DNA from: Cenococcum geophilum 1.58
Taxonomy: Eukaryota > Ascomycota > Dothideomycetes > Gloniales > Gloniaceae
Assembly (NCBI GenBank): GCA_001692895.1
Contig: KV748234.1
Location: forward strand, 558,001 to 622,000
DNA length: 64,000 nucleotides
Reading direction: 5' to 3'
The notes beneath the pieces were generated by a model. It saw only the letters and a program-made list of their open reading frames with translations, was not told the DNA's origin and made no database searches. This document shows positions 1-64,000 of the stretch, in pieces. Numbering within the stretch: position 1 is the stretch's first letter; every line of letters begins with the position of its first letter. A program made the translations under genes and the position numbers.

Positions 1-71
1 ACAGGACACCCTTGGGCTTGCACCAGCTCTGAGATCACAAGACGAGGGCGTAGGGAAACCCTTTTTTATAA

Positions 72-182
72 GAACTTGTTAAGGTTAACGCGTCGCAGAT
101 ACCTCGTACGAAACTTGTTAAGGCCCTAAGGCCACCGCGAAGAACTTGTTAAGGCCCTACCTAGAGAACTCGTTAAGGCCCC
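72..182 (+). repeat. Four short direct repeats, core AACTTGTTAAGGCCCT
   Basis: Near-identical copies begin at 72, 110, 142 and 166; the last three extend through GGCCCT. Spacing is irregular (38, 32 and 24 bp), so this is a cluster of direct repeats and not a strict tandem array. Function unknown. Confidence 0.7.
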
Positions 183-215
183 TCTACGAGGGCCTATCTG
201 GTATCCGGTACACCC

Positions 216-430
216 AGGTGACTCAGAAGAGGGTCTTAATAGGCGTGGTGCGCGCGACCTGGGAGACGCGACAGCGACGCGACAGCGACGCGACGGCGAC
301 CAGACGGCTCAACGAGGTGGAAACACGGGCAAAGCTCTAGGCAGCGGAAACACAGGCCAGCTTCGACGGCCCCGTTCGACCTACAGGTGACTTATAGGAG
401 GGTCTTAATAGGCGTGGTGCACGCAACCTG
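216..430 (+). repeat. Pair of ~47-bp direct repeats
   Basis: Copies at 216-262 and 384-430 share AGGTGACT, then GAGGGTCTTAATAGGCGTGG, and differ mainly by C-to-T or G-to-A changes. They lie 168 bp apart, consistent with an internally repeated element terminus. Confidence 0.7.
265..300 (+). repeat. 11-bp tandem repeat GACGCGACAGC x3
   Basis: Three consecutive 11-bp units (265-275, 276-286, 287-297); the third has one substitution. A partial fourth begins at 298. It lies between the two 47-bp direct repeats. Confidence 0.75.
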
Positions 431-1461
431 ACGCATAATATATGGGGGGAGGCTCTAAGGAAACACAGGCCAGTCGTATGAGGACTCGACAGTTAGAGAC
501 ACAGGCCAGCTTATAAAAGGGGGGACACAAGCTTGGTTAGTAGGAGAGGGGGGAGCAGGTCGCCTGGCACGGGACCTGGTCTATGGCCCCCCTCCCTGCA
601 AGACAGCGGTCGGGCCTGTTCATGAGGAGACTCTTACAGGCCACGCGAAACGGAAAACCTCCCGCGGGGGCGTAGTACGTAGTAGCCACTGCTGGTCTAG
701 GGACCCTTACCCCTTAGCTGGGCTCTGACCCCTAGTGCACCTGGTAGAGGGCAGGCAGGATCACGTCCTTGGCCGGAGAGACTACTAGCGTGGCTCGAGA
801 AGAACGGATGCGCGTGTCGTGTACTAATAAGACAGGACTGCTCGGCTAGGGCAGTACGCTAGTGAGGTAGCGCTTAAGGAGCAAACAGGAGTTACTCGCA
901 GGCGGGAGAGGCCTTTGGCTCTGGGGCTTAAACCGTAGAAGGTGCACCTAAGGCTTTCTATAATTACAGGATGCAGCTACCGAACGCCCTCGTAGGACTT
1001 AGCGCCAGTAGGCACGTAAGACGGGAGTTGCGACCCTGCAAATGGCAGCTTATGCCCGTGCCGGCGGAACAATGAAGAAGGCGTAAAACTAGAGGCTATG
1101 GAAGGCTCCCAAAGCCGTGCAAAAGCATACCAACTCTAGGAGGAAGGACTCTTATATAGAAACCGCTGGGGGGGCGGACTACTAGTACTTGGGCTAATAA
1201 AAACCCATTAATAAGATATCCCAAAAGAACTGGTTGAGAATCCCCGTGTTATTTGGTGGTGGCAGCCAACTGTTTAATAGAAAGCCCCTCTAGGCCCTCA
1301 TGCCCTTAGAGGGTCTAGGACCGTTACTAAAAACTGGGGTAGAGGCTTGGATAAGCAGGCACGCTAAACTCTACTATTATAACTACCTGCTAAAAAAGAC
1401 CACTTGCTGGTCCTACCTGCTTAATTAAGCGGTAGGCCTTGCAAGCATACCACCCCTCTTT

Positions 1462-1510
1462 TGCATTAATTGTAAAGAAAAAAAAACATTGGCTAATAGT
1501 AGAAGACTGC
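1462..1510 (+). pseudogene. Possible zinc-knuckle remnant
   Basis: Translating from 1462 gives CINCKEK, then, after skipping one A of a nine-A run, HWLIVEDC. This resembles the retroelement Gag zinc knuckle (C-x2-C, H, C), with a longer than usual final spacer. It needs a one-base slip and stands alone, so it is a weak hint that the 1-1947 block is retroelement-derived. Confidence 0.25.
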
Positions 1511-2080
1511 GAGAATTCTTAGAGCAGCTAAAAAATTAGTACAATAGTACTAGCGTAGAAAACTCTATGGGAAGAATAAAAATTAATAGAAGTCTAGAAA
1601 GGAGGTAACTCCTACTAGGCTTTTTAGGTTAAAAGACAGTAGAGAGCAAAAGGACAGAAATAAATTGCAAAAGGACAGGGACAGGGGTTAGGATTTCTTA
1701 CCAGTTTTTCTTAACCATTTTCTCATTCCCTAGTAGTTGTAAGTATCTTAGTATTTTTACTAGGAAACTATAAACTCCTAATTTAGGGGTTTTATAAACT
1801 ACTAAGGACATAGCTACTAGTACATATTAAGCTGCCCCAAAAAAGGATTTATGTATATAGAAACTATAGCGCCATAAGCCCAGAGGCTGCATGCGCAGTA
1901 TTGTACGTAGTATAATACAATGGATAAAAAAAAAAAAAAAAAAAAAAGATATAGCAAAAAATCGACTGAAGGATGGCATCGGCGGGCAAGCCATGGAAAA
2001 TGACGCGCCACCCGATGATAAGTTCGTCCTATTGCTTCCATCATTCGTCTATGGTTTCAATATGCAAGAAAAAGAGTGGA

Positions 2081-2133
2081 GTATGTGTGAATTGATTTGC
2101 AAACAAGGGTCGGTGCTAATTAATCTCTACAAG
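2081..2133 (+). other. Intron of the AAA+ ATPase gene (53 bp)
   Basis: GTATGT donor and AAG acceptor with a CTAAT-type branch sequence. Removing it restores a continuous reading frame through EW-T-KLL into the family-typical WNQDAF segment. Without it the frame is lost. Confidence 0.8.
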
Positions 2134-2192
2134 CTAAACTTTTGGTTGCGAACATATCACCTGTGTCATGGAACCAAGACGCATTTAAAAGT

Positions 2193-2200
2193 CTGGTGGT
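2193..2200 (+). repeat. 8-bp target site duplication, left copy
   Basis: CTGGTGGT directly before the left inverted repeat. The identical octamer lies at 37178-37185, directly after the right inverted repeat. Eight-base duplications are characteristic of hAT transposases. Confidence 0.92.
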
Positions 2201-2345
2201 CAGTGTGGGTAACAGTCAGCGTACAGCGAGCTTCGCTGACTGACTGCACTAATTGAATCGCTCGCTGTCCGCTCGCTGGGTATATATATACGCTGACTGC
2301 ACAGCTGTCAGCGCGCTTATCCAAATCGGGTAAATTATATAGATC
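2201..2345 (+). repeat. hAT left terminus with subterminal repeats
   Basis: The 21-bp inverted repeat is followed by several copies of CGCTGACTG, CAGCGAGC and GCTCGCTG on both strands, ending near CAGCTGTCAGCGCGC. The same words occur at the right end. Composition is normal here and becomes TA-rich from about 2345. Confidence 0.75.
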
Positions 2346-2999
2346 TAATAGAGTCATAAAGTTAAATTATATATTTTTGGCGGCACCTCTATATATATAA
2401 ATATTGATATTGCCCAATTTTAAATCTACCCCGGTTTACCCCATATAATATTTAAATATCGTTAGATTTGTTTAGCGCGCCTACAGAGGCTTTAGTAATA
2501 ACGTTAGTAATAAAGATTTAGATTTACCTCAGCGAGCTCAGACGCGATTTTTTAGCTAGCATCGGAATAACCTAAGCCGTCTTCCGAATTGCAAAATCAC
2601 GTCTAAGAGGGTTTGGCGAGTTTTGTTAAAAGCATAAGCAAAATCCATAAAACGGAGATTGCGGATATCTAATTCATTTATTCACATAACGCGTTATTAT
2701 TACCAAAAGTTTATACATTATTTTTAAGACTTAGGGCTTTTAAATAGTATAAATTTTATAATACGGCTATTGCTCGGTCCTAATATTAATTTCGTTAAAG
2801 TTAAAAAACGCGTTATTAAAAGCCTAAGCACGTATTATATCTTATTAAATAGTCTACTAATATTAATAAAACTATATAGATATGTAGACATCTGCTACTT
2901 AAAGCTATTACAACACTTAGTAGGTGCTATAGTTAGGTCCTTTCTTAAAAATATCCTCCCTTGGCCCGGAGTGCCTCTACTACTACTAGGCGTTATATC
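2346..2999. other. RIP-type DNA without recognisable gene
   Basis: TA-rich sequence between the hAT left terminus and helicase copy 1. An open stretch at 2770-3006 has no recognisable domain and lies in a different frame from the helicase. Confidence 0.5.
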
Positions 3000-5350
3000 C
3001 GCATAAAAAACCTACTATAGCTCCAAAGAAAACCACTAGACGTTAGGGTTGGAAGCCTATAGTTAAACGGGAACGCTAGTAGGTCTTATAGAGCTTATAG
3101 AAGCTAGATAATTATATATAGGAGGATTTTACGTCCCTAGCAGAGAGATAGTTATAGGACGTGTAAGATAAGCTTCTGGCCTTATAGGAGGCAAGCAAGG
3201 ACAAATAGTTAAGCGCGATAGATAGAGCTATTAAGCTTCTATATCTGTACAGCGGACGACCTAGTTAAATTAAGGTGTTAAGATAGGTAATATATAGGCG
3301 GAGGGACTTATTTCTAGCAGCGAAGACATAGGGTAAGAGTATAATAATACAGGCGATTCTATTACTAATTCGAGCTTCTGTTACTATTATTATATTACCT
3401 TTAAACACAATTAGAGAGGAGTAGCTATTAAAGATATAGGCTATCCTAGGAGTAAATCCTATATTTATATATACGGAGGTAATAAAAGTGTATACGGATA
3501 TCCTAAAATATATTAAGGCGGGTCGGTTTATATATATTCTAATATTACTAGAGTTACTATTAAGTAAATGGTTCCACCATATCCTTACTTAGCCTACTTT
3601 TCACTCGCATATTTCCTTAGTTATAATTAATAAGTATTATCTAGTTACTAACTAGGGTAAGAGCTTCTGGCCCTATTACGCACAGCTCTTTAAGGTCTAG
3701 TCACTACTTAGTTTAATAGTGCCGTAGTTTATATATACTGTAATACTTAATAAAGAGACGTATATAAAGGTAATAAAGCTAATAGGGTTTTACTAGAGTA
3801 TAATGGATCTTAAATAAATAAATATTAATTAGCCTAACCTATCTATTATTAGGGGCTATATTAAGAGGAGGAATAAGAATAATTATAAGGCACTATTCTT
3901 TGTTATTAAAGAGGCATTTAAGGAGGTGGTAGTAGAGGAGGATTATACATCCACGACCCTTAACTAGATATCCGTATTATCCGGCCAAACACCTATAGCG
4001 CCTAGTAGGATATCCGCATCTTCCAGTCAAATATCCGCTACCTCTATTTATTAATTAGTCGGGCGGATCTAAAATCCGGTAGGAGGTACTATATAGCTAA
4101 AGGGACGAAAGGTTCTAAGCCCCAAATTAATTCCTAAAATAATTATCTTTCTTTATACTATAAATTATATCCGTAGGTATATAAACACAATCCATTTATG
4201 GCTTATAACTAAGGGCTATACTATAAAGCAGGCTAAAATAGCAGTGCGGAGTTATTATGCGATATTATCTAAATATAACAAGAGTAGGGAGTATCGAAAT
4301 TTCTATATAGAAGACTTACTTACCCGCATTCTTATTACGTCGGACGCCCTAGCCCATAATACGGATATTCCGGATATTATCCGTTCTATTATATACGGTT
4401 ATTATCTCAATAAAAGCCTAAATATAATACTATAGTAATTCGGATAGGCCGCCTAATATAACGGTATTACTAAATATATAATTATCCTTATTAAAGACTG
4501 GTATAAGGGCGCTCTTATAGATATTACACTGCTAAAGCAAAAGTCTTAAAAACCTACAGCTCCTCTATCTACCCGACTCGGCCGTAACTTTATTACTACT
4601 AGGATGGCGATATAAAAGGATAGGGTAGCGGATTTCGCTAGTAATCTGGCTTTATTTATTATAATTAACAGTAATATTATCTCGCAGGTATCTACTTAGG
4701 AGGAGGAGGATTAAATACTTAATAAGAATATAATATTATTAGCCCTACTAATTAAGTATATAGAAAAANAGAAGAGGGNNAAGACTAATATANAGAAANG
4801 GGNNNTACTTCTAGATATATTATACGAGCTCGTGAATAAAGCTACTAGATATCTACGTAATATTCTACTTAAGCCGTATAAGGAGACGAGTCCGTTATTT
4901 AAAGGTCTACGCTATTACTCTAATTATAATAATTTGTTATAGGCTTATAAGGAGTATAATATTGTCGCACTATATATTAGGAATATTGTGAAGAGCAAGT
5001 ACTTAAAGGATCTATTTATAAGTATTAAGAAGTGGATTAAAGGATGGCTTAATATAATATACTAGGATGCAGTTTAGAGTCTAATTTTTAGTTATATTAT
5101 ATCTAACAATTAAATCTGTATACTCTATATCTAACCTCCGCTAACTTATAAGGGCCTTAAGCGGATATTATCTAAATGGGATTATAGCTTCCTAGGAGAT
5201 AAAGTAGACGTGCTTATCCGCTTTATTTATAAGGAAAAAACGTAATACTTTAGTACTAGCGTCTTATAGGCTGCGTTACAATCTAGTAAACGTGTTGCTA
5301 TATCTAGAAGCTCGTCACAGACGCCTCTACTATTAGTAGGTCAATAGGGA
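3000..5350 (+). pseudogene. RecQ-like SF2 helicase, RIP-degraded (copy 1)
   Basis: One reading frame can be followed without indels from ~3060 to beyond 5300, interrupted only by TAA/TAG where Gln or Trp is expected. It shows a damaged Walker A at 3317-3340 (AAKT-stop-GKS), then RecQ motif II at ~3617-3670: VIINKYYLVTN-stop-GKSFWPYYAQL aligns with the family's VIDExHxVxxWGxxFRPxY, with Asp-Glu turned to Asn-Lys. Motif V follows at ~4325-4385 (TSDALAHNTDIPDI) and motif VI at ~4435-4460 (QFG-AA type, Arg/Gln codons now stops). Family members are ATP-dependent 3'-5' DNA helicases; in fungi such genes are often repeated and subtelomeric. The C-terminal ~300 codons are not assigned. Ambiguous bases occur at 4769-4805. 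Confidence 0.72.
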
Positions 5351-6498
5351 CCTATTAGTGCATTAACTGTAAAGAGTACTAGCCTTAATTAACCGTTATA
5401 AACTAAAGTATTACCGCCTTTATAGCTATTATTAGCATTTAGCTTATAAACGGATATAACCAAGTCTTAAATAACTTAGCTTATATTAACCTAAAACTTA
5501 TAGGCGAACTAGTCCCAGACTACGCATACCACTCTATTACAGTCATCTTAACAGCTGGATATTTAATATCCGCATATATCTACTTAAAAATCGTCTAGTG
5601 CATATCCGTAAAACCCTTAACTTAACCTTTAGTATCCTAATAACTCCTTATAGCGCCTTTATTGTTCCTAACAGCTTCTTAATATAGCTCCGTATAATCC
5701 TTACAATTCTTTACTACCTTAGTTTATATCTTAAAACAGCCTAGGTATTAGTCCGCGGTATAGCCCTTAAGCTCCGCAGTAGAGGTCTAATAGTATTATT
5801 GGCTTAAATATAGGTGGCGCTAGTTTACAGTATAGTATTTAATCTCCACAGCGATCTCTATGTGCGGTTATTGCGAATTAACGTAGCTTTATTAATAATC
5901 CTACTAACAATAATCCGTTATTAATAGCAATCTGCGGTAATCTAGTGTTAATAGCGACGGCAAACTACCGCATTATGGCACCCTCTATAGTAACTTAGCA
6001 GTAGAATACTAGAAGGGAATTAGCTTATATAGTAGGTGTAGACGGATATCTATAGGGTTGGTATAGTGGTTCGGCAGCTTATCTATTAACCTAGGCTTAT
6101 CGCTTACAGCGGCTTTTAAATAGTTTATCTAACCGACTATATACTAGTGCTTAACAACCGTATACTTCGCCTAGTGGCTTACTAGTATAGTTAGGAAGCT
6201 TGTTCTAACACGCAGACTTACGGGCTAATATATTAGCCACTATAGAGTTAGCTCCCTTCTAGCGGGTAAAATTAACTAGAGGTAAATCTAGCACTTACCG
6301 CCACTCTACTTAAGTAAGAAGTACTACCTCTACTTATATAGCTAGTGCCAATACAACTCTAAGCCAGTCTCTTTAGTAAATCCTCCCCTCTAGTACTGTA
6401 CTAGCTAGCAGTATAATCTTAAAAAAGACGTAGAGACGTCTATTTACTAATATTAGTAGTAATATAAGTATAAATAGGCCGCGGCTAAAACGCTGGAT
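5351..6498. other. RIP-type DNA without recognisable gene
   Basis: TA-rich and stop-filled on both strands. Nothing identifiable is seen. It may be the downstream part of the helicase unit or a separate degraded gene leading into the 51-bp repeats. Confidence 0.5.
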
Positions 6499-6499
6499 A

Positions 6500-7059
6500 T
6501 TAGAGCTTATAGCGCAGTATTAGGTCTTAGCCCTTAAAGCAATCCGGATATTAAAGCTTACAGCATAGTATTAAATTTAAATCCTTAGGGTAGCCTAAGT
6601 GTTAGAGCTTATAGTGTACTACTAAGTCTTAACTTTTAGATAAGCCTAAGGTTTAATATTCGCAATATAGCATTAGATCTCTAATTATAAAAAATTCCAA
6701 AGTTTAATATCTGTGGTATAGCACCAGTTCCTAGGTAGTAGGAAATCCGGAAATTTAGAATTTATAACATAGTATTAGACCTCCGCTCCTAGAAAATCCT
6801 AAGGCTTAGGATTTAAGTTATAATACTAAATCTCCACTTTTAGGAAACTCTAAGGCTTAGGGTTTATAGGCTAATGCTTAATCTCCGCCCTCTAAACTAG
6901 GCGTAGTTTAGAATTTATATGCTAATGCTTAATCCCCACCTTCTAAATTAGGTGCAGCTTAGAATTTATAGTTTAATATTCGATCTCCGCTCTTTAAACT
7001 AAGCACAGCTTAGAACCTACAGCCTAGTACTTAATCTCCGCCCTTAGTTTTAGATATAA
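6500..7059 (+). repeat. 51-bp minisatellite, 11 copies
   Basis: Units start near 6500, 6551, 6600, 6651, 6702, 6753, 6804, 6855, 6906, 6957 and 7008. The consensus begins GCTTAGAATTTATAG and continues with TAATCTCCGC and a CTAAA-rich tail. The period of 51 equals 17 codons. One plus-strand frame gives a recurring A-stop-NL...SPPSKL pattern in which the stops would be Gln before RIP. It may therefore be a decayed 17-residue protein repeat. Units diverge mostly by transitions. Confidence 0.8.
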
Positions 7060-8308
7060 TACAGCTTTAGCAGGTTAGTATTTAATATTCCTTAGCGTTT
7101 TACTTATTTATTAACTTAACTAAGACTTAGGTAGAGCTCTAATTAATATTTAGGTATTAAGTATTAATCTCCATATACGTATTTAAATAGTCTATTAGAT
7201 TCTTATTTAGAAAGACACTAAGGTTTATACCTAAAGCTCCCGAAACCTGTAGAACCTATATTATATTAGCTATTTAGTTTAAGTATTATATAAGAGGTAG
7301 TTAATATTTACTAAGGTAAGTCATTATAATAGTAATTGTTTATTAGTAAGCTAATTCGATAAAATCTACAGCATAGATATTTACCTTTAATTAACCTCCG
7401 TACCTTCTACCTCATAGTATTACATCGCAAACTTTATTATTGTTGTTTTATCTACTGTCTATTAGCATACTACTATCTATAATGCCTTTCTTTATACCTC
7501 TAAATACGTCTAATAGCTATTTAGTTAAGGAACTTAATACGCGCAACGTTAATGATAAAATAATTAAGGACGCTTTTAAGGACGCTTTTTCTTTTACTAA
7601 TCCTTTAGAATATCTACCTAAAGAGTAAGCTTTCTAATACCAAATTATACCTGCAGCTAATATAATTTTAGGAAATACGTACTAAAGTACTCTTTATTAG
7701 ATCTAGCAGAGTACTATAATAAGGTTATTGCGAAATCCGCTAGAAATCCGCTTACCTCTTTATTACTTACCTCTTTACCGCCTACTTCTTTACTGCTTAC
7801 CTCTTCGCTATCTACCTTTAAGCTGCTTATTTCTTTATCGCCTGCTACTTCTAAGAAGTTTAATCCTCGTTATGCTTCTACTTCTCTTAAGAGGCAGGCT
7901 AATAAAATTGCTATATAAAATATTTAGTATAAGATAGCCTTTAAATCGTATGTGTTAACTATACTCTTTTAGTATCTTGTCTACTAATTTACCTCTTATA
8001 GTAACCTAATGGAAATGTTGGAGATTTTAGATAACAATAAAAAGAATAACCTTAATAACGCCAACTCTCCTAAAAGCCCTCCTTTATCCCCTTATAATCT
8101 CCGTAGCCCTTATAAGCTCTATAGTATGTAGACGGCCTAAGCTATAACGTTAGATATTAACATAAACGAGCGCCTTCCTATTTAAGTGCCGTTAGTAAAT
8201 AAATAGTATACCCTAAAAGCTAGTGCTTGGGAGAATATAAAGGAAGCTCGCTAGCGGATATATACCTATATCTAGAATATTAAGGGTAGCTTTAGTATAC
8301 TGTGTAAT

Positions 8309-8562
8309 CCACTTGTAACGGGACTGTCCCGTTATAGTAAGGACGTCTCGGTGAAACACTTGACGATAGTGGAATTCTATCGAAGCCTTTTGACGCACGT
8401 GCACGTACCACGGCTACCCCTATATCTTGACCACGTCGACCCGAACCTGTTCTGTTCTTTGTCCGAACGTCTCATTACTTGCAAGGTCTATATAACTTAG
8501 CTCTTAATAGAATCTTATTTCCTTTAAAGCTGCCATAAAGCACCTTGCCCCCTTACACCACT
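8309..8562. mobile_element. Solo LTR (244 bp) with 5-bp duplication
   Basis: TGTAACGGGACTG...CCCCTTACA at 8314-8557, flanked by CCACT on both sides (8309-8313, 8558-8562). Unit 2 of the tandem duplication lacks the insert at this position, which proves the boundaries independently. Composition is less RIP-biased than the host, so it arrived after the duplication. It shares the stretch CGAACGTCTCATTAC with the solo LTR at 37311-37572. Confidence 0.88.
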
Positions 8563-8843
8563 ATACGCTCTATACGTTAAGTAAGACTATAAATATCGCG
8601 TTTATAAGCAGAACGCTAGGCTATATTTTAGAGGTATGTGCTTAAGATATCGCTTAAGTGGTAGGTTGTGTAAAAAGGTATATACTAATAGTATACCACC
8701 ATTCTATCAGCTAATATGCATATAGGATAATTCGCTAAGATTAGAGCCGGTTACACCTTAGCGCAAAAAACGTGCGTAATTAGCTTCTACTAGTAGTCCG
8801 ACTAGAACACCTACTAAGAAGGTATAATATCCGCATCTTAATA

Positions 8844-8868
8844 ATACGGATATTACTAATATCCGTAT
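8844..8868. repeat. Perfect 25-bp palindrome (12-bp arms)
   Basis: ATACGGATATTA, one C, then TAATATCCGTAT. The identical palindrome occurs at 10756-10780 in unit 2. It combines two inverted copies of the ATATCCGY word that recurs across 2.6-22 kb. Confidence 0.8.
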
Positions 8869-9395
8869 AGCTTTATACCCGCACTATCCCCCCTTTAGAG
8901 ACCTCCCCTCCCCCTAAAACTCCTTCTTGTAGTAATATACACAGCCGTAAAGGCACCCATTCTGCTGCTACTTTTCCTACTCTTTTACTAATTCCTAATA
9001 CGCGTAGTACTGCTTCTGGTACTGCTGCCGCTTCTACTAGCACAGAAAATATTAGGGCGTATTTAGCAATTACTGTTTCTATACGCGTTAATATAATTTG
9101 TAAACGGGTAACTAAAATAGCGAAAGATACTTGGGCTATAGATCGCCGGTTAAGTAAGCTTAAAGATTCTCTAAGTGAGATAAAGGATAAACTTGCGTTT
9201 ATAAGGTGTGGTATTACTACACTTATACGTAACGCTGGGTTGCTAGATATAGAATTTAAATAGATATAGGTTAGCTGTTATTACGGGTTTAGAGTAATAA
9301 AATGGTAGCTCTTGTCTCTCTGCTATTATATATATAGAAATTAAGTCTTTACCTTATATTTAATAGATATACTTAATTAATATTATAATATCTAT

Positions 9396-9443
9396 ATAGG
9401 CTAGGATAAGGATATCCGCATAAGCTAGGATAGAGATATTTAT
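9396..9443 (+). repeat. 24-bp tail repeat, two copies
   Basis: Two units of ATARGCTAGGATARRGATAT type (9396-9419, 9420-9443) at the end of tandem unit 1. The counterpart in unit 2 has four units. Confidence 0.75.
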
Positions 9444-9654
9444 ATATCCGCACCGTTAATGTTTACTAAGGTAAGTCACTATAGCAGCGATTATTTATTA
9501 GTGAGCTAATTTAATAAAATCGGCAGCGTAGATATTTACCTCAATTAACCTCCGCACCTCTTCTTCCTCTACTAACCTTCTACCTTACAGCACCGCACCG
9601 CGAACTTTATCATTGTTGTTTTATATACTGTCCCTTAGAATACTACAATCTATA

Positions 9655-11190
9655 ATGCCTTTATTTACACCTCTAAACAATATTAATACAAATAATAGTA
9701 ACTAGGTGGTTAAGGAACTTAATATACACGACGTTAACAATAAGGAGTTTAATGCTATTAGGCACGCTATAGCTGCTCTTACTAAGCCTTTAGGCTCTGT
9801 TTTTAAAGAGTAAGCTTTTTAATACTAAATTATGCCTATAGCTAATATAATTTTAGGAAATATATACCGAGGCGCTCTTTATAGGATTTAGTAGATAATA
9901 ATAATAAGAATAAAGCAAAATCCGCTAAAAACCCGCTCACCTTTTTACTGGATGCCTTTCCACTGCCTATATCTTTGCCGTGGGCTACTTTGCTATCCAC
10001 TACTTTACTATTTGCCTCTTTACTGCCGCCGCCTAATACTTCTAAAAAGAGGCTTAATAAGGCTTGTTTATCTTCTTTTCTTAAAAAGCGGGCTAAAAAG
10101 GCTGCTAATACAAATATAAAGCTTAAGATAGCTATTAAATCGTATATATTAGTTATACTATTTTAGTGTCTTATCTACTAATTTACCTCTTATAGTGACC
10201 TAAACACTATATATAAGGTTTCTTTAGATAGTAAATCTTTAGACAGCGACAAAGATAAGGACCTTAATGATGCTAACTTTTGCAATCTCCGCAGCCCTTA
10301 TAATCTCCGTAGTACTCCTAATATAAATAAGCACCTTCCTATCTAAGTACCGTTAGCGAATAAATAGTATACTCTAAAAGCTGGTGTTTGGGATAATATA
10401 AAGGAAAGTTGCCAGCGGATATTAACACATGTTTGGAATATTAAGGATAGCTTTAGTAAGCTGCGTAATCCGCTATATACTTTATGCAAAAAGTATAGCT
10501 ATAAATATTGCGTTTATAAGAAGGACTCTAGGCTATATTTTAGGGGTATATGCTTAAGATATTGTATAGGTAGTAGGTCGTGCGGAAAGGTATATGCTAA
10601 TAGTATACTATTATTCTATTAGCTAATATATATATAGGAAAGTTTACTAAATCTAAAGCCAGTTACACCTTAGGGCAGAAAATATACGCAATTAGCTTCT
10701 ACTAGTAGTCCGGCTAAAACATCTACTAAAAAGGTATGCTATCCGTATCTTAACAATACGGATATTACTAATATCCGTATAGCTTTATTATCGCACTATC
10801 TCTACCCGCGCCACTACACCTCCCCTTCTATTAAGACTCCTACTTATAGTGGTACGCACGGCTATAGGGGCACCCGCTTTACTACTACTCCTTTAACCCT
10901 TTCGCCAATTGCTAGTATGCTGGGTGCTACTATTACTACTACCGCTTCCGCTAGCGCTGGGTCTATTAGGGTGTATTTAGCAATCGCTGTTTCTATATAT
11001 ATTAATATAGTTCGTAAATAGGTAACTAATATAGCGAAAGATGTTCGAGCTATAAATCGCTAGTTTAATAAGTTTAAAGATTCTTTAAGTAAGATAAAGG
11101 ATAAGCTTGCGTTCCTAAGATATAGTATTATTATACTTATATATAATGCTAGGCTACCAGATATTAAATATAGGTAGATATAAGTTAGCT
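9655..11190 (+). pseudogene. Unknown Cys-rich protein gene, copy 2, decayed
   Basis: Second copy of the same gene, without the LTR. Its order is MPLFTPLNN at 9655, a KELN segment, a Ser/Lys-rich segment (~9975-10140), a helical ENIKES segment (~10400), a Cys block at ~10480-10590 (LCKKYSYKYCVYKK, then further Cys and RSCGKVYAN), and a helical C-terminal part (~11020-11130). Cys residues survive here that are lost in other RIP-hit genes, so the block is readable. Role unknown. It could be a DNA-binding protein of a mobile element or a captured host gene. Confidence 0.5.
10756..10780. repeat. Perfect 25-bp palindrome, second copy
   Basis: Identical to the palindrome at 8844-8868 although the surrounding units have diverged. 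Retention may be chance or may mean it lacks RIP-preferred sites. Confidence 0.8.
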
Positions 11191-11326
11191 ATTGCTATAG
11201 GTTGGCTATTATTGCTAGTTTATAATAATAAAATAGTAGCTTATACCTTTTTGCTACTATATATAGAGGAATTAAGTCTCTACCTTATATTTAATAGATA
11301 TACTTAATTAATATTATAATATCCAT

Positions 11327-11422
11327 ATAAGCTAATATAAAAATATTCGTATAAGCTAATATAAAGATATCCGTATAAGCTAATATAAAGATATCCGTAT
11401 AAGCTAAGATAAAGATATTTAT
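11327..11422 (+). repeat. 24-bp tail repeat, four copies
   Basis: Units at 11327-11350, 11351-11374, 11375-11398 and 11399-11422. The middle two are identical (ATAAGCTAATATAAAGATAT then CCGT). Array length differs between the two duplicated units (2 versus 4). Confidence 0.8.
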
Positions 11423-11549
11423 ATATCTGCACTACAAAATAGCTTACTATTATATTATATACTACGCACCAAGAAGATTATACGCCGGCTAGAGTTAATA
11501 TTAATAAAAAGAACTCGATTAATATATTAAAACGGAAATGTACTATAAG

Positions 11550-11772
11550 TGTTAGACTTATAAGGGGATATCACGTAGCTACGGTTCGTAGATAGTATGA
11601 TGATTGTTATTCTTATTAATTGATTCTTAAAGAAAGGGGTGAGGAACTTAAGGTTCCTTACTACGCTAGTGCCGCGGCGGCACGTGACGGCAACTTGCCG
11701 CACGTAACGGTAACTTGCTATATATGGTGGTAATATGCCTTATATAGTAACTACTTGCCTTTATTCCCAATA
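11550..11772 (-). repeat. E1 LTR (3' LTR of minus-strand element)
   Basis: Starts TGTTAGACTTATAAGG and ends TTCCCAATA. It matches 17420-17642 with transition differences only in most places. Confidence 0.92.
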
Positions 11773-11979
11773 CTAGCAACTCTTTTTTTATAGTTGCTAT
11801 CTATATATATATACCGCTTAACTAGCATAGTAAATATTAATCCTCCTTACTTACTATTGCTATTATAATATAAGTCTCGCTATCCTAAAATTTACCTTTT
11901 AGTATATGGTGCTTTCTTATTTAGGAGTTATAGGTAGATATTATGTTTAGAGGGCCGTTAAGGCGCTAGTAGTAAGCGA

Positions 11980-12024
11980 GCTAATAGCGATTTTCTATCC
12001 CGGGGATAGAAAATCCTAATTAGC
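11980..12024. repeat. Conserved hairpin near E1 3' end
   Basis: GCTAATAGCGATTTTCTATC pairs with GATAGAAAATCCTAATTAGC around a short CCGGG centre. The same 45-nt structure lies at 60295-60339 in E2, again between the RNase H end and the 3' LTR. Confidence 0.8.
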
Positions 12025-15000
12025 TGGATTAAGTTAGGCTCCCCCTTTAAAAAAGTTTTGGCAAGAGAATCTAACTAATTAGACAACTTTAACCGCTAGT
12101 TGAAGTTCCTAGATATTTTAAGATCTTACGTAACTAAGAAATTTCTAGAGACTCCCTTTTAACCTAACCTTTAACTTATATATATAGAGTATTTATATTA
12201 ATAAATGTCTCTAGTGCCTTGTTTAGGTTCGCCTTTATTATTATATCTATTAGGTTATTTTGGCTATTAATCTATTAAATCTTAAAGAGTTCTTAACGCT
12301 TATAGGATTGCTAAAGTGCCATAATATTAATTATAAGGCGTTTCTCTTTTATAGTACTAAGCTTAACTAAATACTTATAGAGGGAATATAAGTTAGTACA
12401 CACAATTATAGGGATAACGGGAAGTTCGAGTTAATCTGTAATTATCTTTAGGGTAGTTCCAATTGTAATTGCTATATTAACTCCGCCAACCATTCTATAT
12501 ATCTCTAATGCTAAAACACTTTAGGTAATGCGCTTACTCTTAGTTAAGCTCTAATAGATAAGATTACTATAGATTATAAAGTTATTCTCTCCAGTAAATT
12601 CGTTTATAATAATAATTTTATATCCCAACTAAGAGCTAAAATCTTTATTATTTATAAATGATCTATTAATAAATATAAAGAGCTTAGCGGTAGGAAGATT
12701 AATAGGCACGTAAAGTAGTCCCTAATTAAGATAGTTTATTTACTAGAAAAGACGCTTATTTAGGGTAAGGATATTATCCTTAGTTGGTTCCTAGTATTAG
12801 GCGGCAATAGAGAGATTAAATAAAGCCTTAGGTTAATAGATAGAAGCAATATAAGCTCCGTAAGCACGTTACTCCATATATCCTTACTTTAGAGAATTAA
12901 CGTTAATAATGTTAATCTTCTTACCTTAACCCTTTTAGCGCAGAGTAATAAAATCCTTATTTAGGGAGAGGATGCATCTATTAAAGAGTAATGGTGTTGT
13001 TAAACTAAGCTTTTTCTTTAGCTTTGCTATAAGATTTGCCTTTACTAGCTCGTCTTCTTTAAGAGCTAAAAATTGGTCGTCTCCTAAGATAATTGTATTA
13101 TTAGTTTGCATGCCAACAATTCCAAATAGAGTTCCTGTAGTTATAATAAGGAAGTAGGGATTAAATATAGAAGTAGTTATTAAAAGCTTCTCTTTATAGT
13201 GCTTGCTATAGGTAGCCTACTAGTGAGTTCCTACCTCTATAATTCTATATAATGGCTTAAGCATAACCATAATCATATCTTTAGGATACTAGTGGCGAAT
13301 TTACTCCAGAAGGTATGCTAATATTAAGCGCTAAAGGTACGTCTCTAATTGGGTGTAGGCTTAAGTAATATCTTATAAATAAACCGCCATTCTATTCTTT
13401 ATTAAGGAGGGAGCTAGCGTAATAATAACTCGCTAACTAGCTTGTTAAATTATAGGAGATTATATAAGAATTACCTCCTTACTATTATTATTGTAACCTT
13501 AGATAATAAGTCTTAATTTCTTAAATAGGGCGTTAGTAGCTTTACCTTTAATCTTATTAACCATTCTTAACTTAAAGATATAAACTTTATCGAACTTAGT
13601 AGGGTCATACTTCTTAAATTTAAAGACTCCTCTTATAATAAGACCGTTAATTTCCTGCTTATTAGATGCTTGGAAAGGAGCTCCTAAAGTTATAATACGG
13701 CCTTCCTTTTAGAGCTGTTTTGCGAGCTTAAAGTTAGCCTTCTCTTTAGCTATTATAAAGGCCATTAATAACTTATCTCCACTTTTAATAGTAGTAACGA
13801 ATTGCTCTTTAAAATTAATAAGGTGTTAGCGATTTTGTAATCCTTTTAGGCGACCTCTACCGCGTTATAGTTGCGGTATATCTACTACAATTATATTAGA
13901 ATTATAGTCTCCTTCTAGAGTACGTTAATTGTGGTTCTCCTTTAGGGTATCCTCTAGGGTATCCTCTAGGGCATCCTCTAGGGTATTCTATAAAGGCTCG
14001 GAACTATTATTCCTATAGTAGGGCTTAATAATGGTTAAGCGGAATTAAGTGGGTCTATAGGGCATCTAAAGAGTATAAGTTTAACTATTACTTGTAATGA
14101 GTTTATATAGGCCTAACTATCCTCCCTTCTTACGCTATACCCGTACTTTAGATTAAAGTGGCAAATTAAGCGTAGTTAAGATGTTTAGGCCATTTCTTAT
14201 TCCTAATACGTTATTAACCTAGCGCGTAGCGTAGAGACGTTATACCTCTTTTGTTGCTTTGCGGATAGCCTTAGCTTATTACATAATAGAGGGAAATAGT
14301 AGAGAATTGTTAGTTATTTAAGGGTAGGTACTAAAGACTAGTAACGTAGGTACGAGCCTATTTAGACTAGCGGAATCGTTAATAGCCTTAACAGCCATCT
14401 ATAAAATAAGCTTTTTGCTAGCGTTCTCTAGTTCTAAAGAAATAATCTTATACGCTTAGCGTAATGGCGCGTAATATTATTCTACTTTTCTAATACTATT
14501 ATGCGCCTTAATAGGGACTTCCTTAACCTGAATTGCTATTACCTTTATCTATTATTAGAACTCTATAGATAAGAAGTTCTTTTTTACGTTATAGACGATT
14601 TAATTAGGGGGTCCTAGGTAGATATTAATCTAGTATAACTAAAGGGTATCCTATGCGTTCTTAGCTAATATATCCTTTAAGAATTATGCGGCTTAGAAGG
14701 AGGTTAAGAAGTTAATAACTTAGAGTACTGGCTTGCTACTAAGATATATAACGTTAACAATAATATAGAAGTTAAAGTTGTAGTTATCTTTAAGGGTAAA
14801 CTTAAATCGGCTAGGGGACTTCTGGTTTATTTAGTAGTAATAATAGTACTTTATAAGATACTTAATTGCCTTAACCTTAACTTTATAGCCTACTTACTAA
14901 AGAACCCTAAGTAATTAATAAATAGATAGGTGGCTAAAATAATGGTATAGTTGGCGTAATTCTAACTTAGTTAAGTGGCTTTAAGTAATACTCTTTTTTA

Positions 15001-17419
15001 GTTAATAAAGGAGTAACTAGGGGTAACCCTACTTGCGTATAACAGGTACCTAATTGTCTCCCTAAATAAGTATATTCTTAAGGTTATTAAGCCTAACGCC
15101 TAATTTATTTATATCTTTAATGTAAAATAGAAATAGAGTATTTGTAGGAATAATATAGAAACTAATATACCCTAAGGGGGTTTAAACCCTAATTGTGCTA
15201 AAAGAGATTATAGTACCTTTACCAAAACGAATTATATATTGGCCTGCCGTTAAATAGTTAATCTAAATAAAGTTATTAAGCTGCTAAAGGGCTCGAACTT
15301 AAGGTTCTCCTACTATAGATACTCCTGCGGCTCTAATATCTGGCATAATACTATAGAAGATATTCGCTGAGTATCTATTGTTAAAGGAGAACGCGGAGCT
15401 CTCCTTTAGCTTATTAAAGATATCTAACTTCGTGATAGAATAGAGCGTAGATTGGTTATTAAGAACAGTAACGGTTTATATGCTATCTACCTTACTATAC
15501 TTAGTAAAGTATTAGTTAGGAGAGTAGTTCTTAATTTCTATATCTATAAGGAGCTGTTTGGTCTTATTAACCTTACCCTTAAGATCTTTTACGCCTTTAT
15601 ATTAAACTAGGAAGCTTTAGAAGTAGGCTATAGTGACCTTATAATTTCTAACGTTTTTTATACTCTAACGGAACTTATTATATGCCTCTTTTTGCTTATT
15701 AAGGGAGTATCTAGTTAACTAGCAATTTGGTTTCTTATAAACGTAGCACTTTTTTTAGCAATTACTTTAAAATAAACCTCTATAAGGACCTCCATAATTA
15801 CCTTATAGTTAACATTAATTATACCCTTTACCGTATTCCCTACCACGGCCGCTATATATTTAATTAGTCTAGTTATAATTATATTAGTTGGGAATGCTTA
15901 GTTAGGTAGGGCTTTTGGTATAGAGCTATTAAGATTCTTGTGTTTATATTATAGTACCTATAGCGGAGTGTAGCTTAGCATATACTCCTTTAAACGTATT
16001 TATAGGTTTATATAGCGCTAAGTTATACTTAGGAACGCTATAGTATGCTAAGATAACCTGGTCCCTTAGGCTGTTTTTATTTTAGTAAGTTTTAGTAAGG
16101 CTATATTAGATTTTCTAGAGTTTATTAAAGAGTAGTTAAAGGCACTCTAAATAAGTCTTTATTAGGTTAGAAGTAATAACTCTCTAGAACATAGTCTCTT
16201 ACTATTTAGATATATAAAGTTAGTAATTCTTATTAGTTTTAAAGTGGGCTCTAGTAAGCTAAAGTATTATATTAAAGTTATAGTTTTTACCCGTAATATG
16301 GTTATAATAGAATATTACCGCCTATTTCTTTAATATAATAGAGAAAGCGTAATAGTACTAGTGGCGTTAAATTCTAACCTTATTGCAACAGTTATAAAAG
16401 ACCTATAGTTTTACTCTAAGTATGTTATATAGTTCTTCTCTAAACTTCTTCTCTTCGTCTGAATATACCTTTATTAGATTCGTGACTTCTTATAGTAAAG
16501 GCTTACCGGTTAGCTAGAGTAGAGGAGGTAAAGGTAGAGCAACTCTAAGTGGGAGAGTACCTCTAGGTGGGAGAGTAGCTCTAGGTAGGGGGTTAGCGTT
16601 CTAGGGGTTTTAATATAAATTAAAGTTGCCTTCTAAAGAATATGGGTTATTTTTAGGTTTCTGTAGTTAACGTATAATTTTAGCTTCCGTCTATATTAGT
16701 TCTTCTATACTAGTAATAATAGCCTAAATATTGCTAGTAATTAGGTTACCGTTTTTAGTAATATATACCCTATTCCTATAAAGGAAGTCTTAAAAGTCCT
16801 AAATAATATTAACGTTGCTAAGTGCCTAGGTATTAGCAGTCTATTCTATAAAATCCTCCCTAAAATACTTCTATAGTTATAAGTCGGCGTAGTATTTATT
16901 TTGGTAGAATATAATATAGTGTAGAAGAAAGCCGTTAACTTATTTTACGGTATAAGTTATTATATTAAAGGCGAATTTATCCTAATCTTTATTAATAAGT
17001 TTCGCGTACTTAGCTACCCCTAGTAGTAAGGAGTCTTTCTAGTTATTTAAAGTAGGCGTAGCCATGTTTTTGGAGGGAGGGAAGTGTTATTAGTATAGGG
17101 ATTATTGTTTAGTACGCGTTTGTAATATATATTTGCGGTTATAGGGCTTAGGACTAGTTCTAGCCTTAAATTATAAAGACTTATAAAGCGTATTATTCTA
17201 TATAATAGACGCAAGAATCTATAATCTTAAAAAGGCTTAGGACTAGTTTTAGCCTTTAGATTCTTAGATTTATAGAAGAGTTTTATTTAAGGTTTAGGAC
17301 CAGTTCTAACCTTAAAAGACAGCTTTCTCTAGCATAAGTAGCACTGGTATAGTGGCTTATCTCTTCTTAGTAATACCTAGCTGCTCTATAGTATAATAGT
17401 AAAGTTAACCACTAATTAG

Positions 17420-17642
17420 TATTGGACTTATAAGGGAATATTATATAGCTACGGTTTATAGATAGTATAATAATTATTATTCTTATTAATTAATTCTTAA
17501 AGAAAGGGGTAAGGAACTTAAGGTTCCTTACCACGCTAGTGCCGCGGCGGTATGTGACGGCAACTTGCCGCACGTAACGGCAACTTGCCACATGTGGTGG
17601 CAATATGCCTTATATAGTGACCACTTGCCTTTATTCCCAACA
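17420..17642 (-). repeat. E1 LTR (5' LTR of minus-strand element)
   Basis: Starts TATTGGACTTATAAGG (terminal TG mutated to TA) and ends TTCCCAACA. The adjoining internal sequence CTAATTAGTGGTTAAC (minus strand) also follows the 5' LTR of E2. Confidence 0.92.
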
Positions 17643-20600
17643 ATAAGCCTAAGTATTTAAAAGTCCTCCAGCATATTATCTATAGCCTTATTAAATCTGT
17701 CCTTATAAAGGTTATATAGTAAACCGCTAATATAAGACATCTGTATATTAAAATTAGTAATACCGCCCTATAAGAGCCGCTCTAATCTAAGTTAAAAAAT
17801 AGTAGGTACCTTAAACCTAACGTTCCGTACCGCTAACGTATAATAAAAATATATCCGCAATTAAAACAATAGATTACTGTTACTCTTAGCATTTATTAAG
17901 CAACTTATATACTAACTATTATATATATTAGCAGAGGTATAGGTGTAATATTAGGACAATAAACCATATAAATATATTTTATAGCTTCTCCTAGTACCTC
18001 TATATTCTTATTGGTATTACTAAAGCTATATATAAGGGGATTAAATGGCAAACCGGCTACAGTTAATAGAAAGGCGTTAAATGTATTTACGCCGTCCTTT
18101 ACAAGTTTCTTATATCCGCGCTATAAAAGTAAAGGAGCCTTAAAATCCGCTAAGCGCCGCGTATATTATATAATTAAATCCTTTCTAATTTAATCTACAA
18201 GATAGCGGATATCTAGCGCTGGAGACTTAGTCGTATATTTACTATTTATACGTTTACTAAATATACGCTTAAAAATATTGCGGAGCGCGTTAGTGTAACA
18301 TATTATAAGAATACTCTATTTAAATAGCTTGTCTATACCAAATATTGAATTCCCACGCGTCTAGATTAACTTCTTAAGTTAAAGATTTAGCAGTTAATTA
18401 AGGCGATTTGTCTTAAAGAAGCTATCTAGCCGCCCTTAGAGGTTAACTAAACTATTAATAAAAATAGCCCGTTAAAGTACTAGATTATAAGCGCTTGTTC
18501 TAACTAGTCGCTATAGGATTAGTATATTATATATATAGTTTTTTAATAAGCTTCTAGCAAAATATAAGTAAAGGCGGGGGATTACACGCTTTAGTAGTCC
18601 GATATCTATATACTTAATGGCGTATTTTAAAAGCTTATAAGTATTAATAACTTATAGAAACCAGATATAATTAAAGAACTCTATATTATAGTTATTAGCG
18701 GCGGAGCTTAATATACCCGTAGAGAACGACGTTGCTACTAGCTAATGTGCGTTAGTAGGTGGCTCTAAATAATTAAACGTGCGCTAATTTGCATCGCGGC
18801 ATATATCTCTTAAAAAAGCCGCTGTGCGGATATCCTTAATATGCTCTAGAAATTGCTGCGGAGATAGGTTTTGTATATATCGCTCAGCCTTACTATTTAC
18901 CTTAATATTATACTTACCGTAAATATAGAGTAGGAATAACGCAATAACACAAGCGTTAAAGCTTTAGAGGATTAGCTCTTCTATATAATAAAATAGGGCC
19001 TTTTCCCTAGGAATATTACGCCGTTCTAGGTAGTTTATATAGGTATAAAGCGCTAAAAACTGCTGCGCGGCTTCCTTACCCCTATAAAATGTACGCATAA
19101 CCATATACAGGAAGTTCAATTATATATACTACAGCCCTAAAATAGGCAACACCCACTTATAGCTATTATACGCACCTTCTGCCTTAACCCGCTCCTCTTT
19201 ATATAATTAAATAAGCTTTACAGTTTTCTAATCTCCGTATACTAGGAAAAGCCGGTTATTAAAAGCAGTTTCGTAATTATACTATAGTTATTCTAGGAAA
19301 ATATTCTCTATTACGCGATAGTTGCCGTTAATAGAAGCCTCGCTATTTAAAATAGGTCCTAGAGTTATATACTCTGTCCTTTTATAAGGGAGAATATTAA
19401 CTACTGGTATATATGGATATTTAATATCCGCGTTAGAGTTAAATATGTTATTAACCGTAGTAGAATATACGTATCGAATGGCGTCTGTAATAAAACTTAT
19501 AGATATCCGCTTCTAGAGGTTATTAAACCTATTCCTAGCTATATTAACAACCTTATCTAGCTTAAGTTAACGGGTGTTGTTCAGCATTAACTACTTAAGA
19601 CACCCTTTAGGTATGCAGACTCCGCGTAAAATCTTTCCTATAGTATACAAATTAAACTTACTAATCTCGCTAATAACCTAATATTAAGTCTTTTAGCAAT
19701 AGTCAAAGTTATTATAAATAATGCAGATATTATTATAAATAGATAAAAACTTAATTAGTTTCTTAAGGGTTATTAGCGTTAAAAGGGCTATTAAAATTAA
19801 TAGAACCTTCTTTAAAATATTTAGCTAGCCTAAGCTTTTTAGTATTAAGAGTTTTATAACTGTTAATTAGACTAAGGCTATATAGAAAAGACAGCATACG
19901 GCGCTTTATACTAAGCGCCTAAAGATATAGACTAAGTAAACGGGTAAAACTATTTACGGAGTTCTAGGCAAACCCTAAGAGGAATATAAAGGTAACTATA
20001 ACTATACGTCCGCCGTGCGGATCCTAACTACATTCCTCTTTATTTAGTGCGGATATCCCCTTAATAAGCTAGAATAGTAGCGGACCGTGCTACTAAATAA
20101 ACTTAGCCGTATTTTTAAGGTTAATATCCTAAAACTTTATATCTAGAGTCCATGTATTAAAGGGGCCGTGTTATAATTATAGTTAGTAAAGTTCTTTCCG
20201 GATACAGCGGGTAGTATAGGTTACTAGCGTTATATAAATATTAGCCCTATTAATAAGCTCTTCTTATATTTTCTTTTCCTCTAGTAAAGTAATAAGTAGG
20301 TCCCCTACTTTCTTCTTTTTTCTATTGCCTCTATACCCGTTCTTACTTTCTAAATACTTAAAGATTAGTTTATAAAAAGACCAGCCCCATTAATATAGAA
20401 GGTCCTTTATAATGTTAACCTTCTCTTTCTTTAATGTCTTTATCCGACTAGTAGATAGAATATCCGCTAGAATATCCGCTAGAATATCCGCTAGAATATC
20501 CGCTGGCTGTATAGAGGGCTAGCGGCGTAGATGTAAGCGTTCAGCGCTAGTATTTACTACGCGGCTTAGCAGTGTAGAGGTAGAATTAGGGCCTCTACGG

Positions 20601-20650
20601 CAACAAATTCCTCTTAACGTCGCGCGTGTATAAGGAGCTGAAGATCTCAT
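17643..20650 (-). pseudogene. DUF6589-like fungal protein gene, RIP-degraded
   Basis: A minus-strand frame starts MRSSAPYTRATLRG at 20650. It passes through a repeated ADIL tract (four 12-bp repeats, 20457-20504) into a long domain with segments such as LNFLYMVMRTFYRGKE (~19100), RTFNYLEPPTNAH (~18760) and RGNSIFGIDKLFK (~18330-18350). These recall the fungal DUF6589 family, whose members keep a FHxQMxxxxMLMRTxxG-type segment and an NSxFG-type segment near the end. The function of that family is not established. Stops are mostly RIP-type. The 3' end is cut by Copia element E1 (junction at 17642/17643); 11436-11549 may hold the remainder. The family assignment is from memory of its sequence pattern. 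Confidence 0.5.
20457..20504. repeat. 12-bp tandem repeat x4
   Basis: Four perfect copies of AGAATATCCGCT. On the minus strand they encode Leu-Ala-Asp-Ile repeats near the N-terminus of the DUF6589-like protein. In-frame length suggests the repeat arose while the gene was coding. Confidence 0.88.
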
Positions 20651-20799
20651 AACTTATAGAGTAGGCTTTTCTCCATAATTTAGTGTAATTTTTATGTTAA
20701 CAGGTATTGTGGGAGGGTAGATTAATTTTGTTAAAGTTAATAAGGTCTTCTTATATAAGCCGTGTTTAGGTTTTCTATAAATCTCGCCAAAGTGCCTTA
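20651..20799. other. Upstream region of the DUF6589-like gene
   Basis: Short interval between the start codon at 20650 and the foldback element. No distinct promoter motif is recognised. Confidence 0.4.
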
Positions 20800-21872
20800 G
20801 GAGTTCTCCCCCCTCCGTGTACGTTTCCACTTAATGCACGGTCTTTCCTTACTAAAATTTGCCCAAATATACCTTTTTATACCACCTATAACTTAATAAC
20901 CTTTTAATAGAATTTTATAAAANTTTAAATATAGCTTATTAAATACTAAAATAATAATTTTATATAAAAATATTATAAAATATTATAAAATATATATACT
21001 TAAAATTAGGTTAAAAAAGTACTTTTTTAATAAGACTTAATATAATTAATATTATTATTAATAAAGCTATTATATAGTTAGATTTTATATATATTTGTAT
21101 TTATTATATAAATAAGTGTTTTTAATATTTATATAGTTTATAAATTATATATTAAGTAAATTATATTAAATTTTAATATAGTTAAAATATATATATTTAT
21201 ATTATAAATAAAGTTTTTATATAATAAATTAAAGCCATAAAATACTTTACTATAAGTAAAATTAAGTATAAAAAATATAATTAAGATTATTATTATATCT
21301 AATATAAAAATTGAATTTTTTTAGTATAGATAAAAAGTAAGCTTCTTTATTTTATACTATAACCAACAATATTTTAAACTTTTTATTTTATAAATGCTTT
21401 TACCTTTTATATAATAAGCTATATTAAAATTTTTATATTAATTGCTATTATAGTGATTAAGGTATAAGCATTTTAAAAAAATTCTATAAAAAAATTTCCA
21501 GAACTATATACAAGCTAACTATATATATAAGCCGGTTACCTATATATTAAAAAAGCTTATTTATATTATAAATATAGATATATATAAAATCTAGCTATAT
21601 AATGGCCTTATTAATAATAATATTATTATTATTAAGATTTATTAAAAAAGTACTTTTTTAACCTAACTTTAAGTATATATATTTTATAATATATTATAAT
21701 AGTTTTATATAGAATTATAGTTTTAGTATTTGATAAGCTATATTTAAATTTTTATAAAATTCTATTTAAAGGTTATTAAGTTATAGGTGGTATAAAAAGG
21801 TATATTTGGGCAAATTTTGGTAAGGAAAGACCGTGCATTGAGTGGGAACGTGCACGGAGGGGGGAGAACCCG
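20800..21872. mobile_element. Foldback/MITE-like element with ~350-bp inverted arms
   Basis: The left end GGAGTTCTCCCCCCTCCGTG pairs with the right end CACGGAGGGGGGAGAACCCG, and complementarity continues through GCACGGTCTTTCC, TTTGCCCAAATATACC and a second block containing AAAAAAGTACTTTTTT (~21010 and ~21650). TA lies on both outer sides (20798-20799, 21873-21874), which suggests a Tc1/mariner-type duplication, though the outermost bases are not perfectly paired. The centre is extremely AT-rich with no coding. One ambiguous base is at 20923. Such long arms could form a cruciform or hairpin. Confidence 0.7.
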
Positions 21873-21874
21873 TA

Positions 21875-22419
21875 GACCAAGAAAACGATTACCGTCCTAA
21901 ATTAGCTTAGCGGACGGTGCGGATATTTCTATATCCGCAATCGATTTCTTAGTCTAAGCTTCTAAGGTAAGATTTAGATTAGGTAGCTCGGCTAATTAGT
22001 AGAGGCTTATATAATGTAGAGTTGTTTAACTTATTCGACTTAGGGGTATTTTTAACCACAAGGGGACTAGAAGCAGTAAAGCTACAACGCCTATAGATTA
22101 CTAAGTAGCTTAATTAAGGCGTAGATTATAGAGATAATAAGGAGGAAGTAGAGGAAGAAGCTCTACTACTTGCTAGTAGGTAAAATATAAGGTGTATTAC
22201 ATTGCCCCGTGTTAATAAAAAGGTAAATATTATAATAGATAAGTTTATATACGTGACGGGGATTTTAGGAAAAAGTGTACTATTTATAATAGGTATCCTA
22301 GGGGTTTCCTGTGCTTGGCGTGTTAGTAGCTAACCGGATTTAAGCCAAATATCTAAATATCCTTAACTTCTACCAGAAGCTTTAAAATCTATCCTTTTTT
22401 ACCACCTATACAGCGAGCT
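21875..22419. other. Intervening DNA, no gene recognised
   Basis: Moderately RIP-mutated sequence with no identifiable domain. It contains one ATATCCGC pair in opposite orientation (21919-21926, 21931-21938). Confidence 0.4.
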
Positions 22420-22650
22420 GTTAGCGCGCTATAGACTAACTATAAACTGACTATTATAACTCCTTATCTTAGTAAGCGACTTAGACGGCAAATAAGATAG
22501 TAAATCTCGCTAATACTTAACTAGTATAGCTTTACTAGACCCTTACTAGTGTAATGAAATTAGGTTTAGTTAGGATTACTTAATAATACTGTCTTATTTG
22601 CCGTCTAAGGGCCTTTGGTACAAAAATATAAGAGGGTTAACTTATTAATA
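22420..22650 (-). repeat. Old RIP-mutated copy of the hAT right end
   Basis: In the plus direction, TAAGCGACTTAGACGGC and flanks match the reverse complement of the right end of the 35-kb element (about 36900-37150), including a 130-bp module whose ends are inverted (CTTAGACGGC...GCCGTCTAAG, 22480-22609). The outermost 21-bp repeat is not recognisable. The copy differs from the right end mainly by C-to-T and G-to-A changes, so it is an older resident of the same family. Confidence 0.65.
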
Positions 22651-22879
22651 GAACGCGATACTGCTAAAGAGTAATATATCTCTACTAGTTAACCACTATA
22701 AAAGGTAATTAATTGTATTTTAAGGGCCGCTTTATTTATCTATATACTTATTTATACATTTTAACTAATATAAAGTTTAAAAATTAGGGGTTAAAGTTTT
22801 TTAACGCGTCTTGTTAGGTTAACTTATCTGCAAATTCTCTCTTAATACCTTAAAGCAAGCGGTATTACTAACGTTAACA

Positions 22880-24060
22880 TGGCGACTTGCGCTATAACCC
22901 CTTAACTTCTCTAGCCTCTTTAACTCCTCCTAAGACCTAGTTATATACTACCTAAATAAAATATATACTAACCTTAACTATCCTACAGCTCCGGAGGCTC
23001 GTATTAGATAGTTTTAAACCCCAAAATATTAAGCATTAGACGGAAATACTTACCCGTACTATATACCAACTCCTTAGGGGAAAGAATCCCTATATTTAGT
23101 AGGTTAGGGCGCTTCGCCAACTAGTTTATAGAATAGGGGATATTATACTTATTGCAAAAACTAGCTTTAGTAAAAGTATTATATTCTATACTTTCTTAGT
23201 CTTAATTGGCTAGATTATAATATAGCTTATCCTATTAAGTAAGCTAGGCAAGGAATAAGTTAAGTTAATTTATTAATACCCTAGTATAAACCTATACTTA
23301 ATATTAGCGGATACAAAATTCTAGAACCCTTAACTGCTTAAGGATATTAAAAATGGTGTATATACCTATATACTACTTAGGCTAGAGTAAGCTATATCTC
23401 CTAAATTTTAAAAGATTTTATAGAATCTAGTTTTTTAGTATTAAGTTAGACTGGTAGCTATTAACGAGTGTTATATACTCTACTAGTAAACGGGGTTTTA
23501 TAGCGACTTTATCTTAATCTATAAGCTACGCCGGTCTCTCCTATTAAGTATTACTTTCTTTAACTGCTTTATAACTATAGATATTAAAACAGAGTAAGTA
23601 GTAAAAAAATATAGTAGGTTTTAGCCGGAAGGAACTAAACTAGATATATTAGAGATTATCTGCACGTTTATTAACTAACTAGATATCTTAATTTATATGT
23701 TTTTAATACTAAAAGAAAAGATAAACTGCTATAAGCAGTTATACTTCTTACTTAACTAAGCAGTTATACTTCTTACTTAACTAAGCAGTTAAGTCTTTAG
23801 GCGGTAGCTTAACCCCTTAAAAAATCCTAAAAACAATTATATTTCTTAATGGTAGAAGACGTATTACAGCAGTCTTTTAGTACCTTAAGAAGTCTCTTAT
23901 TTAGAAGAGCTATTTAGTATATCTTGCAAACCAAATAGTTGGGATATATATATCTTATATAGCGAAGCATAATTAGAATAGAATATATAATATCTTCCGC
24001 AATAAGCAATTGGATATTCGGATTATAGTAGCTACGACTACTCTTGGAATAGGTATAGTG
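22880..24060 (+). pseudogene. RecQ-like SF2 helicase, RIP-degraded (copy 2)
   Basis: A frame holding ALRQLVYR-like sequence leads to a Walker A remnant at 23154-23180 (AKTSFSKSIIF, Gly mutated to Ser). Motif II is at 23454-23475 (VAINECY for VAIDECH), and a motif III-like FFNC...T follows about 100 bases later. In another frame, KTIIFLNGRRRITAVF (~23830) resembles motif IV and VATTTLGIGI (24028-24057) motif V. Motif VI is not found, so the 3' part is lost or replaced. Codon changes are RIP-type (Asp to Asn, His to Tyr, Gly to Ser), with at least one indel. It belongs to a different subgroup from copy 1. It would have been an ATP-dependent DNA helicase. Confidence 0.65.
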
Positions 24061-24225
24061 TAAGCTTTGCAGGTGTGGGAATTGAACGAGCGACTTAATT
24101 ATAAATCTATGGAAATCAAGTGGTATAAATACATGAAAGTAGACCCCGAACTCCGAAGCCTATAACTCATTTCTAACGTATCTGAGACATACGAGGGTAG
24201 TGCTGACGCAGGTGAAACAGGGTAA
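24061..24225 (+). pseudogene. Unassigned coding fragment with little RIP
   Basis: Directly downstream of helicase motif V and in the same frame, 55 codons contain a single internal stop (24163-24165), a TAA where CAA is plausible. The sequence includes VWELNERLNYKSMEIKWY and KVDPELRSL, then ISNVSETYEGSADAGETG, and ends at 24223-24225. Base composition is clearly less TA-rich than either flank. No family is recognised. It may be a less-mutated part of the helicase gene or captured single-copy sequence. Confidence 0.4.
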
Positions 24226-27200
24226 TATATAAGGTCCGGTAGTCGGTTATATATAGATATCCTAGATATTTATATAGTTGTCTAATGGAATTTCCCAATT
24301 ATAGATAATATTGGAGATCTATAGTAGAGGTTTAGTTGTGTAGTAATGGGTTATAATAAAACTAGAGTAGCTGTATTATTTGTGCTATATTAGGCGTTTA
24401 ATTGGCTAGGATACCAAAAGAAGTTAACTTAAGAAGAAGTTACCAGTTAAATAATATTTAAGCTAAAACGTAGACGTAATATGCTCTTACGCAATCGCCG
24501 GGTAAGTCGGTTATAGTAATTATTTTCTTAGGGGAGCAGTCGCGAGTCCAATTTAGATTATAATAGCAACTTATTGGACTAGTACCCTTATTTAAACCAG
24601 AAACTTAATAGTATAACTACTAACTAGTTAACTAATAAGAATAAAGTTCGTCCCTAGATAAAGCAGAAGATTAAAAGTAGGGACTTTATAAGCGACTATT
24701 GGAGGGCTATACTAAACAGTAACTACTACTATAAATACCTATTTAAGTTTCTCTAGGAGGATAAATGTAATCCTAAGACGCAAACTCCAAAGGTACTACA
24801 GGAGAGTTGTTGTAACGGTATAGGTTATAACCCTAATTTTCTTATTATAACCACTACGCCAACTACTCCTATCTCCCTTTAAAAACTAACCTTGGGCTTA
24901 AAGTAAGGTATTACTCTCTAATAGCTGGCTAAGTAGTATTAAGTATAAGCGGATGAGTTGGTCCTAATAGAAGAGAGATTTACTTTAATGCTTTCTTTAT
25001 ATTTCTTACCTAGTTACTACTAGTAGGTAATTACACGCGCCTTTAATAAGGTTACCTTAGCTACTAAGTTTTCAATATAAACTATAGAAGATCTCCGTAA
25101 GCATTTCCTATTAGGTAAGTAGAAGTATGCTATAACTTAGAGAGAGTAGCTAGTTTAGTTCCTTCGCTAGAATGTAGATAGTATACTGGCTAAGTAGTTA
25201 GAGTTTAGGAAATCTAAGAAACTGGTATCTAGCACTAGTGACTCATTACCTAGGGCTGGTAGCGCTAGTAATAGTAAGCTTACAGCCGACGAATAAAGGG
25301 TATAGGTTATAGAAAAATAAACTAAGATTAATAATAAGACTGCTTTACTAGTTGTATTATAGTAGAAGAAGCTTATAGAGAACTATATACGCTTATTTAG
25401 CTTAGTACTAGAATTCCCCTTTTTAATAGTGGTGCCATCTTTAGCTAAAGGAGTCACTTTATCTCCTCTTAACTAGTGTAGTATGCTATCCCCTCCGCTA
25501 TAGTATAACTAGTCGCTAGGATAAGGTTATAGTGGTTTATACTAGTTGTAGTAGCGAGAAATTAAATATAAGTAGTTGCAGGAACTAGAATTATAGAGTA
25601 GTAAGAGTATAGTGCCGGAGACTAAACTACTAGTACTAAAGACTTAACTAATAGTGCCGGAGACTTAACTAGTGGATTTGTAGACTGCTTCGCTAACTAA
25701 TAGTATAGAGCCTAGCCTGGAACCACCTATAGCTCCTAATAGTGGAACCCGTAGAGGTAGGAAAAGAAGGGTAAAAACTGTAGATTCTACTACTAATAAG
25801 ATACAGTAGGGTTTAGAGGGTATAGCCTCTATCTTATATAGGCAGTTAATATTAGCACCTATTAGTAAGAATATTAGCGGCCTAGTGTTAAAAAAACTAT
25901 AGTAAAGAGATAAGAAATAATGGGCGGAATAGGCGTAAGCGGTTGTTAATACTAAAACCTATATATTTAGGAATGTAGGAGGTATAAATAAAACGGGCTT
26001 GGTATTCCTAAATAGTTTAGCTTTATTATATGCTAAAAGGGTATAAGTAGTTAATCTCTAAGTAAACTTTTATATTAAATTAAACTAGAAAGCAGTTAAG
26101 GAATTAATTAACCTATTTATTTAACTATTCTAAAGGCTATAAGTTACTACTTATTTATCCTAAAAAGAGAACTATAAACCTATCTGTTAAACTATCTACT
26201 AAACTATAATCTACTAGTTATATGTATAATTCCTAAGCAGCTTATAAAATATGCTCCTTATTATTATATATATTTATAAATATAGGCCTAGGCTAACGGG
26301 TTAATTGGGGAAGAGTCTAAGTAGTTAATAATAGAGGATCTTAAGTAGCCTAATTATAAGGAGTAAACCGCTAGGAGAGAGGCCGGTAAGTTAAAGTAGA
26401 AGGAGTTTAAGAGGTTAAAGCTAAAGGAGTAGAGCGTTAGGAGGGAGTTTAAGGAGTTAAGCGAGGATTTATAGATATGCACAAGAGCGGCTAAATTAAG
26501 GAGTTAGGAGGAGCTGGTTGATCTACTAGCGGAGGTATACTATTATACCGCTTTATCCAGTCTAAAAACCAAGCTACCTGTTTTTTTAGAGTTGCTAGTA
26601 AACCGGCCAACTAGTTAACTAAGACTTAAGATATTACTAAAGGAAATTAATAACGTGTGTATTATATTGCTATATAGCGGCAACTTGTTAGAGAATAGAT
26701 TAAGTGGTTATATTTAATAGTTTAGTTAATAGTAAGTGTTAAGACTCACCACTACTATATATTAAGGTGGAAGGAACGCTAAAGTAGTTAACCCGTATAT
26801 AATACTAATTATAATAGCACTTTAATAACTCGCTATATTAAGAAGATTAGTTTAACGTTCCTCTATTAGATAGACTGGTAGTAGTTAAATAGATGTGCTT
26901 AAGGCTATGCTATAAGATGCCGGAGTACTATAACCACAACTAGTTAATGTTAGAGTACTCTTACTAGTTAATGTCCGACCTATAGAGAAGGTATATAGCT
27001 GTTGTTATCTCTCCCTAAAAGGCGTGGGCTTTTTGTTATCCGACAGCTTAATAGGGTTAAACTGCTATAACTTCTATAAGGTATACGGACGTTATTATCT
27101 CTCCCTAAAAAGTGGGGACTGCTTATTATCTAACTACTATAACTACCGCGATTGCTAAGACTGCCAAGACTACTCCTAGCCGGTATTACCCTTATCCTTA

Positions 27201-28328
27201 TTACTACTAATTATAATTAATTTACTAGTATCCTTACTACTTTTATTACTGCTAATTTAAGTTAGCCTACTTAAGAGGCTAAAGCGGATAGCATATAACT
27301 AGAGAGGCTAGTAGCGGTTAACTAGGTTACGGTTTATATCCTAGGTTAACTACTAGCCTACTTAACCCCTGCGAGCAACTGCTGCCCACTTATCTATAGC
27401 GATAGTATTAGAGGTGCCTATTAACTAGTCCTTAATATTATTTAGAGTTACTATATCTACGCCCTTGGGTGGAGTCCAGTCGCGGAGCCTATTAGGGTGG
27501 AGGTAAAGCGATAGCTGTTAAATCCGTAACTTTAGGAACCTAGTAGTATATATCTTAAATAGGTCGAGATAGAGGATATTAAAAAAGTTAATATTAAGGA
27601 GAGAGGAGTTGGGACGGCTAACGAAGCTATTAGGATTATAAATGCTAACTATAGTAAGTAATCTACTATAAGCAGTTAGTAAAACGGTTTTCTTAAGATA
27701 ATAATATAAGAGATATTAGGTACAAACTATGCAGTAACTTAAAGGGGTAGACTATAAGGAGTAAGGAGTTAGTAAGTAGTCGTTAACTATAATAAATAAG
27801 GCGAAGAGAGTAGAAATAAGGGTAGTCTTTAACTGGTAGTTATAGAAGAAGTAGTTAATAATAAGCTAAATAAGTAGTTGGGGGGTGGTGAGCGATAAGC
27901 CGAATAGGTAGTTAAGGGGTTAAGGGGGTAAAGTGCAGCAGTTAAGTTAAGTGAAGTTAAAGTAAAGCAGTTAATAACTTTTATCTTTAGTATAAAATAT
28001 ATTATTAATTGCCTCTATATAATCTCTAAGTGCTAATAGCTTAGTAGTAGTAGTAGATTGCTTCTTATCTTTAGACGAAATAGAAATAATCTTATTAGGT
28101 AGAGTAACATTTTAAAGATTAAATAAGTAAATCTTTTTTTAAGAAGCTCTGTACTATTAGTAAGAATATTAATAGACTTAAATTAACTATTATAATTACT
28201 ATTAACTGCTTAAATATATATATAACCCTTAGCCTAGAGATAGTATATAAGACTAAATATATTAGCAAGTGCTAACTTTTTACTATATTTGGAATTGGCT
28301 CTTTAACTAAATAAAGTCTTTAGTATAG
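24226..28328 (+). pseudogene. Unassigned RIP-degraded coding region
   Basis: Long plus-strand frames interrupted by RIP-type stops indicate former coding sequence, but no family is recognised. Visible pieces: a Ser/Pro/Gln-rich stretch (~25180-25700), a basic GTRRGRKRRVK tract (~25745-25780), and a Lys/Glu/Arg-rich, probably coiled-coil stretch (~26330-26530). At ~27005-27140 there is a duplicated Cys/Tyr-rich segment. The Gypsy element E6 is inserted at its right end (duplication TATAG), so 34501-36890 may be its continuation. It could be a retroelement Gag-like gene or the C-terminal part of a large element protein. Confidence 0.35.
27010..27137 (+). repeat. Duplicated ~46-bp Cys-coding segment
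   Basis: TTATCTCTCCCTAAAA occurs at about 27014 and again 78 bp (26 codons) later, with similar flanks (GTGGGCTTTTTGTTATC versus GGGACTGCTTATTATC). In-frame spacing and encoded Cys/Tyr residues suggest two decayed zinc-knuckle-like repeats. Confidence 0.45.
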
Positions 28329-28531
28329 TGTCACGGCTAGCTTCCCGTGGGAGCGGTTTGATAGATTAAGTAATAATAAGGGGCTATATTATGAATAGAC
28401 TAAGGTAAGGGCTTGAAGAAAGGGGCGCGGTAGACGACTATGTATATGTTCGGTCGTCGGGGCAACGTTAAAGCAACGTTGATCCGTGACCGACGACGCC
28501 TCGATAGTAGCTATGTAGACGAACCGTCACA
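28329..28531 (-). repeat. E6 left LTR
   Basis: Starts TGTCACGGCTAGCTTCCCGT and ends GAACCGTCACA. It contains a GGTCGTCGG...CCGACGACG inverted pair around a duplicated GCAACGTT. Confidence 0.92.
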
Positions 28532-31500
28532 TCACCCCCCTTTAAGCCAGGAGGATCGCCCTCGATCCTTATAGTCAGGCTCTCCTTATCTATCTCGCCC
28601 TTCCGTCCTTTTTTGCTTTATTGTCTTCCTCTAAGGGCTCTAGATCTACGTCCTTATAATACACCTCTAGCCATTATATTAGCTGTATAGGTGGTCTAGT
28701 ATTATGGGGTCTCTCGTCGTGGAACGCCTTAATCTTATAGGGGGGCGCCGATAAAGCCGTCTGCGTTATACCAGGTATTATTTAGGTCGTGGCCTACCTA
28801 GTTAACCTTATACTGTAGCCTTCTATAGTAGGTTTTACTAGTAAGGATCTTATTAATCTTGTATTCCGGCTTGCTATTAATTAGGATTGGCTTCTCTAGC
28901 TCCCTATTTTAGCCCAGCAGGGGGTTATCTAGGTCCTTTCGCAGTTGATTAGTATAGAAGACGTTTAACATCTTTATATTTAGGGGTAGGTCAATAATAT
29001 ACGAGTGTCCTTTTATGCCTAGAATCTTATAGGACCCTATAAGCTATCTATCTAGCTTAATACTCAGTTGGTTAGTAGCCCAGCCCTTCCTAGTAATATA
29101 TACTTAATCGCCTACTCTAAAGTCTAGTTCGTAATAGTGCCTATTTACTTACCTTATCTGTTACTCTTAGGCCTTAGCTAGGTTGTCTCTTACCTATTTA
29201 ACTGCGTCCTAGGTCCTACGTGTAAAGACTTAAGCTTCTTATTATGTTAGCTTTTTATAAGGCGTTAAGGCTGCTTGTATATGTTCCTCCTAGTTAAAGT
29301 AAAGCCTTAGCTTAAATCCTAGCTCTAGCTTATATGGTGCGAAGCTAGTAGATTTATAGGGTAAGATTGCTTGTGCGAAGTCTATATAGGGGAGGAGCTT
29401 TAACTAATTGTCCTAGTAGTGGTTAATAAAGGGCCTTAAGCGTTAGTTAATGTACTAGTTTAGTACTTCTATATTACTATTGGTTTGCGGGTAGCTAAAT
29501 ATAGAGAGCTTTTACTTAACGCCGGTTAGTTTATATAGCTCGTCTGTAAAGGCTAAGATAAATTAGGGTCCTTAATCTAATATAACTGTCTCTAGAAGGC
29601 CGTATACGCGCTAGACGTATTGGTAGTATAGGTTTACTGCGTTAGCTGCGGTAGCAGTTTTATAGTAGGGTAGTAAAAAGGCTCTTTTGCCTAGTCGATC
29701 AACGACTATAAAGACGTTATTAAAGCCCTTTTTATCCGTTAGGAAGGACTTAAAATTAAAAGAGACGTGCTGCTAGCAGCGTTCACTAATTGGTAGGGGG
29801 TGCAGTAGGCCTAGGGTTTTATCGCGGGGTATATAGGTCCTCCTGTAGGTTCTATAGTTTCCTATATAGGTATTGCAGTCTGAGGGTAGTCCTAGCTAAT
29901 AGTATTAGTCTGCTATAAGTTTCCTAGTCTTCGTCTTACCTGGGTAAGCGGTTACCTAGTAGGAGTATACCTCTACAATAAGGTAGGTATGGAGGTAATT
30001 AGTATTAGGGACTATTAGCTTGCTAAAGCGGGTTAGTAGTCCTCCTTAAAGTTTCTAGCCCTTTTGGTCTTGCTTGGCTAGTTAATATAGCCCTACTAGC
30101 GACTCGCTAGTTTAATTGGCCTAGAGGATCTAATTAACCAGCTTATACGGTTCCTATTTGTAACTTACTGCGACTAGGGGGTCCTTAGAGGTTAACTCTA
30201 GTGTAGTAATTATAAGGGCGGGGTTAATTAGGTATATAGTGCGTGCGGCTATATTCTTCTCTTTTTACGTCTTTAGGTCCTCTTACTTTTATAATAGGGT
30301 ATTAGCTACTATATTTGCCGTGCCTGGCCTATATATAATCTGCATATAGAAATCAGCTAGCAGGTCTACCTAGCGGGCTTACTGTAGACTTAGCAGCCTC
30401 TTGGTTGTAAAGTACTTAAGGGCTTAATAATCTGTAATTACCACAAAGGGTGTATATTGGAGGCCGATAAGGTGACCTCGCCATTCCTGTAGGCCTCTTA
30501 TCACCGCTAGCATCTCTTTATCGTGGATCTTGTACCGCATCTCCGTAGGAGATATTATCTTTAAGAAGAAGGCTACTAGCTTCTAGGTCCTATTGTCTTG
30601 CAGCTAGTTTAGTACCCCAGCTACTACTCCGTCACTCGCGTCTATCTCTATATAGGTGTTTCAGAACGGTAAGTAGTGCTTAATTATACTGCTAGATAGC
30701 ATAAGGGCCTTAACTCGCTTAAAGGCTTTAAGCTCTTCCTCCCCTAGCGGGTGCTATGCTCCCTTCTTTATAAGCTTACTAAGCGGTTATATAACTCAGC
30801 CGTAATCCTTTAAGAAGGCCTAGTAGAAGTTATAGAATTCTAGGAAGGATTATATCCCTTTTACGGAGGTAGGGGGTTCCTAATCCTTAATTATAGATAG
30901 CTTATTGGTGTCTATAGTAACCCCGTTAGTACCAATAACAAAGCCTAGGAACTTTGTCTTAGTAACGTTAAACTTACTCTTTTTAATATCCGCTTATAAG
31001 CCTGCCTCTTAAAGCTTTTACAGGACCTTCTTAATATAGACTTCGTGCTCTAGTAGGTTGTCTAAGTAGATTAGGATGTCGTCTATATAGGCTGTATAGA
31101 AATCGTCTAGGTAGTCGAAAAGGACATTATTAATAAATCTCTAGAAGGACGTAGGGCCGTTATATAGTCTAAAGGGTACGATATAGTACTTATATAATCC
31201 GTATCTTATACGAAAGGTGGTTAACTCCTCTACCTCTTCCTTTAGCTATATACGGTAGAAGGCCTACCAAACGTCTAGCTTAGTAAAGATCTTAGCTCTT
31301 AATAGCCTAGTTAATGTCTCCTTAATTAATAGCAGCGGGTAGCGGTCCTTTTTAGTAATTGTATTAAGCTTTTGAAAGTCAACGTAGAATCGCCACCCCC
31401 CTTTTGGCTTTTTAGTAAATAGGACTAGAGCTATAAAGGGTGCATCGTTTAGTATAATAAACCCCTTTTGTAGGTGCTCCTATAGGTAGGCCTTAACTAG

Positions 31501-31653
31501 CTCTAGCTGTTTTAATAACATATTATATAGCGGGCTAGGGGCTAGTTCTCTACTACTGCTTTTAAGAACAATATTATAGTCTACCCCCTCGCGATATAGT
31601 GATAGCATATTGGAGGTAGCTTTTAAGAAACCGTTAGCGTACTCTTAATAGGG

Positions 31654-31917
31654 CTATAGTAGCTTTTCGTAGATAAGCTGGCGGAGTTCTTCCTTATTAT
31701 CTGGTAGCGTGTCCTGTCCCTTTCTATCTTCTATTAGCCGGTCAATCTTATAGAGGCTAGTAGATCTAATTACTACGCCTTTATGCTTTGCTCTATATAA
31801 GAATCTCCTAGCCTTAAGTAACGCGATATCCGCAGCTCTAATATCCGCGATAGGCGAGAACTGCCTTACTCTCGGCTTTAGTAGTAAGGCTAGCTTAGGG
31901 TAGAGCTGGTTTTGCAT
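31654..31917 (-). CDS. E6 polyprotein fragment (protease-RT region), open 87 codons
   Basis: An 87-codon stretch of the E6 pol frame that escaped stops. The segment LYKIDRLIEDRKGQD and the preceding RRFLYRAKHKGVVI fit the linker between the Gypsy protease and reverse transcriptase. It is a fragment of a degenerate polyprotein and not an independent gene. Confidence 0.6.
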   Translation of the reverse strand: MQNQLYPKLALLLKPRVRQFSPIADIRAADIALLKARRFLYRAKHKGVVIRSTSLYKIDRLIEDRKGQDTLPDNKEELRQLIYEKLL

Positions 31918-34292
31918 CTTCCTTATTGCGTCTTAGGTATCAATCCTCTAGGTATACTTATAGTCGTATAGGGCTCGTTTTGATGTAATTTTAGTAGGAG
32001 GCTTTTTCTCTTAAAGCTTTTTAATTGCGGCTGTACGTTTAAGAATACGTTGGGGCGTAGGCACAGGCTCTTGATCTAGCAGTGCGTCTCTTTAATCTGC
32101 ATCTTTCTAGTGATCCTTATTAATTGGCGGGGGAAAGAGCTCCTTTCTTGGTATAATTACGTCCTACCTGCTATAGTAGTTCCTCTTAGTTGGCCATACT
32201 AAGGCCTGGTGTTTGCAGTTAATAAGGGCCCTAGTTTTCTTAAACCACCTATAGCTAATAAGAAGATCGTGGTGGCCTATATTGCAGAATAGGAACTATA
32301 TAGGGGCTTATTAACCGTCTATAACTAGGTTCGCCTTAAAGAGCTATCTAATTATGTCTATCTGCTAATTATTATAGCTAGACACGGTAACTCCTTGTCC
32401 TTTAATCTTATAGAGCTTTAGTTATAGTTATTACTTAATAATTAGTAGTAGCTTATAGTGTATAAAGGCCTTTCTACCCGCACTAGAGTTGAGCAGGCTT
32501 ACTATATTAAGAGCTACGCCACCTAGCGTGATCCTATATAGCATTATAAGGGCTACGCCTCCTAAGATCTCCTTTAGCTGTACGGGCGCTGTGTTAATTG
32601 CTTTGGTCTACTCTAGGCAGGAGACTTCTCCTAAAGCTGCTTATTTTCTAATTCCGCCAAGTTAGTAACTATCTTATACTCTTTGCTTTAGTTAATTGCT
32701 TTAGCTTCTATCTTCTTCGGCGCTATATAATCCTTAGAATAGTATCCTTACTTGCTATAGTTAAAGTAGGTAACTGGCGCTCTTGCGGCTGGTACTAAAG
32801 TCGGAGACTACTAGGAAGGGAGGGGACCCTTAGTCTCTTTAGCGCCCCTAGTAGATGCTCTCTTCGTAGCCTAGGCTGCTCTATGGTTACTTTGTTTCTT
32901 ACCTATCTGCTTTAGACCTTAGGCGTACTGTTAAGTAGTCTTATAATAAGCGTGGAAGCTACAGTCTTCGTCTACCACCTTAACTTCTATTTAGACGCGT
33001 AGGCTATCGTAAAGCTTATTATAAAGCTCCTCTTTCTATTAATCTTATGGCATCCTTAAGATATTTGCTAGCCGTATAAAGTTAGATTAGAAATTGTTAA
33101 AGTCTCCTAGGTACGGCATCTTAAGGCCTTTAAGTTCCTGCTAGGCCTTAATGCGGCAATTTAGGTCCTTAAAGACGTTCTCTAGGAACTTAAGTACCTC
33201 TTTACTAGTAGGGTTGCGTTCCGCGTCGCGCTCTGCCTCTAGATAAGGTAAGAGGTGGTTATAAGCTTTGCCTCCTACACGCGTCTTAATATACGCTACT
33301 TTTATATCTTCTTCTTGGCCTAGGTCGTCCCGGTAAAACTAGTCTACATTAGATTAAAGCTTATTTTATACGTGGCCGCTCTAGGCCTAATAGGTAGGTT
33401 CTTTTCTATCTATAAGCATAGGTAGATTTAGGAACTTTGCTATGCGTCCTAAGCCCATAACACTGCTCATCTAAGAGAGTGGTGTCCCTTCTTAAATCGT
33501 CCGTAACGGTATGCTTTCTTACTTACTGTTTTCCCGATCTGGGGCTTATATAGTAACCTTACGGCCTATCCTTAATATCTTCCAATTGGCCTTGCGGAGC
33601 TTGTTAGTCCTATTATCTAGGTGCTCCTTAAGCTCCGCTATCTTTACCTCGGCCTCCTCTTTTGTATTAATAGCCTTATACGCGTGGTTATTTATAAGAC
33701 GCTATAGTATAGCAATCTACTGTTCCAACGCCTTCCTTTATATTCCCTAGAGCCTTAGCTCCTCCACAAGTTCGGTTATAGGTATCTTGGCTAGGCTTTA
33801 GGTAGTCGCGGCTGTAAACTCCCTTTTAGTCTCTATCTTAAAGTATATAGGGTTCTTACCGTCTTTCGATTGTGCTATAAGACGGTCCTATTTACTCTTT
33901 ATATCGTCTGAAAGCTCTATCTTACCATAGTACGGTTAGAGCTCTGGCGGCTTAAGTATTGCATCTACAGGTTCCTCGCAACCTGCTAGCGCTAGGTCAA
34001 TAGCTATCTCTAGTGCACTAGGCCTTAATGCGCTCTTTCTTGCCATAGTATCTCTTTGCTTCCTTAGGCAAGTCCTCTTACTACTAAGATTGTAATTAGG
34101 GTGATCCTTTTAATCTAATTACCGCAGTTTCTTCTTTTAGCTGCTTAATCTACTGTCGCAATTGCCTGCCTTAAGCAGGGCTTAGAGGGTCGGTTGGTTT
34201 ATAGTTGTGGTAGTAGAACTAGCTACGCGTTTAACCGTTGGACCTAGTATTATATCGCCTCTATAGGCCAATTAGGGTTAACCTTAGTCTAA

Positions 34293-34495
34293 TATCACGG
34301 CTAGCTTCCCGTAGGAGTAGTCTAATAGATTAAGCAACAATAAGGGGCTATATTATGAATAGACTAAGGTAAGGGCTCGAAGAAAGGGGCGCGGTAGACG
34401 ACTATGTATATATTCGGTCGTCGGGGCAACGTTAGGGCAACGTTGATCCGTAACCGACGACGCCTTAATAGTAGCTATGTAGACGAACCGTCACA
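34293..34495 (-). repeat. E6 right LTR
   Basis: Matches 28329-28531. It starts TATCACGG, with the terminal TG mutated to TA. Differences from the left LTR are mostly transitions. Confidence 0.92.
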
Positions 34496-34500
34496 TATAG

Positions 34501-36889
34501 TACATAGTTAAGAAATATACGAACTAGCAAGCGCAACCTATTTAAATATCTTTTTAACATCGTAAGTAAAGTTCTTATATAGTTTTATATTAACGGTATA
34601 GTAGTAGTTAATATACTCTAGGGCAAGATTAATTGCTTTAAAGGTATTTAGTTAACCCGCTAGATTTACCAGACTTAACGTAAGAATTAATTATTAAAGC
34701 TTAGTAGTTGCGATCTAATCTATAAGAAGCTATTAAAGATAAAGCATTTTATACCCGTACTATAACTGCTTAGCCCTATAGAACTAAATAGAGAGTAGAT
34801 TAATAAGTTAGTGGATTAGACTAATATTGCTATAATAGATAGTATACCGTAGGACTATAAAAGCTTTAACCTATTAGAGATACCAACACATACTAAGAAA
34901 CTCTTTATTATTATGCCCTTAACCGGTCTAAGCGGAGTAGGTAAATGCCCGTTGTTATACACGCTTAATTAACTTAAGAAATTAAGATAGAGTTAGCTGT
35001 ATAATAGCATCATTATAGAACTCTTTCCTATAATTTTCCTTGCTATTAACCCCTTGGAACCATCTATTAGTACTAAGTATGTTATACTAGAATGCAACTA
35101 CTTAAGCTGTCTAGCCTTATATAATTAATAGCTTAATAAAATGGAATTTAGCATTCTCTTATAAGATTCTATACTGGTTTTAGTAGCTAATATTATAAAG
35201 GAGTATAGCCTTTAAGTAAGTGCGAACTATAAGGTAAAGGAAACTTTAAAGGATATAAAAGAATGCGGGTAGCTTAAGTAACTAGTCCTAATGGTTAAAA
35301 GCTTAACTAGTAAGAGACTACTTAGTTTTTATGCTCCTAATATATTAAATAGTTTTCTAATCGCCCTAGGCGAGCTAAAGGCGCTAGGTAAAATGGCCCG
35401 ACTTATTATCCTCTTTAAGGCTAAGTTTATGGATCTAGATATCCTAATAAACACTATATATACCTTTAATTATACCCTTATTATAAAAAATCGCACCTAG
35501 CTATTATAGAGCAGTCTTTTAAGGAGATAGTAGGTTAAGCTTTGGTACTATAGGAAAAAGACCTAGCTTACTACTAAAAATATATTTAACTGCTTATAAA
35601 TAAAGCTTGCGGATAGTAGTAGTAATAAAGTATATTAATAACTGCTATAAGATATAATCCCGTTAAAGACCTAAAGATAAAATATTATTATTAAAAAGAA
35701 GTAGTTGTAATGGGTTAAATATTAACTACTTAAGGCTAGTAGTTAGAATCTTAGGACAAAGGATAAGAAGCGTAGTAGTTATATTACATATTCTTATTCT
35801 AGAAGACCTAAGTACTTAATCTATAACGTCGTCCTTAAAATTAAAGTTATTGTAGACTAGTAGCGCTTAAGGATTAACTGTAAGGCTAAGTAGCTTATTT
35901 TTTTTATTAGTTAGCTATATAAAATATAAGCTAGGGGGTCGAACCTTCCTTTATATTATTAGCAATATCTATAAGGTATTAATTAATATATTTATAACCA
36001 TTATAGAGACCTAGCCCAGCTAATACCTTAATAACTTAACGCTTAATACCACTTCTAAGTAGGTAGATTCCTAACATTTTTATAAAGAAATTGGTAGTAA
36101 ACCGTGTACAACTCCTATAGATAATAGAAGTAATTAAATATAACTACTGCTAGACTATCTTAGAATTTCCTAACCCTTTATAACTGCTCTAACCCTAGCG
36201 TTAATTACTTATAAGCTTTTTAAGCAGAGCAGTCTATATAGGAGTAGTTAATTTAATTTTTTCTAATATTTAAGAGAAGTTAACCTTCTCTATATAGGTA
36301 GAGTAGTTAAACTTATTAAAATATAGCTGCCTAAGTAGTGCATCAAGTTCTTAGATAAGTTCTGTTAAGGAAATATCCCCTACTAATACGTAACTAGTTA
36401 ATTAAAGGGCTGTATAAACCTCCGCTTATTCTAAAGTAGAACGTAATAATAAGATTCGCTAACTAATATAGAGGCTACCCGATCTATTATTAACACCCTC
36501 TATAACCCATGCCTTAAGGAATTATTTAATATTAAAGTTGTTTTGCTATTATAGTATTTATATCGCCCGTAGCTTTTGGCGCTGGGAAAAAGGGCTTCGC
36601 TATTTTCTAATTCGCCCTTAGTAACTAGTAAGGGATATAGTTACTTACCTTTAAGGCGACGGAGATATAAAGGACGGTAATAAGGGGGAAAGGGAGTTAA
36701 TATTAGAGAGTAGGGAGGATAAGGACACGTTGGTGTTTACCTAAATACTAGAAGCGCGTAACTTGTAAGGAAGTAGTATTCCTATTATTAAAAAGTAATT
36801 AATTATAGAGGAGACTGGTCTAACTTAACTTGTTAGGTTATTAGGTTAAATAGGTATTGTTAGGGGGTTAAATATATGGAGAGAGTGTC
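34501..36889 (+). pseudogene. Unassigned RIP-degraded coding region, right of E6
   Basis: Former plus-strand coding: the longest clean piece (35291-35500) encodes LTSKRLLSFYAPNILNSFL and LGELKALGKMARLIILF. Earlier pieces include QDYKSFNLLEIPTHTKKLF (~34850-34910). No family is recognised. It may continue the region left of E6 (24226-28328), since E6 was inserted between them with a clean 5-bp duplication. Confidence 0.35.
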
Positions 36890-37177
36890 TCTTATACAAA
36901 ATTATAAAAATTTAAGTTGAGCCTCACTAAAACTCGCACTAAAGGTCCTTAGACGGCAGGGCAGACTTAAGGTCGGTAGATAGCTGATTGGTTAAAAAAA
37001 GTGGCGTTTTCTTAGATGGAGACTAGTGATACTTTAGTATTAGTGAGTGCGCCTTCAGTCTGCCCTTGCCGTCTGAGTCGCTTACTGGGATAAATAACTC
37101 CATACGCTGACTGACTGCTTACATCAGCAGCTAGCTGTCAGCGACGCTGCCAGCGACGCTGACTGTTACCCACACTG
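36890..37177 (-). repeat. hAT right terminus with 130-bp inverted module
   Basis: Ends in the 21-bp inverted repeat (37157-37177), preceded by CGCTGACTGACTGC and CAGCGACGCTGCCAGCG subterminal words. An internal module (36948-37077, 130 bp) has inverted ends CTTAGACGGCAGGGCAGACT and AGTCTGCCCTTGCCGTCTGAG. The sequence is not RIP-mutated, unlike its counterpart at 22420-22650. Confidence 0.75.
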
Positions 37178-37185
37178 CTGGTGGT
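37178..37185 (+). repeat. 8-bp target site duplication, right copy
   Basis: CTGGTGGT, identical to 2193-2200. The ATPase exon resumes at 37186. Confidence 0.92.
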
Positions 37186-37299
37186 CGATGATGAGACTAA
37201 GGAGCTGATCATGGCTCTTGTTACGAAAAGCATCAATCCTAACAAATCGACGGACCTGATGAGTGGTAAAGGCAACGGGTTAATTATCCTTTTGCATGG

Positions 37300-37615
37300 G
37301 TATGATTCACTGTCGACCTGAATCGAAGTTCCTTACTACCATCGTAATACTGTCTGACGACCTAGATCGTCTATACGAACTATGTCTCAGTTGTCTCGTA
37401 TCTTGAGCTCGTATGTCTCATCGAACGTCTCATTACCTGTTTCTCTTAACTATGACCTACTACATGACGACGTCGTCGTCATTGTATTTGGGACCTACCT
37501 GATGTATATAAGAGAGCTTCTAGAGCCCTCTTTAATAAAACAGAGTTCTCATTCCTGATCGTCCGTTCAACATTCACGCTATATCTAGAGGGCCATCTGC
37601 TGAATGTTTGATAAG
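37300..37615 (+). other. AAA+ gene intron enlarged by a solo LTR
   Basis: Donor GTATGA at 37300 and acceptor AAG at 37613-37615. Subtracting the LTR and one duplication leaves a normal 49-bp intron with a TGCTGAAT branch-like site. It splits the Walker A glycine codon. Confidence 0.82.
37306..37577. mobile_element. Solo LTR (262 bp) in intron
   Basis: TGTCGACCTG...CCGTTCAACA at 37311-37572, flanked by TTCAC on both sides (37306-37310, 37573-37577). It shares CGAACGTCTCATTAC with the solo LTR at 8314-8557 but is otherwise a different sequence. It is not RIP-mutated. Confidence 0.88.
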
Positions 37616-37651
37616 AGGTCCAGGGACAGGCAAGACATTGACAGCTGAAAG

Positions 37652-38148
37652 GTATTACCAAACTATTCTCAGATTTCGCAGAATAGGCTCATCCCACCTT
37701 AGTGTAGCCGAATATGCTAAAAAGCCTCTTTACCGAGTTACCTGTGGCGACATTGGAACCAGACCAGAAGAGGTTGAAAAGGTAAATCTGAGGGTTAATA
37801 TTTTGGTACTTACTAATTTATGGCCTAGTACCTTACTGTCGTTTCTACCCTAGGCAAGACCTGGGGTTGTGGTAAGTTTATAGACCATGATATGAACAGC
37901 TAGCATAAGCAACGCTAACGCCGACATTCTTGAAGTGGTACTTTTGGATGAAGCGGAGGTTTTCCTACAAGAACGAAACCTTCAAGATCTCCAAAGAAAT
38001 GCAATAGTATCCGGTGAGCTGTTACCAGCTCCTGAGGCCAAACGAACGCTTGCTTATATTAACAGTATTTCTACGTGTTCTTGAATACTATGAGGGTAAG
38101 CTCTTCCTGAAGAAACTCCTACGCACAGGATGTTAAACTCCTACTTAG
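37652..38148 (+). other. Five further short introns of the AAA+ gene
   Basis: 37652-37702 (51 bp, GTATTA...TTAG), 37782-37828 (47 bp, GTAAAT...CTAG), 37872-37935 (64 bp, GTAAGT...GAAG, branch GCTAAC), 38014-38065 (52 bp, GTGAGC...ACAG) and 38096-38148 (53 bp, GTAAGC...TTAG). Each preserves the frame and the conserved protein sequence across its junction. Confidence 0.82.
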
Positions 38149-38546
38149 GGATTCTTATTTTAACAACTAACCGCGTTGCCACCTTTGATGAAGCCTTCAA
38201 ATCCCGCATTCAACTCGCACTTCACTACGAAAAACTGACCAAATGGCAACGCAAGTGCATATGGGAAAACTTTATTAACCGACTCAAGACCTTTACTACT
38301 GACAATATCGATACCGAGGATCTACACAAACATTTGGAAGAATTGTCTACGTTTGATATGAATGGAAGGCAGATCCGTAATGCGATTACAACTGCTAGAC
38401 AGCTCGCAATGTTCAAGAACAAGGCATTGGATTACTCGATACTAAAGCATGTTATTAATGTTTCAGGACGCTTCGACCAATACCTAAAGAACGTGAATGA
38501 AGGATTAACAGACGAGGAATTGGCTAGGGAGAATCAACTTAGGTAA

Positions 38547-38989
38547 TGCGGAGTGATTAAAGGCTATATGAGGGAACAGCTGTACAAGCTGTACGCTTGA
38601 ATCGCAGACGACTGGATTGATGCGTTCGGGGTGGTGAGACTTACCCAAGCAGAGAGGGCATAGAAATATCGCACGTTCCCTGTAAATCCTGTTCTTGTGC
38701 TGTCTAGGAGTCTGCAAAGGTGAAACCCTTAATACGCAGAGCCTGGCCGACGAATCGTCACGATTTCTTACAGTCAGGGTCCGGATAGTAACTCTTGGCA
38801 GTAGCATTACTGTCCGAATCTTCTGCCAAGCTAGTGGCCTAGCAGGTGGCAACGGAGGCTAAGGCACTACCTAGAACCTATTTTAGCCTCCTCCACCTGG
38901 TTAAATTTGACCCTACTACGTATATTTTCACCATTACCCCTACCCTCTCTAATACTTTGTATATATCTCTCTATATAAAAGATATATAA
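38547..38989. other. Intergenic, no gene recognised
   Basis: 38.55-38.9 kb has normal composition but no supported reading frame. A GGAGGCTAA...TTAGCCTCC inverted pair lies at ~38853-38893. A TA-rich tract follows. Confidence 0.5.
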
Positions 38990-39240
38990 GTAGAGACGTA
39001 GGTAAAGACGCGGGCAGAGATACTAGTAGGGATATAGGTAAAGTTAAAAAAGAAGTATAAAATAAAATAGAAAAAAAAATATTAAAGCTTAAGAACTATT
39101 TATTTAAATTTACTTTTTTAATTAGGCCACTCTTTTATTACGTTTTTTCTTTATTATCTACTTCTTTTTTAACTTTATCTATACCTATATAGCCTATATA
39201 GACTTTAATATCTCCCCCCTAAGTATACGCTATATATTAT
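38990..39240. repeat. Imperfect inverted-repeat (MITE-like) hairpin
   Basis: GGTAAAGTTAAAAAAGAAGT (~39040) is complementary to ACTTCTTTTTTAACTTTATC (~39165), and weaker pairing extends outward through GAGATACT/AGTATCTC-like stretches. No terminal duplication is clear. Confidence 0.4.
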
Positions 39241-39503
39241 ATTTTACTATATTTATAGCTACATTAGTATATAGATTTAGTAAAAAGGAATATAGTAGCT
39301 ATAAAATCTTATTTACTTAAACCGAAAGCTATTTTCAACGCTCTAGGACTTGAGACATTGGAGCTGATTCGGGACAGTTTATTCGCTGTACCGACGTTAG
39401 GTACGCTCGGCATGCCGGGGTTTGTTTTGCAACACCCTCTCATATTGTAAAATTTCAGGAAGACGTTGAGTTGAGACGGGCTGCTTAATTTCTATCCAGC
39501 TCC

Positions 39504-41791
39504 TCAGTTATTATAGGTCACACTGAATATTGAGAACCCAATCCGACTCCCACCTACCCCAACCTTTCCGTCCATACCAAGTCCAACATATTTGCCATCA
39601 GTAGTTTTCACACTGTAACCCTTCCCATTACTCATATCGGTAAATTTGAGCGCCTGCACACCATCACCTCCACTAACCAACTTCAAGCCCGCCCCAATAA
39701 ATTTTCCATCAATAGCGCTGCTCACAGTAAAGCTATCACCTCCGGCCTCCTTTTCATGGATTACCCATCTTTGTGCTTTAGCATCATGGCGGGGTGACGC
39801 TTTGGAGGCGCCTAACACGCCATCGTTATTCGTTAGGGCGAAGCCGAACGCCTCGAAAACGAGGTAGCGGCCCTCAGTAAGCTGGCCGCGTACGGCTTTG
39901 AATCCTTCTTCGGAAATTAGAGAATTAGCCGGGGTTTGGTTGCCATAGGGAGGCGGAGGCCGTTGCGTGGGGTACGTGGCTTCGCATACGGCGTATCCAT
40001 TGTGGGTGCCTAATATCTGACTTGGGGTCTCGGCGGCAGGGACCTTGGGAAGAGAAAAATCAGGCTATACCAAGTTTGTCAGGCGAAGGATAATTTGGGA
40101 AAATTGATTAAACGAGCTTACGGTGGAGAAATCGAAGGCTTTCACTAGGTCTGACATGTGTGCTCTTCTCCATGACGGGATTTGATCGGTTGTAACATTG
40201 TAGCCTTTCGCGCCAAGCCATTGCTCGATGAATTTGATTTGAGAGATGTGGTCAGCATGCTCGGTAAATACGTTGCCGCCCCGAGTCCACGGCGATACGA
40301 TGTAAAAGGGAAGTCGAAATCCAGGTCCGGTGTAGACTTGGCCAAACTTGCCGTAAGAATCTTGCATCCACTCGCCGGCAGTGCCTTGCGGGGAATGATA
40401 CGGCGTGACATGGTCTCCGAAGCCACCGGTTTCTGGATTTTCATGTCAGTTATCAATAGGAGAGTGTCTGTTGGCTGACAAACCGTCATAGCTGATAATG
40501 AGAACGGTATCTTTATATGATTTCCCCATGGTGACTGCATTTACAACCTGTTGTTGAAGCCATGCGCCATCCTTTGGTTGGTAAGGTGGGTGTTCACTCA
40601 GCTCAGCCGGACCAATGATGTACGATATTTGAGGTAATGAGCCAGCAATTGCATCTGCGTAGAAAGTATCCAAGCTTTTCAGGAAGGAGACTCCACGGGT
40701 GGCCAAGGGGGTCCACGGCAGTGCTGTCTGGTATTGGGAAAACCATGCTAAGGGGTTATCATCAAAATTGTCCAGGTTCTGGTATACTTGCCACGTGACA
40801 CCAGCTTCTTGATAAAATTCAGGTGTAGTCTTCCATTTGAGTGGGTAGCAGTTTAAATGATCGGCCTCACAGCCCGGGACTTCCTATTAGAGAGTTAATA
40901 TTCGCGAAACACAACTCGGACGTGGCACTTGCGTTATTGTCAATAGTTATTCCACCCTCATCAGGCGACTGAGGAGAGCCTGGTGCATTGATAGAGCCAC
41001 TTGCCCAGGACACTCGATTTGGGTTTGTTGAGGCAATGACGGATTCCTGAATAGTTTAGGCGTTTGATATGCTGACGTGGGTTTGGACCTACTTGATACA
41101 TATCACCAATGGTCCAGCCTTCTGCGATTCCGAAATGAACAGGGAGTTCTTGGCGACTAAAATGACCCCAACTCCAAGGCGTGTTATTCAGCGCCCATTT
41201 ATTGTTCAAATCTCCATTTAGGGCAGCATGGTTGTCTTTTGAGAAATGATGGTCAGATTCAGGTGAGTTTCTCGGATCTGAAGGGTGCGACGGCTCACCA
41301 TTCCATCCATTGTCCCCGGCAACCATGCATTGAGTAGCGGCAGACCAGTTTCCGCCAAGATAGTTCAAGTACCAGGGAAGAAGATAGTCGGTGGCATTGG
41401 TGATTGATGAGTTGACAGGCTGATACCAAACAGGAAGATTGCCGGGGTTGATTTGCACATTGGGGTCGGAGAAGCCGCGAATTCCAGCCATGGTGCCAAA
41501 ATACTGAAGGGATAAAGCTGGAGTTAGGAAGACAAAGTGCGGAGACGACGGGTGGGAAAAGAAAAGATTGTTACAAACATGATCGAAAGCTCTATTTTCC
41601 TGCATGAACAACACGACATGATTGATATCTTTTATTGAGCCGGCAGTAGTGTGGGGAGTTAAAGAAAGTAGGACGCCGAGGGACGAGGCGAATAGCGAGT
41701 GCTTGAGCAGCATAGCGGCGAAGATGGCCAGCGTCAAGAAAGATGCAAGGAGCAGCAGAATAATTGCCCTCCGGGTGGTGGAGGGGTTCAT
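39504..41791 (-). CDS. Secreted phospholipase C-type phosphoesterase
   Basis: Predicted to hydrolyse phospholipid headgroups, as in the bacterial/fungal phosphatidylcholine phospholipase C (phosphoesterase) family. Six exons on the minus strand (41791-41579, 41503-41093, 41046-40933, 40883-40484, 40432-40122, 40064-39504) join to 669 codons, all phases consistent. Metal-site segments are QENRAFDH-YFGT (from residue 64) and SYDETGGFGDHVTP; further family segments are SEHPPYQPKDGAW, TGPGFRLPFYIVSPWTRGGN and FTEHADHISQIKFIEQW. The last ~180 residues are a polar, Gly-rich C-terminal extension. The start at 41791 adds a hydrophobic stretch; Met27 (41713) would give a classic signal peptide ending near TTAGS, so either start is possible. 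It is divergent from the multicopper oxidase. No damage seen. Confidence 0.9.
40065..40121 (-). other. PLC gene intron 5 (57 bp)
   Basis: GTAAGC...TATAG. Joins KAFDFST to PDFSLPKVPAAETPS. Confidence 0.82.
40433..40483 (-). other. PLC gene intron 4 (51 bp)
   Basis: GTTTGT...TCCAG. It interrupts the SYD-ETGGFGDH motif after the first base of the Glu codon. Confidence 0.85.
40884..40932 (-). other. PLC gene intron 3 (49 bp), GC-AG type
   Basis: The donor is GCAAGT and the acceptor AATAG. Joining TIDNN to EVPGCEADHLNCYPLKW restores the conserved cysteine-containing region; no GT donor nearby does so in frame. GC-AG introns are a known minority class. Confidence 0.75.
41047..41092 (-). other. 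PLC gene intron 2 (46 bp)
   Basis: GTAGGT...TTCAG. Joins GDMYQ to ESVIASTNPNRV, the expected family sequence. Confidence 0.85.
41504..41578 (-). other. PLC gene intron 1 (75 bp)
   Basis: GTTTGT...TTCAG. It splits the conserved FDH-YFGT motif; removal restores it. Confidence 0.85.
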
Positions 41792-42162
41792 TTTGAATAC
41801 ATGAAGGTGAATGTATTTTAGGGCTAGGAAAGGTAATCAATCGAGCTACCAAATTAACGCAGTGGACCTTCTGGATAGAGAATAGAAGCTCTATAGCGGG
41901 CGGGAAGAGAGTTGAATGGCGGGCGGATGAAGGGGAAGGGGGAGGGGGGTGGGGGACAGGAGGGGTAGACGAGAAACGGGAGGTGGATAGTGTGTGGGTA
42001 GTGGATGGGAGTTGTGGCTTTCGCACGTTGGGGGAAGGATTGGTGCACCTGGCACTTCGGCACCTTACCCGGGCACTTGAACACCTGAGCAGCACCTGCA
42101 GCTTCAAGGTTTGCCTGGCGGAAAGGGAAGGAGGGCTAGGAAAAGAAGGAGGGGAGGAAGGG

Positions 42163-42196
42163 GGAAGGAAGGAAGGCAGGAAGGAAGGCAGGAAGG
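42163..42196 (+). repeat. GGAA/GGCA microsatellite
   Basis: GGAAGGAAGGAAGGCAGGAA-type purine tract, part of a wider strand-asymmetric purine-rich run (~41890-42205) upstream of the PLC gene. Confidence 0.75.
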
Positions 42197-42212
42197 GGAG
42201 ACAGGGCACCGA

Positions 42213-42445
42213 TAACGTATGTGATGGGGTTTTGACCGACACCCTAGTTTTGACCGAAAGGAACATCAAAATTTTACCTAAGTTGTATCTATCACGCCTA
42301 GGTAAGCGTTAGCACGATACACCGCCTTTTAAATATATGTGTTACTCTAATTTTGGCAGAACAATAAAACTTTACTTAAAATAGCAGGCGGTACGCTAGC
42401 TCGGTCAAAACTAGGGTGTCGGTCAAAACCCCATCACATACGTTA
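42213..42445. mobile_element. MITE-A, 229 bp, TA duplication
   Basis: Terminal inverted repeats of ~43 bp start ACGTATGTGATGGGGTTTTG (42215) and end with the exact complement at 42443, both including CCGACACCCTAGTTTTGACC. TA on each side (42213-42214, 42444-42445) indicates Tc1/mariner-type insertion. No coding capacity; not RIP-mutated. Confidence 0.9.
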
Positions 42446-42705
42446 CAGGGTATCCGACCTCCGGTGTCCCCCCCCTATATGCGCGCGCAACACACAGCAA
42501 TTTCGCTTCGTACGCGCTAGAGAATTTCAAGTTTAACTCTTGTGATTAAGCTTAAAAATTAAAGCTTTACCCTCTTGCGGGTGCACAGCTCTTTTGGCAA
42601 GCGCACAGTATCTACGCTGGATGGTGCACTTGACTAGTGATTACCAAAATTGCTGTGTGTTGCGCGCGCACACAGGGGGGGGACACCGGAGGTCGGATAC
42701 CTGTA
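42444..42705. mobile_element. MITE-B, 258 bp, TA duplication
   Basis: CAGGGTATCCGACCTCCGGT at 42446 is mirrored by ACCGGAGGTCGGATACCTG ending at 42703. A C/G homopolymer and TGCGCGCGCAACACA/TGTGTTGCGCGCGCA follow inward. TA at 42444-42445 and 42704-42705. The left TA is shared with MITE-A, so one element landed at the other's target duplication. Confidence 0.88.
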
Positions 42706-43081
42706 GGAAGAACGGTGACGAGGCATCGCCTCTTTGTGTCCCTGTTCTGTCGTTGTTGCGAGTTGCTGCGGGTCCGGACCGAGGACTGCCGATACTATTG
42801 TACAACGTCGTACGTACCACATGNTGGCTCGGATACTATGATTAGCGGTACACCGTAAGCCGTGGACGTGCTTGACCTTATCAAATAGCGGCGCCCGCCA
42901 ACCCCCCGTGGCCCTCGCAGTCCTTGGCAGCGTACCTACTTACCACTGCATCTTGCTCAACGCTCATGTCGCTCTAATCTAGCCATTCGCCTTTACCTAT
43001 GCCTATTGAGTGCACAACCATTATGGGAAAAAACACGAACGAGTATGAATACACGCTGCCATCCACAGAGCTCCTACCAAC
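42706..43081 (+). promoter_or_regulatory. Upstream region of the multicopper oxidase gene
   Basis: 376 bp between MITE-B and the start codon, normal composition, one ambiguous base (42824). No clear TATA box. The start context CCAACATGGATGG is a good fungal initiation context. With the MITEs it forms the shared 1.29-kb upstream region of the divergent PLC and oxidase genes. Confidence 0.5.
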
Positions 43082-45016
43082 ATGGATGGCCTAATTGAGT
43101 TGAGAAGGAGGACTAGCCAACCAGTGCTCACCGGCACTATCTCGGAAGCTTACACGCCATCAACACCATCACCTTTCACACCTCATCGTCTTCGTAAACC
43201 CGTGAATGCCCTCTTCCTCCTTATTGTTGCCCTTGTACTATCTTCTGCTGCTTCCCTCTTTTACCTTCGCCATGGCTCCCTTAACTCTCCCTTACCGCTC
43301 TCCAAATCTACTCCAACCCAGCTCCCTGCCGAGATGCGCCGCGGGCTGGATATCATTTTAAACCCGCAAGACCATAACTCTCGCCCACCAAACACATTCC
43401 ATCATGACTGGATCATCACCGCTGCCCTCAGGCGTCCAGATGGCGTCGCCAAACGCGTTTATCTCATCAACGACCAGTTCCCCGGTCCTACCCTTGAGGC
43501 GCGTTCGGGCGATACACTCATCATCCGTGTCGAGAATGCCTTGGAAGATGAAGGACTCTCAATACACTGGCATGGCTTGCACATGAGAGACCAGAATGAG
43601 TTTGATGGTGCCGACGGATTGACCCAATGTCCAATTGCTCCTGGCACGTCCTTCACATATCAAATCACCATTTCCGAGGAACAGCATGGCACCTTCTGGT
43701 ACCATGCTCACCAACAAGTTCAAAGAGCGGATGGCCTGTACGGAGGCTTGATTGTACATAACCCTGTATCTCAGGATGCTGCCAATAGCCATAGAATTGA
43801 ATATGATGAAGAGCGCCTGCTTCTGATTGGTGACTGGTATCATCGCCCGGCCGACGACGTTCTCAAGTGGTATATGCGAGCTGGCTCCTTTGGCATGGAG
43901 CCCGTACCAGACTCAATGGTTATCAACGGCTTGGGTTCTTATAATTGTTCTCTTGCAGTTCCTGCGAGGCCTGTTGATTGTCTTCAGCTTGATTCAGAAC
44001 AAACTCCGGGCACCTTAATCGATCCAACCAGACGGTACCGTTACCGCATCATCAATACCGGTTCGCTTTCTGGGGTCACGGTACGAATTGACGAAGCAGC
44101 TCAGACTGCAATTGAAGTTGATGGAGGCCATTCAGTCAAAACTAGCACTGCTCGCGCCGTTGGAGTTCTTCATCCTGGAGAGAGAATTGATACAGTGGTG
44201 ACCTGGCTATCTTCTCGGAATCAGCTTGCCATGCTACAAATTGTTCTCGACGATGAAAGTTTTCGCTACCCTAATTCAGCACTTTCCAAAACACAAGCAT
44301 TTCCCGTCACGCTAGTCACGCCGTCCCCGCCATCTTCTAAGCCTGCCGAACCAGCTCCACCGAGTATCCAAGCCTCAATAGATATCCAGCGAGCACTTCC
44401 AGAAGTATCATCAGGACACCAACACCTCCCGCTTACTGCTAACAACACCCTTGTGATTTACACAACAACCTTGAAACTCGCGCGTCTCTCCAACATTCCC
44501 CACGGGTTTATGAACCACACATCTTACAAGCCTCAGTCCAACCCGCCGCAGCCTGTAATATCGCTTCCGCGAGGAGCATGGGATGGCAATCAATTCATAC
44601 CATACATCTTAACATCAGCTGATCCTGTATGGGTTGATATCGTAATTAATAACCTCGACGATGGGGGCCATCCTTTCCACCTTCATGGCTACGACTTCTA
44701 TGTTCTAGCAATCTATGCTGCCGACTTCGGGTGGGGATCCTACAACCCTTTCTCTTCAGCTCCTCCACCAGGCGGGGAATTTAACCTGGCCAACCCGGTC
44801 AAGAAAGACACGGTCTTCATCCCTCGACACGGCTACGCAGTACTTCGATTTTTAGCAGATAATCCGGGGATCTGGATGTTGCATTGTCACCTACTCTGGC
44901 ACCAGGCGAGCGGGATGGCCATGGGACTGCATATCGGGAGTGATGAGACGTGGGCATTTCCTGATGATGAAGGGAGAAGGCAGAGGGCGAGTCAACTATG
45001 CCGAGGCAGCAATTGA
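43082..45016 (+). CDS. Membrane-anchored multicopper oxidase (laccase-like)
   Basis: Oxidises phenolic or metal substrates with four-electron reduction of oxygen to water; the substrate cannot be set from sequence. 644 residues in one exon. An N-terminal cytoplasmic tail is followed by a hydrophobic anchor (~residues 42-62, ALFLLIVALVLSSAASLFYL), so it is type II membrane or cleaved. Three cupredoxin domains hold all copper ligand motifs: IHWHG (His162, His164), HGTFWYHAH (His208, His210), HPFHLHG (His530, His533, His535) and HCHLLWHQASGM (His601, Cys602, His603, His607, axial Met612). A Pro/Ser-rich linker lies at ~residues 410-440. The gene is intact, with no RIP, and divergent from the phospholipase gene. 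Ferroxidase (Fet3-type), laccase and pigment-oxidase roles are all possible. Confidence 0.93.
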   Translation: MDGLIELRRRTSQPVLTGTISEAYTPSTPSPFTPHRLRKPVNALFLLIVALVLSSAASLFYLRHGSLNSPLPLSKSTPTQLPAEMRRGLDIILNPQDHNSRPPNTFHHDWIITAALRRPDGVAKRVYLINDQFPGPTLEARSGDTLIIRVENALEDEGLSIHWHGLHMRDQNEFDGADGLTQCPIAPGTSFTYQITISEEQHGTFWYHAHQQVQRADGLYGGLIVHNPVSQDAANSHRIEYDEERLLLIGDWYHRPADDVLKWYMRAGSFGMEPVPDSMVINGLGSYNCSLAVPARPVDCLQLDSEQTPGTLIDPTRRYRYRIINTGSLSGVTVRIDEAAQTAIEVDGGHSVKTSTARAVGVLHPGERIDTVVTWLSSRNQLAMLQIVLDDESFRYPNSALSKTQAFPVTLVTPSPPSSKPAEPAPPSIQASIDIQRALPEVSSGHQHLPLTANNTLVIYTTTLKLARLSNIPHGFMNHTSYKPQSNPPQPVISLPRGAWDGNQFIPYILTSADPVWVDIVINNLDDGGHPFHLHGYDFYVLAIYAADFGWGSYNPFSSAPPPGGEFNLANPVKKDTVFIPRHGYAVLRFLADNPGIWMLHCHLLWHQASGMAMGLHIGSDETWAFPDDEGRRQRASQLCRGSN

Positions 45017-45420
45017 CATCCAAGCTTGTATCGATTTGGTCAGGGGATATATTAGTAATAATTATAGACATCTAAGACGTCGAGTTCGAGTTATCTGCGC
45101 ACGAGAAAGCTGAGCCTGCAGTGTGTCAGTTAGGATCGCGCATGGCCAGCTGAACGGTAAAGGTAGGCAAGGAGAAAATGAACCGATGGATTAGTCCGCT
45201 TGCATACACCTCCTTAATCTTTGTCACCACACCGTATGACCTATCCACACACACAAACGCTCCCAGAAGAATCACTCCCCAGTGTAACCAATATGCAATC
45301 TGCTTCGCCAGACTTCCTCTCCCCCAGACCCCATGATCATGCAGCCACAGCTAGTCTGGAAGCGTCAGTGCGAGTGGTGCAAAGCAGGTGGACCCAGTTA
45401 GGGCAATGAGATAATTGAAG
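45017..45420. other. Intergenic 3' region of the oxidase gene
   Basis: Normal composition falling to RIP-type DNA from ~45425. No supported gene; a short open stretch at 45221-45409 has no recognisable content. Confidence 0.5.
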
Positions 45421-46172
45421 ATTGGCAACTTATATAAGGTCAAGCTCCTAGACTCAATTAAAGTCTATCCTATCTTTTTACTAGATAAGCTATAGAAGGC
45501 CGCTATAGACCCTCTACCGGGATAGATTAACTAGCCCCTATTACTAATCTAGGTTAACGGCAAAGATAAGTAGGAAGTTAAAAATACTAGCCTATAAACT
45601 TATAAAAGGAAGGTGAAAGTACTATATTAGTTAGAAAGGCTACGACTTAAACTTAACTTAGTACTTTATTTAGAATTTTACAGGCTACTCCTAGAAGCTT
45701 AAAGTGTTCTATAACTAATACCCTAACACGCCTAGACCCCTAAAGTACTTAGATAAATAAATAGAATACTAATATAGTAAAGATAATAAGATATTAGAAA
45801 AGTATAGGAATAATAAGCCCCTAGGGCGCTGATATAGGCAAAAACGGAGCTTATTATAATATAGTTACCTAAATTTAAGCGTTATATAAGATCTTTAAAT
45901 ATCCTAAAACTTTAACTATATAGTTAAAGTAATCTAATTAGATTTCTTACTGTAACGAAGCCTTGTAGGAAATACTACGGTAGACTTATTAATAGGCTGG
46001 GTATATAGGTATAGAATAAGTTAACAACATATAATATAACTAGTGGAGTAATTATCTAATAGATTTACTCTAATTATATTCTAAGATTTACTATAAAGAA
46101 GAGAAACCATCTATAGAGACCGTATGTCTTTAAATATATAACTTCTCCCTATAGTAAAGCGTTTAGTACATT

Positions 46173-47331
46173 AGTACGTTCAGGCTTGCAAATCATTCAA
46201 CCCAACTCAATTGACACCTCGAGTTGGTTGAATTGAAAGCTTTGTAAGCGGAGACCTCAATTGATTGAATTGATTGAATCAATATTGCAACGGTTACAAC
46301 TAAATCCAACTAGTGTAGTAGTTAGTAACTATCACGAGTCTTGGCATGGTGTTGATGCAGGAGGACCTACCTCGCGACACCTAGGTCGTTTTCCACCGGC
46401 GTTCCTTTCGCCCCAGCCATCAATATAGCCTATCGCGAGTCTTGGCATGGCGTTGAGTCACCTTCCTTCTGCGGGCGCTTCAACTGCCCATCTACTATAT
46501 CAATTATGCCTTCCTTGTCCCACGATCCTACCGCCATTGAAGCTCCAATTATGTCGGGTCGTAGTCGTGCGCGATTAGCAGTGAGGAGCAAGCCCGTGAG
46601 GCTAAATATACGTTCGGGTCTGCCGACATTGGCGGAATCGTCAGTAAATCGAGAGCCATGCGAGCGAGTCGTTAATAGTGAGTTCCTTTCAGTCTAGCTT
46701 GCCAATAGGCAATCGGATCGGTACAGTGAACGTCCTTAGGGTGACCTGCTCGTGCAAGCCAATTGTCGTACCCCGCGACGTCTGCCTGACGTTAAATGGG
46801 GAAGGTGGTAGCTAAGAAGGCGTTTCCAGTCAACATCTGCGTAATCATCTGGCTGGAAATTAGTAGTAGACGCGTCGGTATTACCATCTAAGCTATGATC
46901 TGAGGCGCATTGGAGGTGTATAGGTGCGGTAGGATTAGAACAATTAGTAGGAAGGGTTAAGGTGCTTATTTGGCAATCATCTGACGCGTTAGAAGCCATA
47001 GGGCGAATCTGGTAGTAAAACTCTGCTTACCTACAAGACTTTGGCGCCGATATGATGGTGTAAATAACGGGTAATGCTCGGATAAACTTTTTTTGGTGAG
47101 GAACACTAACAAAAATAAGGTTTAGGGCATTACTGCATATGAATTTCAGTATATTTCTATATAATATCAAAAGCTTCAATATTTTTCAATCAACTCAATT
47201 CAATCAGGACCTCCAGATTGAATGCGTTGCCAAGACCGCGAGCTCTCAGTTGATTGAATTGATTGAGTCTTGGCATTCAATTCAATTCAATATTGAAGCC
47301 TCGTTGAATGATTTGCAAGCCTGAGTACGTT
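46173..47331 (-). mobile_element. hAT deletion derivative (1,143 bp)
   Basis: Inverted ends CAGGCTTGCAAATCATTCAA (46181) and TTGAATGATTTGCAAGCCTG (ending 47323), with the 8-bp duplication AGTACGTT (46173-46180, 47324-47331). TTGATTGAATTGATTGA subterminal repeats occur at both ends. It retains the two ends of a transposase gene but not its middle, and it sits inside the E5 LTR. It is unrelated in end sequence to the 35-kb insertion. Not RIP-mutated. Confidence 0.9.
46500..46999 (-). pseudogene. hAT transposase, internally deleted
   Basis: The N-terminal part (46999-46736) opens MASNASDDCQISTLTLPT and reaches VDWKRLLSYHLPH before a stop. Further on (~46675-46500), MALDLLTIPPMSADP is followed, after a one-base frameshift, by ERIFSLTGLLLTANRARLRP and GSWDKEGIIDI. 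This is the C-terminal hAT dimerisation domain (ER-F-S...R.RL pattern). The catalytic DDE core is missing, so the element needs a transposase in trans. Overlapping plus-strand open stretches are shadows. Confidence 0.7.
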
Positions 47332-47730
47332 AGTATATTGGTACATTATATTCCTATATTCCTATATTCCTACATTTAAAGTATTACGGACGCTTTAAGT
47401 ACGATGTTACGACTACTTAGAGAAGAGTCGGAAGAAGCTAGTTAGTTAATTCGGGCACGGTCTAAAATAGAGCTAATAGAACTATATAACAAGGAATAGT
47501 AACTAAGGTTATATAATATGCTATATATTAAATAAAAGGTATAAAAAGAACTTATATACCTTATATATAAGACGTATATTACATATAAGAAGGAATTCTT
47601 AGGAGTATAGTTGTGTATTTAAGGACCCTTAGTCCCTACCTAAATAGTTCCTTCCTTATAGTAATTCTTAGAATATAATTAAAGTTAATCTATTAGGCAA
47701 CCACTCTACTAGTTATTATTATATTGTTAA

Positions 47731-48154
47731 TATAACGGAACCTTATAGTAAGAACTATAATAGGCTTATTATTAGGCTAGGTATATAGGTAATATAAATT
47801 AAAGTTAAATAAAGTAATAATAACTAGTAGAGTGGTTACCTAATAGATTAACTCTAATTATATTCTGAGAATTACTATAAAGAAGGAACTATCTAGGTAG
47901 GGATTAAGGGTCCTTAAATACACAACCATACTTCTATAAAATCCTTCTTATATATAATATACGTCTTATATATAAGGTATATAAGTTCCCTTTATACCTC
48001 TTATTTAATATATAGCATATTATATAACCTTAGTTACTATTCCTCGTTATATAGTTCTACTAGTTCTATTCTAAACTATGCCTAAATTAACTAACTAGCT
48101 TCTTTTAACTCTTCCCTAAGTAGTTATAATATTATACTTAAAGCGTCCGTAATA
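47731..48154 (-). repeat. E3 left LTR (424 bp)
   Basis: Starts TATAACGGAACC and ends GCGTCCGTAATA. It aligns end to end with 61243-61666. Confidence 0.9.
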
Positions 48155-51100
48155 CTATCTCCTTCCTCTTTATCTTTGTCCTTAAAGATATAAAATATCT
48201 CTAAGTTATTTACTAGAGGTATAATATCCGTTTAATTAATTTAGTTAATATTATTGCTTATTATATCTAAAGCAATTTCTTCCTTATATGCCTAACGTTG
48301 TGCTCGCACTATTGCTGTAATATTATCTCTTAATAAGATTATACCGTCTCTATATTCTTATTGCTTAAAAGAGGAATTAGTTTATATTATATTAGCAAAC
48401 CTATCTTTATAATAACCGTTCTCTTATTTAGAGTGCACTAAAGCAAATATTCGTTTGTCCTATAATATTCGCTTCTCCTCTAATGCTAAATATACGTAAC
48501 TTATTACTCTTAACAGTCGTTTAGTTCCCTAATTAATTTATCTTAGGGTCTTATATTTAATCTACTATTACGCGGCTAGATAGTAAGCTATCTTAGGCCC
48601 TTATTAAGCTAGAACGTTCTTATAATATAGAGTAAAAGGCTCTTAAAGCCCGTATCGCGGCATCTGCTTAGTTACTCCGTCTTAAGAAGGGTTATAAAAA
48701 GGTTTATTTTAAGGAGTAGAAGCTTATAGAATAGGGTCTATAGGAACTTAGTAATAAAAGAATAGATTCTTTTCTAACTAAGAAGGAAATAGATTTAAGT
48801 AGTTCGGTAACTGCTCTTCTTAGGTCCCCCTTAGGTGACTTATTTTTTAGTAATCCTTTTTTATTAATACTACCTAACCTAATCTCTTCTAATACTTCTA
48901 TACCTTTTCTATAGCATTCTTTAAATTTTCTAGTAGCTCCTAGGTAGTCTTAGTGTAGCCTATCTACTTTACTTTATATTATATTTTATTATTAATGTCC
49001 TTATAATTAATAATCTTTAAAACTTACTATTTATCTTCTTCTAGTCCTCTATATATATTTACTTTATAAATTAGTAGCTTAATATTTCTGTATACTAGCT
49101 CTAGCATTATAATATACTATATAGGGTAGATCTTTATTTTGGCTAGTAGGTTTAACTTAAATATAACTAGTGAAATCCTTTACTTAATTTTAAAAGGTTT
49201 TAGTCTAATATAGTCTAACTTCTTACTTAGTTGTTAACTCTTAAAATTTTTATATAGTAGCTATACTTTATCTCCCTTCTTAAGATCTAGTCTCTTAGAT
49301 CTCTTATTATTGTAGTACTTTTTTATTTTTTCTTATACTTTCTTTACTAATTCTATAAGGTTTATATAAAGATTTATTAATATCTTTATCCTTTCTTTAG
49401 CTGTACTACTTATTTTCTTCGCTTATTATAGTAACAACGATATTCTTAGCTTATACCCGTAATTCGCCTTAAATAGTAATATACCTATTTTTTTTATAGT
49501 GTTATATTATATATAAACTATATAATTAGTAGCAATAATACCTAATTATTCTATATGTAATTAATATAGTACCTTAGATACTATTCTAGTGTCTAATTTA
49601 GTCTTTCTATTTAACTATCTATCTGCGGATAATATATAGTAGAAGTTACTGCTTTAACTCCTTATTCCGCTAAGAATACCTTTTAGAATACTATTATAAA
49701 TCTTAGATCCCTATCTAATATAATNTTNCTTAGTNCTCTATATCTTNNNAATACTTCTTTAATATANATTCTAGTNANATCTTCNGCTAANATNTCTTCT
49801 ATATATGCTATAAAGTATCCCTACTTTATAAGCTTATCTACTATTACTAAGATCGCGTTATAATCTTATTCGGTAATAGGATTTTTTAACTTTAATAACT
49901 TAATAATAAAGTCCTATAATATAACCTCCTATGGTTTCTCTAGTGTTTTAATAGGTTATAGCCCTCTATATAGCTTATACCTTATTAGTTTATTCCTTTA
50001 ATAATCTAAATATTCTTTAGTAACTTTTCGCGCTAAGCCCTAGATTCTATTAATAATATACTCCTCCTAGAGTCTTAATACTAAGCCTATAGCTCCATTA
50101 TGTCCTTAAGTTATTCCCTTATAGAAATTTTCTATAAATTACTTTGCTATACTTTTTAGGATATACGTTACTTTTTAATTCTTATATATATCTATCTATA
50201 GATTCTCTAGTTATACTTTTAGAATTTTTTATACCTAAAAGCTTTCTAGTAACTTATAAACTCTATCTAGTTCTTCCTAAGTTATTATAATTTTTAAATA
50301 ATTATACCTAATTAATCTATCTATGTCTTTTTATAGTAAAGCCCCTAATAGCTTATTGTTATTTTATAGTTTAGCTTTTTAACTTAGAGTATCTGCTTAT
50401 ATATTATCTGTACCCTTAGTATACTAAATTTTAAAATAGTATTTTATAAGCATTTCTGCCTATTTAATTTATCTTTAGTTAAGTTCTTTTATTATTAGGA
50501 ACCCTATTAGGTTTTTATAATCCGTTTTAACTATAAATAGTTTCTCTATACCTTATAAGAATGCTCTCTATTTCTTTAGTACTGTAATTATACCTAATAA
50601 CTCCTTATTATAGATGTCGTAGTTTAACTTTAGTAGTATTATTTTTCAACTATAGTATACTACTGGGTGCTATCTATCTTAATATTTCTATATAAAGTAC
50701 GCCCCTAGTATATAGTTTAATGCATTAATTTTTATAACTGTCTCTAGACCTAGTTAATAGATTTTAAGAACTAGCTCCTAGGTAAATAACTCTTTAACTT
50801 TTTTTAAAGAGTTCCCGCTGTTCCTTTCCCTATACCTATAGTTCTTCTTTCTTTATTAATTATATAAATAGCTTAATATTTTTTAATTATTGCGCTATAA
50901 ACCTTCTATAGTAATTATAAAACCCTAGAAACAATCTTAACTATATAACGTTCTCTAGTTCTTACCAATTTACTATAGCCTTAATTTTCTTTAGATCTAT
51001 GCTAAGTTGGCCTAGTTTAATAATAAATCTAATAAAATTGGTCTTCCTAGTAAAGAACTCGCATTTTTTAATTACTACTAGCATCTATTCTTCCTATAGT

Positions 51101-54100
51101 CTCCTTAAAACCTATTTAATATATTCCCCGTATTTTTCTTTAGTTATTAAGTAGATAATAATATTATTAAGGTATACTATAATAAATTTATCTAAGTATT
51201 CTTTTAATATATTGTTAATACGCTTCTAAAACGTTATTAGTGTGTTTATAAGCCTAAATTATATAACTAGTGGTTTATATAGTCCTTTCTTTAACCTAAA
51301 GGCTGCCTTCTATTTATTGCCTTCCTTAATTCTAATCTAATAGTATTCCTATTTTAGATCTATCTTTATAAAAATTTATATATTGCCTATTTTATCTTAA
51401 ATTTTATTAATTACGGGTAAAGGATACCTATCCTTCCTAGTAATACTGTTTAACTATTAGTAGTTAATACATAGCCTTAGCTTGCTATTTTTCTTTAGTA
51501 TAAATAGTACTAGATAACCTACTAATAACTGCGATAGTCTAATATATCCTTTTCGTAGATTTTCCTAGATAAACTCTTTTAATGCTCTACCTTTTTTTTA
51601 GTAAGCTTATAGATTGGAAAGAACCTTAAACTTATTCCTAGTTCTAATTCTATTTTATAGTCCTATACTATATATTTTAACAACTTTTTACTTTCTGGTA
51701 ACTATAGTTTCTTACTATACTTATGTTATCTTTTTGGTACGTGGCTTAGCCCTTTTTCTATTTCTTTATAGGTCGCTCCTACTTAGTACTATACTATCTT
51801 AGCTTACTATTATATCTTATGTTATTAAGTATTTTTAATATCGATCTAACCTATAATCTAATTAATCTTTAGATTATATTCCTGTAACTAAGGTATTCCT
51901 AGTACTGCCTTATTATTTCCTAATAGTAATATATTAAAAGACACTTTGATTTGTCTTCCTTTAATAATTAACTAAATAGGTCCTATTTTAAGATTAATAA
52001 TACCTCCTTTATAGGCTATCGGATCTCCTAAAATTATTACTAATAGGTAAGGCTCCTCCTTTTATCTATAAGGTAATCCTATTCTCTTAACCGCTATTAG
52101 TAAGATATAGTTCCTTATTACTCTACTATCTATTAGCGCTTTAAACTACTAATCTTGCTATTTAACTTATAAATTTAGGTGTTAACCTTAAATTCCTTTA
52201 AGGGTTTAAGGCTCTACTACTAGCTCCCTTTAGTCCTATAGGCCTCTACTTTTCCTAACTATTAGCTGCTTAATCCTATTTATACTTAGTCTACTTTTAG
52301 CTAATACTTAGTTTGCTTTTTATCTTTAATATACTATAGATATGTATTTTCTAGGTATTTTTACTACTATTATCCGTCTAGGTATTTTTCCGTAAGGAAT
52401 CTTTCTAATTAAAGTATTAAGTCTCCTAACTCCTAAACTTCTACTAAATGCTAGCTATATATATACTTGGCATTCCTATATTTTTACTCCTTTATTATCT
52501 AATATATTCTTATAGGATACTTATAGTGCTTATTTTTTGGTGCTTTATATATGTTATACGCATTATCTATATATATAATCTATAATAGCGTATAATATGC
52601 TTGGTATTTTAGCTTAACTCTTAGCTTATCTTTATCCTTAAGTTTAAATCTTTATTGTATTAATCTAAACATTATAACTTTATTTATAGGTACTAAGATA
52701 TACCTTTTGCTTTTCTAGTCCTCTAACCGTTCCTTTAGATCCTTTAATATTATAATTAAGGCTCCTTTAATATAATTTATAGCCTTTTCTATAATCGGGT
52801 AGTCTTGGATAACTTTTTTATCTAGCTATATATAGAAATCTTCCTACTTATTATTATGCCTTTACCTATACTACCTTTAGTATAGCTACTAGAGTATATA
52901 CAGCTTATCTATAAGAAAGTATCTTTTTATTACTGCATTATAATAACCTTTAGTATATTATTCTTTAAACCTAGTTAGAATCCCTAAATCCTCTTTATTT
53001 TCTAGTTTGGTAAGCTACTTAGCTTTTAGTATACCTACTCTAGGCCTATTAGTAATTCTTTATACTAGTGCTTTATCCCTTATACGTCCTAATATACTAG
53101 ATCTTTTATCTAGTTTCTGTTCTTACTATATAATAATTCTTTATCTAAATTCTTTTATAGTTTCTTTTGGTTTACGCCTTGCGCTTAAATCCTTAAAGTC
53201 ATCTTACTTTTTAATTTTAGTATTAGCTTTTCAATCTTTAGGCTAAATACTATATTCTACTAGTAAGCCTTCTAGGTCTATATATCTGTCTTCTAGTCTA
53301 GTTACTATTTCTACTACAAATTCTCTAATTTTATTAATAGTCCTTATTTATATCTTAAAGTTTTGGTTCTATAGAATTCTTAATCCTAAGCTTGCCTCTA
53401 GCTTAAGCTTTACTCCTACCTTAGTCTAACTAGGCTTATTTAGTGTTCTTATCTTATCTTAAGAGTCTTAAATCTTGCTTATCTCGTCTTAAGAGTCTTA
53501 AGCCTATAGGAAACTCTATCCCGAGCTTATTCGTATATTCTTAAACTAAGCTATAGCTCTACTTTATTAGTTATTATCCGTTATAGGTCCTTAAGCTTAC
53601 CTTATCTCGTCTTAAGAATCTTAAGCCTTTAGCCTTTTGCCTTTATTAAGTACTAAAGTAGTTTACTATCCTACTTCTCTTATATCTCGCGAAGTAATAG
53701 ATATCGTATCTAGTAGGGTCTTAATCCCTATTAATGTTCCCTATTCTATAGTGGAATTATCCTCTACCTCTAGTATAATATCTCTAAGGTCTATATACTC
53801 CTAGTAAGCCGCCTTTATTGCCTTATTATTATGAAATATTTCGCCTTTATTAAATTTGTTATTCTTAATATCCGATTTACAAACTAGTTTATTAGTTCCT
53901 CTATACTCTATAGGGTTTAGCTCCTATAGCTAATAGCTTACGCTATATTTAGCGTCTTTATAAACTTGGTATATATTATTATAATAAAATGCAAAACTTC
54001 TAATTAAACATTCTTTTGTTCCTTATAGTATACTATTATCCCTCTATATATATATATCTTCTACTACTAGTCTAGTTCTCTTTATTATATAATAACTTTA

Positions 54101-54654
54101 ACTATCCTTATAATCCCTTATAAAGTAACCTTATTTTCCGTAATTTATATAAGCTCTATCTTTAAACTATTAACTTTACTATAGAGTCCGCCTAAACGTC
54201 TTCTACTACTAAGATCCCTAATTTAGCCTCTGCTCCTTAGTCCTGTAATTACTAAATCCTTAACCTCTAAGTTTCTATAGTTTTTTACTCTATCTCTTAT
54301 AGGCTTCTTTAGTACTACTTAGGTCTATTAGCTCTACGCTATACTATATTTTCTAATTTAGCTTTAGTTATTGCGTACTTTATATCTTATATAATTATAG
54401 AACTTTATCCTAACCTTTTTTAGCCTATTCCCTTTAGTAAATCTAATTATTAATTTTAATCGCCTAATCTATTAAATCCTATAGGGTATCTATATCTTCT
54501 ATTAGAATAATTACGTCCTAGACTTTAGCCTTAAGTCCCTATTTATACTATGCCATAAGCGCCTTATTATTTTACTCTACTTATATTACTAACGTTTAGA
54601 ATTATATTATATACTTAATTACTAAGGTTTATTATATAATATCTTAAAGTTTTC

Positions 54655-54857
54655 TATTAGGAATAGGGCAAATTGCCGCCATATACGGTAAAGTGCCATC
54701 ACATAAGGCAAGTTGCCGCCACGTGTTGCCGCGGCACTAGCGTAGTAAGGAACCTTAAGTTCCTTACTCTTCCCCTTTCTTAGAAGAATATATACAACAA
54801 CAACCATTATACTACCTATAACTTGTAGATACGTAATATCACCTTATAAGTCCAACA
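54655..54857 (+). repeat. E2 5' LTR
   Basis: TATTAGGAATAGGGCAAATT...TAAGTCCAACA, followed by CTAATTAGTGGTTAAC, the likely primer-binding region shared with E1. Confidence 0.92.
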
Positions 54858-57800
54858 CTAATTAGTGGTTAACTTTACTGTTATACTATAGAACAGCTAG
54901 GTATTACTAAGAAGAGATAAGCCACTATACCAGTGCTACTTATGCTAAGGGAAGCTATCTTTTAAGGTTAAAACTGGTCCTAAACCTTAAATAGAACTCT
55001 TCCATAAATCTAAGGATCTAAAGGCTAGAACTGGTCCTAAGCCTTCCCTAGATTATAGATTCTTATGTCCATTATGTAGAACAATACGCTTTATAAGTCT
55101 TTGCGATTTAAGGCTAGAACTAGTCCTAAGCTCTATAACCGCAAATACACGTTATAAACACGTACTAAATGATAAACGCGTACTAAACGACAAACGCGTA
55201 CTAAACGACAATCCTTATACTACCAATATTCCCTTCCTCTAAAGATATAACTATGGCCACTCCAAATAACTAGAGAGACTTCTTACTACTAGGGGTAGCT
55301 ATATACGCGAAACTTATTAATAAAGATTAGGACGCATTTACCTTTAATATAATAACCTATACCGCAAAATAAGTTAATAGCTTTCTTCTACACCATATTC
55401 TATTCTATTAAGATAGCCACTATACCAATTTATAGTTATGGGAATACTTTAGGGAGGATTTTATAGGATGGACCGCCGACACCTAGGCACTTGGTAATGT
55501 TAATATTATTTAGGATTTTTAAGACTCCCTCTAAAGGAATAGGGTATATGTTGCTAAGGATGGTAACCTAATTACCAGTAATATTTACGCCGTTCTTACT
55601 AGTATAGAAGAACCAGTATAGATAGAAGCTGAGATTATACGTTAACTATGGAAACTTAAAACTAACCTATATTCTTTGGAAGGCAACTTTAATTTGGAAT
55701 AAAACCCCTAGAACGCTACTCTTCCACCTAAAGGTGCTCTCCTACCTAGAGATGCTCTTCCTCTACCTCTACTACCTTTAACTCCTCTATCCCAGCTAAC
55801 CGATAAGCCTCTATTTTAAGAAGTCACAAATCTAATAAAGGTATATTTAGACAAAGAGAAGAAGTTTAGAGGAGAATTGTATAATATGTTTGGAGTAAAA
55901 CTACAGGTCTTTTATAACTGCTGTAATAAGGTTGGAATTTAACGCTACTAGTTCCATCATACTTTCTCTGTCATATTAAAGGGACGGGCGGCAACATTCT
56001 ATTACGACTATATCGTAGGTAAAAACTATAGCTTTAATATAATGCTTTAGCTTACTAGAGCCTACTTTAAAACTGACAAGAACCGCTAACTCTATATATC
56101 TGAATAGCGGGAGACTATATTCTAGAGAGTTATCGCTTCTAACCCGACAACGACTTGCCTAGAGTATCTTTAACTACTCTTTAATAAACTCTAGAAAATT
56201 TAACGTGGTTTTATTAAAACCTACTAAAATAAGAACAGTCTAAGGGACTAGGTTATCTCAGCATGCCGTGGCGTTCCTAAGTGCAACTTAGCGCTATATA
56301 AACTTATAAATATATTTAAAGGAGTATATGCCAAACTACGCTCTACTATAGGCACTGTAATGCAAATATAAGAACCCCAATAATTTTATACTAAAAACCC
56401 TATTTAAACCGGGATTCCAGACTAATATAATTATAACTAAACTAATTAAATATATGGCGGCCGGAGTAGGGGATACGGTAGAGGGTATAATTAACGTCAA
56501 CTATGAAGCAATCGTGGAGGTCCTTATAGAGGTTTATTTCGGAATGACTATTAGAAAAAATACTACGTTTATAAGAAGCTAAATTGCTAGTTAAATAGAT
56601 ACTCTCTTAATAAGCGAAAGGAGGCATATAATAAGTTCCGACAAAGTATAAGAAACGTCGGAAATTATAAGGTTACTATAGCCTACTTTTAAAGCTTTCT
56701 AGTCTAATATAAAGGCATAAAAGACCTTAAGGATAAGGTTAATAAGGCTAAATAGCTCCTTATAGATATAGACATTAAGGACTACTCTCCCAACCAATAC
56801 TTCACTAAGTATAGTAAGGTAAATGGTATATAAATTATCGCTATCCTTAATGACTAATCTACGTTCCATTCTATTATAAAGTTAGATATCTTTAATAAGC
56901 TAAAGGAAAGTTCCGCATTCTCCTTTAATAATAGATACTCGGCGAATATCTTCTATAGTATTATACCAGACACTAAAGCCGCAGGAGTATCCATAGTAGG
57001 AGAACCTTAAGTTTAAGCTCTTTAGTAGCTTAATAGCTCTGTTTAAATCGACTAATTAACGGCAGGCCAATATACAATTCGCTTCGGTAAGGGTACTGTA
57101 ATCTCTTTCAGCACAATTAAGGTCTAAACCCCGTTAGGATGTATCACTTTCTATATTATCCCCGCGAACACCCTATTTCTATTCTATATCCAAGATATAG
57201 ATAGATTAGGCGTTAAGCTTAACAACCTTAAGAATATACTCGTTTAGGGAGATAATTAGGTGCCCATTATACGTAAGTAGGGTCACCCTTAGTTGCTCCT
57301 TTAATAGCTAGAAAGAAGCGTTACTTAGAGTCACTTAACCAAGCTAGAGCTACGTTAACTACACCGTCGTTTTAGCCACCCATCCGTTTACCGACTGCTT
57401 AGGGTTCTTCAGCGAGCAGGTTATAAAGTTAAGGTTAAGACGATTAAGTATTTTATAAAGTACTACCATCACTGCCAAATAAACTAGAAGTCCCCTAGCC
57501 AATTTAAGTTCACCCTTAAAGATGACTATAACTTTAACTTCTGTATTATTATTAATATTATATATTTTAGCGGCAAGCCAGTACTTTAAGTTATTGACTT
57601 CTTAACCTCCTTTTAAGCCGCACGCTTCCTAAAGAATATGTTAGCTAGGAATGTATAGGATACTCTCTAATTATGCTAGATTAATATCTACCTAGGACCC
57701 CCAGATTAAGTTATTTATAATATAGAAAGGAACTTCTTATCTACAGAGTTTCGGCAATAAGTAAAAGTAATGGCAATTGAGGTTAAGGAAGTCCCTGTTA

Positions 57801-60294
57801 AGGCATATAATAGTATTAAAAAAGTAGAATAATATTATACGCCACTACACCGAGCGTATAAGATTATTTCTTTAGAATTAAAGGATGCTAGCAAAGAGCT
57901 TATCTTACAGATGGCTATTAAGGCTATTAATAACTCCGCTAGTCTAGATAGGCTTATACCTACGTTACTAGTCTTTAGCGCCTACCCTTAAATAACTAAC
58001 AATTCTCCACTATTTCCCTCCATTATATAATAAGCTAAGGCTATTCGCAAAGCAATAAAAGAGGTATAACGTCTCTACGCTACGCGCCAGGTTAATAATA
58101 TACTAGGAATAAGAAATAGCCTAAACACCTTAACTACGCTTAATCTGCCGCTCTAATCTAAGGTACGCGTATAGCGCGAAAAGGGAGGATAGTTAGGCCT
58201 ATATAAACTCATTATAATTAATAGTCAAACTTATACTATTTAGATGCCTTACAGACCCACCTAATTCCGTTTAACTGTTATTAAGCCCTACTATAAAGAT
58301 AACAGTTCTAAGCCTCTATAGGATGCCCTAAAAGATACCCCAGAAGATACCCCAGAAGATGCCCCAGAGGAGAACTACGATTAGCGTGCCCTAGAAGGCA
58401 ACTACGATCCTAATATAATCGTAGCAAATATACCGCAACCACGACGCGGTAGAGGCCGCCCAAAGGGATTACAAAATCGCCAACATCTTATTAATTTCGA
58501 AGAGCAATTTATTGCCGCTATTAAGAGTAGAGCCGAGCTGTTAATAGCCTTTATAACAGCTAAAGAGAAGGCTGACTTTAAGCTCGCAAAACAGCTCTAA
58601 AAGGAAGGTCGTATTATAACTCCAAAAGCCCCCTTCTAAGCATCCAACAAGCGGGAGATCGACAGTCTTATTATAAGAGGAGTTTTTAAATTCAAGAAGT
58701 ATGACCCTACTAAGTTTAATAGAATTTGCATCTTTAAGTTAAAAATAATCAATAAGATTAAGGGTAAGGCTACTAACGCCCCATTTGAGAAATTAAGGCT
58801 TATTATTTAAGGTTATAACAATAATAGTAAGGAAATAATCCTTACACAATCTCCTACAATTTAACAAGCTAGTTAGCGAGTTATTATTATACTAGCTCCC
58901 TCCTTAATAAAGAACAGAATGGCAGCTTATTTGTAAGATATTACTTAGGCCTATACCTAATTAGAGACGTGCCTTTAGCGCTTAATACTCGCATATCTTC
59001 TAAAGCAAATTCGCCACCAATATCCCAAAGATACAATCATAGTTATCCTTAAGCCATTATACGGAATCGCAGAGGCAGGAACTTATTAGTAAACTACTTA
59101 CAGCAAGCACTATAAAGAGAAGCTTTTAATAACTACTTCTATATTCAACCTATGCTTCCTTATTATAACTACAGGAACTCCATTCGAAATTGTTGGTATA
59201 CAAACTAACAATACAATTATCTTAGGAGACGACCAATTCTCAGCTCTTAAAGAAGCTGAGCTAGTAAAGGCAAATCTTATAGCAAAGCTAAAGGAAAAGC
59301 TTAATTTAACAACACTACTACTTTTTAATAGATGTATCCTCTCCCTAAATGAGAATTCTATTGCTTTATACTAGAAGGGTTAAGGCAAAAAGATTAATAT
59401 TATTAATATTAATTCTCTAAAGCAAGGATACGTAGAGCAACGCGCTTATAGGGCTTACGTCGCTTCTATCTATTAACCTAAGGCTTTATTTAATCTCTCT
59501 GTTGCCGCTTAACACCAGGAACTAACTAAGGATGATGTTATTGCCCTAAATAAGCGCCTTTTTTGGCAAATAAACCACCTCAATCGGGGACTACTCTATG
59601 TGCCTATTAACCTTCCTACTACTAAACTCTTTGTGTTTATTAATAGATCGTTCGCTAATAACAAAGATTTTAGCTCCTAGTTAGGATATAAGATTATTAT
59701 CACAAACAAATCTACTAGAGAGAATAACTTTATAATCTACGGCAACCTTATTTATTAGAGCTTAACTAAGAGCAAATATATTACTTAAAGCGTTCTAGCG
59801 TTAGAGATATACGGAATAATTAGCGGAGTTAATATAGCAATTGCAATTAGAACTACCCTTAAGATAATTACGGATCAACTTAAAATTCCCGCTATTCCTA
59901 TAATCGTATACACCAACTTATACTCCCTCTATAAGTATTTAGTCAAGCTTAGCACTATAAAGGAGAAGCGTCTTATAATTGATATTATAGCACTTTAGCA
60001 ATCCTATAAGCGTTAAGAACTCTTTAAGATTTAATAGATTAATAGCTAAGATAACCCAGCAGATGTAATGACGAAGGTAAACCTAAATAAGGCACTAGAG
60101 ACATTTGTTAATATAAATACTCTATATATACAAGTTAAAGGTTAGGTTAAGAGGGAAATTTAAAGAAGTTAAGATCTTATAGAACTTTAACCGCCGGTTA
60201 AAGTTGTCTAATTAGTTAGATTCTTGCCAAGAGCGCCGCGCCTAATTAATTTGGGTAGTGGTGTAGAGTTCTGCTAACGCTATTTGTTAAGCTA

Positions 60295-60339
60295 GCTAAT
60301 TAGGATTTTTTATCCCTGGGACGGAAAATCGCTATTAGC
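60295..60339. repeat. Conserved hairpin near E2 3' end
   Basis: GCTAATTAGGATTTTTTATC pairs with GACGGAAAATCGCTATTAGC; counterpart of 11980-12024 in E1. Same length and same relative position before the 3' LTR. Confidence 0.75.
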
Positions 60340-60488
60340 TTGGCTAAGAGCGGTAAGCGGAACTGATATCTTCGCGTTAACCCCCTAACACCCTTCTTCT
60401 TTTCCTTCTTCCCCTTAGCTTTATACTTTTATATAGTAGCAATCTATAGGTGTTTATAGATGGCAACTACAAAAAGAAGAGTTGCTAG

Positions 60489-60691
60489 TGTTGGGAATAG
60501 GGCAAATTGCCGCCATATGCGGCAAAGTGCTATTATATAAGGCAAGTTGCCGCCATGTATTGCCGCGGCACTAGCGTGGTAAGGAACCTTAAGTTCCTTA
60601 CCTTTCCCCTTTCTTGGAAGAATATATACAACAACAACCATCATACTACCTATAACTTATAGATACGTAATATCACCTTATAAGTCCAACA
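60489..60691 (+). repeat. E2 3' LTR
   Basis: TGTTGGGAATAGGGCAAATT...TAAGTCCAACA, preceded by a purine-rich tract (ACAAAAAGAAGAG), the likely polypurine tract. Confidence 0.92.
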
Positions 60692-61242
60692 TTTTCTTTC
60701 CGCTATAGTTACTGCCTCTAGGTCTCTAAATATTTATATAAGTTATTCTATAAATCCTTCCTAGCTTAATAATATAAACCGTACCTTCTAATTAGTAGTT
60801 ATTATTCCGTTTATCTATATTTCTATAAGGTAAGGCTTAAACTACTTAAGTACTCTTCCTAATAGAAATAACCCCGCATAAGCTATTCGATCTATAGGTA
60901 TTAGTAGCTCTACCCCCCCTATACAACCTTAAAGTGCATTTAGGTAAGAAACCCCTTAAGCTTTAATCTCTCTCCTAAGTACCTTTTAATTAATAGTAAC
61001 TTAACCTTTACCGCTCTAATCCTATTAACCCTTTCCTCTAATACTGCATTATTAGCTATTAACTAGTTAATTACCTTTTATAGTTGTCTAACCGTTATAG
61101 GTTGCTATAAGTTAGTGTCTGCTATACTAGTATTATTTCCTAATCTTAAAGTAGTTGCCGCCGTTAATGGCGTTGTAGTGGCTACTTTTAGTAGTATATT
61201 ATTTAACTTTTTATATTTAATACTATAATTAGGTAGTAATTA

Positions 61243-61666
61243 TATAACGGAACCTTATAGCAAGAACTATAATAGGCTTATTATTAGGCTAGGTATATAG
61301 GTAATATAAATTAAAGTTAAACAAAGTAATAATAACTAGTGGAGTAGTTGCCTAATAGATTAACTCTAATTATATTCTAAGAATTACTATAAGGAAGGAA
61401 TTATCTAGGTAGGGACTAAGGGTCCTTAAATATATAACCGTACTCCTATAAAATCCTTTTTATATATAATATACGTCTTATACGCGAGGTACGTAAGTTC
61501 CCTTTATACCTCTTATTTAATACGTAGTATATTATATAACCTTAGTTACTATTCCTCATTATATAGTTCTATTAGTTCCATCTTAGACCATGCCTAAATT
61601 AACTAACTAGCTTCTTCTAACTCTTCCCCAAGTAGTTGTAATATTGTACTTAAAGCGTCCATAATA
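61243..61666 (-). repeat. E3 right LTR (424 bp)
   Basis: Starts TATAACGGAACC and ends GCGTCCATAATA; same length as the left LTR. Confidence 0.9.
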
Positions 61667-61745
61667 GTTAACTTTAATTTGTATTACCTATACACCTAGC
61701 CTAATAACAAGCCTATTATAGTTTTTGCTATAAGGTTCTGTTATA

Positions 61746-64000
61746 TAATCACTACCTAGTTATAGTATTAAATATAGAAAGTTAAATAATATGCTACTAA
61801 AAGCAGCTACTACGATGCTATTAACGGCGGCAACTACTTTAAGGTCAGGTAATACTAGTATAGTAGATACTAACTTATAGCAACCTATAACGGTTAAATA
61901 ACTATAAGAGGTAATTAACTAGTTAATAGCTAATAATATAGTGTTGGAAGAAAGGGTTAATGGGATTAGAGCGGTAAAAGTTAAGTTACTATTAATTAAG
62001 AGATTCTTAGGAGAGAGATTAAAGCTTAAGGGATTCCTTACGTAAATGTACTTTAAAGTAGCGTAAGAAGGAGCTAAGCTACTAATACCTATGGATTAAA
62101 TAGCCTATATAGGACTATTCTTATTAGGAAGGGCACTTAAGTAGTTTAAGTCTTACTTTATAGAGATATAGGTAAATGGAATAATAACTATTAATTAAGA
62201 TATGCGATTTATATTCTTAAGCTAGAAAGGGTTTGCAGAGTAACTTATATAAATATTTAGAGACCTAAAGGTAGTAACTATAGCGGAAAGAAAACTTTAA
62301 GATATTATATAACGAACCTTAGTAATTAAATATATAATATAGTTTTAGACGCTAGTGATATAAGTTAAGTAAAATAATAAGGCGCTTATAGTATAGTATA
62401 AATAAGGACTTAAGGCTAAAGTTTAGGATATAATTATTCTAATAGAAGATACGGATACCCTAAGGGATTTAATAGATTAAGTAATTAAGATTAATAATTA
62501 GATCTACTAAAGGGAATAGGCTAAAAAGGGTTAAGATAGAGTTCTATAGTTATATAAGATATAGAGTATATAATAACTAAAGCTAAGTTAGAAACTATAG
62601 TATAGCGTAGAGCTAATAGACCTAAGTAGTACTAAAGAAGCCTATAAGAGATAGAGTAAGAAACTATAAAAACCTAGAGGTTAAGGATTTAGTAATTATA
62701 GGACTAAGGAGCAGAGGCTAAATTAGGGATCTTAGTAGTAGAAGATATTTAGGTGGACTCTATAGTAAAGTTAATAGTTTAGAGACGGAGCTTATATAAA
62801 TTATAGAAAATAAGGTTACTTTATAAGGGATTATAAAGATAGTTAGAGTTACTATATAATAAAGGGAACTAGACTAGCGGTAGAAGATATATATATATAA
62901 AGGGATAATAGTGTACTATAAGGAATAAAAGAATGTTTAATTAGAAGTCTTATATTTTATTATAATAATATATACTAAATTTATAAAGACGCTAAGTATG
63001 GTATAAGCTATTAGCTATAGGAGTTAAAATTTATAGAATATAGAGGAACTAATAAACTAGTTTATAGATTGGATATTAAGGATAATAAATTTAATAAAGG
63101 CGAAATATTTTATAATAATAAGGTAATAAGAGCAGCTTATTAGGAGTATGTAAACCTTAAAGATATTATACTAAAGGTAGAGGATAATTCCACTATAGAA
63201 TAGGTAATATTAGTAGGGATTAAGACCCTACTAGATATAATGTTTATCACTTTGCGAGATATAAAAGAAGTAGGATAGTAAACTACTTTGGCACTTAATA
63301 AAGGTAAAAGGCTAAAGGCTTAAGATTCTTAAGAAGAGATAAGAGATAATTAAGATTCTTAAGATAAGATAAGGTAAGCTTAAGGACCTATAATAGACGA
63401 TAACTAATAGAGTAGAGTAATAGCTTAGTTTAAAGATATATAAATAAGCTTAGGATAGAGTTTCCTATAGGTATAAGACTCTTAAGATAAGATAAGTAAG
63501 ATTTAAAACTCTTAAGATAAGATAAGTAAGATTTAAAACTCTTAAGATAAGATAAGAATACCTAAGCTTAGTTAGACTAAGGTAGGAGTAAAGCTTAAGT
63601 TAGAAGTAAGCTTAGGATTAAAAATCCTATAAAACTAGGATTTTAAGACACGGATAAGGATTATTAATAAGATTAGAGAATCTATAATATAAATAGCAAC
63701 TAGACTAGGAGATAGATATATAGACCTAGAGGACTTACTAGGAGAATATAGTGTTTAGCCTAAGGATTAGAAGACTAATACTAAGATTAAGAAGTAAGAA
63801 GACTTTAAGGATCTAAGCGTAAGACGTAAACTAAAAGAAACTATAGAAGAATTTAGATAAAGAATTATTATATAGTAAGAATAGAAACTAGATAAGAGAT
63901 CTAGTATATTAGGACGTATAAAGGATAGAGCGCTAGTATAAAGAATTACTAATAGGCTTAGAGTAGGCATACTAAGAGCTAAGTGGCTTACTAAACTAGG
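61746..64000 (+). pseudogene. E4 gag region, RIP-degraded, partial
   Basis: Mirror image of E3 sequence at 61242-60697 and, past the E2 insertion, of 54654 down to about 53000. Former coding is plus-strand but full of RIP-type stops; open stretches on the opposite strand are shadows. The window ends inside the element. Confidence 0.65.
63481..63556 (+). repeat. 30-bp tandem repeat, ~2.5 copies
   Basis: CTTAAGATAAGATAAGTAAG plus ten bases, twice perfect (63481-63510, 63511-63540), then a partial copy. The matching part of E3 (~53450-53520) is shorter, so the repeat expanded in E4. Confidence 0.8.

Follow-up and report, generated by a model that had tools for sequence, protein, structure and literature searches.

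The Cenococcum geophilum locus analyzed here, a stretch of 64,000 bp referred to as the window (C59:558001-622000), contains an ATPase exon that is split by a 35-kb segment with hAT-type ends. A preliminary description offered two readings of this segment: a giant composite hAT-ended unit that had moved as a whole, or a small hAT that was later filled. The question is which of the two built the 35 kb. The genome searched comprised 177,193,698 bases in 162 contigs; an excerpt of the published genome description gives 178 Mb, 81% of it repeats (PMC5023957).

Outer repeats, host gene, and hAT siblings

The segment is bounded by perfect inverted repeats of 22 bp, 1 bp longer than first described, and an identical octamer, CTGGTGGT, lies outside each arm. 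The outer features are as follows.

2124-38546, + strand: host ATPase gene, interrupted; exon 2124-2200 resumes at 37186, with later pieces to about 38546
2193-2200, no strand: hAT target duplication, left copy, CTGGTGGT
2201-2523, + strand: hAT remnant, left part, TIR 2201-2222 (from siblings and L009)
21980-22463, + strand: hAT remnant, middle part, with heavy C>T/G>A mutation (from siblings and L009)
37102-37177, + strand: hAT remnant, right part, TIR 37156-37177 (from siblings and L009)
37178-37185, no strand: hAT target duplication, right copy, CTGGTGGT

A chance inverted repeat was rejected: among the 21 inverted-repeat diagonals with a perfect 18-mer in the window, only the 2201/37177 pair has equal outer octamers, a rough control in that longer diagonals were tested at their outermost edge only. 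The exon was also found to be open across the junction when the segment and one octamer are removed, as had been claimed. Its rejoined translation matches a paralogue at C5:2984242-2984427 with 71% identity over residues 3 to 64 of 64 and no stop; this was the best of 53 matches, with the window's own two exon pieces in second and fourth place. A misjoin in the assembly, at either end or at both, might be suspected in a repeat-rich genome whose contigs may break in repeats. However, the exact duplication, the exon in frame over the empty site with its paralogue match, and the duplications present at all inner junctions reduce its probability to almost nothing.

The hAT itself is only ~0.88 kb long, in the three parts listed above, and is nonautonomous, with no transposase of its own. 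A probe from its left end found at least 40 places, including the window (best 40 of 157 candidates), and 29 places in the genome match the 21-base TIR with no more than 2 mismatches, compared to 0 for a reversed control. The siblings join three blocks that are distant in the window (~2201-2524, 21965-22461, and 37067-37177). Since permissive sibling alignments overrun the junctions of element B (below) by ~30 bp, bounds were taken from termini, duplications, the sibling L009, and B siblings. We retrieved 20 hAT copies, and a strict end-pairing test paired 10 of them within the retrieved stretches (963, 1051, 1123, 1171, 3211, 3212, 3240, 3511, 3987, and 8598 bp); nine are thus 0.96 to 4.0 kb, and one is 8.6 kb. 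The 8-bp duplication is exact in seven of these, agrees at 7 of 8 positions in two, and agrees at 3 of 8 in one. The 3.24-kb sibling, L012, encodes Dimer_Tnp_hAT (E = 1.2e-8).

The closest relative of the window's hAT is L009 (1171 bp, duplication ATTTGTGG), in which both of the inner sites that are occupied in the window by the elements A and B are empty. L009 carries its own insert of ~265 bp at a different place. By eye, this insert resembles a stretch of ~300 bp in the window (37300-37608), which splits the ATPase between LLHG and GPGTGKT (common ...agagagcttctagagcc...cagagttct...) and is perhaps a SINE-like or MITE-like repeat.

Elements A and B within the hAT sequence

Element A separates the left and middle parts of the hAT.

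2515-2523, no strand: A target duplication, left copy, GATTTAGAT, 9 bp
2524-21970, + strand: element A, 19,447 bp in all and ~12.0 kb once later inserts are subtracted, TIRs TTACCTCAG.../...GGTAA
3104-7067, + strand: RecQ-like helicase gene of A, broken; matched at 3104-4651, 4772-5236, and 6513-7067
8018-9260, + strand: zinc-cluster-like plus possible coiled-coil gene of A, copy 1, with a 244-bp insert at 8314-8557
10239-11168, + strand: zinc-cluster-like plus possible coiled-coil gene of A, copy 2
11550-17642, no strand: LTR retrotransposon 1 (LTR1) inside A, duplication ATAAG at 11545-11549 and 17643-17647
17639-19746, - strand: DUF6589 gene of A, broken; Pfam PF20231 match at 18277-19434, E = 4.3e-35
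20798-21874, no strand: foldback insert in A, approximate bounds, 334-nt arms, absent from the C4 sibling
21971-21979, no strand: A target duplication, right copy, GATTTAGAT, 9 bp

Copies of A occur elsewhere in the genome. A left-end probe (best 40 of 398 candidates, 41 matches) found the window, 39 places at 93 to 96% identity, and one partial match at 85%, and three interior probes each found at least 40 places, including the window. The sibling on C4 is collinear with A over ~12.0 kb and lacks LTR1, the foldback of ~1.07 kb, and the 244-bp insert. Two short derivatives, L029 and L030, join ~2524-2995, 20484-20800, and 21869-21970. The 9-bp duplication was found in all five A copies read, with one mismatch in the C4 copy and exact in the window, L029, L030, and a copy on C75. 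Pfam scans found nothing in the left half of the window's A or in five of the six frames of 17640-28320, the copies being too mutated, and one frame of the sibling L035 gave Helicase_C (E = 0.012) and RecQ_Zn_bind (E = 0.04), both below the Pfam cut-off. Two side observations concern A-type sequences: paired copies of the foldback arm sequence occur at other loci, and at C87:303013-303445 two A-type left ends point apart with ~10 bp between them.

The C75 copy (C75:754919-765805; 10,887 bp) is an unmutated A-type element with TIRs TTACCTCAGCAAGCTCAGAC and an exact 9-bp duplication, CAAGAAACA, on both sides. Its RecQ-like helicase gene is open (DEAD, 5e-13; Helicase_C, 1.2e-13), with WRN as the first PDB sequence match, followed by RecQ, RECQ5, and BLM; a match to a RecQ zinc-binding domain fell below the cut-off (E = 0.00037). 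The copy also has an open DUF6589 gene, an open gene for a zinc-cluster-like protein (E = 0.013, below the cut-off), and a small protein with weak coiled-coil matches. When these genes were searched against the window, A and B each yielded one helicase (+ strand) and one DUF6589 (- strand); the gene with zinc-cluster-like and coiled-coil parts matched twice, both times in A.

Element B separates the middle and right parts of the hAT.

22456-22463, no strand: B target duplication, left copy, ATAACTCC, 8 bp
22464-37093, + strand: element B, 14,630 bp in all and ~8.3 kb once later inserts are subtracted, TIRs TTATC.../...GATAA
23109-24054, + strand: matched part of B's RecQ-like helicase gene, which is broken; sibling L032 has Helicase_C, E = 3.1e-8
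28132-28328, - strand: DUF6589 gene of B, part beyond LTR2 (match 28329-28132)
28329-34495, no strand: LTR retrotransposon 2 (LTR2) inside B's DUF6589 gene, duplication TATAG at 28324-28328 and 34496-34500
34496-35752, - strand: DUF6589 gene of B, main part, broken; sibling L032 has Pfam PF20231, E = 2.5e-32
37094-37101, no strand: B target duplication, right copy, ATAACTCC, 8 bp

Three siblings of B (L031, L032, and L033) are 8.2 to 8.5 kb long and lack LTR2 as well as 24058-24251. All four B copies have an 8-bp duplication, exact in the window, L031, and L032 and with 7 of 8 positions in L033. Matches to both ends on the same contig and strand suggest that there may be further B copies of ~1.2 to 1.7 kb and ~14.6 to 16 kb. 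Three PDB sequence searches with plus-strand frames of B gave no match, the copies being too mutated. An A-type terminus, TTACCTCAGCAAGC, was seen ~25 bp past the right end of the B copy in L031 (~8280-8295).

LTR1 and LTR2 each have two LTRs. Elsewhere in the window, at 54657-60691, there is a second LTR1-related copy in the opposite orientation with arms ~82 to 88% alike, and at 42213-42445 and 42449-42701 there are adjacent inverted repeats (45 nt at 100% and 55 nt at 96%) with 143 nt between the arms of each.

A probe across the hAT/A junction (41 matches, best 40 of 308 candidates) was spanned in the window only; the other 40 matches start at window positions 2501-2524, 36 of them at 2519-2524. 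Within this scope, which is that junction, one of four, in one genome, the same interior bounded by the same ends was not found at another locus.

With L009 as the reference from which direction was inferred, the middle part of the hAT shows 63 C>T/G>A changes, 4 reverse transitions, and 9 transversions over 468 columns; the corresponding counts are 18, 9, and 2 for the left part (317 columns) and 0, 2, and 0 for the right part (76 columns). TpA/ApT ratios are 1.60 to 2.00 for the two LTR elements and for A and B, compared to 1.14 for the ATPase and 0.96 for the genes of the C75 copy. As judged from base composition and substitutions, this pattern fits RIP-like mutation in place after filling.

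The 35-kb segment is, with a probability of about 95%, a nested set of insertions and not a giant hAT. Nesting is supported because both inner sites are empty in L009, because A and B have their own termini and duplications, and because copies of both occur elsewhere. Entry into the ATPase gene of one composite unit (~35 kb, or 22.7 kb if the LTR elements came later) would agree with the perfect outer inverted repeats, the exact duplication, and outer hAT ends that are less mutated than the middle part. However, the empty sites of L009, the fillers' own duplications, the junction spanned nowhere else among those matches, and the size of the paired siblings, at most 4 kb in nine of ten, make such a unit very improbable. 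The second reading of the preliminary description, a small hAT later filled, is therefore the one borne out, but not as gradual stepwise filling, as nearly all of the content consists of two large transposons and two LTR elements. The contents that it named (two RecQ-like helicases, a DUF6589-like gene, and a duplicated gene) are all present, but they are not one cargo, being split between A and B.

We consider the following scenario very likely as a whole. A nonautonomous hAT of ~0.88 kb would have entered the ATPase exon, creating the CTGGTGGT duplication. A and B, large transposons of one kind, would then have entered the hAT with duplications of 9 and 8 bp; their order relative to each other is one that we infer. 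Next, one LTR retrotransposon would have landed in A and another in B's DUF6589 gene; last, the whole stretch would have undergone RIP-like mutation. The movement of A and B may have been driven by DUF6589 acting as a DDE transposase that cuts at the TTAYCTCAG... termini, perhaps with the RecQ-like helicase assisting it, e.g., by unwinding or repair. More generally, a nest of insertions can pass for a giant transposon, and the two can be told apart by the inserts' own duplications and an empty sibling.

The DUF6589 gene and its helicase partner

A and B represent two families of a single transposon kind, with similar termini of the form TTAYCTCAG... (TTACCTCAGCGAGCTCAGACG in A and TTATCTCAGTAAGCGACTCAGACGG in B, varying between copies), a RecQ-like helicase gene, and a convergent DUF6589 gene. 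The helicase and DUF6589 are the genes found in both elements.

On the evidence of structural models, DUF6589 is probably the DDE transposase of A and B. Its models resemble the P-element, Hermes, RAG1, and Transib transposases, which make up the first 11 and first 18 VIA rows; plain Foldseek gave a best match of only E = 3.5e-3. The candidate catalytic residues are conserved and in suitable order (D23 in 28/28, D183 in 47/48, and E464 in 48/48 sequences), with D367 and D460 equally conserved. A PDB sequence search with the DUF6589 profile returned only matches at E values of 0.12 to 0.24, a viral fold library held nothing at E <= 0.001, none of 1066 candidates scored in a protein search with one broken DUF6589, and none of 271 pattern matches in an IMG/VR scan was confirmed. 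KDZ and Plavaka were absent from the Pfam and fold output, which excludes neither. A likely function can be offered for a Pfam family of unknown function, among whose homologues are proteins with names from Fusarium duplospermum, Penicillium, Dactylonectria macrodidyma, and Ascosphaera pollenicola.

DUF6589 might instead be accessory, with a different gene of A and B as the transposase, and A does carry other genes, namely, the helicase and the two zinc-cluster-like gene copies. This is improbable, however, as DUF6589 and the helicase are the genes common to both elements and DUF6589 has the sole transposase-like fold among the proteins modeled.

The genome holds at least 102 PF20231 matches (best 102 of 274 candidates), eight of them without a stop, and seven of these eight lie within ~4.3 kb of a contig end (C9, C42, C74, C149 [base 16 onward], C43:2937-4205, C41:1514938-1516206, and C88:529918-531189). 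The first 60 bases of four contigs are identical and lie inside the DUF6589 gene; one contig starts inside a RecQ-like gene. This placement could mean that the genes are subtelomeric or that the assembly broke where repeats are nearly identical.

Comparison with known systems

TIRs of hAT elements start with CAG, and duplications of 8 to 9 bp are the usual lengths for hAT, P, and MuDR. The outer element of the window agrees with the hAT superfamily in its 8-bp duplication, its TIR starting with CAG, and its sibling with Dimer_Tnp_hAT, but it differs in having only ~0.88 kb of hAT sequence without a transposase, split by two insertions.

DUF6589 shares with the P element and Hermes transposases the overall fold of its model, in which a helical region precedes the last acidic residue. 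In contrast, the sequences are only 7 to 10% identical, and there is no hAT or P family Pfam match; three DUF6589 proteins matched only PF20231 at E <= 5. A and B may possibly belong, as diverged members, to one of the named superfamilies (hAT, P, MuDR, or Kolobok, including KolobokH). The closeness of the fold to the P element and Hermes, the duplication lengths, the RecQ helicase of KolobokH as excerpted below, and a histidine (H218, in 48/49 sequences) at the place expected for the C/DxxH motif of the hAT/P/MuDR/Kolobok/Dada group, between the second D and the last E, all speak for this. However, the reference protein has G at the C/D position, making the motif GxxH, no other Pfam family was matched, and A and B have neither the TTAA duplications nor the 5'-RR termini of Kolobok. 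We lean slightly toward placing DUF6589 outside the named superfamilies.

According to excerpts of its description, fungal KolobokH DNA transposons carry a RecQ helicase downstream of the transposase domain, and Kolobok elements have 4-bp TTAA duplications and 5'-RR termini (PMC9587614). A and B are likewise fungal DNA transposons with a RecQ helicase. In contrast to what those excerpts describe, their duplications are 9 and 8 bp, not TTAA, their termini begin with TTA, not 5'-RR, and the helicase lies on the opposite strand, convergent with DUF6589; Kolobok membership was rejected on the duplications and termini. Fungal DNA transposons carrying TET/JBP genes have also been reported, in an account whose excerpts contain no mention of RecQ (PMC12730594). 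No description of a DUF6589/PF20231 transposon group was found in open-licence PMC literature, and one elsewhere, e.g., in Repbase, is possible; the kind represented by A and B seems to be undescribed. It would join KolobokH as a second kind of RecQ-carrying transposon in fungi, and the role of the helicase in DDE transposition becomes testable.

The telomere-linked RecQ helicases of fungi are described, in the excerpts of a report on them, as telomere-associated genes (PMC4522978). They resemble the genes studied here in that RecQ-like genes are multicopy and seven of the eight stop-free DUF6589 matches lie near contig ends. They differ in being described there as telomere associated and not as part of a TIR transposon, and the contig ends here may be breaks. 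We tentatively suggest, at rather less than even odds, that large fungal TIR transposons with 8- to 9-bp duplications and 5'-TTAYCTCAG termini form an unnamed superfamily in which DUF6589 serves as the DDE transposase and is always accompanied by a convergent RecQ-like helicase, and that at least some of the telomere-linked RecQ helicases of fungi are helicase genes belonging to elements of this type. A mobile origin of these helicases is thereby made testable.
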